From Owenia fusiformis (lineage: Eukaryota > Annelida > Polychaeta > Sabellida > Oweniidae), in NCBI GenBank assembly GCA_903813345.2, contig CAIIXF020000006.1, positions 26,915,936-26,979,935 of the forward strand: a DNA stretch of 64,000 nucleotides, in the 5' to 3' direction. The notes beneath the pieces were generated by a model. That model saw nothing but the letters and a program-made list of their open reading frames with translations, searched no databases and was not told where the DNA came from. Made by a program: the position numbers and the translations under genes. Shown piece by piece: positions 1-64,000 of the stretch; the stretch's first letter is position 1; the number at the start of each line of letters is the position of its first letter.

Positions 1-867
1 GAGAATATTCAAATTTGTGCATTCAGCAATGCTTTAATTGCATATATTTTGAATATCACAAAAAAATTCCTGCACATAGAATTTTCTATGTTTACAATAT
101 ATTTCTGCCTCATTGGTTTAGCTGTGATATTCCTTTCAATTGTTAATTGCTATAAAATTAGACCCAGTTCTGGGTTGCTGTACTGATATACAGTGAAATC
201 TGTGCATATTGAAAAAAAAATTTCTGATAAAAAAAGTTCAATGTTTATAGGTGTTCACTACAGAGAGGGTTTATACAGAACTCGGTAGAGTATGTGTGGA
301 GGTAGTGTGTCTATGTGTTATTCTGATAACTAAATCTAGTATAAAATATGAACAGCTTTCAAAATAGACCTAGTTTGATTTTTATAATATCATATCTGGT
401 TTTAACCTTTTAACCTCGAGGAAGACAGGAAAAGATGCCACACACGCAATGGTATTTAATTGTATACTATATCCTTCCTCCTCTAATCATTTCCAGAAAC
501 AAACAGCTGAATTCATAAATGGTATATGCATTAAATGTGATGCTCCTGTCCCCCAACAATGGATCTTGGATTTGGGATGATGTGTTTATAATTTAGGGGC
601 GCGACAATTGTTGGACTTTTGATTTTGTGAAACACAGCACTGTTTGATTTTAATTAACATAATAGTTCAATGCTATCCTCTGGGTCTCTAGGAAGATGTT
701 AGATCAATTTACCTTCGTTTAACATGTACAGGATATTTAATATCCCCCAAACATTTTAGTCTCACTCGCAAAACACATGAAATTATCCAGAATTCATGCT
801 ATATACCTTAACAGTAAATATGAACTTTCAGAAATGTTTAAAAGGGCCAAATCCTAAAATTAGTGGG
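1..867. other. Non-coding flank, no gene recognised
   Basis: AT-rich sequence without a convincing exon on either strand. Bases 186-310 resemble 36600-36780: both carry a CAGTRAAAYCTGTG start followed by GTGTTCACTACAGAGA-type phrases. I read this as a dispersed repeat present twice in the window. Confidence 0.5.
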
Positions 868-926
868 TGCATGCCTGTTTTCAAAATCTCAGGTAGGTGC
901 TGCGCCCACTTGCTTTAATGCTGGGG

Positions 927-1003
927 AGATCGCGGGATATATTTGAACCCGCGACCTGCCATACCTGAAGCGACAATTCTGCCAATAGACCAACTGGTCA
1001 ATT
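927..1003 (-). repeat. tRNA-like (SINE-type) remnant
   Basis: On the minus strand an A-box-like TGGTCTATTGG (982-992) is followed by a B-box-like GGTTCAAATAT (939-949), the spacing of an internal pol III promoter. The cloverleaf stems do not pair well, so I call a tRNA-derived repeat and not a working tRNA. The bases before it (868-927) match one end of the MITE at 2592-2790. Confidence 0.4.
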
Positions 1004-1654
1004 AGGATAACTGAAGCAACAAGACAGTCAAGTCGCAAGCATTCAGGAAAACCGGGAATTATTTTGTATTGCATGAAATGTTCAATACATACACCCCTTC
1101 AAAACAAATAAACCCTTCTAATCCGAAAATGTAAACATCAACGTAGCTAATTTTATCGAGTCCCTTTAACACTGAATAGAGAATGAAACTATATTTGTTT
1201 TACGTAAAGTTTCACATGAAAAAGTGGTAAATAATTTGTAATATTCTATTTCAATAATAAAATTGAACACAGGAAATGGAATAACACACTTATTCAACGC
1301 TGTCATGTTTAATGTGCATCACATCCTACATACCCTGCTAGACTCAATATAAGATGAAAAGGCATTTGCCTTTGCAATGACATTACACTATTGAGCAAGT
1401 AATAAAGCGTCTTATATTTAGGCCACATGTGTGACATCGACCCAAATCGTATCCTATAAGTAGTCAGCAGTGGCTTATATGACATAAATGATACTTTAGA
1501 ATTTACCCAGCATGCCTAAAATCTAAGCAGACTTTCACACCAATAGACATCACTGAAAATTTCAAATCAATCTGATAAATGATAGAAAAACGAGACACCA
1601 CCTGTCTGCCCAGCAAGCTGACAATAATATCATACCCCTTTAAGGTACAACACA

Positions 1655-2084
1655 GTATAAGGGGAGGCATCAAAAGTTCGATGTCGGATAGAAAACTAAA
1701 TAAATCTAGTTAGGGGGGAGGGGGTTCAAACCCATTTCAGTTTGCTATCCGACAAATTTCAACATTTCAAATTTTTGGCAATTTTGACTCAGAATGCCTT
1801 GGAATGGTTTAAAAATAAAGATTTTACGTGATGCTTTCTTTGACGAGATCATTCCAATGGATTCTATTCTATCAATAGTTGTTAAAAGCCACATTTTATG
1901 ATAGGAATTAACAAAAAAACTAGATAGTGTTTAGCAATAATTTTTCAAATTCTCAAAGCGGAAGTCAGCGATCAACTTTCATGGTATTTAGTTTTTTTGG
2001 GGGGGGGGGGGTTCAGAGTCAAACTAGATTTATTTAGTTTCCGATCCGACATCGAACTTTTGATGCCTCTCCTAACCTTTATAC
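1655..2084. mobile_element. MITE with about 60-bp inverted arms
   Basis: The left arm (from 1655) and right arm (to 2084) are inverted copies. Both contain GGCATCAAAAGTTCGATGTC (right arm as its complement) followed by AAACTAAATAAATCTAG. The 430-bp unit has no coding capacity and includes a G-run at about 2000. The superfamily is unknown because the ends and target duplication are unclear. Confidence 0.6.
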
Positions 2085-2591
2085 ATGTACTTAAATATGA
2101 GCATTCTGTAGATAAACTTGACACAGGAAATACAGAAACAAAGGTGCATCTTAGTAACGTGATAAACAAAAGATTCAGACATAATGGAACGAAACAGTGT
2201 GTTCCAGTGGGGTAATTATCTTCACATGGATATGCAGTGACAAAGAACTGGAGCATCACACAATAAGAGTACATCCCTCCTCTAATTAATTATTGTTTCA
2301 TACACACTTCAGGATTCCCTAAGATCTTATTCATTTTCCTGAGAAAAGGTTCACACTTTCGAGCTACTAATGGGATTCAGACAGGCCCGTAGCCATATTT
2401 TATCATGAGGGGTCTACTTCAGGTAGCCAGAATTTTCGAGGGACATGGGGAGGGAGGGGGATAAAAAGTAAAGTACATAACCAAACTAGAGCTACAATAT
2501 GAAATTTCCCAAATTTCTGAATTTATTTTATAATAATGATATAGATAAAATATGCAACATGTCACAATCTAAGAAACCACAATGTATAAGT

Positions 2592-2790
2592 GATCTCCCC
2601 AGCATTAAAGCAAGTGGGCGCAGCACCCACCTGAGATTTTGAAAATAGGCTTGGACCCACCTGAAAATTCATTTGCACCCACTTGAAAATGAGAAAAAAT
2701 GTGAAAATTTGGCATATTTTGACCAATTTTGGTCTGAATTGTGAAAATGAGGATTTTGCACCCATCTGAGAAAAAATCCTGGGGAGATAA
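2592..2790. mobile_element. Short MITE with GATCTCCCCAG ends
   Basis: Starts GATCTCCCCAGCAT and ends ATCCTGGGGAGATAA, an imperfect inverted repeat. Inside are three phrases of the CACCCACYTGA type. A truncated inverted copy lies at 868-930, so this is a dispersed family. Confidence 0.5.
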
Positions 2791-3557
2791 CTGACAATGG
2801 CATATAAATGAAGGTTAACTAAATGTCAGAAAAAAGAATCTTGTAAATAGAAAAATGTGACCATATGCAATAAGGTTACTGTATACATGATTAAAGAAAA
2901 TACTAACAGACTTCCTAATGATTATGTACAAAGTGAAACTTGTTTCAAAATTGATGTGTCCCAAGATGCTAGTAAATAATTCACTAAGAGTAGAACAAAG
3001 ATTATTGTACTTGAAGCTAAATATAAAGTTTTAAGAGTTCAGATTTGAAATGCTTCTTAAAATTTATCATTGACTAGAGTCAGATTTTTTAATGTTATCA
3101 GATTGCATTCCAGATTAGAGGACCGGACTAATTGATTAAAGGTACATTCCTTGCCAGACCATCTCTCATCCTATATGGTAGCTTTAACCATATATAACAA
3201 AACATGTAACAAGGCATTAACATGACAAAATGCCACCAACTAGTTGCTCACAATATTATGAGTTCAAACTTCAGTCAGATTTGAATTTCTGAGAACTTGA
3301 AGATGATTTTGAAAAATAAATTGCTCAATTTAAAACAAATTGGAAAAATACCTTTTATAACCTTTTTTTTTACCTTGAAAGAAAATTGGAAAAATACCTT
3401 TTTTAACCTTTTTTTACTTTGAAAGGTCATCAAAGGTCAAATCCTAATTCCAGAGTCAGATTTGGGTGACATAAAAATGTTTTCATATTTCTAAATGATC
3501 AAAATTGACTTTATTAAAACATTTTCCTGTGTTTTGTTTACTATGGAAGAATATACA

Positions 3558-4424
3558 CAGTGTTCGCGCTAGCCATTTAAATTTCTGAGTCCCAGGGACG
3601 CAACACATTTGAAAAATGTGAGTCCCGTCTAAATTTTTGTGCGTCCCTCATATTTTGTTATTAAAGTGAAAGTAAAGTGGGCGATAATAGAGTGCTTCCG
3701 CTAAAACTGGATAAAAATGACATGTATTGTAATTCTATGCATTCTCCCGATAAATATCTATCATTTGGTTCTTTTCACACAATTCTTTACTAATGCTATA
3801 CCAAAATAATTCTCCGAAATGAATGAAAGAAATATTCAAATTAAGAGCTGTTTTCACATTTTACCAACCAGCGATCTTCAAGGTCGTGTCTAGGTCGTGA
3901 ACTTTTTGTTTCATTTTATAACATTTCTCCTTACTCTGACGACTTTTAGATGAAAAACGTTGATCTATCATTAAATAATTATATTGATGTATAACATTAG
4001 ATCGATATCTAACGGTTCCTAGTGGAAGTAATTAAGGTTATCGTGAAAAACAAGTCTCAATTCTCAATTTTGAAAATAATGTTTGCGTACAACAGATTAT
4101 CCAGCTTCGGTATACTCCGGAATGACTCGGAGGGCACCATAGCCAATCAAATGCTGCGTTTCAGACTAGAAACCCCGCGAATATACTGAGACACTTCGGT
4201 AGCCAATCGAATTTGCCGACATAAACATTATCGAGATCAAGGAAGTAGACGATTTGAAAATTCTTCAGAAAATCATGTTTTATCACTTCTACGCTGCAGT
4301 AAAAGTTACCTGATGGTGGTATAGAATCTTTGCGTCCCAAGGACGTAAGTTATTTCTGATTTTTCCGTCCGACCTCTTGAAATTTCCGTACAAACGAGAA
4401 AAAATGGCGTCAACGCAAACACTG
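3558..4424. mobile_element. CAGTG-ended TIR element, 5-bp target duplication
   Basis: The 867-bp element begins CAGTGTTCGCGC and ends GCGCAAACACTG-like (CAACGCAAACACTG). It is flanked by a perfect 5-bp direct repeat ATACA (3553-3557 and 4425-4429). GCGTCCC phrases occur near both ends in opposite orientation. No transposase remnant was recognised, so it is probably non-autonomous. Confidence 0.6.
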
Positions 4425-6819
4425 ATACAATATATATGATTAGAGCTACCATATCAGGATAGAAATGGTCTGGCCAGGAATGTCCCTTTAACCCCCTATT
4501 TGCTCCAGAGTCCAGAGTGGGCCACTAAGAGTGATTTCCATATCTTTGACAGGTTAAGTATAAAGTGACATTAGACCTTTAGATACTGACACATGTTCCC
4601 CGTTAAATATTCAATATTCAGAATAGGAAGTTCTTAATGCCATGTAAAAAGGAATACAATGAATTTGCTTAATACTTGAAGATTTACATTTGTTTGACAT
4701 GAGCTCAAAGACAAGTTGAACAGTGCTTGAAAGTCCTACATTATAATGCTTTACCTTGTTCAAGGAGTATTTTTACAATTAGTGTCGTTTTAAATATGCT
4801 CTTTGCATTCATAACTAATGAAGATGTAAGATTGAGACATTTTGGGAACTTTATAGTTGATTTGATTTATCAATTAGATTATATCAAGAAAAGGATGTGG
4901 AAATTGTGACATGTCCGACTTCACATTTGAAATGACGCACATAATGACAATTGACTAATGCGTTAATAGTCAAAATGCCCCTAGGCACGGTTTGATTTTT
5001 AACCTTCTTTTTTTTTAAAGTCAGGATGTCTACCTCAGGCAATAAGCACTCAGGGTAAATGTTAAGGCAGGCAGCCATTTTGGATTTTCCCTTCAATAAT
5101 ACCGTTTTTGATTTCTATTCATTTCTGCCTAAAAATAAGACGAATCTAATAAAAATAGACCTAATTTTGAAAAATAAGCCTTTTAGGAAAAAGGAACCTC
5201 AATATTTAAAAGTGGTCCATATTTCTAGGGCAACAAAATGGACTTTTAAGAAACATTTTTTTCTTCCTCCTGATTATATAATGTAAAAAAGTTGTAAATT
5301 TTTAACTTTTAAAATGCAAAATTTGGTTAAGGTAGAAAAATTTACCAAATTAAGAGGGAACCCCCTTAATAAATTTAATTGTACAGCCATTACCATTAAC
5401 ACTAGAATTCGGAAGAAATTCAATAGCTTTATCTAATAAGAATATTTCTGGGAATCCCTTCCTCCTTGCTGAACAAATGCCAAAGATCCCCACCTAGATA
5501 ACTTCAATCTATCAAATATCATTCCATCCATAATTGGAGGCCTAATGATACAAATTATTGTTTATATACGTAGTAATCTGTGGAGAACATGTGGTCATTT
5601 TGAATCAACCCACATGAGGCATGAAACTCACGTGGCAATCGTACCACGCGTTGCATACAGTCAGGTCAAATGTGGACCTTAATTATAATATGGTCTGTGT
5701 AAACTGCAACCAGACTCCCATTGTTGCTATAATTGGCTAGATAATAACAAGTTGTAACCAATAAGAGCCAGAGTATCTTGTAGTTTGCACACTTCAATTT
5801 TAATATCATTATCAGAACTCACCTTTTCTAAAAATACGTTGTCTTTAAGATGATTATTTTGCTTTGCGCTTGTTATGGTTGCTTAGCCCACTGGAGAACT
5901 CTGAGATCATATCAAGTCTGCGCTTCTTTTTTGGCCCACTGAACTTTCCGCTGCTACAACAGAATAAATAGACTATACTAGATCTTGATTTTAATGACAT
6001 CAAAAATGAATGATATCCCATTTAAAATCTACATACATTGAAGCAGTTTTAAAAATTGAATTTTGGAATTTTGAAAATATGCATAAGAATAATGTATATT
6101 GTATATATGAAGGTAGATTTTGTCAAGGGTCAGTTGACTAATTCTGGAAATGCTTAAATGCAAAACTATTTGAAATGCCCTTTTAAATTAAATAGATACA
6201 TGGATAAGATGAAAATGTTGAATCCTTGAAAAAGTCAGTACATTTTCACTTATTTTCATACATGTACTTAAAAAGTCAGCACATTTTTTAAGTGTATAAA
6301 TTCTTCAGTACACACATGAACTATTAAATATTCTTTCTAGTACAATTGGTATCCCTGAGTGATGCCTCTCATTCACGTTTTTGGACGGACTTCAATTTGA
6401 CATCCAAAGCCTAGAATTAAAACCAAATCCATGACTGAATAAATGAATGTAAGTCATTATAGCTTACACAACATGCATATTGCAGTTATAACCTCAGTAT
6501 TCATGATATTATAACTATAGATACTTCTAGAAAGTCATCTTAGGCTAAATAGTTTACAATCAAATAGCTTACACTACAAATTAAACTATTGTAATCCGGG
6601 GTGCATTAATTTGCAATGGAATTAAAAGGTTTAACCTGATAGCCTAACAATTATGGTACATCCATTCCTGAATGACATTATGCAATCATATTAACAGGGA
6701 GTTGTATGCCAATTTAAGGTTTTACATCCCTAAGCAATGTTATGAGAGACTACTGCACCAGCATTTTAAAATTTAGGTACAAATGTCTTACAGCATAGAA
6801 AACATACTGGTCAACAGAC

Positions 6820-7240
6820 TAGATGCGAGTAGAAATGATTTTGATTTTCCTCATTAAATATTCCAAATTTTGTGATATCAGCTATGATATCATATTTGAA
6901 TTTCATGTAAAATGACATCTAGAAATTTGGTTTTAAGAATCGTCATTGGAATTTTAGTTTTCTTTTAAAATGTGACTTCTAGGTCTGGTAGATTCCACAT
7001 AGAGTCCATTTTATAAAATCATAAAAAGTGAAATGTATTTTTATATATTAGAGGCATAATATTTTCTTTTACTTGACATGGTTTTATTTACAATGGGCCA
7101 GATCAATATGGTTAAATAAAGTTGATACATAAATCTAATGAATATTGAGGTTTGGATGAACTGTTTCAGATATCTGCAAAATGACCTGAATTCGTCACCT
7201 GGTGGTGAAACTGGTAACTACCTACTAATACTTTGGTAAT
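6820..7240. repeat. Dispersed about 430-bp repeat, copy 1
   Basis: Similar over its whole length, in the same orientation, to 35202-35641. Shared landmarks are AGATGCGAGTAG at the start, a TGTGACTTCTAG phrase in the middle, and GGTGGTGAAACTGGTAACTA near the end. The second copy retains inverted ends (ACCCAGATGCGAGTAG and CTACTCGCATTTGGGT), so this is a MITE-like family. Confidence 0.6.
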
Positions 7241-7704
7241 AACATTTTGCTTTACTCTTCACTTAATACTTGACAAGTACAAGTAATATAAAGCGTTCAA
7301 TTCTTTTTTTCATGCAAATTCTAATCTAACCTATTATCAAGATGTTGTTTATTTTTGGTTTACGCGTTTATTGTTTATCGCCAGATCTTCAAGATTCTCA
7401 GAGCTGTGATATTGACATCAATATGTAATGACATTATGTGAATGAAAACAGGAAGTATAACACGATATATAAATGGAAGTATAAAATTCCCGAGGGCATG
7501 GATTCAACAGGTAATGTCTAAGGAGACCAGAATTTATTGCAAAGAAATCCTGCATGATTAAACCTGCACATCGCTCCAAAACGCAATATGTTGACATATA
7601 TTGTTTTTACATTTTTAAGCTCTAATATGAAGTTTATGTAAATAAAAATTTTTTTTTTTCTGCGTTATATCAAAGAACAATCATTTAGTTAAAAAAAATA
7701 AAAA

Positions 7705-7774
7705 GGCGGATACGGGCTTCGAACCCGGGCCTCCCGCGTGCTAAGCGAGAATTGTACCCCTAGACCACCGTCTT
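7705..7774 (-). repeat. tRNA-like sequence, anticodon-loop AGC, probable pseudogene
   Basis: The minus strand carries an A box TGGTCTAGGGG, an anticodon arm with loop TTAGCAC closed by TCTCGC/GCGGGA, and a consensus B box GGTTCGAAGCC. A T-rich run that could stop pol III follows directly. The body resembles tRNA-Pro, but the loop would read AGC (Ala). The acceptor stem does not pair, which argues against a functional tRNA. Confidence 0.5.
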
Positions 7775-8589
7775 CTTGTGAATGTTGGAAGTAAAATAAA
7801 CGCTACTTATTTTGAATGCTATGATTCGGAAGTGACGTCACGTTCTTCATTTAGAAACTTTTCCAAAATCATATCGTCGGCGCCGATCGAAGCAATTCAA
7901 TGAATAATCTTTGAAATGACACATTTATCGTAAGTATTTCTACACAAGATTTGCCCCATTTGTTCATCATTCTATAATCTTTCATTAAGCTCAAAATGAT
8001 AAAGTTCACCCCCGAAACAACCCAAGATTGCGTTTCGGAGCGCAGTCCAGCTTTAATAAAGATATTTTTTAATGTTGAAAAACATAATTGCTTTGCTAAC
8101 TTATTGGGAAAAGCTATTCAGTCTTTACTCCCCCATATCAGATCTCCATTTTCACAGTGTGAGACTGCATGAGAATGGGGAGAAAGACTACATGCACTAA
8201 ACACAAGACCGACATCATAAATTATAATCAACTAATAATCAATTATATACAGATATTAAACAATCATATCCTGTCGCATGTTTAGTCATTTCAATTTCAA
8301 ATGATACCATCCGCATTCAAATGAACTCCTTAGTACAAATTTGTATAATTTGGGAATATGCTATTTTTCTCTGTAAATAGACAAAAGATGAATTAATTAA
8401 CAAATGACTCTATTGATCAATAGGAAATCCCACATCCTTTCATTGTCACGTTGCTGTTCTGGTTTGAGTATCACATATAATCAATAGCGATTGCACGATT
8501 GTAAAGTCAATAGAGTTATTTAGTACAATCTGAGACAACTAGTGAATTATTTTTTTGTAAGAAATATAGTGCTGCGTGGGAGATTTCTA

Positions 8590-9390
8590 TATGTTAAAAG
8601 TTCAAAATAATTAGCCTAATTATCTATTAGTTTTTCATGATCTTAACCCAGATACTGTCATAAACATATAGGTATATTTAGTAGCTGTAACAGAAAACTG
8701 AACGTACCTGTTGTAGATTTTTGTTTATATATACCTGTATACAGAGAAAGAGTGGGACGATTCTATTATGACAAAGGTCCAAAACAATTAGGCAAATTAG
8801 GACTGGGATGATTTCATTAAAGATACATTATACCATAGGTTTCTCACCCAGACAATCAATGATGTCCCTTTGTAATTGCTTATATAATATCTCACATCTC
8901 ATGAATATATCTTGAGAATAACTTATGGGTATTTCTTGCCGAAATATTGAAATAATCAACAGAACAACCAACCTCCAGAATTAAACACAATCGATTCCTC
9001 AGCTAGCGAGGGGAATCCCTGTTGAGTCAAACAAGCACCCCAAATGCGCCTTGAACCAAGCAGCTGAATCAGGTTAATGATAAACAAATTCAACGACCAA
9101 TTAGATAACAGGGGGATTTCCCCGGTATATTTAAACTTCAGATTGAAATAATTTCTGTGAAAATAATTAGATCGGTCAGCACAATTGCAAAATTAACACT
9201 GAAAGCGGGGGAATTGAGACTTCTTCTTTGAAAGGCAGAGTGGTTTAAAGCTCAATATGCAAAAAGGTCCAGAGGGGTCTTGATTGTGCTATCCTATAGT
9301 ATAGAGCCTCTTTAAAGTTAAAGGTTCAAAATAATTAGCTAGATTACTTATTTGACATGATTCCATTCTACCTGATTAATTCTATCGGAT
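8590..9390. other. Three copies of a TAATTA-containing motif
   Basis: Around 8596, 8773 and 9319 the sequence follows the scheme AAAGKTCMAAAYAATTAG, then a second ATTA-type core, then ATGAT and TTCATT about 25 bases on. The copies are diverged and separated by 150-550 bases. They could be remains of an old repeat or a homeodomain-type regulatory cluster. Confidence 0.3.
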
Positions 9391-10474
9391 AAACATTGTT
9401 TAAAGGAAAGCTATTCCTAAATATATTTTATTTGTTGCACACTCCATACTTGTTGCTATTGTTTATGTATTATCAATAATGAACATATCTGGAATTTACT
9501 ATTCCTTTAAATACGCTCATTCATATAGTTGAAAACAAAGATTACATGGACAAAGAAATATATCTCTTTGATCTTTAATAATTAATTCTATCTGCATTTG
9601 TGCTTTGTATTTTGAGGTCAACAACTCTGCCTATAAGGTTCCTGTTAAAATGCTTATTTCTGTTAATGTATTTTGTCAATACACATTTTGAATAAAGCTA
9701 ATAACAAGACACATGGTGATAAATACAACAGTTGACTTAAGTGCAACTGCAGCGTTTTAAGGACATCCAACATTTGTTAAACCATATCTTGGCACTTGTC
9801 TGATTTTGCATCTGAGAGATGTATAGTTTAATGGATAAAAGGTTTTCTTGCTTTCTTATTGACAATTGATGCCTACTGTCATCATAAGCTCAAAACAGGG
9901 GCGATATACCACCTTTCAAGTGCGATACAGATACCAATTTCTAGTAGGTCACATTCTGATTTATCAGAGTCCCTCTTTACCTAACGCTTTTTTCTGAACT
10001 ATTCCAAAAGGATAGTAAAGGCTGTGGATCCCACAATGAGTAGGTCACATTATTAGATTTTATTGTGGGCATTCTCGTCCAGATTAAAGGTCTTGCTGTT
10101 TGATCATCTGTAATTGAAAGCGACTTGCTAAGAGCTTTATTCAAATACGTTTGACTATAATTGCTATGTCAGGAGTACATGCCAAACATTATCATTAATT
10201 TATGAAATCATTTTATTCTTTTCAATCAACTCGTGTCTCTCTATCATATACAATCAGTACAAAGGATCAACTCTTATTGGAAATCAGAATGTATTCAGTC
10301 CAAATTCAATTCCATAATTTGGGTTTTATTTCATCTGGCTAGTTCAGCTTGCAATTGTGTACATTGCAGTATTTTTGTAGTCCTAATGTATTACAATCTT
10401 ACTTGGATTCCTAAATTACAGTATTTTGGACAATTTCTATTCTCCCATACACATACCAGAAAGGTATGACCTGG

Positions 10475-10676
10475 CAGGCCCGTAGCCAGGGGAGTTCGAT
10501 GAGTTTGAGCAAACTCACCCCCTGGCCAAAAATTCTTTCAAAATCATGTAGTTTTTCACCATTCTGAGCACTTTTTAAGTGATTATGGCCAAATTTTGGA
10601 CCAAAATTGTCAAAAGTGAACCCCCTGGAATTTTTCAAAAAGTGAACCCCCTTGGCAAATCCTGGCTACGGGCCTG
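10475..10676. mobile_element. CAGGCCCGTAGCC MITE, copy 1
   Basis: Perfect terminal inverted repeats CAGGCCCGTAGCCAGG and CCTGGCTACGGGCCTG bound a 202-bp unit with AAGTGAACCCCCTTGG-type phrases. The flanks are CCTGG and CCTAG, a 4/5 match to a 5-bp target duplication. Related copies are at 34082-34268 and 39376-39552, and a partial one at 16326-16438. Confidence 0.75.
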
Positions 10677-10902
10677 CCTAGTAATGAATGATTATGGGTC
10701 TGAGCCCCAAACCTGTCTCTCCCCCATCGAATGCCAAAAGTCCTATTAGTTGAATGACTGATAGTCAGTTTGTTTGATACCCCTAACTAGAATAATTGTA
10801 GTACTGTACTACTCAATTTTCTCCCTGATGCATTGATAACTCCAAAATATATTTTGGGCTGTGTGATAAAAATGACGAGCAGAATATTTCGAATAGAAGC
10901 AA

Positions 10903-10908
10903 TTTAAT
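10903..10908 (-). terminator. Candidate DDX31 polyadenylation signal (ATTAAA)
   Basis: ATTAAA on the minus strand lies just beyond the minisatellite, about 1.08 kb past the DDX31 stop. If it is used, the whole tandem array is transcribed as the 3' UTR. Confidence 0.3.
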
Positions 10909-10927
10909 GTGACTGTTCAGTTGATTG

Positions 10928-11982
10928 TACAGAGTGTCCCAAACACAACAGGACTTGCTTCTTTTGGGACACCCGCTCCATGAACATATAAAACTGTGGA
11001 CTGTACAGAATGTCCCTAACACAACAGGACTTGCTACTTTTGGGACACCCGCTCCATGAAGATATAAAACTGTGGACTGTACAGAATGTCCCAAACACAA
11101 CAGGACTTGCTTCTTTTGGGACACCCGCTCCATGAACATATAAAACTGTGGACTGTACAGAATGTCCCTAACACAACAGGACTTGCTACTTTTGGGACAC
11201 CCGCTCCATGAAGATATAAAACTGTGGACTGTACAGAGTGTCCCAAACACAACAGGACTTGCTTCTTTTGGGACACCCGCTCCATGAAGATATAAAACTG
11301 TGGACTGAACAGAATGTCCCAAACACAACAGGACTTGCTACTTTTGGGACACCCGCTCCATGAAGATATAAAACTGTGGACTGTACAGAATGTCCCAAAC
11401 ACAACAAGACTTGCTACTTTTGGGACACCCGCTCCATGAAGATATAAAACTGTGGACTGTACAGAATGTCCCAAACACAACAGGACTTGCTACTTTTGGG
11501 ACACCCGCTCCATGAAGATATAAAACTGTGGACTGTACAGAATGTCCCAAACACAACAGGACTTGCTACTTTTGGGACACCCGCTCCATGAAGATATAAA
11601 ACTGTGGACTGTACAGAATGTCCCAAACACAACAAGACTTGCTACTTTTGGGACACCCGCTCCATGAAGATATAAAACTGTGGACTGTACAGAATGTCCC
11701 AAACACAACAGGACTTGCTACTTTTGGGACACCCGCTCCATGAAGATATAAAACTGTGGACTGTACAGAATGTCCCAAACACAACAGGACTTGCTACTTT
11801 TGGGACACCCGCTCCATGAAGATATAAAACTGTGGACTGTACAGAATGTCCCAAACACAACAGGACTTGCTACTTTTGGGACACCCGCTCCATGAAGATA
11901 TAAAACTGTGGACTGTACAGAATGTCCCAAACACAACAAGACTTGCTACTTTTGTGACACCCGCTCCGTGAACATATAAAAC
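10928..11982. repeat. 76-bp minisatellite, 14 copies
   Basis: The TGTCCC anchor recurs every 76 bases from 10935 to 11923. Units are nearly identical and mostly differ at fixed sites (GCTTCTTTT or GCTACTTTT, GAACAT or GAAGAT, CAGGACTT or CAAGACTT). The first four units alternate as two dimers, a higher-order pattern. Each unit holds TGTCCCAAA and TTTGGGACA, which can form a 9-bp stem, and one TATAAAA. Because 76 is not a multiple of 3, long overlapping open frames appear on the minus strand; these are by-products. The array ends at 11982, next to the DDX31 stop codon. Confidence 0.95.
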
Positions 11983-14900
11983 TTACTGTTTGTCTTTTTG
12001 CTTCGACTTCTTAAATGATTTCCCTCGTTTTCCTACAAAGCTTCCCATTTTAGTTGGAGCCTCTCTTAGACCAAAGCTCTTGGCAACGTGACCCAAATGT
12101 AGCGTCTTAATATGGAAGATGTGTTTAACATTTACGGGGTAGGTGGCATAAGCTCGTACATAAGATGTGTAGGCTGAAAAGTAAAATGAAACAATCATTA
12201 CAGGCAGGGAAATGTTCACAGGCTAAAAATAAAAGAGGTAACCATTTTAAGTCAAAGACCATAATATTCTGTTTTAGATGAAAAAACTTCCAAAAAACAT
12301 TTTTCTTTCAACAATCTTTATTTCTTTTGAGCGTTTGCCTAGTATGAGTAGCTTCACCTATTATTTTTGCATTTAATTTGAGCTAATCAGCAGTTAAATT
12401 AACTAAATCAGAAAGCATGTGGGCCTCTTTACCTTTAGTTGCAAGATCCTGAAGAGTTTTATTAGAGTATATCGCTGATTCAAACACCATCTGTAATGCT
12501 GTTGCACTTTCCTGTACTGTATGTGGAATGTTATTCTACAATCGAGTACAATTATCATCAATAATTTATTTCAAACCTTAAATATTTGGATGTTGTATGA
12601 ATTTTTGCATTTCTTCAAAGTTTTCTGAAATATTTTGATACTCTCATTTTATCTGTATTGACTGCTTTTTAAACTAAACTGAAAATCTTATACCAGATGT
12701 AAATTATATTTTAAATGGTTGGATGTGTAGCTGTGGCTTTATCTGTCAATGCTTGGGTAGGGCCAAAGAAGAGGAAAGGACTGATCTATGTTAACCTCTT
12801 GACTACCTGGAGTAACGAGAAAATCGGTCACAAAAATTGCTCTTTTTTGAACAATTTTCGACCAATTTACACAAAAATAATTGTAAAATGTGTACGAATG
12901 ATCTTTGCTGTCTAATTTTACTAAGTTGAGCATCTAAAGTTGTATAGGTATGTCAAAAGGTGGCAAAAATGAAAAATTCTCTGGTTTCAACCAATTTTAG
13001 AGCCTGGGATTCAAGAGGTTAAGTATGCAAACAATAAATAAGTATGAGAACATTGTTTTACCCTATCTGTGTTCTTTGGTGGATTGTCCCTTATATACAG
13101 CATGGAAGTTTTTAAGACATCATCAAGCTGCATTTCAACTAAACTACAACAAGAAATTGCTTTGTGCCAAAAAATGCTTGATATTAAACCAAATGGGGTT
13201 GGTTAGGTATATAGATGACGGGTGTGTACACACCTTTTCTGTTATTCTGTGAATATTTCTCCAATATTACATATTAATCTTCACACAATATTGTAAAGAA
13301 ATGCGAGAAAATGATCTAGTTTAATCAAAATTCTAAGAAATAATTCAGTAAATATAGAAAATGATTGTGCAATAGACTGACAAACTAACATGTTTATCAA
13401 TGAATGTAGCAACAAACCTAAGCTTGTGTTCATTCAGTATTTTAATGTACTGCACTTCAGATGGCGTTAGGAGCAACACAGCCTGGCCCTTGGTGCCTAT
13501 ACGGGCAGTACGGCCAATCCTGTGAATATAGTCTGATGGGGTACCTGGGCAATTGTACTGAACGATCCAGTTCACATTGTGTAGGTCTAACCCTCGAGCA
13601 GCTACATCCTAAATATATGTACAAGAAAAATTAGAGTAGGGTCGATCACTCAGGGTTCCAACAACATGGCGATTTCCAGGAGTTTCCCTAATATTTTTAA
13701 GCGAAATAATTTCTAGATGTTTTTGGGATTTTTGCAAGTCTATGAAAATGAGTGAGAACCCAGAGCTTAGAGATGACACAATATCTCTCTTGCATACCAC
13801 CTTCATTTGTGTTTGCGTCATTTGCGCTCCGAACCCTGGGGTATTTCCCCTCTTTAGACTATGTATCTTATCCATACTTATGTACATGTTAAACAAGATC
13901 TATATATCAAGTTTGTTTTTGTTAAAACCTTACTTTTTCTGATAATTTCTACTTACTGTACAAAGAAGAACTCCAGTTGGTGTCTCTAGAAAATCCTGGA
14001 ACATTTTAGTTCTGTCCTGAAAGTGTCAACAACAACCATTAATCTGCTGCAAATGTTACACATTGTAAACTGCTGAAAAGCAATCTTGTCAAAAACATGT
14101 TTCAATTTATGATAATGCCATATTATAAGACAAAAAATGAAATAACTGTATAAAATTGAAAACAGAGACTTCACCTTTAGTAAAAAATATTGCTTAAATA
14201 TAGCTTAATCAAGGCATTTTCACAAACAAGGCAGAACTTACTTTTTGTGACATTTCACCATGTAAAGTGAAGAGGTCTATATCAGAGTCCCCTTCATCAT
14301 CGTCCTCATTTTTACACACAGTACTGCTGAGTAGACTATGATGGTATTCAACCATGTCCTGGGTTGCAAAGAACACAATCATCTTGCTGCCTTTGTTGCT
14401 ATACTGAAAGCAAACAATAACAATATGTAATTTAATTACATAAACTTTTTCTCTAAACAGAATAATTTTGATAATTTTTTTTATCTATTTTCATCAAAAA
14501 AATAAACATTCACAAAATAACATCAATATTGGTTCATTATTGCTTAATCATTATTGAAACAGATTTAAGAAATGTTTTGCAGTAACAAGAATAACTCATA
14601 CTTAATATACAGGTTCTTCATTTATAATCATCATAATAAAGAAAATTAGGTTTCAAGCAGGCTACATTTTACATAATATCTCCAGTCTTCTTTCCTGACA
14701 GCTCACGCAAAAACAAAAGGAACAGGACAGAGGTTTGAGACATGAAGCAGAGCAAGTAACGATACCTTGCATTTCTCTAAGATAAAAGACGTGAGAGCAA
14801 CCAGCTTCAGTTTGTCGGGCACCAATAGGAAGTACTGTTTCAAACTATCGGGGATCGCAAACACTGACTCTGTCTCTGCATCAGATTTGATTTCTGCTTT

Positions 14901-17900
14901 GGCGCCTGTTGCATTGTCAGTAGTGACATCTATTCTCTTAGGCTTAGTTAAACTCATCCCAGCAAGTTTTTCAACACCTGAAGATAATTAGATGAATCGA
15001 AACAATAATACAGATCAGATATACATAAATGACATGTACTGTACAACACTAAATATGAAAGAAAACTTAATATACAAAATAATTAGTGAAAGAACCTATT
15101 TTAGTTAAATATACACAATGGTGCAACTACGTACTGAAGCAAAAGTCATAGATATGTGTTGTAGAGAAGAAAAGTAAAATTAAGATGAATACAAAATAGT
15201 CAAATATAAAAACTGCTACTTTTGTGTCACTGGCAAAATGGCCAATGTACAGGGTGTTCCATATGTTTCAGGAATGATGCTATGTTTTATTGGTTTTCTT
15301 TTCAATCTAACTGAATTTTTGACACAATGTGTCTAAACATGTTTTGAATAAGTTGGGAAAGTTTCATATCGTGAAGTTCAGTAGTCTTAATTATATGGTT
15401 GCTATAGTAACCTAGGGGTAGGGTAGGTGGAGCAGGTGTAACAGCGCGCAAAATATAATGAAAAATTGGTAAAAAATAGTTTTTTGTACAAAGTGTGACT
15501 AGGTATTAGGTTGTCAGAGTTGGATCAAACTTGTCAGTAATTAAACAAAAATGGAGGTGGATTCCAAGAAAGTAAAAAAAATGTCACCACCGATGATCAC
15601 ATCACAATTTAAACACCTGTCATGTCATGAGTCACAATGGAGAATAAACACAGGTAATTTTGGACGAGCGGCCATCTTGAAAAGTGAAAAAGTCATTAGC
15701 AAAGGAAGACCTTCGACTTAAGGCATTGTGACACACAATAATCTGTGACAAGACATGACATGTGTGAATAACAGTTTTCTGCAGCAGACACAATTAAACT
15801 CCTAACGAAACCACATGGGGACTCAATGATGGTAACCTCTAGAGTGTACGAATGGTACAAGTGGTTCAAATCTGGAATGAAAACTGAGACCGATTATCCA
15901 AAATGTGGACATCCGAGAACAGTGAGAGCGCTAAATAATGCAGAAAGGATAGATGCTGAAATAATGATGATGGCTAATAAAGGGTGTAATAACATTTTTA
16001 ATTTCCAGGAATCCACCTTTATTCTTTTTAATTTCCAACAAGTTTGATGCGACTATGACAAATTCATACTTTGAACACTTTATACAAAAACTACTATTTT
16101 TACAAAAATGTCATGTTTTGTGCGTTGTTACACCTGCTCCACCTGCCCTACCCCTAGGTTACTATAGCAACCATATTATTCAGTCTACTGAGTTTCATGA
16201 TATGAAACTTTAACAACTTATTCACAACATATTTGGACACATTTTGTCAAAAAATCAGCTAGATTGAAAAGAAAACCAATAAAATACAGCATCATTCCTG
16301 AAACATATGGAACACCCTGTATCTCACGCACGTAGCCTTTCTGGGCACCTTTTAAGGGCCAAAGTTGTCAAAAATGAACCCCTGTGATTTTTTGAAAAGT
16401 GAAACCCCTTGGCAAAAGCTGCCTTAATGAGCCTTGCCCTGGTCTCTAGATTTAGTCCGTGAATTTACCTGATGATAGGGTGGCAGACAGCAATATAGTC
16501 TGCCTTGATGCTTGTTGTTTCTCTGTGATAGCATGAACAATACTAGAGACATCTTTCTCAAACCCCATATCTAATAACCTAGAAGAAAACACAGAAAGGG
16601 CATTAATGTGCAAAATGTCACTACCTGCCATTTGTTACAGACACCAACCGTTGACTGTTGAACACCAACAGCCAAACACCAACCATTGAACACTATCCAC
16701 AAAAAAGCTACAATCATATGTGACCACACTACATGATTGTGGCACCCTGTGTTGGTGACATAACAAAACTGAGCAATCTATGGCAGAGGTTTCAAAAGTT
16801 TAGCAATGTATTTGAGTTCTGATAGTGAAATTCACAGAAAAGCAAGAGAATTAGATGAAAATTGTCGAGCTTATGACTTCTAATTTATATGCACTTTAAT
16901 CTAGTTTAGTATTGCGATACTTACAAGTATCACTTATTTCTTACCTATCAGCTTCATCTATAATGAGATACTTGATCCTAGAGAGTGATAAAGATTCTGT
17001 ATTCTGTATGTGGTCCAATAATCTACCAGGGGTACTGATTAGTATATTGATGCCTTTGCGTAATCTGCAAAAAATATGATACAGTAAGACATCTTAACAT
17101 GTTTCATTTGGGAGGTGTTCCACTTACAGACATACGAGCGTATTTAACATTATATCATGTCATTTGATCATTGGACTCATTTGGAAAGTGTTTCATTTAA
17201 GGAGGTTTCCACTTTACAATACTGTACATGAACAAATATGATAGGTGTGGGGATGACAACAGCAACATTTTTAGAGAACTTGGTTCGATTGGATAATGAT
17301 GCAATGTCAGCATATGTTCATCCTTTCTATATTGAATTTATGTTGTTTAATTACACAGGAGGAGGGAAATTAGAGCAACAGATTTTGGACAGTCATATGT
17401 TGGATTTTGGCCATTTCCTGGGGATTTAAACAGGTGCATATGTTAGGCTAATGCATTACCTCCAGGAAAAACACTTCTAGAGATGATAAAATAATTTCAA
17501 CTTTGAGATAGGGTAGATGCTAACAACCCACCCGCATGTTTTTTCTGAAATGTTTTCCTGATTTTCAACCCCTTCCATCCCTGCTTTTTTAATTTTTAAT
17601 TTTTCTTGCATCAATATGTTGCATTTTGACACACAGTTAATCCCTTAAAAGGAATAAGTGATTCCTTTTAAATAAAGTGGAAAACAATATTTCCCATGTT
17701 ATTTTCCCATAGGGAAAAATCATTGCTTTCAGCTAAATTTGGTCATTGGTATCTTAAAAACACCTGAAAGAATCACTTAGGCCATAAGAAGTAGATTCTT
17801 TGTTTTGCGTCCCCTTGCTTGCACGATTTTGAGTAAATCAGAAAAAACAAACACATTCAAATAGCAATAACAAGAGTCTGAAAGTACCATCGCATTTCGT

Positions 17901-20900
17901 TCAATGAGAATCAGACGAAATGGCGGGTAATTTGATGTGCGTCAAAATTGACAGTGTTATTGATTACTTTGGCATACATTGTGTATTTTCTTATTTTTTA
18001 CCCTTGAATAATAGCTTAGGTTTAAATATATTGTATAAAATGTATAGATATGTGTTTGTAGTCACTGCAAAATGGTGTGTCATCCCTTTTTATGCCCATA
18101 AAATGTATACATATCTCAGCAAACAAGTTTGTGTTTTTTCTTGAGTTTGTGTTTGTTTTCCTTGTACTCTTGCATGATTTGGATTTTGCCAGGACGCAAA
18201 ACAAAGAATCAACTTCTTATGGCCTTATAGTGTGTGCCAAATTGCTTTCTAAGTGGCTTAGTTAGGCTAAACCTATGTTGTGGTAGCTTACTATGAATTG
18301 ACCCATAGTCATTTTAGATTGATCTATTATCTATTCATTTTTACTTGTCTGCAGTCAAAATAGTGACACGAAAGGGCTAAACGGCTTGCACCAAGGTGCG
18401 ACCGTCAAAAAGATGAGTTTGAAAAATATACATTTTTTTAAATGATACTTGTAAGTATACAAAATAAATGCAAAATTGATATTGATGTGTAATGATAGTC
18501 CATTCGGGTGTGGTAATTTTATGAAAAACAATTATGGTAAAAAATTGGATATTTATGACCTTAAAATGCGATTTCAATTAAAAAGTTACTGTTGTCAAGG
18601 ATATTATTCCTATTTTATATAGTCAGTGTTTTTTAAATATACCAATAACCATTTCATTAGTTTTTGACAAAGCAAATAATTATAGGGCTCACACAAGGAT
18701 CAACTTTGTTCATAGCATTTTCAAATTAAGTGATGTTTTGAAAAAATACGAAGGTAAACTCAATTTTATTTTTTATTTGTTGAAGAAAAAAACAATTATA
18801 TGTTTCTTTTCTTGTTTCGACTGAAAAATCTCAATTCATCGCCCTTGCTTCGCAAGCAGAAGAGTCTACACCAGTACGAAAAAGTCTTCAAAAAGTTGAT
18901 CCTTGTGTGAGCCCTACAATTATTTACTTTGTCAAAAACGTATATAATGGTTATTCGGATATATAAAAATCATTTAATAGGTAAAATAGGAAAAGTATCA
19001 TTGACTTTTGATTTTGAATAAAAAAAGTATTACGAGCATATAGTGCAGCACTTAGTTTATAGCTTGCAGACAGTGATCTAAGAGGCACCATCTTGTAGTA
19101 ATGGGTGTGACAGTGATGAGACGGGAATTGATTTTATTAATGCAAGTTTTGACAATCCTAGTATTGATGGTTTATCTTACGGACGTCATATTAAAAGATA
19201 CCAATTTGCATTACATCAACATCAAAGAAGTTTGATTTGTTCACAGATACGTGTCAGAGTGATACCTGTAGCAGTTGCACTAGATTGATATACAACAAGA
19301 TATGTGTGAGCATTCATTGCAACATTTACTTAAGAGTTATAATTCTACTAAATCTGATGGAAGATTAGATAATTGAAGTCTATCTCTTTTGGTTTATTCA
19401 ATTTGTATAGTACTTTTGCAATAAAGATACCTTAGTTTTGAAACATTAGCTGCAATTTCATTTCAAAAAGATCAGTTTTCAACTTCGTACTGATACGACG
19501 TCAGATACTGTACATCACGGCGTAACATTGTAATTGTTCATTTTACCGACATAATGCAAAGATTTACGCGATAAATATGCGCAATGCTCCTCCAAGTAAT
19601 TGCAAAAGTTTTAATATTCGTGGAATCTTCTTAAAAACTTCAAGTTATGTTCAGATTAATATGCGCTTCAATACAATTCTATATTCAAAAAGGTTGTGTC
19701 ACGATATACAGAATTAGAATCACCAGAAAGTAGACATTTCAAACCCTACCCGTTTTCTTCTTTGTCGCGCTTTCCTGCCCTGCGCTCTCGTTGTCGCACC
19801 GTCTTTCTAGACTCTTCACAGTGCCCCTTGTCATATTCAACTGATATACACAGACGGGAAGATATTAAGGATTGTTAAATGCATTATTTGTAATTTATTT
19901 TAACTCGAATATTTAGTTTTATTTATTTAAAGCAATGAATAATAAAGAAGAACATATAATACGCTAACGGCGTAACGTCTTATTTTGTAAAGGCTTCACT
20001 TGGGGTTGCGGTGATAAAATGATGTCTATCTCAATATATACTGGTTCAAATTAAATGAAATTAATTGTATGTAGTAAGGGGTATATTTAAAAGAGCATGC
20101 TGAAACATTGGAAAGTTTTGAATGTTTATCCCTTAATTAGAAATATTTGAACTCAAAAAATGAAACGTAATTTTGTGAATTTTTCACATGGCTTCACTTC
20201 ATATTTCTTTCAATTTATACTTCTTACAGACTGAATTTTAATCGAATTGATATAGTTTTTTGATAAAAATATAGAATATGATATGCCTTTCAGGAATCAA
20301 AAAAGAATAATTCACCTTTCAAACGATTTAATGTTTAATTGATCAAAATATATATCTTGTTGGTACGAAATTCTGCCTGTCCACACTTTTTTTGCATAAA
20401 TATAAGCGTTAAGTTAGCATTGTTATATTATGACGTCATCACACAGAATCTGTTTTTCTTTTCAAAAATGGTGAATTTAAATATTGTGAAAATTTGAGAA
20501 AGATCCGTTAAGAAATGAAAAAGTTATCTTCATTTTTCGTTTAAAATTAAAATCATTTTTCTTTAAAATGTTACAGTCCACACCCGGTTTTAGCATAGAA
20601 AGTCGCATAATACGGCTTGCGTGATTCTCATTTAAAAAGTCCCAAATCAGTTATTTGGAATTCTGATAGGCAAAATATTTCATGGACATACGTGTTCAAC
20701 TGATGACGAAAAATTGTAGAAAAATATGATTTTGCTGTCGAGATATTGCTGTTTTAAAAGTAAGTACGCATGTAAAAATGCAGTAAAATGCCGCGATGTA
20801 CAGTATCTGACGTCGTATCACTATGTTTTGTTCATAAAATGTGTATTCAACATAGGTCAAAAGTCAGGGTAATTTCAAGTTTAAAATATCAATATCTAGG

Positions 20901-23900
20901 ATAGTTGGCATTTTAAGACATTTTGCCGATGGTGTGACCCTTCACAACCGATGATTATGTGACCTGAGGTAAAGATCAACTGAATGGGTGTAGGTAATTT
21001 CAAGGTCAATATCTAGCAATTTGGTGTTTTAAGGCAATTGAGAACAATTCTGACCCTTGACAACCGATTATTAGGTGACCTGTTGTCAGGGTCAAGGTCT
21101 ATAGGTCAAGATCATTTCAAGGTCATCAATATCTAAATATTTGGCGTTTTTGGGCTGAGGTTACCCTTTGTGAATCATGAATGTGTGACCTGAGGTCAAG
21201 GTTATTTCAAGGTCAAATATCAGTATCTAAGTATTTGGTGTATTAAGGCCCTGGTATCTGCTGTGACCCCTAGCGACTCATGATAGGGTGACTTCCAAGG
21301 TCAATATCTCGCAATTTGGAGTTTAAAGGCAATTGAGAACAATTGTGACCTTTGGCGACCAATGATTAGGTGACCTGGTGTCAAGGTCATTTCAAGGTCA
21401 ATATCTAAGTAGTTGGCAAATGTGGGGCTACAGTCCTATTTAATGACCAATGATAAAATGACCAGAGATCTATAAGTCAATGTCTGGATCAAGATCAAGG
21501 TCATAGCTCAATATCTAATTAGTATTTGGCGTTTTGGGACTGAACGTGTTTTTGTGAAAACAATATGATTTTTCTTATGTAAAGTCCCTGTGATAAAAAT
21601 GATATCATCCAACTTCTTCACTTGAAAAGAAAAAACATCATGAATCCCCCTCAACCTTTATTTTTCAACTTATTTTTTTATGATTTCAATCTGGTTTGAT
21701 TCCTTGACAACTTAATGATACACTACATGATTTTACTACTATATGTACGGGTATAAGCATCAAATGTGGCGCCACCTGTTATTAATAACATTCGTAAACA
21801 TAATGCTTGAATGTATCAATAAATTGAAATTGAAAATATAAATATTTGAAAATATATCTGAAATATTATTGATAAGATCCCCACCATGTCACTTTTTGAA
21901 AAATATTAGGCTTATTTTCTAAAGTATTTTTTCTTAATTCGAACATATCAAAATTTCTTCTACGCTAATGAATTAACAAATTCTGAAAAGGGGACGGGTA
22001 TTGAAATGCGATAAAGTTAAAAACCACAAGTTCCATGTTATTTTCCATTGGAAAAACTCAAACTATCCATTGTTTTCAACATAATTGTGGTCATTGAAAA
22101 TTGATATCTCCAAAACTAGACTTTCATTACTATTCTACTAATGAAAAAGTTTTAGACCACTTGTTGAATAATATTTTCATGCAATTCAAATAAAAAAGAA
22201 GAACCTCTGTTGAGTAAATAATTTCAAAAAAATGTTGAGATGGGTTCCCCATTCATATTTTTTTTAATTGTTTGAATGATATTTTTCTAATCATTGAGAA
22301 TTGAATTTTCTTGAAAGATAACATATTGTGTTTTTGAGAAATGTCATATTTGTATTGAGAAAGTAGTCATGGTAAAATATATGACGATCAGATATCACTT
22401 GCCATACTATACCTGGTCCTTTGCAAATTTGAAGTGAATTGTAAAATCATATCAGAAGAGAGGACATCCAAATATGAGGTCATTAGTTTAATGACTGCAA
22501 TCAGTAATCAACAGCCACGAGAGTTACTTTCTCTAGTAATTCTGAATTGGATCACTATTGTATTGTATTGTATAATATGACCATTTAATTCACACTAGTT
22601 TCTTCATATGCCTGGACTAAAAAATCCCGAATCTGTTTGGGTGAAATAACCAAATGTGACCAATAATATGAGTATATTTGAGTATTGTCTCTTCACTTTC
22701 CAGTCAAAAATGTAAGATTTAAAAATATTTTTACAAATAATTGCAGTAAAACATGCAAAATATAATGCACATTGGTTATTGAAATGTAAAGATAGTCCAT
22801 GAGGGTATGGTTATATTATTAAAAACAATAACGGTAAAAATTGGGTATTTCTAACCATATAATGCTTTTTATTCCAAGTTCAAAGACATTCTTCCTATTT
22901 TACCTCTGAAATGATTTTCATACCACCGAATAACCATTATATCAGTTTCTGGCAAAGTAAATAAGTGTAGGGCTTACACAAGGATCAACGTTTTTTAAGA
23001 CTGTTTATGTACTTGTAGATCCCCTGCCGTTCTAAGAGGAAGAGCAATGAATTGCGATTTTTCAGTCAAAACAATGAAATAAACACACTCTGTTTATTTT
23101 GTTAATCATTTAACAAATAAAATTGTGTTTAACCTTATATTTTTTCAAAACATCACTAAATATGAAAATATTGCAAATAAAGTTGATCCTTGTGTGAGCC
23201 CTATATTTATTTACTTTGCCAATAATGAATATAATGGTAATTAAAATATTTTGAAAACATTGAATAGGTGAAATAGGAATATTATCATTAACAACCATGA
23301 CTTTTGAATAAATATGGTATTTTCAGGTCAGAAATATATAATTCTTCACAATTATTGTTTTTTATAAAAATGGCCACACACAAATGAACTATCATACTTA
23401 TCAATACCAAATTTGCCTCCTATATTGTATACCCATTGCTATCATTTGAAAAAAATAATTTTTTATCAAACTCATCTTTTTGATGGTTGCACCTTGGTGC
23501 AAGCCGTTTAGCCCTTTCGTGTCACCTTTTTGAGTGCAGACAAGTAAAAATGAATAGTTGATGGACCAATCTATAATGATAATGGGTCACTTCATAGTAA
23601 GCTACCACAACATAGGTTTTTGTGATTTTCTGGGGTTTTGGCACACACTATTATTCCTTTGAAGTGGTTAACTATGTGTCAAAACCCAACATATTGATGC
23701 AAGAAAAATTAAAATGCAGGGATGGAAGGGGTCGAAAATCAGGAAAACATTTCAGAAAAAACATGTGGGTGGGTTGTTTGCATCTACCCTGTCTCAAAGT
23801 CGAAATTATTTTATCATCTCGAGAAGTGATTTTCTTGGAGGTAATGTATTGGCCTAACATATGCAATTGTTTAAATCCTCAGAAAATGACCAAAATCCAA

Positions 23901-26900
23901 CATGTGACTGTCCAAAATCTGCTAATTTCCCTCCTCTTTAGCGATTTGATGTGGAACAGGGGGATACTTCACCTTGCTTTTTCTTTCTTTCTCTGTTCAC
24001 CTCCCATTATACATCCAGGTACCACCCAGGTAAACGGCTACAAGAGAGAACATTGAAATGACCCCAATTGTATGGCAGTGTATGGCACATCAACATACAT
24101 TTATTTATGATTGTGCAATGGTGCATAATGCACACAACTAGTTAGCTTTAATATTTTGTCTATTTTAGAATTCTTTTTAAAAGATAACATTATTCTTATA
24201 TAGTTTACAAGAATTGCTCTTTTCGTGAACTCAGTGTGAATTTGTTATGATTTCAAGATATCTACCTGTGAATTTATGTTTAATCAAGGGAATTTTTTTA
24301 AACATTGAATACTCACGCGTAATAATTTTTCGAAGGTTTCAAAACTTTGCAAAGCAAGCTGAAAATATTCAAGAATATTCTATATATGGTGAAAAAACAA
24401 ATGATGATAACAGACACAGAGCAATGTGTTACAATATGCTAAATATGTTTATATAAATTTATGTCATTACAGTGAGATTATGAGTGATATAATACACTCT
24501 TGGAACTTAAAAATCAAATCTGTTTACTATTCTGTAGAAACTATTGTCTAAAATAATGAGGATCAACAAAACCAAAATAAAATAAAAATGTTGATACAGA
24601 TTAATGCATTGAATATTTTAAAAGCAGTGGAAATCAGAGTTCAGGATGAAAAGCATCCTCCCATCACAGGGCTTCAAAATCCAGAATATATTCTTTCTTT
24701 TTACCCCCTGCGATAAGCAGTACTGATTCAGAAATCGAAATCTGATTGGCTGTCGCAACACTGCGACAGAAACCATCATTCTCAAAATTCATTTCGTTCG
24801 TTGCGTACCTTCACTACCTCTCTGACGTTGTTAAAATAGTTCTAAAATTCCCGGGGCACGACCTTAGAAAGCTTCAGAAATTAGTACTTTCTTTATTACG
24901 AAATCAACAACGCCAAAACTTTAATATTCGATGAATTATAACGTTTGAAAATGATTTTACCATCGAAATTGGTAATCAATGTTGTATTTGATGTGTTTTT
25001 AGGTAAAAATCTCCGCGGAGCAACAAATTGTAAAATGTCAAGATCGATAATCACTGGGTTCAACATTACTGGCATTACTACACGTTTTCAAGATGGCGGT
25101 GTCAAAATTTTCTGAAAACGCTTCAAATAATATTAAGTTAATTTCTGGCGAGTTCACCAATATCATAACTTGTTATCTAGTAACAAGATAGAGAAATATG
25201 TAAGAAATTCAATTTTATCGATTAAAACATCACATCGACATGTGGTATTCGTTTATTAGACGATTAAAATTACGAATATGGGGATGACGTCACTTCAAAA
25301 CGAACTGCATAGCAACGGTGTTAATAAACAATTTCTGACCTTGCAAATTCCTAAGTATTCATTTTTAACAGTTTGTTACGAATTACTTAATATTTTTCTT
25401 ATGAATGAATTCTTACTACATTAGAAATAAACATTTTATAAAATATAACGAATAAGATCAGTAGCAAACGCAAAGAAATATATTTTTTGAAGCAGGTCAA
25501 AATATTTAGAAGGGTAACTTTCGCGGGAATTTAAACAACTGCATGAGGTAAGGCACAGGAGGTACGGATGGCACTGGACGAAAGGCTCGGAGACTGAGAA
25601 ACCATGTATAAGTCATTGCGCATAATTAGATCACGTGATTCAGTTTAATCGGGCGCTTCCAAATTGGTTATAGCAGGGGGAAGAAGGAGGTACGGATTCT
25701 GGACACCTGCTTAGGAGGATGGATGAAAAGATGATTGCCTGACATAATAGTCACCTGTGTCCAAAAGGCAACTAAAAGTGAAAAGTGACTGCCATTGCAA
25801 TCAGGCAGCAGTTCCAAACCCTGGTAAAAATGTGAAAGAACCTACCTCTCTAGTTGGTACAAGGACAATAGCATGGACCCCATCTGACCTCTGCAACTTC
25901 GGTTTCATATCCTGAAGTGTCTGGACCACTGGTACGGCATAGGCTAGGGTCTTACCTATAATGAGCATTTTAATCATAAACTCAATCCAAGATCAACTGA
26001 TATGATTCATTGAAAACTTAACAAAATAACAAGCTCAAGTGTTCTAAATTCTAGGTGGCAAGTATATTGTTGAATTGCATTATATAAATTAAATTCTGAG
26101 TTCAAAAGCATTTATTTCCCATATTTCATTAATTATAAACTACCCTCTGTCTAGTATAGACTATATTATAGTTTAGCAGCACCGCCCAAACGACTGGTGC
26201 CTAAGACAGCTCTGATTGGCTTGTTGAGTTCAGAGTGAAGACAAGCTCTCTTTTAAGAAGCAAGGTTGAATGAATGCAAAGGGTAGTAACCTACCTGAAC
26301 CAGTCTGCGACTTGACCATGACATCGTGACCTGACAGGACCTCTGGTATGGTTCTTTTCTGCACCGTTGTCATGGTAGTGATGTGGTCCATCTTCTCATC
26401 CAAGTTCCTCGCCTAGAAATGCAAAATTAGATTATACAAGTACATGTGGTATTTATACATGTAAAGCTAGTATATGTGTACCAACTTACATACTTATCAA
26501 CATTGTTCATAATTAAGACAGGTCTTCCTTGCATATAGGGTTCACATACAAAAAACTTTCCCTACTGATTAATTTGATCATTATATAGACAGGTGTTCCT
26601 GACAGAAAGGGTTCAATACCATGTTAGTCAACGGAAAATGGTTCTTTAAAACAGTTGCATATACACTGGTACTCACCTAGTTACGCTGACGATACGCAAT
26701 TCACATATTTAGTCCCCTCGCTTTTGTGACATTGACGATCTTCATGAATATTGTCACATTGACAATATTCATGGAAGATCGTCCATGAAACAAAAGGGAG
26801 GAACTAAATAGGGGCTAAATATATAAATTGTGTCTTCATTAATATACCAAACATAGAACCGCCTGCATATTCTCAAACTAGACTATCTTCCTTAACTTTC

Positions 26901-29900
26901 AGCCAAATTTATTGTCCACAACTTGTCAGCGTAACTATAGGTGAGTACCAGTGATATATACTAGAGGGGTAATTCTTATCAGGAAGGCGTTTCATTGGAC
27001 AGGTTTTACTGTTTATGAGAGCCTTTGACTGAACTAAGGACATCATGTCTCGGGAGAACCTCTTGTTATATTATGGATCAATACATCTATATGAGGGACA
27101 ATAAACAACTTGCTACAATAACAACAAAAACTTGAGGACACAAGCAGACTTACCATAAAAGGATGAAGCTCTGGAACTTCAGCAAATTTTTCAGATGAGA
27201 AAACGACTTCTTTTACTCTTTCTACTGTAGCACTGAAAAAGGAACATTATTTTTAGTATATGCCTAGTATAATGGTAGCACAGGTGCAATCGAGCATGGA
27301 GTAATAACATTGGTAAATATCCAAGAAAATACAAGATACTGAACATACAAGACGAAGACACTGAATCGTAAAACTGAGAAGACACGTAGGAGTCAAATCA
27401 AAACAGAAACTTATACCAAACCACTCGTTTGAAAATCAATTTTCTTTGGGAGTGGGAGAAGTATAATTAATTGTATTAGTGATTTTTAGTTGGTATAATT
27501 TCTTGACGTCCGATTATTTTCAAATATTAACTGGAATTAAATGAGCTCAACCTTTTTTGGTTTGGTGAGCAATAACATTTAAGTATCATCGATACTGAAA
27601 AATTAATTTAAAAAATAATTACTCGATATAGTACATGCCCCAACCTCTCAGAAGGTAAGCTTTATCCCCCTTCACAAAACCACTCTGGACAAACATCTCA
27701 TATCAAGAACTTTCTTTGACAACATCAATGAAATGTAAAACATTTGCTTACCACTTTACTTCTGGTATCTCAGGGTTGTTTTTGAAAAGCGAGGAAATAA
27801 TCTGACTAGATTTGGAGAATTTGTGATGGGGAGATGCCTTCTCTTTCTGAATCTTTTTTGGCTCCTTGCTCTGGGCATCGTCAGATTTTTCAGGACTTTT
27901 GGCTACAGTCTTTGCTCTTTTTACAGTGATGTCATTTATTTTCTCGAGCTCTTGCCTCCGTTTTAGCTTCTTTGCTTTGATCCTCTGAATCTAATAAATA
28001 TAAATAGTAACTGTAAGTACTTAATAATGGGGGAAACCATTGTCATCTCTACTGATTTCAGAACATATTTTCTCATCCCGAAGAACATCTATAATTTCTT
28101 TGAAAAATATAAAAATATATTTATACCCCCTTACAATACTACTTTAGAATGATTAAAGGGGCATCAAGGACTATAAAAAAATTAGGATTGGAAAGTATTT
28201 GTTTACATAGGAAGCACCATTCAAAATGGCTGATGGAGTAAATTAATTTGCATATTTGTCTGTGTCACACTGTATATACTTTGTAATTAAATGTAAAAAG
28301 GTTTTATCTCCAATTTGAAGCATGAAGCATTTGAAGGTCTACGCGTATAGCCTGACAGTCATTCCAGGGTATTTTAACAAAGGGACTTCCTAGGGGGGTA
28401 CAGGGAGTTTCCTTTCAATTTTATAATCAGTTGTAAACCATAGATCTATCTTTTTAAATGTTAGGTTTATATTGTATTCTATTCAAATTCTATCGCGCCA
28501 AAGACCTCATTTTTGAGCATTTTTCCATGTGAATTTACTCTCAAGATTCAAGGTTTCCATGTTTTATTCCTCTCAGACTTGTAAAAAGCAAATTGTAATA
28601 TGTCCATGTCGAATTCCTCTGAAGTTTGGTGGGACTAAATTACCTTTAATATTGTTAAATCGACTAAAATTCATTTTCCAGTTATTTGTCCCAGGCCTCT
28701 GCGATTGATTTAACCAATGTAATACCATTTCTTGTAGAAAGAATGAATTTTGACCTAAAAAAGGCTATTTCTTAGACAATTTTCCATATTTTTTTTCATC
28801 TCTGATGATGTAGATGTAGTGATTGACATTGAATGTTAAAAAGTTTTATCTCAAGAGATAGAACGATGTAGCTGAGTAATCTTTTTCGAATGAAGGACAT
28901 AGAACCTTATTGCATTAGAAATCTCCTATTTATGTTGGAAATACAGCTTTATAACCTTAGTTTTGAAAAGAGCATGGTGAATTTAGGGGAAATCCACTTT
29001 CATATGCATTTGACCCATATTGGTAGTTAGAACCTTATAATAGTGAAGGGACTAGAGGTGTAACTCGCCAGAAAAATCCAACTCGAGTTCATGTTGCCAA
29101 ATATGTCCAAAACTTGAGTTAATTCATTTCGTCCAGTACATATTGTAAACCTGGGTACAAAAAATTACTGTAACTTCTAGCGGCAAGTTTCTCTGGTTTA
29201 GTCACATCTAAAAGCTGTTTAACACGTTGGGGCCATAAGAAAGTGTGGTACTCATTGCAGTTATCTCATATTTCAATCAAAAACGATCTGGTATAGACGT
29301 GGCCGCAGAAAGTAAAGACTAGAAATCGCTAAAATGAACCAAGAATCTAACCAAAGAATATTTTAAAAACCCAGAAGGGCCCCTCAAATTAATGAATGGT
29401 TTTCCTGGATTATCTTTATTATTTCTACTAAAGACTGCTGGATATCGATCTAAATTTATGACTTATGATCTTAATTTAATGATAGATCATCTTTTTATGT
29501 AAAAGTCGTGTAAAGGACGTGAGAATAAGGGACCATTTTTTATTCAATTTTAGTGACTACTCTATTATCGCTTGCTTGAGTTCCTTCGATAGTCAATCTT
29601 TTTCTGATTTTTTTGGTGTAACTTGTCATTCCTCGATATTTGTTGAACTTTGTGAAGCTTTGAGAGTGTTTTTTTACGTGACGGGCGCTGCGGCGATATG
29701 GTATATTTATTCTCAAAATAAAGAAATGTTGCACGATCTCTGGGACCCGAATTCATTTTACATGCTTGCAAGATAGGCAAAACTCGCGAGTTTACTCAAG
29801 TTACAGCTAGCTCGCGAGTCGAAATAGATTGCGAGTTTCTAGAGGACAACTCGAGGCAATGTATAGGCAGCTCTGGCGAGCTGTACTCGAGTTACGGACT

Positions 29901-30698
29901 CGGGAGTTACACCTCTAGAAGGGATGAAATGCTAAACGCCTTGCAGTTGCCTAAGGGAAACAATCATCATTGGGGAACCTCAGCAGCCATATCTGCATGG
30001 GCTTTCTCTTGAAAGCTCATAATATCAGGAAACAGAAACTTTGAACTTGTAGTCTACTGATTCCATAAACAGAGAATCGGTTGACTACTAGGTAGACTTC
30101 AGACAGCACTACCAGTACCAAAAGACAGTGAAGTTTCAATTTGGAGTTGGCTCTATTAAGGTTCAGCTGGAAAGTAACATTTTGGTAAAAAATTGCTATA
30201 CCTGCACATGTTATTTTCTGGTACAAAATTAAGTATGAAGTCATGTGTGTATTTCCTTGCTTTTTTCAGGAAAGTATCATTACACTGTTTACTTTTAGAA
30301 TATCTGGAAACAGGTCAATGGAAGCTTCTGTGTTGTCTGGAAACTTTGAAAGAAAATTTGGAAAAATAGAAAGTGTGAAATATCAGAATTTCCTGGAGTT
30401 CCCATTGAACCCCTACCAGATATTCTAAAAGAAGACAATGTAATGATACTTTCCTGAAAAAAGCAAGGAAATTGACACATGCCTTCATACTTTATTTTGT
30501 ACCAGAAAATAACATGTGCAGGTATAGCAATTTTTTACCAAAATGTTACTTTCCAGCTGTACCTTAATTTTAATATTTTTTTTATTTTTGAATTTTCATT
30601 AGGCCTACCTTGGTCTGTTTCTCATCTTTGTTACGATAGTTCTGGTTACCAGCTGGCCCAGTGTGAAGGTTCAACTGAATATCACTATCACCGTCCAT
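11983..30698 (-). CDS. DDX31: DDX31, ATP-dependent DEAD-box RNA helicase (16 exons, 657 aa)
   Basis: Nucleolar helicase of the DDX31/yeast Dbp7 family, which acts in 60S ribosome assembly. Exons (high to low): 30609-30698, 27752-27990, 27154-27232, 26295-26412, 25846-25955, 24317-24358, 23973-24037, 16945-17064, 16469-16578, 14766-14977, 14242-14403, 13957-14016, 13418-13608, 13062-13143, 12433-12535, 11983-12173. All borders are GT/AG and all phases join without a stop. Motifs: SQTGSGKT (171-178), PTRE (209-212), STPGR (258-262), DEAD (284-287), SAT (319-321), ARGLD about 474, [10 protein letters not shown] (498-507). A lysine-rich N-terminus precedes the core. The C-terminal part contains AYATYP and [16 protein letters not shown], which are diagnostic of DDX31. 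The start is the only ATG before a good donor, 30 codons in. The acidic loop [10 protein letters not shown] lies in the second RecA domain. The protein is shorter than human DDX31 (about 850 aa), mainly at the two ends. The helicase motifs are intact. Confidence 0.93.
12791..13022. mobile_element. piggyBac-like MITE with TTAA duplication
   Basis: TTAA at both ends (12791-12794, 13019-13022) flanks inverted termini CCTCTTGACTACC and GGGATTCAAGAGG (224 bp inside). The TTAA target and CCY-TTGA start are typical of piggyBac-type elements. It sits in DDX31 intron 14, 40 bases past the exon 14 donor. No transposase is present. Confidence 0.75.
15248..16321 (+). mobile_element. Mariner-type element with about 200-bp TIRs and a decayed transposase
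   Basis: TA duplications (15248-15249, 16320-16321) flank CAGGGTGTTCC and GGAACACCCTG. The inverted arms extend about 200 bases, with mismatches. Between them, a frame at 15826-15960 includes [17 protein letters not shown] and a GHPRT-like motif. This resembles the helix-turn-helix part of mariner/SETMAR-type transposases. The catalytic part is missing, so the copy is dead. It lies in DDX31 intron 9. Confidence 0.75.
16326..16438. repeat. Partial CAGGCCCGTAGCC-type MITE
   Basis: Contains CACGTAGCC, AAGTTGTCAAAAATGAACCC and CCCCTTGGCAAA phrases that match the 10475-10676 family. Both ends are eroded. It lies between the mariner remnant and DDX31 exon 9. Confidence 0.5.
16617..16760. repeat. 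GTCACYACCTGCCATTTGTTA repeat, copy 1
   Basis: Bounded by GTCACTACC and GTTGGTGAC. The interior has degenerate ACACCAACCG/ACACCAACAG units. It matches 59930-60048, where the ends are GTCACCACC and GGTGGTGAC. Confidence 0.55.
17779..18227. mobile_element. 449-bp MITE inserted in the left arm
   Basis: Inverted ends GGCCATAAGAAGTAGATTCT and AGAATCAACTTCTTATGGCC surround non-coding sequence. Comparison with the opposite arm of the host element shows this stretch is missing there, so it inserted later. Confidence 0.65.
18684..18915. mobile_element. AGGGCTCACACAAGGATCAAC palindromic MITE, copy 1
   Basis: Perfect 5' and 3' inverted ends (AGGGCTCACACAAGGATCAA and its complement) enclose about 190 bases. 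A second copy with the same ends is at 22969-23202. The sequence around each copy is also similar (AACCATT, TTACTTTG, CCTATTTTA phrases), so a larger palindromic unit of about 600-700 bp is duplicated. Confidence 0.65.
19490..20821. mobile_element. TA-flanked TIR element (Tc1/mariner-like)
   Basis: The ends TGATACGACGTCAGATACTG (left) and its complement (right) form a 26-bp inverted repeat with one terminal mismatch, flanked by TA on both sides. The 1.33-kb interior shows no transposase frame. It is nested within the 17358-23939 element. Confidence 0.6.
20850..21540. repeat. Degenerate tandem array rich in AGGTCA half-sites
   Basis: About six diverged units of roughly 100-120 bases. Each has the order CAAGGTCAATATCTA, TTTGG(C/T)GTTTT, then GTGACC, then ATGATTA(T/G)GTGACCTG. 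AGGTCA or its complement TGACCT occurs about 15 times, often as TCAAGGTCA or TGACCTGAGGTCA. Confidence 0.6.
22969..23202. mobile_element. AGGGCTYACACAAGGATCAAC palindromic MITE, copy 2
   Basis: Same inverted ends as 18684-18915 with one transition. The interior is diverged but aligns in parts, including the ATTTTTCAGTC phrase. It sits near the right arm of the large nested element. Confidence 0.6.
24317..24358 (-). CDS. DDX31: DDX31 exon 6, a 42-nt microexon
   Basis: Exactly 14 codons ([14 protein letters not shown]), in phase 0 at both ends, between a TTTTCAG acceptor and a GTGAGT donor. It supplies the residues that follow PTRE in the helicase core, so skipping it would keep the frame but delete part of motif Ia and its helix. 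Confidence 0.9.
24640..25735. repeat. Old inverted-repeat remnant in DDX31 intron 5
   Basis: CATCCTCC and CCCCCTGCGATAAGC near 24655-24720 are mirrored by GGTTATAGCAGGGGG and GGAGGATGGATGAAAAG near 25665-25732. The arms are short and eroded. No coding remnant was seen between them. The rest of the intron is plain AT-rich sequence. Confidence 0.35.
26664..26953. mobile_element. CACTGG-ended MITE with 5-bp duplication
   Basis: The 290-bp unit begins CACTGGTACTCACC and ends GGTGAGTACCAGTG. The inverted match runs about 26 bases with a few mismatches. ATATA flanks it directly on both sides (26659-26663, 26954-26958). It contains an internal palindrome around GAAGATCGTC. It lies in DDX31 intron 3. 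Confidence 0.75.
29045..29925. mobile_element. hAT-type non-autonomous element with 8-bp duplication
   Basis: The 865-bp element (29053-29917) starts TAGAGGTGTAACTCG and ends with the complementary GAGTTACACCTCTA. The 8-bp flanks are GAAGGGAC and GAAGGGAT (7/8). Multiple CTCGAGTT and ACTCG phrases lie near both ends, like subterminal binding repeats. No transposase coding is visible. It lies in DDX31 intron 1. Confidence 0.8.
30157..30567. mobile_element. Fold-back element with 151-bp arms
   Basis: Arms 30157-30307 and 30416-30567 are nearly perfect inverted copies (TTAAGGTTCAGCTGG at one end, CCAGCTGTACCTTAA at the other), with a 108-bp spacer. In the DDX31 pre-mRNA this would make a very stable hairpin that starts 41 bases past the exon 1 donor. 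Confidence 0.8.
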
Positions 30699-30835
30699 GA
30701 TATGTCTTGATTTTTCCTATATCTCGGATATATAGCTAAAAAAAACTCAAACGCAACGCGAATATTTTTTCACATGTTTATTTTACGACTTATGGGCCGA
30801 GCTACTTTACGACATTATCGTCCTTGACCTTAAAA
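30699..30835. promoter_or_regulatory. Divergent DDX31/PMPCA promoter region
   Basis: Only 137 bases separate the DDX31 start codon (minus, 30698) from the PMPCA start codon (plus, 30836), so both 5' UTRs and both promoters must lie here or overlap the first exons. No TATA box stands at a clear distance. An ATATCTCGGATATAT near-palindrome is at 30718-30732. TGACCTTAA (30825-30833), whose complement TTAAGGTCA fits the ERR-type element TNAAGGTCA, lies 2 bases before the PMPCA ATG. Confidence 0.7.
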
Positions 30836-33800
30836 ATGGGAAGCCGCATTTTTTCTGTTTTTGGTCGAAAAATAGCTGATACAAGCAAATGGTAAGCACA
30901 ATGATATGTCCATTATGTTACTGTTTACCCATTTTACCAATGTAGAAAGAATCAGATCGATTTTTGATTGGACAATGTCACAATCAAACGATACAAAAAG
31001 TGATGACAATTTTTTCAATTTTTTTTCTTTTTTCAACTTCAGAGATTTGAGTTTGTATCTAGATTTCGTTCAAGAACTTCACACCTTCTGTTTTCTAGGG
31101 GGACTCCATCAAACTTCAATTCGGTTTTCACCTGTGCTTACACTTGTGCTTCTCACTTGTGCTTATATGAAAATATACGCACAAGTGTAAGCACAGGTGA
31201 AAAACCTGCACCACGAGACCATTTAGTGGCATTATAGCGCATAAAAGAATACAAACAACATCATCATGGGGTTACCGATTATATCTACCATGACTGATTA
31301 TTCAAACTTCCATGTTCTGCCACCTTGCATTTAGATAAAAAACATGGTAGACTTCAAAGATTGAAATTACACGCTGTAGCCAATTTGGAAATACACTGTA
31401 GCCCTACTGTGTGGTTTAAATAGCCACTGCCCCCAGGATTCCGTGTTTGCAGAGCGCGGACGGAATTTGCCTCTGCCCGCGGAATTGCAGAATCAACTAT
31501 TTTGGTCAATTTCCGCGGAATTTTCCGCAGAATCCATATATTTTCCAAAAGTTTAAAAAGTCAGTCTTACCTGTAACAATTTGACACGTTTTCAGTCAAA
31601 TCCCTTGCAGAAATAACCCAAATTATGCGAAGTGAAAATTCTAAACGCCATCGTTTGATTTCTGCCGTTAGATGGCAGCATGTATGTAGTGACTGACTAC
31701 CTGACTATCACGATATTTTCCCGTTTACTGGTTCGAAAACCATTAGTTTTTCTTTCGGTTCTCGTCAGAAAGTTAAACAAAGACATAAATTAATAACAGT
31801 TATTTATATTATATAAAAAAATGCCGCGAATATCCGCGGAATTTCTGCAGAATTAGCCCTTTCTTCTTGCAGAATTCACTAATTTCACTTGCAGAATTGA
31901 GCATTTTAACTTGCAGAAAACTGGGGGGAGTGAATAGCCCAGTGACAAAGTAACCCCATACATCGAAGTTTGATAGACATGGGAGGGCCCTTACATATAC
32001 ATTGTACCTTTTTTGCTGTTTACAGCTTTAGACAGAGTCGCAAATTCTGCACAAGCAATGCTACTTCAGACATCTGTGATGTCTCGCTATCCACTCCACC
32101 CCCAGGGTTCCCTACTCCAGCCTATGCCATGAGCTCCAAACAGAGACACGAGACCAAAGTAACCACATTACCCAATGGACTCCGGGTTGCATCTGAAAAT
32201 ACATTTGGACAATTTTCTACTGTAGGAGGTAAGGAATGTAAATTATATCATTATTTAAGGAATAAATAATGATAGGCCATTCAATATGGTGAAATTCAGC
32301 ACGAGTTGGACAGAATGTTGTACAAAGCACAAACCGAAGTAAAAGCCGTGTCTGTGGAACGGGCATGAAGGAAGAATACGCATGCTGTCAAGATTCTGAA
32401 GTCGGCCGGAAAAATTTTAGAATTTGTTTGGGCTGTTCTATTTTACTCCCCGTTTTAGATTTTATACGGTGTATAACTTGAAGTCAGCCATAGTTAAATA
32501 GTTACAGTAGTTACGGAGGGAGTAAAAAAGAACAGCTATCCCCGGACAGAGCCCCAGATGTGCAGCTGAGATGTGACGTCACTCAAAACAATGCAAATTG
32601 CAGATTGAATAGAGCATGGTCGTGCATCTATGGAGAATTAGAGAATGTTCTATATTGGCTATGCTGCATTCTGATTGGTTGAGAAATTCGAATAGAGCAC
32701 GGTCATGTTTGAATGCATTGTAATGACCCGAGGGCGCCCCAGTGGAATGAGCATAGTGTTACAAGCCAGATAAAGAAATTGAAAGAAAGAGTGCTAAATT
32801 CAATGCCCTTTGTGGGAATCTAACCTAGGACCCTTGAATCCAAAGACTGATGCTTTACCGACTGAGCTATAAAGGCTTAAGCTGCATTCTACAGCTGGAC
32901 TGTAGTAGCAACTTGCTATCAAGGGTCGTTACAGCATGTAAATGTTCTGTATTTTATTGTTAGTGAATTAAAATCATACCGTAGCATCTTAAAAGTTAGG
33001 AGAGGGTAAAGTAAACTTGGTAATAATGAAATATGGTTACCATTAAGACTGGGTTTAGCGTGCATTCTATTGTTTGATATTTTGTATATCATTAGGGTCA
33101 TTAATCACCTGATCAGTAACACCCTCACTTACATTGTTCCACATATTTTATATGGAATTTATTATGCAAAAGTTATCAAGATTGTAATTGATAATTGTCA
33201 TCTTTTTCAGTTGTAATTGACTCTGGCTCTAGATATGAGGTCAACTATCCAAGTGGAGTCTCACATTTTATAGAAAAGCTGGCATTTGGGGTAAGTGCCT
33301 AATTTTTCATACAACCTCAATTGGAAACACAGGAACTATAGAATGGAAATATATTTATGGAATTCTTAAACGGTGTATATTTTGTTAAACTAAATTATTT
33401 GAGGATTTCAAAGAAGTAAAATTAAACCCTTTCCGAATTCCTGTAAAAAAGTGCAGTTCTTTATTATTTTTTTAATTTTATTTTTGTTAAATAATACCAA
33501 GTAAAAATCAAATAGTTGACCAAATATTTTAAATTTTAGAATATCCTGTAAATGAAAATATCCAAAAAGGCAAAAATGGTCAAATAAAAGTACTAATTAT
33601 ATATAGAATATGACTGATAACCTTCAGATGTGTTTTAGGGTAAATGATTAATTCTGTTTATGTTTAAAATATTTATCATTTCCAGGCTACATCTAACTAT
33701 GAAAGCAGGGATGTGATATTACAAGAACTCGAGAAACACGGAGGAATATGTGATTGCCAGGGCTCTAAGTAAGTGTTATCATACATTACATGCATATCAT

Positions 33801-36800
33801 ACATGTAAAGAAAATATGTTACATTCATCATAAATATAACATTCCATTTACAACAAGTTCTTCGGCCCCCTCAACAAGAGAGGGTTCAAAGGCTAATGCA
33901 AGACAAAAATCTAAATGGTGATTTTGATAAGTATGAATATTTTATTAGGCCTAAATAATACGAAGGAGAGGGCATAAACCTGAAAAAGGTTTTTCAATAA
34001 AAAATCAATTAGGTACAAGAATTTGAACACCTTAATTTTAACATAAAAGTTGCTTCAGCGGTGTTCATGTATTTCTATATACAGGCCCGTAGCCAGGGGG
34101 GGTTCGCAGGGTTCAGGCCAAAAATTCTTTCAAAATCATTCAGTTTTACACCATTTTTAGCACTTCTCAAGTGATTTTAGCCATATTTGGGCCAAAATTG
34201 TCTAATGTGAACCCCCTGGAAATTTTTGAAAACTGAACCCCCCTTGGCAAATCCTGGCTACGGGCCTGATATACATGTTTTTCATAAGAACATTTCCTAT
34301 TGCAGAGACACCTTGATCTATGCCATATCAGCAGAGACAGCAGGTCTCAGTAAAGTCCTAGATGTTCTCTCAGATGTAGTGCTACGACCTAAGATCTCAC
34401 AAGAAGAGGTAGGTAGGGAGAATGGGGGGGGGGGGGGGGGTATAAGTCGAGAGCGCTGTTTATGACCTTTTATCAACAGGGAAGTTGATTGCCCGTCAGT
34501 TAGGATTGGTTTCCAGTTCAATTAAACTCATACTAGACATGTCTCGGAAGTGGGGAGAAATCTGCCAACTAAACCCAACGGTATTATATTTTTACCCCAG
34601 TCAAGTAAATTAATCAACATTGACATCTGTCTTTGTCCTCCTTGTCTGTCTTTACATGATTACACAGTCTTTCTTTTTCAGATTGAGGAATCTCAGAGAG
34701 CCATCTATTTTGAGCATGAGTCCTTAGAGTTGATGCCAAACCAGGACCAGCTCTTATTCGAACTTAGTCATGCTGTAAGTGTCTTATTTTTTGTTGAAGT
34801 GGCTTGACCTCCAATTGAGGAGTTTAAGCTAGAGTACACAAATATTTAGAATTATAGTCTTTTATAAATGGTAATATATTGATTTCTTAAGTGAAGTTTA
34901 CTACTGATGACTTGCCAATCGCCAAATGGCATTATAGGCCAAACTTTATGATAACAATAAAAACATGAGTTAAGTACATTATGGCTGTCAAGAACTGGAA
35001 GAGTCTGGCTAAGATTGAGATCAAGTCATTTAATTAAAGTCCTCTAGGAATAAGTTTTACTTCCAAAGTATTTACTTGCCCAACTGAGTATGAAGGCATT
35101 AATAAAGTAGTTGTAATTAGGTCCCTGGAAAAAACAAGCGAGAGGGGTGGTAAAAAAAACGGCAACCCTGTATTTTCCTCATATCTTTGTCATTTTAGGG
35201 AATAACCCAGATGCGAGTAGAAATAAGCTTGATTTACGTCATTAAAAATCCAAAATTCAGTCAAAGTAATATCATATTTGAAATCTACATGTAAAATTAC
35301 ATCTAGAAATGTGGTTTTAAAAAGTGTTTATCAACTTTGAAAAATTACTTTTCTTTGAAAATGTGACTTCTAGCTCGGGGAGATTCCCCATAGGCCCCAT
35401 GCTATAAAATCACAAAAAATGAAATATCTTTTCTTTTAGTGGGCAGATAATATTTTGCTTTACTGGACATGTTTTCATTAGTATACGTATTAGACACATA
35501 AGGGTTATATGAAAATTGAGCCACTTATAATTGATAATATTCAAGTTTAAGGGAACTTTCTTATATACCTGCCATGTTAATTGACCCGAATCAGTCACCT
35601 GGTGGTGAAACTGGTAACTACCTACTCGCATTTGGGTAATTACTCCCTGATATTTTACACACTTGTTCATCATTCAATTTTCTATCAGCCTACCATATTT
35701 CATGACCATCAGACTGATAGTTACAATGTTACAGCACTTTAAACAACATGCCCCATGTGTGGCCATCATCGCGGTTGGGCAAACCTACACAAGTTGTCTA
35801 TGACCCAACTGAAATCCCCATAAGGTATGACCTGAATGACAATTATGATCTCCTTTTTGAGGTCTGTAATTGTCCTGAAGTCATCACTTTATCTTTGGCA
35901 TATCCCACAGGTAGAAGTCAGGTTTGAACATTTTGGACGATGGGTGCAAATTTGCCCACAGTGCAATATTGGCCTTTTGAGCATGTTGTTTAAAGTGCTG
36001 TAACACTGTAACTATCAATCTGATGGTCCTGAAATATTGTAGGCTGGTAGGAGATTGAATGATGTACACACGTGCCAAATATCAGGGAGTGCTTTTCTAA
36101 AATGACAAAGATATGAGGAAAATAGTGGCAGGGTTGCCGTTTTATTTGACCACCCTGCACCTCAGGGGGTCATAATATAACAAGTTCACAAAATACTTTA
36201 TTCAACATGCAGCTCAATAATAACTCTTTGTAGTATCCTCTCACTTACTGTAAGGGATTTTAAGGGTAGACACCTAGTTTGTCTGCCTTTGACACCTCTT
36301 CCGTCTTCGACTAAAATGCATACTAACAGCCAAATGTCCCATGTGTTTTCAGGCAGCATACAGAGATAACACACTAGGATTGCCAAAATTGACCCCACTA
36401 GACAAGATTAGTCAGATAGACAGGGGTAACTTACTGACATTCATGCACAACTACCATAGTCCAGAGAGAATGGTACTTGCAGGTGTAGGAATGGAGCACG
36501 ATGTCTTGGTAGAAATGGCAAAGTAAGGCTGATTATTTGGTTGAAGGGACATTAACTGTAATATTTGGTTCAAAATAACCTAAAAAGTAGATAGATGTAC
36601 AGTAAAACCTGTGTATATTGAACATTCTTTTTGCCAAGAAAAAACATTCAGTGTTGGAAGGTGTTCATTACAGAGATGGTAGTTTATACAGAAGTAGTTT
36701 GTGTGGAGGAAGGGTGTCTACTAGAGACATGTGTTCACTAGAAAGAGATGTTCACTAAGACAGGTTTTACTGTCTTATTATACTTTGACAAATCAGACCT

Positions 36801-39800
36801 TATCATCAGCCTATGAGAAAATGCAAATTAAACGGCAAAATGAAAAATGTATATATATATCATTTATCGACTCTTTAGATGTCATATCATGACATATTAG
36901 TCACTTAGGTAGAGCAGTTCTTCCCATTGTCGAGTTGAAGAACTGGTATCTTTATCCTGGCTAGAACTATAGACAATTCTAGCCAGCGCCAGCCTTTTAT
37001 CGAGTTAGCAGCACTCTAGTAATCGCCGGTATAGGTCAGCAGTCATAGGTCAAAGACAAATCACAAGAAGTGCTGTGACCTGGGTTTGAACCCAAGACCT
37101 CTACTTTTCAGCTTGAAGCCAGACTTCCTGCTTTTCAGACCAATGCCTTAACCACTAGGCCAAACCTAATGCAACACCCTATACAAGATTATTATAAAAC
37201 ATATATTTTCATTTTTGGAATTTCATTCGAGGTTTCAAGCTCAAAAATTGAGAACAAACATGATTTTTACAGGTCTACATGCTCATAAATATTTTCATAC
37301 TCTAAATTTTTTTACAGGGAATATTTTGAACAAAAGACCCCAACGTGGACGAGTGAACAGAATATTATCAATCCAAATCAGGGTATTGATACAACATATG
37401 CACAATACACAGGAGGTCTAGTCAAGGTTAATAATACAATATTGGGGAAGTGTACGAGGGAAGATCCAAAAGTTTCCGGCCTAACATAGTTCTAGTTGAT
37501 GGATTTTCAAAATGATAGTGTCATTTTTTCAATGTAGTCTCCCTGTACTTCGATGCACTTGGCCCATCTTCTTGGCAGCATCTCAAGTCCAGTTCTGAAG
37601 AAATCAGGAGCATGACCCTCCAACCACTGGTTAACAGCTATCTTGACCTCATCATCATCATCAAAGCGTTGCCCTCGTAGAGATTTTTTGAGTTTCCCAA
37701 ATAGGTAATAGTCACTGGGTGCTTGATCTGGAGAATAGGGTGCATGCGGTAATAATTCCAGATGGCATTCTTCCGCTGCATCACGAGCAACTTGGCTTGT
37801 GTGAACAGGTGCATTGTCCTGTTGATGCAAAACTCCAAGACAGACTTCGTGTGGCCTGGTTTCATCAAGTTTAGCTTTTAAAGTACACAACAAAGCAGCA
37901 TAATATTCTCCATTCATTGTAGTACCTCTTGGAAGGTAGTCTACTAAGGTAGGACATTCACAGTCCCAGAAAATGGTGGCCATCATCTTTTTGTTGGATG
38001 GGGTGGTGCGAAACTTCTTTGGGGGTGGGGACCCCATATGTTTCCATTGCATTGACTCATGTTTGGTTGAAGGCTCAAAATGACGCACCCATGTTTCATC
38101 ACAAGTGACTATTCTCTCCATAAAACCTTGTGGATCAGTGTTATACATGTCCAAAAGCTCTCATTTTGTTTTCATGTCCTCTCTGAGCATACGGGGCACC
38201 CATCTTGAGCTTAACTTTTGCATGTGTAAATCTTCATGAATTATTCTACAAACGGTACCATATGATAATCCAGTTTCTTCTACAAGTTCACGTATAGATT
38301 TCCGCCTATCTTCCAATATTGTTCGATGTACAAGATCAACATTTCTATCTGAAGTGACATCTTTAGGTCTTCCAGAACGTGGTGCATCATCAATTGATTC
38401 CCGTCCACGTTTAAATTCAGCCACCCAAAATTTTACAGTAGAATAGGAGGGAGCACCTTCCCCATACACATCCTTAAGTCTATAGAGATTTCCTGCCCTC
38501 CATTTTCTTCTTGATATAGAAACTTTATCACAGCTCTATATTCAGTTTTCTCCATTGTGCAGCCACTGTGACCTGACCTCATTATGAATATTCTCAAAAT
38601 GAGGCTGTGACCCCTAGAGGTTAATCATATGCATAAATTATGTTCATACATAAGCAACATTTGAACTGTGAAGAATGGTTGCTCTCAGACATCGGGAACT
38701 ATGTTAGGCCGGAAACTTTTGGATCTTCCCTCGTATCTATGGTATATCAAGTTTGATAAATAATCAGGGTAATTGAACAATACTGAAGAGTCGCATTTAA
38801 GGATAAATTGGTTAGATTGTTGTCAATCGTGTTAAAAAAAATTATCAAAAGATTCATAGAAGATCTGTTTTTCATTTTTTAACAATAGCCTTGCTGGATT
38901 TGTTTTCTCTACAATATTTCTGTGAATTTTACATTTGTATTTGTAAATAATTTAGGTAGACCAAGTAGAAAGACTTGTATATGTTCAGTCATCATTGTGT
39001 AAAACATTGACATTATTACTTAACCTACCTTAGTTATTTTCACATATTGAGTTAAAATAAACAGTTAAACAGTTAAGCTTTTGATTTACTTTTTGTGTCT
39101 ATTATATGTTTTACAGGTGTCAAAAGACTTGTCAAATGTTAGTCCAGGGCCGAATCCGATGCCTGAGCTTGCACATGCTGTGATTGGCTTAGAGAGCTGC
39201 TCCCATAAAGACCCAGATTTTGTTGCGTTCTGTGTGTTGAACATGCTGATGGGTGGTGGTGGGTCCTTCAGTGCAGGGGGGCCTGGTAAAGGAATGTACA
39301 CTAGGCTATACCTCAATGTATTAAATAGGTAGCGTGATTCACTTATAAAACTGTTTGTTATATCTTATGAAATGTTAGGTCCAGAGCTAGCTTTTGTCAA
39401 GGGTTTCACTTTTCCAAAATTTCCAGGAGGGTTCACATTTGACAATTTTGTCTCATAAATGGCTAAAAAAATTGAAAAGTGCTCAAAGTGGTGAAAAACA
39501 CATGTTTTGAAAGAAACTATGGCCAGGAGGGGGAGGCTCGGTTACGGGCCTGAATGTTTGAGATTACCCAAAAATAATATTCTCTAATTTTTCAATTATG
39601 CAAGTACATATATACTTTTAGTGACTCACCCACCCAGCCATGCGATATAGTGCTGGTCATGTAGTATGGAATCATGTTATATTTTTCAAAATAATCCAGC
39701 TAGAAAATATATCAGTTAATAATTTAGTCATCTTCATTATCGTCTTTGTATTTTCCAGATACCATTGGATGTACAGTGCAGTGGCAATGAACCATGCCTA

Positions 39801-42800
39801 CAATGATAGTGGGGTGTTCACTATACAGGCCAGTGCACATCCTAATCAATTGAAAGAGCTTATAGAAGTAATTGTCATTGAGCTAGCACATACCAAGGGT
39901 CACGTTGCCCAAGTAAGTAGTATAGTTAAACCTGTATTCTTAGGATAAAAATATCCCAGCCAGTTGGGACATGTTCCACTTACAGAGGGTCATTTAAGTC
40001 AATTGGTCTCTGGAGTCTCTAAAAAGTCCCCCGAGACCGTCCTAATCATGGATGTATTCTACCTACTACCAACAGAGGTTTTTACTGGTTTTTATGTCAC
40101 CACCACTTTGGTGATGACATTGTTATGGTCTCTGTTTTTTTTTATTTGATTGTCGAAAGTCAACGAAATGAGACAACTATTCTTTTAGAGTTCCATAGGT
40201 ATGTTTTCAAGATAGAATATGATAAAAAATTGAATATGTTTCTCTGTTTCAGAGTGAACTTGGTAGAGCTAAGAAGCAACTACAGTCCATGTTGTTAATG
40301 AACTTAGAGTCGAGACCTGTTGTATTTGAGGACATTGGCAGACAGGTCCTATCTCAGGGAAAGAGGGAAAATGCTGAACATTACCTTGATGAAATAGGTA
40401 AGTTTAAAGATCAGGTCATAACTTCGGATCTTGAAATCAAAAATAACTTTGTATATTTGATAACCTAACTCCTATCATCAAACTAATTCCAATCATCAAA
40501 AATAATCTTGCAGAGTATACTTTCAATTTCCGAAGGAAATCACTTCCAGTTAATATAATTTCGCATGATATAATCAGATTGCAGAAACAGCGGTTAAATA
40601 GCAGTCTTGCTAGTTCACTGGGGAGTATCGTGATGCAACAACACCGTGTTGTTGCATCAAGATGGCCAGACTTCCGGTGATAGATTTTCGTACGATATTT
40701 TGTTTCCCCAATTAAACCCCTTTCTAGGACGAGTTGCTCAATAACAATACACGTGCAGTTAGCGCATGATCTATATTTAAAGAAACTGTCATTAGTATAC
40801 ATGTACCATCACCAAGAAGCAATTAGTTCACGGTTTTAGTTCCTCACTATTGATGCAACAACACCAGACCGAAGATGCAACAACACTCCTCTAGATTTGA
40901 GCAATGATGCAGCAACACCAATTAATAGTATCATTTCAGAAGACCATAAATCTCGAGAGGAACAGATTTTTAAATGCTACTATTGCAACACCGTTACCCA
41001 TTACCCATATTTGCGTTCTTCTCAAGGCATTCAAAATACACGTCTGCGGGCGAAGATCCTTTATATGTATTTTCACAAATTTATACTTTTAAATATTATA
41101 ATGTACTGGACGTTGTTCTATAACATAGTTCAATCGCCTTTAACATGGCAAGCTTTAGTAAGCCAATCTATTTTCATAAACCACTGTGTTCCATGGCTTG
41201 ATGACCCTGACTCCAGTCAGTATCATTCAAAATGGTGGACAAACATCTTTCGTTCTCGGTAAACATGATGAGCTATTGGAAATTATCTATCATCCATCTG
41301 TGGAACAGTGATAAACTACCTGTAGCGTTATTGCTCTCTTTGGATTCCTTCTCTCTGACTGAGTAAAAAGGTAAACAAAAGTGATAAGATTTAGGGCCCA
41401 AAAAGGTAAATTTATAGGGGTACAGTTATCCCAGATATCCCGGGCCCTCGGGAAATATCATATTGTCTCTCGGAATAAAACCAATATTGAATCCCTCTCA
41501 GTAAATAACCTTTATATAATAGCATTGTATAACTGCAATATCATTAAACCAACACTCATCCTATACAACTCTTGAGAACGATGTACAACTCCTGGATAGC
41601 GTAAACTCCTGAGCAGCGTATACAACTCTTCAACTTGATATATGACATCATACTTTGGGTGGGATAACAAAGGATATACAATATACAATTGTAGACCTCT
41701 CTTGAGGTCAACTGGCAAAATTGTATACCGATACTGTAAACCTTGAAAGTAACGGCGTACTCGTTAGTGAATTAATGTTAATTTTAAGTTTCTATTTGTA
41801 TTTTTGCTATACTTGTCGCCTAGTAAAGTCATTTTCATCAACGTTTACAAAATGCCCGTCTTCCATGTTTTTTTTTGTGACGTCATGAAACTTTTTTTTC
41901 AGAAGTAGCGGGCAACAGTACATAATTTTGACCGCTCCGCTCACCCAATCAGAATTGAGTATTTCAGTTGAGGTTCTAACAATACATTTTGTTGCCCGCT
42001 CGTCAACCAATCAGAATTGAGTATTTCAATTGTGGTACTAACAACACAAAATGACTGATATCTGTTGTCTTTCCAAAATTATATTAGTTATTTGTAAGCA
42101 ATTTCCATACGGTAAATCAAGGGCATTTAATTTAGAAAATGTATAATCTTTATTTTTCAGATACAATATCAATGAGATTGCCTCCCGGGGATTTTGTACT
42201 TTATTTAGTTTGCCTTGTACTATATCCTTTTAACTTTGATATAGACAAAGAAACCAAACAAAATACGTTTCGTTCATGGACCACTGACCCACGCGTTTTA
42301 TTCATGTCCCGACCTACACCAGTAAACAGAACATAAAACAGTTCCTCTTGTTGTTCAATGATACATTATATTGGCGTTTTTGCATCAGCACATTGGTGTT
42401 GTTGCATCATCGATAAGAAACAGAGTGGTGTTGTTGCATCAATAGTGAGAAATTAAAAACACAAATTTATCGCTTCTTGATGATGCTACGTGTATACAAA
42501 TGACAGTTTTTTAAAATATAGATCATGCGCTAACTGCATGTGTATGATTATTGAGCAACTCGTCCTAGAAATGGGTGTAAATTGGGAAAATAAAACATCG
42601 TACGAAAATCTATCACCGGAAGTCTGGCCATCTTGATGCAACAACACGGTGTTGTTGCATCACAATACCCCCCAGTGTAGTTGCTACACAATTATATCAA
42701 AACGTGAAAGTGAACTAAAATATCTACATGTATGTATATATATTACATACCTAGAGAAGCATTTGTATTGAAGCCTATGGAGTTAAAGGTATTCTGTATA

Positions 42801-43565
42801 GCTGCTAAACTTTTTACCATGACAATTTTCTGACGTCAACATGTACAAAGTGATCTTGACTTGAATCATGTAAAATTTTGGTCTTTTTTCACACATTTCT
42901 ACATATTATCTTCATGAAATGTTATAATGTACTTCAGGTATGTAATACATGTTTGTTTGTTTGTTTTTATTTTTTATTTATAGTGGTAAGTCTATACAAA
43001 ATAAAGTCAAACAAAATAAGTTTATGTAAAACAACCCAGCCCACTTTGGGCTTAATAACCACTTCTAATAACATTTAATAACAAGTTCAAAATATAAATA
43101 TAAGTAACAGGTTCATGGATCACAATGAATACAACAATTATGTTCGTATCATTGAATATATGCCTTCGGTCTGTCGGAAGCTCAGGCTATATTAATAACA
43201 GACCTCAGGCATATATTCAATGATAGGGACATAACTGCTAAATATAAAATAACTGAACATGATAAACATGTGCACCATATTGTAGATGTTGAACTCTAAG
43301 TCAGCAATGGCTACAGTATCGGACCTTGCTCACAATCTACATGTATACAACAATTTAGCATATAAGACAAATTGAAAATATCTGTATATTTTCAGGTAAG
43401 ATATCTGAGCATGATATCCAGCGTGTTGCAGAGAGAATGTTGAATTCCAAGCCAGCAATAGCAGCAGTAGGGGACCTTACAAATATGCCAAGTTATGAAG
43501 ACATTGAAGTAGGACTTGCTAGTGACAATGGAAAAATGCCAAATAAATTCTTTCTCTTTAGGTAG
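30836..43565 (+). CDS. PMPCA: PMPCA, mitochondrial processing peptidase alpha subunit (12 exons, 525 aa)
   Basis: Substrate-binding subunit of the matrix peptidase that removes import presequences; its partner is the catalytic beta subunit. Exons: 30836-30891, 32026-32228, 33211-33290, 33686-33768, 34306-34408, 34682-34774, 36353-36522, 37318-37426, 39117-39328, 39759-39912, 40253-40397, 43396-43565. All have GT/AG borders and matching phases. The 525-aa product has the same length as human PMPCA. Residues 1-25 are rich in Arg, Ser and Phe with few acids, as in a matrix targeting signal. The core begins at [16 protein letters not shown]. Where beta subunits have HxxEH, this protein has HFIEK (105-109), as expected for alpha. 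The glycine-rich loop [15 protein letters not shown] (345-359) and [16 protein letters not shown] are intact. Exon 1 is the least certain exon: it rests on the ATG, the phase-2 GTAAGC donor and the targeting-type composition. Confidence 0.95.
31123..31205. repeat. Perfect 21-bp hairpin in PMPCA intron 1
   Basis: Arms 31129-31149 and 31179-31199 are exact complements, running from CACCTGTGCTTAC to GTAAGCACAGGTG, and extend a few bases further into TTTTCACC/GGTGAAAA. The 29-bp spacer contains another ACTTGTGCTTA copy. Confidence 0.7.
31420..31940. repeat. Repeat rich in GCAGAAT and CCGCGGAA, weak TIRs
   Basis: Left end AATAGCCACTGCCCCCAGG and right end CTGGGGGGAGTGAATAGCC form an imperfect inverted pair. 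The interior repeats TTTCCGCGGAATTTTCCGCAGAAT-type phrases and CTTGCAGAATT. It is probably a MITE. It ends about 85 bases before PMPCA exon 2. Confidence 0.5.
32804..32875 (-). repeat. tRNA-like 72-nt sequence, degenerate
   Basis: The minus strand starts GCCTTTATAGCTCAGTCGGT and ends CAAAGGGC, so the acceptor ends pair and the D arm is classical. The anticodon stem and T stem do not pair, and the B box is GGTTAGATTCC. I read it as a tRNA pseudogene or SINE head in PMPCA intron 2. Confidence 0.5.
34082..34268. mobile_element. CAGGCCCGTAGCC MITE, copy 2
   Basis: Ends CAGGCCCGTAGCCAGG and CCTGGCTACGGGCCTG are perfectly inverted and flanked by ATATA on both sides (34077-34081, 34269-34273). The interior repeats the AAAATTCTTTCAAAATCAT and GTGAACCCCCTGGAA phrases of copy 1. 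It ends 37 bases before PMPCA exon 5. Confidence 0.8.
35144..36157. mobile_element. Long-TIR element split by a second element
   Basis: The right arm (CCACCCTGC end) is the complement of the left arm (GGGGTGGT start) through ACGGCAACCCTG, TTTTCCTCATATCTTTGTCA, CTCCCTGATATTT and ACAGCACTTTAAACAACATG. In the left arm the match is interrupted between CATTTTAG and ACTCCCTG by the about 440-bp repeat at 35202-35641, absent from the right arm. No transposase was seen. It lies in PMPCA intron 6. Confidence 0.7.
35202..35641. mobile_element. Dispersed about 430-bp repeat, copy 2 (nested)
   Basis: Direct homologue of 6820-7240 with better preserved inverted ends: ACCCAGATGCGAGTAG and CTACTCGCATTTGGGT. 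Its insertion interrupts the left arm of the surrounding 1-kb element, which gives the relative age. Confidence 0.7.
37078..37168 (-). repeat. tRNA-like sequence with extra arm, probable SINE head
   Basis: The minus strand has A box TGGCCTAGTGG (37152-37162) and B box GGGTTCAAACC (37083-37093) flanked by CTTG/CCAG-type pairing. The distance between boxes is longer than in class I tRNAs. The anticodon arm does not fold cleanly. It lies in PMPCA intron 7. Confidence 0.45.
37453..38735 (-). mobile_element. Mariner transposon, near full length
   Basis: The 1.28-kb element (37455-38733) is flanked by TA. Its inverted ends run from CGAGGGAAGATCCAAAAG through GGCCTAACATAGTTC, at least 35 bases with high identity. 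It carries a transposase on the minus strand (separate entry). It lies in PMPCA intron 8, opposite to the host gene. The long intact ends and nearly complete frame point to a fairly recent insertion. Confidence 0.92.
37507..38553 (-). pseudogene. Mariner transposase, broken
   Basis: The transposase reads from an ATG at about 38553. A frame change at about 38510 separates the first 15 or so residues from the frame that continues as [17 protein letters not shown]. The N-terminal part then shows the SRPKD/GRPKD linker and a paired-type helix-turn-helix ([15 protein letters not shown]). An in-frame TGA at 38161-38163 stops it, and the same frame continues to 37507. The catalytic part has [13 protein letters not shown] and [12 protein letters not shown], and the last two catalytic Asp are 34 residues apart, the DD34D pattern of mariner. 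So there is one frameshift and one nonsense codon. The protein should be inactive, although the ends could still be moved by a related enzyme. Confidence 0.9.
39376..39552. mobile_element. CAGGCCCGTAGCC-type MITE, copy 3 (inverted)
   Basis: Diverged copy in the opposite orientation: TAGGTCCAGAGCTAGC at the left end and GGTTACGGGCCTG at the right. Interior phrases GGGTTTCACTTTTCCAAAA and GTTCACATTTGACAATTTTG mirror the other copies. Flanked by AATGT on both sides (39371-39375, 39553-39557). It lies in PMPCA intron 9. Confidence 0.7.
40611..42682. mobile_element. Fold-back element with 14-mer subterminal repeats
   Basis: The 2062-bp element (40616-42677) is flanked by TAGTT on both sides. It starts CACTGGGGAGTATCGTG and ends with the near-complement. 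The arms are inverted copies for about 260 bases. Immediately inside each end is a palindrome GATGCAACAACACC joined to GTGTTGTTGCATC; more copies of this 14-mer lie at about 40853, 40876, 40905, 42399 and 42425. The centre has a direct duplication of CAATCAGAATTGAGTATTTC (about 41948 and 42008). No transposase was recognised. It occupies most of PMPCA intron 11. Confidence 0.85.
43137..43234. mobile_element. 98-bp MITE in PMPCA intron 11
   Basis: TTATGTTCGTATCATTGAAT on the left is mirrored by ATTCAATGATAGGGACATAA on the right, about 29 bp with two mismatches. The short centre is itself partly palindromic (TGAGGTCTG/CGGTCTGTC region). Confidence 0.55.
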
Positions 43566-43685
43566 CGATATGTGCAAATTAGGAGATATCCAGGAGCAAT
43601 TTAGGAAATATGTACCCTTGGCAAGAGCTGAGCTATGTACACTCTTTACACCACAGTATTTAAATGAGAGACCAAATGACTAAAT

Positions 43686-43691
43686 AATAAA
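43686..43691 (+). terminator. Candidate PMPCA polyadenylation signal (AATAAA)
   Basis: First canonical AATAAA past the PMPCA stop codon, 121 bases downstream. No closer candidate was seen. Confidence 0.5.
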
Positions 43692-46320
43692 TGAACCTCT
43701 GTAAGTGGAACACCTCCCAAATGGAACACTTTTTAGTGGAACCAAAGGTTCAGGTTTTACACTACTTGTATGTGAATATGTAGAATTATGGTCCCCTAGG
43801 GATTAAGTCTCTCCTTTGTAGTATTCGCTTGACTGATTTGAATATATAGTCCATTTGTCATTTTCTTAACGTATGAATATTTAAAAACATGATGTTTTTC
43901 TGTGCAAATACTATCATTAGGATTTATTGGAGTGATTTAGCTGGGTTGCCAAAAAATTAATGTTGTGGAAAATTTTTGTATCTATCACCATGGTAACATA
44001 CCAGGTACATGGTGGTATCCCAACGCTAAGTCAATAGTCAACGCCATGTTAAGCCAATGCACCCCTCCCTAATTAGCCGATATACTTTTTTCCCCAAACT
44101 AACTTTTTGTCCAACCCAGTTAAATCACTTCAGAAAACCCTTGTTATTTTAAATTAACCATAAAACATCGTGTTTTTAACAATTCATAGGTTCACTATAG
44201 TATGTATAGGGGTGACAAATGGACTAATAAAGATATAAGGAAGTTAGTTGTAACTAGGTCCCTGGAAAAACCAATTGAGAGGTCAACAGTTATCCCAGGG
44301 TGCCATAACATTATTAGTATATGTTCACATGCTATCTTAACCTCATTAACATGACATTGTTGGGAGATTATTTCCTTTCTCCACTCATAATCAACACTTG
44401 GTTATTTTGTCATTGTATTGAATTCATGTAATATTGATATTCTAGGATGAACAAATTTTTTACATCATGTACATGGCAGTTTTTCTAAACAATGAACAAT
44501 TGTCTATCCATAATTGTGTTCTCAGGAGGTAAGCTTAAAATATCAATGTGTCTTCCTCTTCAGTAAAACTTGGAGAATATGAACATTGAAATGGCATCAT
44601 TGAAATTGATATTTCAATGCTTTTAGCCTGATGTTAGTGAGGCTTAAGCCCTGTCCCCCTAAACTAAATTAGCTTAAAGTCCCCGATAAATCGGGCTACG
44701 TATACCGCCGTGTTTACATTAGGGAATTAGAAGAGTTTATTTTTATTTAGGTATGCAAACTATATCAATATTAGGCCTTCATTCATGTACTCGTGTGCAT
44801 GTAATCAGCATGCCCTTCAATATTATGTAAACCAGGCTATTCAAGTACTACATAATGTACACTATTTATGTGTGTACTACATGGGAATACAATTCCCTGG
44901 GAAACAAAACACAAATACTTTTTATATGTTCAAAATGAGCCATTCGATTGATACATACACTAAATAACATCTACAAAGTATATCTAATAGTAATTTTAAT
45001 TTCAATGGTGAAACTTACTTGGTTACGATTATACGGTGAATCAACACGGAACGAAGATTGTTCACCTTCCTGGCTTACCTCTGCCTGTACCTGGTAATCT
45101 CTTTATATAGCGAGAGCGGTGCACCTGCGCAGTTTTAAACTTTGGCGCACACTTTAAGGGAAAAATAACACATTGATTTTTAACTCATCTGATTAGAGGT
45201 CATTGTATTTGGTTTGCATATAAAATGCAATAACCTGTTCAGATGACATTGTAGGCTCTCCATCATTGAATAATAAATCTTTGGATGACAGTTGTGTAGA
45301 CAGAGATGTTCTCTGTGAATTATGAATAATGAATTTAGCTTCTATTTATCTATTAAGCCATGTTGCATTCTCTTTTTATGTTCGATGATTTATCAACTGG
45401 ATTGCCTACATTTAAGTTTGATTAAAAGAGCATCATGGATTTAATATGAAAGAAGCAAATAGGTAGAAATTCAATGTAGACTTAATGGAATAGCTTTTAT
45501 TAAAACTGTGTACAATGGTGTCATTTCGCAAGCTTACATTAACTCAGCTTACCTTAACCTGTTGTTTTTAATGTTTCACAATTACTATGAAGTTATTATT
45601 TGGTAACCATGGCAATGTAACACTCACATATGATAGGGATCACATGCATTTGCTAGACCTTCAATGTAATGTCAAAAGCAGTAGCCCTATTAGTCAAAAA
45701 CGCACAATGGTATCATATTTTGAATAAGGTCCCATAATTTTTTGTAGTTTGTGTCTTTTATAAAGGCATGTGTCATGTGTGATTTATAACAATGAATTCA
45801 AAAGTATGTGTGCAATTTATGTTTTTCATCTACACAAAATAAATTAGCAAAATTTGTGAAAATGTCTATAAGAATCAATTGAAGTTGTGTCTGTAATTTG
45901 GTAGGGTCTGTTTAAATGTGTCATACGATTACACACTACACAGAGACATATAAAATGTTTCATATGTCTCTGGATTACAGAATAGTATAGTTTCCATATA
46001 GCTTTTGAAATCTCGCTAAATCTCGTTTTTCGTGAGATTTTCAGAGACTTGTATATTAGACCTCTAATGACTTACATTACCTTCTTTTAAATGGCATATT
46101 TGAATTCATTGAAATGTTTTCTCCAATAGCTTTGATTTACACAGTTATATAATTTGAATAATTTTCTATGACAATTTAAAAAACTTGGGCCAGATGTCCA
46201 TATCACAACATGTACATAAACAGAGTCATCATGTGGTATATCATTCAAGTTTTATGCAGATTCAACTAACACACTTTGATAAATCATGAAATTAAGCCAC
46301 TTTTCCAAGATTTTAGCATG
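43692..46320. other. Intergenic, no gene recognised
   Basis: AT-rich DNA between PMPCA and the palindromic mariner derivative. Bases 43700-43760 (TGGAACACCTCCCAAATGGAAC) match the complement of part of 17110-17140. Bases 44245-44300 match the edge sequence at 35110-35145 (TAGGTCCCTGGAAAAA). No splice-bounded coding segment was found. Confidence 0.5.
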
Positions 46321-47358
46321 TACAGGGTGTCCAATAAATAAGGTAAAAGATATTGTAACTTTCTTAATATTGCACCAATCTTGATGAAATTTTCAGGGTT
46401 TGTAGCCCAAACCTTTTTACCTTTATTCTGTGAATTTAAAGCGTCTTCTATTTGATTGGCCAGAGTTGTGGTTGCTATAGCAACCGAAACAACAAAAAGG
46501 CGGGGCAAGTTTGTTTACGTCACAACTTTCCAAAACATATGTATTCTTTCTGATAGCTTTATTCATACCCCGTGTCTATTACTACCACAAATACAATATA
46601 AAAACAGTCCTTATGTCCCATTGTTATGAAAATAAGCTATTCAATATAATGTCCATCTCTAGCTATACAACTTCTTATGCCTATTCACCCACTCTCTAAA
46701 CACACTTTCAAACCCATTTTTGCCCATTTCCTGAAGTCTTGCTAAGACATGTGATCTGACTTCATCAGTACTTCCAAATTTATTTTCTCTCAAGTCTAGA
46801 GTTCTGCATATAAATAAAAGTCATTGGGTCCAAGGTCTGGGAAATATGGAGGGTGTCCAAGTAGGGGTAGCCCCAGTACCCTAATAGTTTCACTAGTGAA
46901 CATAGCTGTGTGTGAACTCAGATCACATGTCTTAGCAAGACTTCAGGAAATGGGCAAGAATTGGTTTGAAAGTGTGTTTAGAGAGTGGGTGAATGGGCAT
47001 AAGAAGTCGTATAGCTAGAGATGGACATCATGTTGAATAGCTTGTTTTCATAACAAAGGTACTTTAAGACTGTTTTTTATATTGTATTTGTGGTAGTAAT
47101 AGACCTTGGAGTATGAATAAAGCTATCAGAAAGAATAAATATGTTTTGGAAAGTTGTGACGTAAACAAACTTGCCCCGCCTTTTTGTTGTTTCGGTTGCA
47201 ATAGCAACCACAACTCTGGCCAATCAAATAGGATACGCTTTAAATTCACAGAATAAAGGTAAAAAGGTTTGGGTTACAAACTCTGAAAATTTCATTAAGA
47301 TTGGTGCAATATTAAGAAAGTTACAATATCTTTTACCTTATTTATTGGACACCCTGTA
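46321..47358. mobile_element. Palindromic mariner derivative
   Basis: TA duplications flank CAGGGTGTCCAATAAATAA and its complement. Inverted homology continues through almost the whole 1.03-kb element, including TTGGCCAGAGTTGTGGTTGC, the ACGTAAACAAACTTGCC region and an inner TGAAGTCTTGCTAAGACATG segment. Both arms therefore carry the end of a transposase frame that reads outward. It is recognisable as VRSHVLARLQEMGKNWFESV followed by FREWVN, the C-terminus of mariner transposases. The catalytic region is gone. Confidence 0.8.
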
Positions 47359-47553
47359 TGTGAACGGAACTCTAGCCCAAGTTAAAAGCTGAATAAAAGA
47401 TGGCAGCACTAGATTTCATTGATTTTTCTGCCATTTAGAAACTATCCTATTGTATGGATCATGTTTGTTTGGAGCACCTTGGTTTTATAAATAAACCGAA
47501 AAGCGGTACGTTGTTGTACACACATGTTTGGTTTATTGATTTATTTATTGATG

Positions 47554-47660
47554 TACAGGGTGTCCAAAAGAACAGGAATGAAGAAAAGTTGAATAACTCG
47601 GTCAATATTGCATATTTTGCCTTGAAATTGTCTCAGGTCCTGTTTTTTGGACACCCTGTA
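47554..47660. mobile_element. 103-bp mariner-type mini-MITE
   Basis: TA flanks CAGGGTGTCCAAAAGAACAGG and its complement CCTGTTTTTTGGACACCCTG. The first 11 bases of the end are the same as in the 46321-47358 element, so one transposase may have moved both. Confidence 0.75.
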
Positions 47661-48242
47661 CATTTGGAGCCAGTTAGAAAAGTATTCTTTTTAGCCAATG
47701 AATTAGAAATGAGTAAAATGGATAGAGCCGAGTTGAAAGCAAGACCTTGAAAAAGTGATCAGTTTTTGGCAATGATATTTATTTTTTAGCTCTCATGTCA
47801 TGTCTATTTTCCTTGTCCAATAGATTTGACTTTTTCCATTTATTTCGAATAACCCTTTCTATTAAATTATTTAAGGTAATTGTGCAATAGTTCTGAAAAC
47901 TATTTTTCCCCTTTTGAATTCTCCTTTGACATATTTTGCCGAAATACTGTAGCAAAATGATTTTAAAAAAGCTTTGGAAAAGATTTGGAAATCGTGTGCA
48001 TTACTCCTTTGAACGAGTCCCCTTAAATGTTGAATGAGTCCCCTTAACGGTTTTTAACACAACTGTGTCAGGTTCGACTGTCTCACAATCAATGCCCCCA
48101 GCAAGACGAGCATTAACGTTATAGATATTTATGTTAGTAAGCAGAGAGAATATGTTCACCGTGATGTCATAAGTTTTTAGAAATATACATGTCTAGTGTA
48201 TCCAAATTTTAAATAAGTGAAACACGATAACGGGACTAATTT

Positions 48243-49721
48243 GTGATGGTTTCCATATCTAAAAATCATATTTTGATCATCAGTATTTTAGTTCTAGTAT
48301 CCACTGTAGGGATGTTAATTCAGTCAGGATATACTGAATATATTTCAACGACATTCTTAATACAGGCTAGATATCCAAATCTGGTAATGTCTCAACCTAA
48401 ACGATATCGTAAACAAGAGGTGATTCCATCAAAATTAGCAAAAGATGAGCTAATTTCAAGTGATCAACCAAAAGATATGAAAAATGATGAAGAGCATGTG
48501 CCAACGACCACAGTTCAAAATAACACGAAACTGACAACACTGGAACCATCTACGATGAGTGAAAGTCTTGAGTCAGAAACGATGACATTTAAAGAGTTAC
48601 CAACACAATTGCCAAAGTTATTGCTAAGCACCTCGACAAGTAATAATGAAATAACACAGGCTCGCAAGGTGGACTCAGACAAATATATCGTATTTTTGTG
48701 TGGTGAGGGCATGTTGTGTGGAGGATTAGGAGACAGGTTGAAAGGAATACAAAGTACATTTCTCCTTGCATTGATGCTAAAACGAAAATTCCGGATTATT
48801 TCTACGATACCATGTGATTTATACAATCAACTTGGAGAAAACAGAGAGCCATGGCATCGACCAATCCCTCCTGGTCTGAAGAGCAAAACTTTAAGAATGA
48901 TAAATGGGCACAGATCGTGTGGATATCAAATATTTGGGAAAATAAATGGAACAAACATGAACATTGATGCTAAATTCCCAGAACCTGTTATAAGAATAAG
49001 AACTAATCAAGAATGGACGCCAAGATTCCACGAGGAGCCCTATAAAACAATTTTATCTGATCTTGGTTTAGATATATCAAATTTTACAGAAAAGTACTTG
49101 TTCTCAAAAATATATGATCATTTATTCAAACCACAACCAAAGATTCTGGCATTGTTTGACAGATTCTTGAGTAAGGCCAGACCAAAGCCTGGAATCAAAC
49201 TAGTTTGTGCTCAAGTAAGGAAGGGGGCTAACCCATCAATACCAAGAGAATCATCCAAGAGAATAAGAAACTATGACGAATGGCTACCAATTCTTTGGGA
49301 TTTCTTATCTTTATATAACGACTCGTCAAAATATACTATTTTCGTAACAACTGATTCTCAAGAAATACGAGAACATTCACAAACGCTTTTCCCTGATACT
49401 ATCATAGACACGGAGGGAAAAATCACCCATGTTGATAGGTTTGATAACAAAGATGATGCTTGTAAGGGAATGGAAAAAACAATCCTAGACTTCACTATCC
49501 TTGCCAACTGTGACATAACGGTTGTTAGTAGAAGCAACTTTGGGAAACTTTCCTCGCAGCTTCAGTCCCCGGCATCCAAGTTGTATACATTTCAGCGTGG
49601 GATACTCCATGAGGGACCAGAGGGTAACCAAGTTGGCAAGGTGTTCAACAGAACAACTAAAGCATTCACAGATGATTGCAGCAACGTACAATGTCCCCAA
49701 TCTAGAAATATATGTACTTAG
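48243..49721 (+). CDS. Intronless NodZ/FUT8-like fucosyltransferase-type membrane protein (492 aa)
   Basis: Likely Golgi type II glycosyltransferase. Residues 9-26 form one hydrophobic anchor after a short N-terminus. A Ser/Thr-rich stem reaches to about 145, and a globular domain follows. The domain opens with VFLCGEGMLCGGLGDRLKGI; GGLGDRLKG (160-168) is the motif that introduces the sugar-nucleotide fold in NodZ/FUT8-type fucosyltransferases. VRKG (325-328) stands where that superfamily has a basic donor-binding motif. IFVTTDSQE (366-374) and SRSNFGKLSS (429-438) fit the later part of the fold. Sequons NNT, NGT, NFT, NDS and NRT and a Cys-rich tail support a luminal domain. The second codon is also ATG; either could start. 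Donor, acceptor and exact linkage are not predictable. A single exon among intron-rich neighbours suggests a retrocopy or an intronless family. No canonical AATAAA was seen soon after the stop. Confidence 0.75.
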   Translation: MMVSISKNHILIISILVLVSTVGMLIQSGYTEYISTTFLIQARYPNLVMSQPKRYRKQEVIPSKLAKDELISSDQPKDMKNDEEHVPTTTVQNNTKLTTLEPSTMSESLESETMTFKELPTQLPKLLLSTSTSNNEITQARKVDSDKYIVFLCGEGMLCGGLGDRLKGIQSTFLLALMLKRKFRIISTIPCDLYNQLGENREPWHRPIPPGLKSKTLRMINGHRSCGYQIFGKINGTNMNIDAKFPEPVIRIRTNQEWTPRFHEEPYKTILSDLGLDISNFTEKYLFSKIYDHLFKPQPKILALFDRFLSKARPKPGIKLVCAQVRKGANPSIPRESSKRIRNYDEWLPILWDFLSLYNDSSKYTIFVTTDSQEIREHSQTLFPDTIIDTEGKITHVDRFDNKDDACKGMEKTILDFTILANCDITVVSRSNFGKLSSQLQSPASKLYTFQRGILHEGPEGNQVGKVFNRTTKAFTDDCSNVQCPQSRNICT

Positions 49722-49934
49722 GAACTATGGTTTCTGGGACTCCCGGTACTTTATTATAGGCATAAAATTATAGTTCGAAAATAATAATGAAAATATTATT
49801 TCTTTTCAGAACACATTTTAGATGAATCTAAGCTTAGCGTGTAGATTTCAATACCCTGACTGAATTCTGAACCAACCATTTGTATTCCACTCTTCTATCG
49901 TGATAAATACTATCTAGTATACAATTTCACCAGG

Positions 49935-50213
49935 TACAACAGTGGCGGATCCAGGAACCAAGAAGGGGGGGGGGGCAAAGTTCCGGTCATAGAAAAAAAA
50001 ACTTCCGCGGAAAAAATTGTGGGCCCCTAAAACCGAAAAGTGGGCCCAAATTTTGAAATTTCGAGGCCCATTTTCTTCAAAATTTGGCCTGAAATTAAAA
50101 AATAAGGCCTTAGAAGGCCTAGTAATGACCATAAAGGACCATTTTTTGGGTCCTTAAGGCCTTTTTTGGCCCAACATTTTTGCCCATGCTCCCCCGGATC
50201 CGCCACTGTACAA
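49935..50213. mobile_element. CAGTGGCGGATCC MITE, copy 1
   Basis: The 269-bp unit (49940-50208) starts CAGTGGCGGATCCAGG and ends GGATCCGCCACTG. It is flanked by TACAA on both sides. The interior is made of GGCCC/GGGCC phrases and a G-run near 49965-49977. Similar copies are at 50860-51080 and 57586-58839. Confidence 0.8.
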
Positions 50214-50859
50214 TGTTTTCCTAATAAGCTGCCTGTTTGTGTTGACGTGGCCAGAGACTATTTTTTGTCAGGCCTATTTACTTTTTCATGATTTCATTTG
50301 AAATTAACAATCCACAATTCACATGATTTATTCACGTACATTTATCTAATGAGTTAAAAAACATTTTATCGGTTGTGATATGTGTTTATGTCAAGCCTAA
50401 TGGAAAGAAAGGCATGATGCATCTACGCAATGGCATCGCCCCCATTCTTGCATCCAACATTGCGCTCACTGAGAATCTGTGTTATACTGTACATATTTTG
50501 TTTTATGGAGATTATCAAGAAGCCTACCCTGCGTGCAGAGTCTAGTTAAACTACGAAGTTAAAGACGAAGCTCTCTTTTAAGAAGTGAAGTCAAACGAAT
50601 GCAAAGGGTACAAGAAGCAGTGAACTGGTTGGACAACGGAAGGGTCAACCAGCTTATCTTTTGGCTCGAAAGGATGCTGTCCAGCAGGGGTATTACATGT
50701 ACATATATGTAATTCAAAGATTAATTGATGACTTGTAATCAAGAGCTTTAATAGTATTCAGAAAGTACAGGTCCATAATATACTGTGACAATTTAGCTCT
50801 TTCAAATGGTGATGAGCTTTGTTCTATCACTATACCTAAGATTATTATACCCCAAAAAA

Positions 50860-51080
50860 TTGTTGAGCCAAAAAAGGCCTTCAGGTCATTACTGGGCCTT
50901 TTAAGGCCGTATTTTCTAATTTCAGGCCAAATTTTAAAGAAAATGGGCCTCAAAATTTCAAAATTTGGGCCCACTTTTGGGTTTTAGGGGCCCAATTTTT
51001 TCCCCGCGAAAGCGCGGAAGTGTTTTCCTCTGACCTGGAATTTGGGCCCCCTCCTTGTTGGTTTCCAGATCCGCCCCTGT
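50860..51080. mobile_element. CAGTGGCGGATCC-type MITE, copy 2 (inverted, eroded)
   Basis: Reads as the complement of copy 1: AAGGCCTT, TTCAGGCCAAATTTTAAAGA, GGGCCCACTTTTGGGTTTTA and the end CCAGATCCGCCCCTG. The outer left end is lost. Confidence 0.6.
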
Positions 51081-51679
51081 AGAAGTACCTGTACATGTGG
51101 AATGGGGGGGGGGGCTTCAGAGGCTTAATGCAAGACTAATCATGAAAAATCAATATCAAAATCCTTGTTATTTTTTACTCGCCTACATGTACATCTAGCC
51201 GACATGTACAGGTAGGCTTAAGCTTATTGCTTGGATCATGGGCTCTATCAGAGGTGGTAGAGCCCATGCTTGGATGATGATTGAATTATTGAAATACTCG
51301 ATCATTGGCATTTAATGTCAAGATACCTAGATACAACTTAAACGATTTAAAATCTATTGTTATCGATTTTTCGTCAAGTGAGCATTTACAACAATTGCTA
51401 CCAGTAATTCAGGTTCACTACAAATGAAATCAATAATCTTGTTTATAATCGTTTTGCTGTCCCGGGAATGAGCATAAAGATACTAATTTCGTTCGGTGTT
51501 TTCAAATTCGGACCCCTTATACAACTTGGTTGATTAAATTATTTGAATTAATATTTAATATAATTAATATATTTGTTTGATATCTTTATATGTGTCCAGT
51601 GAATGTTGCAATTTGGATTGTATTTCTACTGTTTCATGTGTTTGTGTAGTGAATATAGTGTTTTTCTATCGTTGAATCG
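51081..51679. other. Intergenic upstream of CFAP77
   Basis: Contains two small inverted repeats: GCCTACATGTACAT with ATGTACAGGTAGGC (about 51183-51216), and GGGCTCTA with TAGAGCCC (about 51241-51265). Otherwise AT-rich and without recognised genes. The CFAP77 5' UTR may begin near its end. Confidence 0.45.
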
Positions 51680-51716
51680 CCAATCACACAGGGGTCTCTT
51701 TTGTTACTGTAGCGAC
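51680..51716 (+). promoter_or_regulatory. Candidate CFAP77 promoter: CCAAT box and RFX X-box
   Basis: GTTACTGTAGCGAC at 51703-51716 fits the RFX X-box consensus RYYNYYATRRNRAC at 13 of 14 positions (AT is GT here). It lies 121 bases before the CFAP77 ATG. CCAAT is at 51680-51684. RFX factors drive ciliary genes across animals, which suits CFAP77. Confidence 0.5.
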
Positions 51717-51836
51717 CGCCGCCATGTAAACATCAATACACGGATCGAATCACAATTCACGGCGAAGCTGAAAGAATTACACGTATTTCTAATATAAACC
51801 GAATAAAAATCAGCAAAATAGTAGAAAAGTAGAAAA

Positions 51837-53587
51837 ATGGCAACCCAAGTAAGAGGAATACAGGATGAGAAACCATGGTTTTACACAGCAACAGGACTTT
51901 TAGGCGATAAACGTGACACAATGTTGGACAATCAACTTTTGTTGAGGGTGAGTTCTGATTCTGAATTTCCTTCACAGTGATTTATAGGCTTATCAGTGGT
52001 GGCCACCTAGATTCAATGGGTCTTACTTCTGGACCTAATAATTCATCTTAACTTAGTTGCAAGGTTACATGAACATTAAATAATCATCTACACTAGATAG
52101 TGATTTTGTAAGCCTGTGCTCTGATAGAGCCCATGACATGCCTAAATGTAAACTGCACTTGGTTGGCAACAGACAACATCATATTTTGTAGGGAGTCTCA
52201 CTAGACCATCTGTCAACTTAAAACTAATGTTTTTATTTTTGATTACAGCCCGAGCTTGGTCGTCCACTAGAGAGGGGATACTCTGTCCCTAAAAGCTTTA
52301 CATTTGGTCGACCAAATGGTCTGAAAGATGGTGGAGCATCAGAGGCACTTCGAGGTTGGACCAGTTCAATCACACTGCCTTTACACAGACAGAAAGAACT
52401 TAAAACAGAAAGAGACTTTATAGGACTTAACAAAGCAGCTGTTCAAGCTGGTCTTATCTCAGCCCCAGAACAATATCACTTTAGAGCTTCACATGATGTC
52501 AGAAGAAATGTTGCGACAGAAGAAAAGAGTAAAACACGATCCAGACGGTTACCACCCACCATGGTGTTTGGTATATCAACAAGGTAAGCCAAATATATCA
52601 ATGCTTTAAATATGATGATATTTATTTACAAAACTAAAGCATTAAATGGTATGACATTTTATATAAAGGATCTAAACATTTTAATATTCTTGCATCAAGC
52701 CCTTTGCTCCACTTTCAGTTTTCTAACTGGTAGAAGGAAAAAAGGGATGACTTTATACAGAACTATTGAATAAATCTGTTCATGTAATGACCCACTGTTG
52801 AATTATAACTGTATCATAAAACATATGTTCACAGGGATTAATATTTTTATTTATATTTCAGACCTTCCACTCCAGTATTCGACCTTCTAGAACACAAATA
52901 CCAAGATAAATGGCTAGCAGAAAGACGAGCGGCTGATCTAGCCAAGCGAAAGAATGAACAAGACACTAAAAGAACCACTGGGAAAGTTTATGAAACTAGG
53001 GCTTCCCTTCTTAGAACATACCAAAATCCAGTTGAACCAGCTCCCTTATGGCAGATGCCCAGATTCAGTAGAAATGTAAGTTCCACCTATATTTACTTTC
53101 CTGAATAATCGCAATATTAACATTTTAAGTTTGCATCCCCTTGACAAGCTGACAAGTATAAACCAAAAGTTTTCAAATTTGGTACATGGAGTTTAATATT
53201 TTTTTTTGTACATTATTTATTTGGCAAATATCTGGGATGTAAAATAGACATGTATGTAGAGAGGGCATCATTACCAACTTTGGCTTAAAATAAAGGTTAT
53301 TTAAAGAATGATGATGACATATGATAGTTACATTTCATTTTTTGGAAAAATAAAGACAAGTAACAAAACAAATATCAAAAATATGTAATGAAATCCTGAT
53401 TTGAATGTCAATGTATTAATTGAACAAAAATTGAACATGCACAATTTTATATTTTCAGGCCCATCCACACTTAGAAACATTCCGTAATGACAATCTCAAA
53501 ACATCTGCATTCAAACACCATGAAAGTGATGGTATTTCAAGGAAAGGCGCATTTGCACATGGAATATATGAGCCAGCCAAAAGTTAA
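51837..53587 (+). CDS. CFAP77: CFAP77, cilia- and flagella-associated protein (4 exons, 262 aa)
   Basis: Axonemal protein; family members bind the outer doublet microtubules. Exons: 51837-51947, 52249-52583, 52862-53075, 53459-53587, with GTGAGT/GTAAG-type donors and AG acceptors, phases 0, 2 and 0. The protein opens MATQVRGIQDEKPWFYTATG. It has no signal peptide or membrane segment and is rich in basic and polar residues, as microtubule-bound structural proteins are. Diagnostic stretches are GYSVPKSFTFGRPNGLKDGG, GLISAPEQYHFRASHDVRRN, FGISTRPSTPVFDLLEHKY and LWQMPRFSR. The length is near that of the human protein (under 300 aa in its shorter form). The start is the first ATG after an in-frame-poor leader, in an AAAAATGG context. 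A candidate X-box lies upstream. The alternative, another short axonemal MIP, is less likely given the linkage to DDX31. Confidence 0.88.
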
Positions 53588-54015
53588 TACAATGGAACAA
53601 TATTAGACTATTACAAATTAACATTAACACCATCTACATAATTACATCTATACAATATAGATGGCGTAAACAACACTTGCCTTGAAAACAGACAATCTTT
53701 TTACTAGCAGTGACCTCTATAATGAAATGTAAAAATTATTTTCATGAGCATTTTTATTTAGATTTTTACAGTAATGATGTTTCCTTTTAGATCCTCAATA
53801 TGAATTTTTAATTGATGGAACTTAAATTTTAGCAAGTTTTTATCCAATTAAACTGCAATATGTATATAGTTTATGTAAATAGTACTATAAAGGTGTATGT
53901 ATTGTATATATTATCAGTGAATCAAATGGACAAAAGTATTATATGGATTTCTGGATATATCTAGAGATGCAAAGATGTATGTTGCCTAGTTGAATTGGAA
54001 ATATTCTTCAGTTCA

Positions 54016-54021
54016 AATAAA
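54016..54021 (+). terminator. Candidate CFAP77 polyadenylation signal (AATAAA)
   Basis: AATAAA 429 bases past the stop codon, just before a GT- and T-rich stretch (TTTGTTTTGTAAG) that could serve as the downstream element. Confidence 0.4.
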
Positions 54022-54279
54022 GGAACTGCATTTGTTTTGTAAGAGAAAACCTTAAAGGGTTTATTGTTTTTTAAAATAATATAAATAAATGATATAATTT
54101 ATTAAAAAATATAATTCATTATTTGTGCATTGGATGTGGAAGATTGACATGGTAAAAATAGAGATTGAACCTTTCATAAGGACGTCATAGTACTTAGTGA
54201 AAAATTGGAATTTGCTTTTTGTAAAATTTCTATTCTATATTGGTATTCGTTCCTTTGAATGAGCTAAGTCTCTTGTCAA

Positions 54280-54560
54280 GACCCGGTGTAAAAGTAATAG
54301 TAGTCCCAAGGAAGCACGGTCCTACGGACCGTGCTTCCTGGGTTTATACATCCTATGGATTGTCAATCCCAGTGTTTATGGTCTCAATAGGACTGTAATT
54401 CCTACTGTTATATATTAATAAGACCATGGACTATAATCACCAATGGACTTCTGTTCCTTCCACACCAGTGAAAGAATAAAATGTCCCGGACATTTAATCC
54501 CAATTTTATTGTCCCGGACTTTTATATCTAGGTCAAAGAGACCGTCATTTTACATATATT
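54280..54560. repeat. GGACT/AGTCC cassette array 1, with perfect hairpin
   Basis: A string of 20-40-bp phrases bounded by GGAC/GTCC or CCTATGG/CCCAGT, separated by TTTATA-type spacers. It contains an exact 13-bp inverted repeat, GGAAGCACGGTCC (54310-54322) and its complement (54326-54338), with a 3-base loop. Relatives: 55020-55260, 56830-57080 and 63670-63860. Confidence 0.45.
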
Positions 54561-54629
54561 AAAAGAGTTATGCATAAATATCAATAAAAGTTGAGTCTGT
54601 TCGTCTCACCTTTCTTGGCAAAATCAATA

Positions 54630-54695
54630 ACGACTTGGTCCAGTGGCCGAGAGAATAGTGGTTCGATCCCTATGTGAGTCAACTTTTTTTTTTTA
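54630..54695 (+). repeat. Shortened tRNA-like remnant
   Basis: A box TGGTCCAGTGG (54636-54646) and a consensus B box GGTTCGATCCC (54660-54670) are only 13 bases apart, too close for a tRNA, and a T-run follows. It is likely a deleted tRNA or SINE head. Confidence 0.45.
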
Positions 54696-55019
54696 ATCTC
54701 AATACAGTTAAACACTTTTTAAGTATCCCAACACCCCATTTTAAAGAAAATGTCATATTTAAAAAACTCAGATGTTTAGTTAAGCGTGGCCAACCTGGGT
54801 ATAAATTGTTGCACGTGGTATATGTTATTCCTTTGAAAAGTGGATGCCAAGATGAAAACACAACTGGACATAAATGTTATTTATCAATATGTCAGGCAAA
54901 AATCGTATCCACCAGGTACAACAGTGAATGGAAAGAGGGCTATAAGAAGAGCTTCGACAACAAATTTCAAGGTAATGTTAATTTATTCACATTATAAAGT
55001 CAATCGTACCCAGATAATA

Positions 55020-55260
55020 ACGTCCGACGCCACAATGAGGACACTTCCTCCTGAAATATGTTCGCAAATGTAGTCCTCGAGACTTTTCCCTCGGGTTACG
55101 ACGTCCGAAAACATACACAGGGACAATCTATCCTTGTTTATATCCATTTTAGTAGTCCTGGACTTTCCCCTCAGATTACAACGTCCAAAAACAACCACGT
55201 GGACCTTGTCAATATCATTTTTATGTCCTGGACTTTTTGCCCCAGTTTAAATCGTCCGAA
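55020..55260. repeat. GGACTTT...ACGTCC array 2
   Basis: Three diverged units near 55078, 55157 and 55228. Each has GACTTT, a CCCTC-like run, GRTTACRACGTCC, then RAAAACA. Each unit can pair GGAC with GTCC. Spacing is about 70-80 bases. Confidence 0.45.
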
Positions 55261-55307
55261 ATTACACATATAACCAATTCATCATTGTAAATGTGGATAC
55301 ATTTTTA

Positions 55308-55706
55308 TTAAGGTAACTCTGTATAATAGAAATTTTGATGCACTCCTCCATAGATCAACATGTTATTTTTCAAATATCGATCACGCCTTCCCAACATTGT
55401 CCACATCTTTCAGTTTTGCACAGAGTGCACTAATGTACCTAGAAAAGACTGTCGAGAAGATTTTTTGGATAAAATGTATAAAAACTAGAAAATTCAATGA
55501 GAACATTTTCTGAAAATTTTCTGAATTTTCTCATTTTTTATACATTTTATCAAAAAATCTTCTCTACAGTCTCTACATTAGTGCACTCTTTGTACAAAAC
55601 TCAAAGATGTAGACAATGTTGGGAAGGCGTGGTCGATGTTTAAAAAAATAACATGTGACTCTATGGAGGTCTGCATAAAAATTTCTATCATACAGAACAA
55701 CCTTAA
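55308..55706. mobile_element. Palindromic MITE with TTAA duplication
   Basis: TTAA at both ends flanks GGTAACTCTGTATAATAG and its near-complement ending CAGAACAACC. The arms pair over almost the whole 391 bp (for example TTTTTTGGATAAAATGTATA against TATACATTTTATCAAAAAAT). No coding content. The TTAA target fits piggyBac or Kolobok-type transposition. Confidence 0.75.
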
Positions 55707-55739
55707 ATCACATACTTTTCGTATTTTGTTCACGTATGT

Positions 55740-55767
55740 TATGTTATGTTATGTTATGTTGTTCCTC
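55740..55767. repeat. TATGT pentanucleotide microsatellite
   Basis: About five tandem TATGT units in a pure run. Confidence 0.7.
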
Positions 55768-56774
55768 CGTTTTATTGGAGAGAAAAGAATTATTACATCG
55801 TACTTTACATAACGTATATTAGACATTGAAAAGTTATCAAAGGGATTATAACTGCGATAGCACCATCCACATTATGGCACCATCCGCATTTCGGTTGTCT
55901 CAAACTCCAGGGCCATTCACATTATGGTAGTTTCAGACCCAAACACTGTTCAGATTCAGTAGCTAATATTTTTGTATTCCATTATTCTATTTTCAGATTG
56001 AAAGGGGGGTGCTCATGCACAAAGTTTGTACTAAATCTGATGAGTTACATTGGACCAAAGTTCTTGAGAGTGAAGAACATGGAGAGGCAGCAATGGTTGA
56101 GTGCCATTCTTCAAGCATAGGTTAGCAATAAATAATGCCATAAACTAATATTGCAATTAACTAATAATGCAATATAAAAGGGGATATTTGAAATGTACAT
56201 TGATTCGAAAACATTGTAATTTAATGTATACACAAAAGGTACTGAAAGCTATTTCACTTTTGTTCACATACAGGAGGTCCAAAACAATGTTTACATTTTA
56301 TCGACTTCCACGATATGATTTGCAACTACTGATAACGGACATAATTGAAAACCTCCTAATAAGTGCTTGAAATAATAATACATTAATTGATAAAATATGT
56401 AATGGTATAATAATGGTAATCGTGGAGAAGAAGTAAATAAATGTAATAACTTTACAGGATTTGGCAGTAGGTTCATTAGTATTGATGCGCAACTTGAAGA
56501 CAAGACAGAAAGGGGGGCAAGACGGAGGAGCCGTGGACTGGCCCCTTCGAAATTGCAGGGGTGGAGAGGGCAGGGATCTACAAGATTAAAAATAAAAAAG
56601 GCCAAATTTTTAAAAAATCCGTAAATGGCTGTAACTTAAAACAGTTTCACCAATAACTCTCGAATAATGATGTAATAATTATTAGTATATAATTGTAAGA
56701 GTGCATACTGTACGTCTGACGTCGAAAAACGAAACTGACGTAACAATTCGCAAATAAAAGTGTAATGTGACATA

Positions 56775-56805
56775 CTAGTAATTTGTTTGTTTGTTTGTTT
56801 ATTTG
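56775..56805. repeat. TTTG microsatellite
   Basis: Tandem TTTG units with one TTTA interruption. Confidence 0.6.
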
Positions 56806-56829
56806 TTTTTGCGACGCAGGCCTAAAGAT

Positions 56830-57080
56830 AACTGTAGCATATCCAGACTATAAATCTTAGGTGTGATAGTCCGGTTGAAATCTTATGGATAATTAAATCT
56901 AGGTTTACAAGTCCACAAGAGACAATAAATCCCATAACCAAGACGTTCATTACTAAGGTTTAGAAGTCCGAGGGAATATAGATTCTAGATTTTAAAGTCC
57001 AGGATTTGTAAACCCAGGAGTTAGAGTCTATCGGACTTTCAAAATAGGAGACCGTATAAACTTTCACACCGGATTAGCAC
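56830..57080. repeat. GGACT/AGTCC cassette array 3
   Basis: CTAGGTTTACAAGTCCACA, CTAAGGTTTAGAAGTCCGAG and CTAGATTTTAAAGTCCAGG are three forms of one phrase (about 56899, 56955, 56986). The complementary theme (TAGTCCGG, ATCGGACTTTC) stands at the edges. Unit spacing is irregular. Confidence 0.45.
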
Positions 57081-57580
57081 ATTTCATATTAAAGAGTTCA
57101 ATGACCTGCAAGCTATTTGAACTGATATTAACAGGTGATGTTTTTTCCTTAATTTGTCTTAAATTCTATTTTACTATGTCTCCCATCAGTTGGACATAAA
57201 ACAAAACATTTGAGAATTATACATCAGTTCCACATGCCTTGCTATTGATACACGCTATACTGTTTGAATGTTCTTCACTTTTTTTTCGTTTAACATATTG
57301 TGATTGGCCGAGAAGTCAAAGTTTGGGAGAGAAGCATGTGTTCAATATTCCTTATCAGGACCACAGGTCGGTCACCAATATGTAACATAAAATTCCTTAT
57401 TTGAATCACATGTTACAAAATTAGAATGTTGAGTTGAGTTGAGTTCAGCGACTGAAAAGCTTTGACATTTACCATAATATCTACCTGTACATTGTATATC
57501 GCGACCAGTCAAATGATTGCAGATTTTTTCTCTTACCTCTTCCACTCTAAATTATCAAAAGCACACAAAATGTATAGACA

Positions 57581-58844
57581 CTATTCACTGGCGGATCCAG
57601 AATATAGCGTGTGGGGGGATGGGCACATCTCAAGTCAGGAAAAAATGGCCGGCCCCTAAAATTAGGTCTTAATTTTGAAAATATAAGGCCCATTTTGGAA
57701 AGGACGATTCTCGGTTTGGAGAACGAAGTTCTTCAATCTAAATGAGCATTATCCCTGTTTCGGACAAATTTGATTTTTTACATAATATAGATTTGAATGT
57801 TTTCTTTTGAATAGTCATAATTTAATTTGGGTAATATTTTTAGATTTTTCGCAAAAAAATATTAGCGCAGTACACTGATGAACTTCTTTCCCAAAAATCA
57901 AGACTTTATTTTATTGAATCGGTCTAATTGAGTATTATCCCTGCTTCCGACCAATTTGTTATTTTTACATCTTGTAGATTTAAATATCCTCTTTTGAATA
58001 TTCATAGTTTAATTTGGGTAATATTTCTATTTATCCCACGATTAATGTGTTATCTGTACAATAACAGCTGTTGATACTTCTGATATTATTGAAATCCGTG
58101 TGATATTTTCCAGAAAATCGTTTATCAAACTCATATGCGTGTGATATCGTTTATCTCACGCATATCCGTGTGATATCACATTTGCATTTCGCGCCACAAT
58201 ATTGTTGGAAATTAGGTCAGATAATTTATTCTCTTTTGAGAAAATAGGTCCATTAATTTATTCTCTTTAAATTTCATTGGTGTATTGAATAACGATTGTG
58301 TATATAATTTGATTAGAAGGCTGCTAACTTACGATTAAAAAATGGTATTTATGACGAACTATATCATGTTATTTACTTTTAATTGTTAAAATAAAGTGTT
58401 TCAAATATTCAATTGATATTCTAATTTCTAGTTTATATTGTCTGCCAATGTCCTGGAAATTGGATCAGAACATCACAAGGTGATTGTAATCATGGGATAA
58501 ACCCAATATCACATAATTTCTCGTGATATCATTTTATCGCCTCGTAGATATCAAATATCAACACTCATTCGCTTCGCTCACTCGTGTTGATATTTGCTAT
58601 CAACTCGGCGATAAAAATGATATCACTCAAAATGATGTGATATTCTGTATATTTTTCATGAAAAAAATTATTAGCCCAGGAGACTGTTCTCCAAACCGAG
58701 AATCGTCCTTTCGCCCAAAAAGGCCAAGTATGCTCAAAAGGCCCACTTTTTGAGGCCTTACAAAATATTTTTCTGGGCCCATCCAAAGGGGGGGGGGGGG
58801 GGGGTGGCCGGGCCCCATGCCCCCCTGGATCCGCCAGTGCTATT
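57581..58844. mobile_element. CACTGGCGGATCC MITE, copy 3, split by a later insertion
   Basis: Outer ends CACTGGCGGATCCAG (57586) and CTGGATCCGCCAGTG (to 58839) are flanked by CTATT on both sides. The body has the GGCCC phrases of copy 1 and a long G-run at about 58787-58804. It is interrupted between CCCATTTTGG and GCCCAAAAAGG by another inverted-repeat element. Confidence 0.75.
57697..58713. mobile_element. 1-kb TIR element nested in copy 3
   Basis: Perfect 23-bp inverted ends, from GGACGATTCTCGG to TTTGGAGAAC. Inside, an about 190-bp unit (ATTATCCCTG, ATTCATAGTTTAATTTGGGT) is duplicated directly at about 57738 and 57928, and many GATATCA/TGATATC palindromes follow. No transposase was seen. 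Confidence 0.65.
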
Positions 58845-59027
58845 TATTCTGATATCTTGTAATTATGTATGACAATCCTGATGCCTAACTTCTAATTATA
58901 AGCTTTGCAACCACAAGTACCGCTTTTAATTGCTATTTTGGAGTGCATTTTGATTACGCACCACGAATAACAAATGCAATACTTGGGCCATTGGGCTTTT
59001 TTTTAAAAGTTCAAATAAAGTGGAGCT

Positions 59028-59276
59028 CAAGGAGGATTAGAAGCCGTTATTCAAACTCCATACTCCGTTGCCCGGCGTTGACCAATTTGGTAAAAATATT
59101 TCTCATATTTTGAAGATTAGAACTGCTGAGGAAACTAGAATACTACCATAATATACGTAATGATCATCTTTGAACGAAATACTGGGTCCAAAGAACACCT
59201 TATAGAAATATTTTTACTAAATTGTTCCACTGCAGACAACGGAGTATCGAGTTTGAATAATGGCAATCCTCCTTGG
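59028..59276. mobile_element. About 250-bp MITE with GGAGGATT ends
   Basis: CAAGGAGGATTAG and TTATTCAAACTCCATACTCC on the left are mirrored by GGAGTATCGAGTTTGAATAA and CAATCCTCCTTG on the right. Inner pairs (AAATATTT with ACCTTATAGAAATATTTTTAC) extend the stem. Confidence 0.6.
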
Positions 59277-59432
59277 TAGAGCTATATGGAAATCTAATGA
59301 CCTTATACGGTAATTTGCAGATGATAAAACATCTCTATTTATGGGAGAAAACATATGTTCAAGTTTGCAATATACGTTCTTATCACATCGTATATACTTT
59401 TTACATTGTTTTAATTTGCCTATCCTGACAAG

Positions 59433-60316
59433 ATGCTGAAATATTCTGCTACTTTGGTTTTCTTTGTGGTTTTGCTTATAGCAAAGCTAAATGGTGAGTA
59501 GAGGCTGAGATGATCAGATATTAAATTTGGGCAGAGTATAGACTAGTAGTACTGCACCACCAATTCATATAGCTTCCCAGGGGTACGTTTGGGGGAGAGG
59601 GGCACACTGGCACAGGGGCTTAAAATGACAAGGTAAAGGGACAAACATTTAAATTTTAGGCCTTTTAACAAGATTTAGACCAGTTTTGGAAATTGATGTC
59701 AAAAAGTTAAAATAATCCCCGAGGTAATTTGGAGACCAAAATTTGTCATACTAACTATTCCTTTCTCCATCCATCAGTGACATGGGCTTAAATATATGAA
59801 AAAAGTAATAGTACTAGAATACAATAGTTGCTGTACTAAATGTTTTATTGGACTGGAAGACGATGATAAGACTGCAACTTTTGGATTTACCCTGCAGAGA
59901 TTAGTATACAAGGCATCAACATGGAGAATGTCACCACCTGCCATTTGTTATAGACGCCAACAGCCGAACGCCGGATACCAACCGCCGAACTTCGTCCACA
60001 AAAAAGTTGGATACTATAGCAATATGTCACCACGTTTGGTGGTGACATAATAATTTGTATTTATGGTATTCACGTGCAGACGTGACATGTCGTAATTTAA
60101 TGTCGTAATTTAATTTCTACAGGTCAAGAAGAGGAATGCGGTTTCTTGGACTTCACGACAGATGAATGTCAAAATTCGGGAGGGGTATGCCAATCGTTTG
60201 AGGAAACTGAAACCAATGGGTGCCCAATAGGAACGAATGACTATTTCACAGACTGCTGCGATGCAAGTACTGACGGAACGGTCACGAGATCAGTGTGTTG
60301 TGAAGCAGGTACATAG
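59433..60316 (+). CDS. Small secreted eight-cysteine protein (2 exons, 84 aa)
   Basis: Not assigned to a known family. Exon 1 (59433-59493) encodes a typical signal peptide, MLKYSATLVFFVVLLIAKLN, and ends at a GTGAGT donor. Exon 2 (60123-60316) starts after CTACAG and joins in phase. The mature part is acidic and has eight cysteines spaced C-x9-C-x6-C-x10-C-x10-CC-x12-CC, which would allow four disulfides. The frame ends GCA GGT ACA TAG. AATAAA at 60438-60443, 122 bases past that stop, supports a two-exon model. A splice at 60308 (GTACAT) into a further exon cannot be excluded. The Cys pattern has the C...C...C...C...CC start seen in many secreted defence peptides and growth-factor-like domains, but that is only an analogy. 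Confidence 0.55.
59930..60048. repeat. GTCACCACCTGCCATTTGTTA repeat, copy 2
   Basis: Ends GTCACCACC and GGTGGTGAC are inverted. The interior CGCCAACAGCCGAACGCCG-type units match copy 1 at 16617-16760. It lies in the intron of the Cys-rich gene. Confidence 0.6.
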
Positions 60317-60437
60317 CATGCCAGAGGGGGCGGAATTTAACGCGTACCTCTTACCGCGTATTTTAGGCTACTCTTCATGAACATTAATTTATTGATTTTT
60401 TTCACAAATGTGTAAAATACAAGTTTTGCGATCATAA

Positions 60438-60443
60438 AATAAA
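60438..60443 (+). terminator. Candidate polyadenylation signal of the Cys-rich gene
   Basis: AATAAA 122 bases past the TAG at 60314-60316. Confidence 0.4.
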
Positions 60444-60624
60444 TAACTATCAGTCTTCTGTATTCATTAATAATGATGCATTCGTTTCAGATTGATTTGT
60501 AGCCTAAAACTGACTTAGCCCAGCAGAATATTTTGCAGACAACACAACTTTTCTGGATTTATATTTCAAAATATACATATCAATAGTGTTAAAAATAAAT
60601 GTTTTGTAAATAAGTGTATATCTG

Positions 60625-60797
60625 CCACCTCCTCTTTAACAGATGCGTGCTTCCATTTTTGTCACCCCCTCTTTAACAGCTGCATGCTTCCATTTTTGTC
60701 ACCCCCTCTTTAACAGCTGTGTGCTTCCATTTTTGTCACCCCCTCTTTAACAGCTGCGTGCTTCCATTTTTGTCACCCCCTCTTTAACAGTTGCATG
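60625..60797. repeat. 37-bp tandem repeat, about 4.5 copies
   Basis: CTTTAACAG recurs at 60634, 60671, 60708, 60745 and 60782. The unit also has TGCRTGCTTCCATTTTTGTC. Each unit ends in a CCCCCTCTTTAACAG stretch that looks like a splice acceptor. Confidence 0.85.
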
Positions 60798-61246
60798 TTT
60801 CAGTAACCAAACGTTTCATAAGCTAAGTATACGTTATACGGGAATAATAAACATGCTTTACATGTAAGTGAGTTGCGAAATCTCTCTAATTCGAAATAAG
60901 TTAATCCTATAATTTCTGCTTAGTTTGAATGACATCATACATAACCAATAGGTGGCCTGTTTTAATGACTGCTTGCGCTATATAGACTTGTAGTATGTAG
61001 CCATCTATTGGTGTTTCATATTTTGTAACAGCAAACAGTCCATATAATCCAGATCTAGCGAGCAAGAAAACAAAAATCGTTTCAAATGCAATTTGTCACT
61101 TCCAATAGATCAGATTCTGCCTTTAATCAGTTTGTTCCTCCACATATGAAGATCAAGGAGGATCGGATCCCATTTTCCAACAATATATCCGATCTTGAAG
61201 GATGTCTTGATTTTCACTTCAAATGAATCGCGAGATTTGGTCTTAC

Positions 61247-61645
61247 TATAGTCAAAACAGTAATGTTTGTGAGTACTTTGAATTTAAAAAATAAGCTATC
61301 AAATGACCATATTGAAACAGTTTATGTAAAAATAGAAACATTAATGTTTATCCTAACTTTTGTATATTTCAGATAGTAATGTATAATGTGCAGCAAAGCT
61401 GCGGCCTTTTGTAATTTAGGGAGTTTCAGTCATGTTAATTTTTCCGAAAATAACATGGCAGAGAAGTATCAAAATATAAGAGGACACATATATGATAGCT
61501 AAACTAGAAAACAAACTAAAGTGATTATACAAAAGTTAGGATAAATATAAATGTTTCTATTTTTACATAAACTGTTTCAATATGGTCATTTGATTGCTTA
61601 TTTTTTAAATTCAAAGTACTCACAAACATTACTGTTTTGACTGTA
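61247..61645. mobile_element. TA-flanked fold-back MITE with 117-bp arms
   Basis: Arms 61249-61365 and 61527-61643 are nearly identical inverted copies (AGTCAAAACAGTAATGTTTG at the outer end, CCTAACTTTTGTAT at the inner), with only a few differences. TA stands on each side. The CAGTC-type end and TA target fit Tc1/mariner. Arm identity suggests a young insertion. Confidence 0.75.
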
Positions 61646-63669
61646 CATGAACATTTAAATTATAAGTTATCTAAATAACCAGATTAGTCTTTATCTTTTA
61701 TAACCAGTTTAACGTCAGACAATAATGACATTCTGGCATTTTCATTGTTGGAACATATCGCGATTGCATTCTGTGATTTATCCTCCTTGGATGAAGATGA
61801 AGTGTTAGAATCATAGGCCCAGGAACATGTACAATAATAGAGTCTAAATACTCTTGATTATAGGATCTATGCATGGTTGAAACACAACTGAATTGAAATC
61901 CTACTCCGTTTGCTTTAAACCACCCTTCTATCGTCGATGCAAAATGTACACGGTCTTTTACATTGTATACTACTTACGATCTACGTGAATTTGTGCAAAA
62001 TATAGTATCCGTATGCAGAAGTAACACCCTAAGATTAAGTCCACAAAAATAGCTTCGTATAATTTGTTAAGGCTCTAAAATTGGCCAGATTAGTCTAAAT
62101 TGTGAGTTGAGTCAAATTATTTGACAATTATATGTTAGAATTGGTAAATATGTAAGATCGAATTGGTAATATCTATGAGGAAAATTGAATTCCTAGTATT
62201 CTCCGATCTGTGTCATTTCTCCGTTGAAAAATGCATGCTATCCATTTGTTTCAGCTCATTTTGGTCATTCAAATTCAAGTCCCTGGAGGAATCCACTTTT
62301 CCTTTAAGGAAATAGAACATATCTCAAAACACATTCTTATTATTTATTCACAATTATAGTAAAAGGTTGCATTTTTAGTGAAAAGTAGGTCAACATTTTT
62401 GAAAAAGTATGATGATTGGTCAAATTGCCCCTTTAACAGTCTGATCAACTTAATTATCATTATTTTATTTATATATACTTTTCTTGGAGATAATGAATAG
62501 GTCTAAAAGATACACCTGTACATGTGTTCATGATCAGGAAATATTAGTTAGAATCGTCTGAAATTGTTTGCGATAACCTACGTGGTCCTTTAGAAAAATA
62601 AAAAACAAATAAATCGATTGAAATGAATATCGGCATTGTTATTACTTTTTGGGCAATTTTTAACAAAATTCTCAACAAAATCATTTTTTAATTATTTTGA
62701 CGCCCCCTCCCACTTCCTTGCAGAAAGCTTCGTTACACGGGTATGGACTATACTAGATTAGTATATGGGAACCTTGGTTCCATTGTCTGTCGCCGAGTGT
62801 GTAGGGGAGCAATATAACACGTGGAGGGCAATTTTGCGTTTGGATGTCCATTGTCATTCTCCTCATCGACTTGAAACTCAATTTTGTTCAATTCAATTTC
62901 TTTAAAAATGTCTCAAATCAAAGCATGGTACCCCAATAAGGAAATGTTCCACGCCATTAAACCGGGACAGATCTTTGCTCAATCTCGTAGATTTATAAAT
63001 GAATGGAACATTAATCTTTTGGAAAGCACTACACCATTTCCGCAGTAAGAAGCTGGAAAGTGATTAGAAGAAATTAGTGTTATTGTTTATGTCTTAGTTT
63101 AACTGTAACATAAGAAAACTCTCAGATATTCATTACAAATATGATGTATGAAGGGAAATTGGTGCTAAGTCTTAAGTGGTTATAAGCAATGATGCGTGAA
63201 AAGAGGAATTTAACGGAAAACTGGCTCATTTGACTACACTCTATGCTACGTATTTCTATTGAAAATATATAGACTTATATCAATTAAGTCGTTGCGCTAA
63301 AAGCCTAATTACGCTTTTTATTGCAGTGAAATGAGAACCCTTGTGTAATGATGCATGAAAAGGTATCCATCTAAAGCGAAACAAAATAATGTCCTTTGTT
63401 GGCTTAAAGGTAAGTCTAGTAGTTGGAAAGTGATATTATTCGAATACCTGATAGAATGCGAATAATCCGGGGATTTTACACTCCCCTCTGAAAGTTTGGC
63501 TTCCGGAGGCCCCTTTCAAGACACGTGTAAAAGTTTATTATTTTGTTTGTCGATTTTAACAAATTTGTCGTTCCCACAAATTGTTATTATTTCGAAACAA
63601 CATTAGATTGAAAAATATTTTACACGATATTAAATTAAGAATTCCGGTGTCAGAGAAAATATATTCTCC
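61646..63669. other. Intergenic, no gene recognised
   Basis: AT-rich sequence. I looked for a third exon of the Cys-rich gene. A good acceptor exists at about 62724 (CTTCCTTGCAG), but the frame closes after 12 codons without cysteines, so I do not call it. Confidence 0.4.
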
Positions 63670-63860
63670 CTGAATATATGATCCGGGGGACCATACACCC
63701 TAGGACACCAGGTGTGTGGTCTTAACCGGACCATATTTTCTGTATTGGTAAAACTATAACCAAGGAATATATACAGTATACTGACGGACTATATAAACGT
63801 TGACACCGGTTTCCAAAATTATTGAGGGAGTTGTACATCCATCCCGTCCATTCACCCAAA
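63670..63860. repeat. GGACC/GGTCC cassette array 4
   Basis: Phrases GGGGACCATACACC, CCTAGGACACCAGG, GTGTGGTCTTAACC, CCGGACCATAT and GACGGACTATATAAAC follow one another, in the manner of the arrays at 54280, 55020 and 56830. CACCCTAGGACACCAGGTGTGTGG includes a short inverted repeat. Confidence 0.35.
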
Positions 63861-64000
63861 CTATTGGTACTCTTGGTATACGCAGCTATTGACCGTGACC
63901 GGGTGCGACAGCGTGACCGCGGGTGGAACGATTACTTTTAGCTCCGTACACCAAGGGTGCGGAAATAAGATATATTAGATATATTTTGAGATGGGACCGA

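Follow-up and report, generated by a model that had tools for sequence, protein, structure and literature searches.

Eight insertions flanked by 5-bp direct repeats lie within the window analysed here, a 64,000-nucleotide stretch of the Owenia fusiformis genome. All eight had been listed in a sequence-only reading of this DNA and all were found by script, with the duplication exact in seven and matching at 4/5 positions in the remaining element (E2). They are given here with their ends, duplications and, where scored, the match between their terminal inverted repeats (TIRs).

E1, 3558-4424, unstranded: 867 bp; ends CAGTGTTCGCGCTAGCC / CAGTGTTTGCGTTGACG; duplication ATACA at 3553-3557 and 4425-4429; TIR 12/16.
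E2, 10475-10676, + strand: 202 bp, family A; ends CAGGCCCGTAGCCAGG on both sides; duplication CCTGG/CCTAG; TIR 16/16.
E3, 26664-26953, unstranded: 290 bp; ends CACTGGTACTCACCTA on both sides; duplication ATATA, exact; TIR 16/16.
E4, 34082-34268, + strand: 187 bp, family A; duplication ATATA, exact; TIR 16/16.
E5, 39376-39552, - strand: 177 bp, family A reversed; ends TAGGTCCAGAGC / CAGGCCCGTAACC; duplication AATGT, exact.
E6, 40616-42677, unstranded: 2062 bp; ends CACTGGGGAGTATCGTG / CACTGGGGGGTATTGTG; duplication TAGTT, exact.
E7, 49940-50208, + strand: 269 bp, family B; ends CAGTGGCGGATCCAGG / CAGTGGCGGATCCGGG; duplication TACAA, exact; TIR 15/16.
E8, 57586-58839, unstranded: 1254 bp, family B-like; ends CACTGGCGGATCCAG on both sides; duplication CTATT, exact; TIR 15/16.

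The same reading had described at least five different TIR sequences with CAG/CAC ends throughout. Five terminal sequences were confirmed, with CAGTGGCGGATCCAG and CAGGCCCGTAGCCAG as end strings belonging to these families, while CAG or CAC stands at both ends in seven of the eight elements and E5 begins with TAG. Specifically, E1, E2, E4 and E7 carry CAG at both ends, E5 carries TAG/CAG, and E3, E6 and E8 carry CAC at both ends, with heptamers CACTGGT, CACTGGG and CACTGGC. The first five end bases are CAGTG in E1 and E7, CACTG in E3, E6 and E8, CAGGC in E2 and E4, and TAGGT/CAGGC in E5, and in all but one of the five terminal families the ends start with CA[G/C]TG.

Relationships among the copies fix several of the element edges. 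The three family A insertions, one of them reversed, occupy unrelated sites, are about 79-80% identical and lose homology at the ends given above, with duplications matching at 5/5, 5/5 and 4/5 positions. E2 and E4 are 79.9% identical with homology ending at the TIRs, and E5 matches them at 78.7-79.1%, with local matches reaching within one base of the 39376 end and the full family A alignment spanning both of its ends; without gaps its TIRs match at only 7/16, and the duplication was used to locate the right end. The inverted match of E2 could extend two bases outward, where no 5-bp repeat is found, and its edge is fixed because the family A alignment sets the ends. Three partial relatives of these families were also found.

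Lone family A end, 2382-2405, + strand: CAGGCCCGTAGCCATAT.
Family A fragment, 16339-16424, + strand: 79-80% identity to E2, E4 and E5.
Partial inverted copy of E7, 50852-51079, - strand: 79% identity; outer end CAGGGGCGGATCTGG; other end missing.

The lone end has no convincing partner within 6 kb, the best candidate with a TCAGA repeat being a 6/13 end match at 2825. In family B, E8 matches E7 at 71.2% over 66 columns, and their left ends have 12 bases (TGGCGGATCCAG) in common after position 3, preceded by CAG in one and CAC in the other; the third base therefore does not divide the set into two superfamilies. The inverted match of E7 could extend one base outward, again to an edge without a 5-bp repeat. 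A single 1140-bp element at 49940-51079, with the duplication TACAA/TAGAA (4/5), was also considered, but 49940-50208 is preferred as the likelier reading, with 50852-51079 as a partial inverted copy, because only the shorter interval combines two TIRs with a duplication that is exact.

Inverted repeats of at least 14/16 occur in six of the eight elements, and among these the duplication is an exact 5-mer in five and matches at 4/5 in one. One reading is chance, with inverted pairs selected for happening to carry a flanking 5-bp repeat. The window was compared with Markov-2 controls. It contains 98 pairs with YA[GC] ends and a TIR of at least 14/16, six of which have a direct repeat of at least 5 bp, namely five of the eight elements and one pair within a long palindrome (46666-47011). 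Longer palindromes account for 71 of the 98, which extend outward with at least 6/10 outer bases paired; among the remaining 27 the 5-bp repeat is present in five. At the same threshold, the 40 Markov-2 windows yielded 292 pairs, none of them with a direct repeat of at least 5 bp, and at a TIR of at least 13/16 the control gave 6 of 2795. Two random window positions have the same 5-mer with P = 0.0018 and match at 4/5 or better with P = 0.0225. Together with the three copies of family A, the control refutes chance for the whole set, and we give that reading next to no weight, though the risk is real for E1 on its own.

The signal is present only at TIR thresholds of 13-14/16 and above. A duplication-length scan without an outer-edge filter was swamped by the inner parts of long palindromes, and with the filter (L=16, TIR at least 12/16) 18 exact 5-bp cases were found, while three Markov controls gave 14, 23 and 12; because of this resemblance, no signal can be read at low TIR thresholds. 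The filter discards 49940 and 10475, and the accompanying L=12 scan had no control. E1 is the weakest of the eight and taken alone lies within chance, because TIR matches of at least 11/16 with YA[GC] ends give 9 exact 5-bp repeats in the window and 47 across 15 Markov-2 windows, an average of about 3. When the first 88-120 bp of opposite ends, TIR included, were aligned for six elements (all except 10475 and 34082), the score exceeded the best of 300 shuffles for 40616 and 26664, and did not for 3558, 39376, 49940 and 57586. As a separate observation, E1 and an element at 29052-29918 are both 867 bp long and have a common core (72.8% over 125 columns; local score 71, where 40 shuffles reached 50.5 at most), while their ends are unrelated and their duplications are 5 bp and 6 bp, respectively.

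The length of the duplication is consistent across the set. Comparison of 8-mers at the boundaries gave 4-8 mismatches in every one of the eight elements, whereas 5-mers gave none in seven and one in the eighth; exact direct repeats of 6-12 bp were found at the boundaries of 0/8, and the two ATATA sites (E3 and E4) match at 3 bp as well as 5 bp. Pegasus-like MITEs of the silkworm are hAT-type elements. Four of them, BmMITE-13 to -16, have ends (CAAGGGCGGATCCAG, CAGTGGCGGATTA, CAGTGGCGTACCTA and CAGTGGCGGATTT) close to those of E7 and E8 and a similarly small size (263-431 bp), but their duplications are given as 8 bp (PMC2997013, Table 1). The eight insertions could by analogy be ordinary 8-bp hAT elements in which 5 bp is only apparent, through mutation or misplaced ends; given the 8-mer mismatches and the ends set independently in family A, we consider this highly improbable.

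All eight inserts are apparently non-coding and MITE-like, from 177 bp to 2.1 kb. Six-frame Pfam scans covered the three largest elements (E1, E6 and E8). No hAT or RAG1-like domain was found in those frames; E1 (stops as X) and E8 had no Pfam domain at E<=1, and the best value in E6 was E = 0.061. The hAT domain was likewise found in 0/43 window ORFs of at least 85 aa and the RAG1-like domain in none of the window ORFs scanned; the ORF at 40840-41262 within E6 gave only sub-threshold Pfam matches (best E = 0.025), and neither an Rfam search nor a comparison of a 493-aa ORF with the PDB gave a match. Copy scans covered viral and prokaryotic collections only, with end patterns of families A and B. 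Exact patterns matched 41 (CAGTGGCGGATCCAG) and 32 (CAGGCCCGTAGCCAGG) loci in viral contigs and at least 120 loci (CAGKGGCGGATCYAGG) in prokaryotic genome contigs. These matches were taken as chance; a search within 6 kb of the 193 loci listed for an inverted partner of at least 13/15 gave four pairs, all of them lacking a matching 5-bp duplication. The hAT dimerisation domain (Dimer_Tnp_hAT, PF05699) was sought in a prokaryote genome alongside 14 control genomes; it matched nowhere, and the search was uninformative.

The sequence-only reading had named two sources for a 5-bp duplication, a hAT subgroup and RAG/Transib elements. Non-autonomous Transib/RAG-like transposons would account for the duplication length and for the CAC at both ends of E3, E6 and E8. 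However, in ProtoRAG the first CAC triplet is described as essential, the heptamers are CACTATG/CACAGTG, and the duplications of ProtoRAG, Transib and RAG are GC-biased (PMC8289069). Here, five of the eight elements start with CAG or TAG, no element carries a CACTATG/CACAGTG-like heptamer, and the duplications are AT-rich (G+C 9/40, in a window of 34.9% G+C). This option is disfavoured for these reasons and, with the RAG1-like domain absent from the scanned stretches, we regard it as improbable. The hAT option stood, as families with 5-bp target duplications have been named hAT5 (Kapitonov & Jurka 2007, as cited in PMC12730594) and placed in an animal lineage with Blackjack and other animal hATs (PMC12730594). 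The eight elements resemble hAT5 in duplication length, terminal inverted repeats and animal lineage, and differ in that a transposase was recognised in none of those scanned. The name also has other senses, including hAT5_DR within the Buster family (PMC3517528) and an element hAT-5 with 8-bp duplications (PMC6004678); hAT-hAT5 is listed as a Hydra transposon family (PMC12220107). Excerpts of PMC3630058 contain nothing on 5-bp hAT duplications, and PMC5063351 and PMC2289841 contain one end string alongside transposon terms.

Other transposons share the window, including a mariner with transposase homology, TACAGGGTGT-ended elements and two others whose candidate duplications are 6 bp long. 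The suggestion that one transposase group has been dominant here is thus weakly supported and too strong. A CACTG-ended candidate is listed separately.

X2, 31425-31932, unstranded: 508 bp; ends CACTGCCCCCAG / CACTCCCCCCAG; TIR 13/16.

Its duplication is the 6-bp AATAGC, or the 5-bp AATAG if an extra terminal C is assigned to the element, and its ends are no more similar than in the top-scoring one of 300 shuffles. With its CACTSCCCCCAG ends and 6-bp duplication it could belong to hAT6, for which 6-bp duplications are cited (PMC12730594). It is seen as one copy with a TIR of 13/16 and lies outside the 5-bp set.

Several unrelated transposases with a 5-bp staggered cut could also have moved the five terminal families, the common length being partly coincidence. 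The five terminal sequences, the little internal similarity between families, the other transposon groups in the window and E6, with inverted arms of about 320 bp (83% identity) and very different subterminal repeats, all fit this reading. Set against it are the CA[G/C]TG start in four of the five families and, to our knowledge, the rarity of 5-bp duplications among eukaryotic DNA transposon superfamilies, and we consider it unlikely.

The best explanation builds on the ends, inverted repeats, 5-bp duplications and family relations observed here: the eight inserts are probably non-autonomous cut-and-paste elements whose movement depended on one or a few hAT5-like transposases acting in trans, where we infer the putative hAT identity only from the ends and the duplication length. 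Against this reading count the CAC and CAGGC ends, which depart from the usual hAT start (C/TARNG), the 8-bp duplications of the silkworm families with similar ends, the uneven spread of GGCC and the absence of a hAT domain from the stretches scanned. Subterminal motifs cluster in E7, E8, family A and E6. GGCC occurs 8 times in E7 (0.46 expected), an unremarkable 4 times in E6 (3.5 expected) and not at all in E1 and E3, while the 300 bp at either end of E6 together hold nine copies of GATGCAA. The transposase may bind the short TIR together with these clustered motifs, which are rich in GGCC in family A, E7 and E8 and consist of GATGCAACAACACC in E6, and the repeats would have a role in recognition. 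It would then excise the element and join its ends to two target strands 5 bp apart, and host repair would fill the 5-nt gaps, giving the 5-bp duplication.

The insertions resemble passengers of a hAT branch that is known but has been little described and, as elements, like ordinary eukaryotic MITEs. Tentatively, hAT-type duplication length may be uncoupled from end sequence in this lineage, where ends close to those of silkworm MITEs with 8-bp duplications are used with 5 bp and the neighbouring X2 shows 6 bp, a possibility we consider less likely than not. Five non-autonomous terminal families with one duplication length form a clean, testable set. It bears on two questions: can families that differ in their ends be moved by one transposase lineage, and is hAT duplication length set by the transposase or by the end sequences? 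Should all five be served by one 5-bp transposase, the length of the duplication would depend on the transposase alone and would mark which transposase moved which non-autonomous family.

A sequence-only reading of the window had proposed eight insertions that carry CAG/CAC at their ends, lie between 5-bp duplications and represent no fewer than five terminal sequences. The left ends were found in place in all eight elements (named here by left-end position), seven of which carry an exact 5-bp duplication, while in element 10475 four of the five bases match; comparison of 8 bp at the same boundaries gave 4–8 mismatches in every one of the eight. Right ends were located by script, as a downstream reverse complement of the left end or as a duplication adjoining a CTG, GTG or CTA end. 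That of 39376 was located via its duplication, with a terminal inverted repeat (TIR) match of only 7/16, and this element starts with TAG, departing from the CAG/CAC pattern. The original observation is otherwise correct and careful, and the element class is an ordinary one.

Elements with 5-bp duplications (TIR scores are matched terminal bases)
3558-4424: 867 bp; TIR 12/16; exact duplication
10475-10676: 202 bp; TIR at least 14/16; duplication 4/5
26664-26953: 290 bp; TIR at least 14/16; exact duplication
34082-34268: 187 bp; TIR at least 14/16; exact duplication
39376-39552: 177 bp; starts TAG; TIR 7/16; exact duplication
40616-42677: 2062 bp; TIR at least 14/16; exact duplication
49940-50208: 269 bp; TIR at least 14/16; CAG at both ends; exact duplication
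57586-58839: 1254 bp; TIR at least 14/16; CAC at both ends; exact duplication

The best single evidence that the 5-bp duplication is real comes from three separate insertions of one family (family A: 10475, 34082 and, reversed, 39376; 79.9% and 78.7–79.1% identity), in which conservation ends at CAGGCCC...GGGCCTG, the flanks are unrelated and the duplications match at 4/5, 5/5 and 5/5 bases. Membership of this family offsets the poor TIR and TAG start of 39376. A fragment at 16339-16424 is apparently also family A, as is a lone end at 2382-2405 (CAGGCCCGTAGCC) with no convincing partner end.

In six elements (10475, 26664, 34082, 40616, 49940 and 57586) the TIRs score at least 14/16, so that the ends are placed independently of the duplication, to 1–2 bases at 49940 and 10475; five of these six duplications are exact 5-mers and one matches at 4/5. 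The probability that two positions drawn at random from the window share a 5-mer is 0.0018, rising to 0.0225 for a match at four or more of five bases. Among the 98 window pairs with CAG, CAC, TAG or TAC starts and TIRs of at least 14/16, six had a direct repeat of at least 5 bp, comprising five of the eight elements and one artefact within the long palindrome 46666-47011. By the rule used, 71 of these 98 pairs extend outward into longer palindromes, including 10475 (6/10 outer bases paired), and a 5-bp repeat was present in 5 of the 27 pairs left after their removal. Random control (Markov-2) windows, which are free of real palindromes and transposons and hence control for chance alone, gave direct repeats of at least 5 bp in 0 of 292 pairs at TIRs of at least 14/16 (40 windows) and in 6 of 2795 at 13/16 or more.

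At TIRs of at least 11/16, exact 5-bp repeats are frequent by chance (nine in the window versus ~3 per Markov window; 47 in 15), and element 3558, with a TIR of just 12/16, is therefore not established on its own. Of the five GGACGCA and four GCGTCCC motifs in the window, three of each kind lie in the end regions of this element. Another 867-bp element at 29052-29918 (ends CTAGAGGTGTAACTC, TIR 15/16, candidate 6-bp duplication AAGGGA) has a core with 72.8% identity to that of 3558 over 125 columns, and the ends of the two are unrelated. End-region alignment, TIRs included, exceeded shuffles for 26664 and 40616 only, among the six of eight elements tested. A possible alternative makes element 49940 the left arm of a longer unit of 1140 bp that runs to 51079 (TACAA/TAGAA); the 269-bp reading is preferred as simpler.

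Six-frame Pfam searches found no transposase in the three largest elements (best E = 0.061, unrelated), and the other five are below 300 bp and too short to encode one; the elements are thus read as non-autonomous. Across all 43 window ORFs of at least 85 aa, curated cut-offs were exceeded by one mariner spread over two ORFs, by a CFAP77 gene and by pieces of a helicase C-terminus and an M16 peptidase, with hAT and RAG1-like domains absent at any reported score. No element was present at the 193 listed loci from viral and prokaryotic collections with exact end strings of family A or family B (49940, with 57586 being family B-like). The CFAP77 matches fall in two exon-like ORFs at 52243-53108 (E = 1.3e-28 and 4e-06) and suggest that the DNA comes from a ciliated eukaryote. 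A 493-aa ORF at 48240-49721 has sub-threshold fucosyltransferase similarity only (E = 0.12) and no PDB match, and a tandem repetition at approximately 10813-11950 (76-bp spacing) holds an open frame of 174 aa for which Pfam gave no convincing match.

Most likely, one or a few trans-acting transposases of hAT5 type would bind the short TIRs together with clustered subterminal motifs, excise the element and insert it with a 5-bp stagger, the ends and duplications being directly observed. Putative motifs of this kind include GGCC, which occurs 8 times in 49940-50208 (0.46 expected), 9 times in 57586-58839 (2.1 expected) and 4, 4 and 2 times in the family A elements (0.3 expected each), with none in 3558-4424 or 26664-26953, and GATGCAA, found nine times in the end regions of 40616-42677.

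The sequence-only reading had allowed, besides a hAT subgroup, a RAG/Transib-type transposase, for which CAC/heptamer ends, GC-biased duplications and a RAG1-core transposase would be the features; the first two are not seen in this set. ProtoRAG reportedly depends on the first CAC triplet, and its heptamer is CACTATG (RSS consensus, CACAGTG; PMC8289069), whereas five of the eight elements start with CAG or TAG and the CAC ends read CACTGG. A GC-rich target of 5 bp is described for RAG (PMC11844651), and GC-biased duplications are reported for ProtoRAG, Transib and RAG (PMC8289069); those found here are 9/40 G+C in a 34.9% G+C window. The preferred hAT assignment has precedent in families designated hAT5 for their 5-bp duplications, which are placed, with the 6-bp hAT6 families, in a lineage containing Blackjack and other animal hATs (PMC12730594).

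A core, TGGCGGATCC, is common to all four ends of 49940 and 57586, indicating that CAG versus CAC is within-group variation. Pegasus-like silkworm MITEs are hAT-type, consistent with 8-bp duplications. Their ends (CAAGGGCGGATCCAG, CAGTGGCGGATTA, CAGTGGCGTACCTA and CAGTGGCGGATTT) resemble those of 49940 and 57586, although they duplicate 8 bp rather than 5 bp (PMC2997013).

Other transposons and candidate elements in the window
37453-38735: mariner; perfect 40-nt TIRs; Transposase_1 homology (E = 1.6e-19)
15248-16321 and 46318-47663: TACAGGGTGT/TACAGGGTGTYCCA-ended elements with long inverted arms
31425-31932: candidate element; 508 bp; ends CACTSCCCCCAG; 6-bp duplication AATAGC

The mariner transposase is split over two abutting ORFs with a stop between them which, together with the perfect repeats, suggests that the element is probably young but broken. 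The elements with long inverted arms resemble Tc1/mariner-type non-autonomous elements. Candidate 6-bp duplications occur at two single elements, 29052-29918 and 31425-31932, the latter possibly hAT6-like. The proposal that one transposase group has been dominant is weakly supported: mariner, TACAGGGTGT-ended and candidate 6-bp elements co-occur, and among the types resolved in the window the 5-bp group ranks first in frequency without being the only one.
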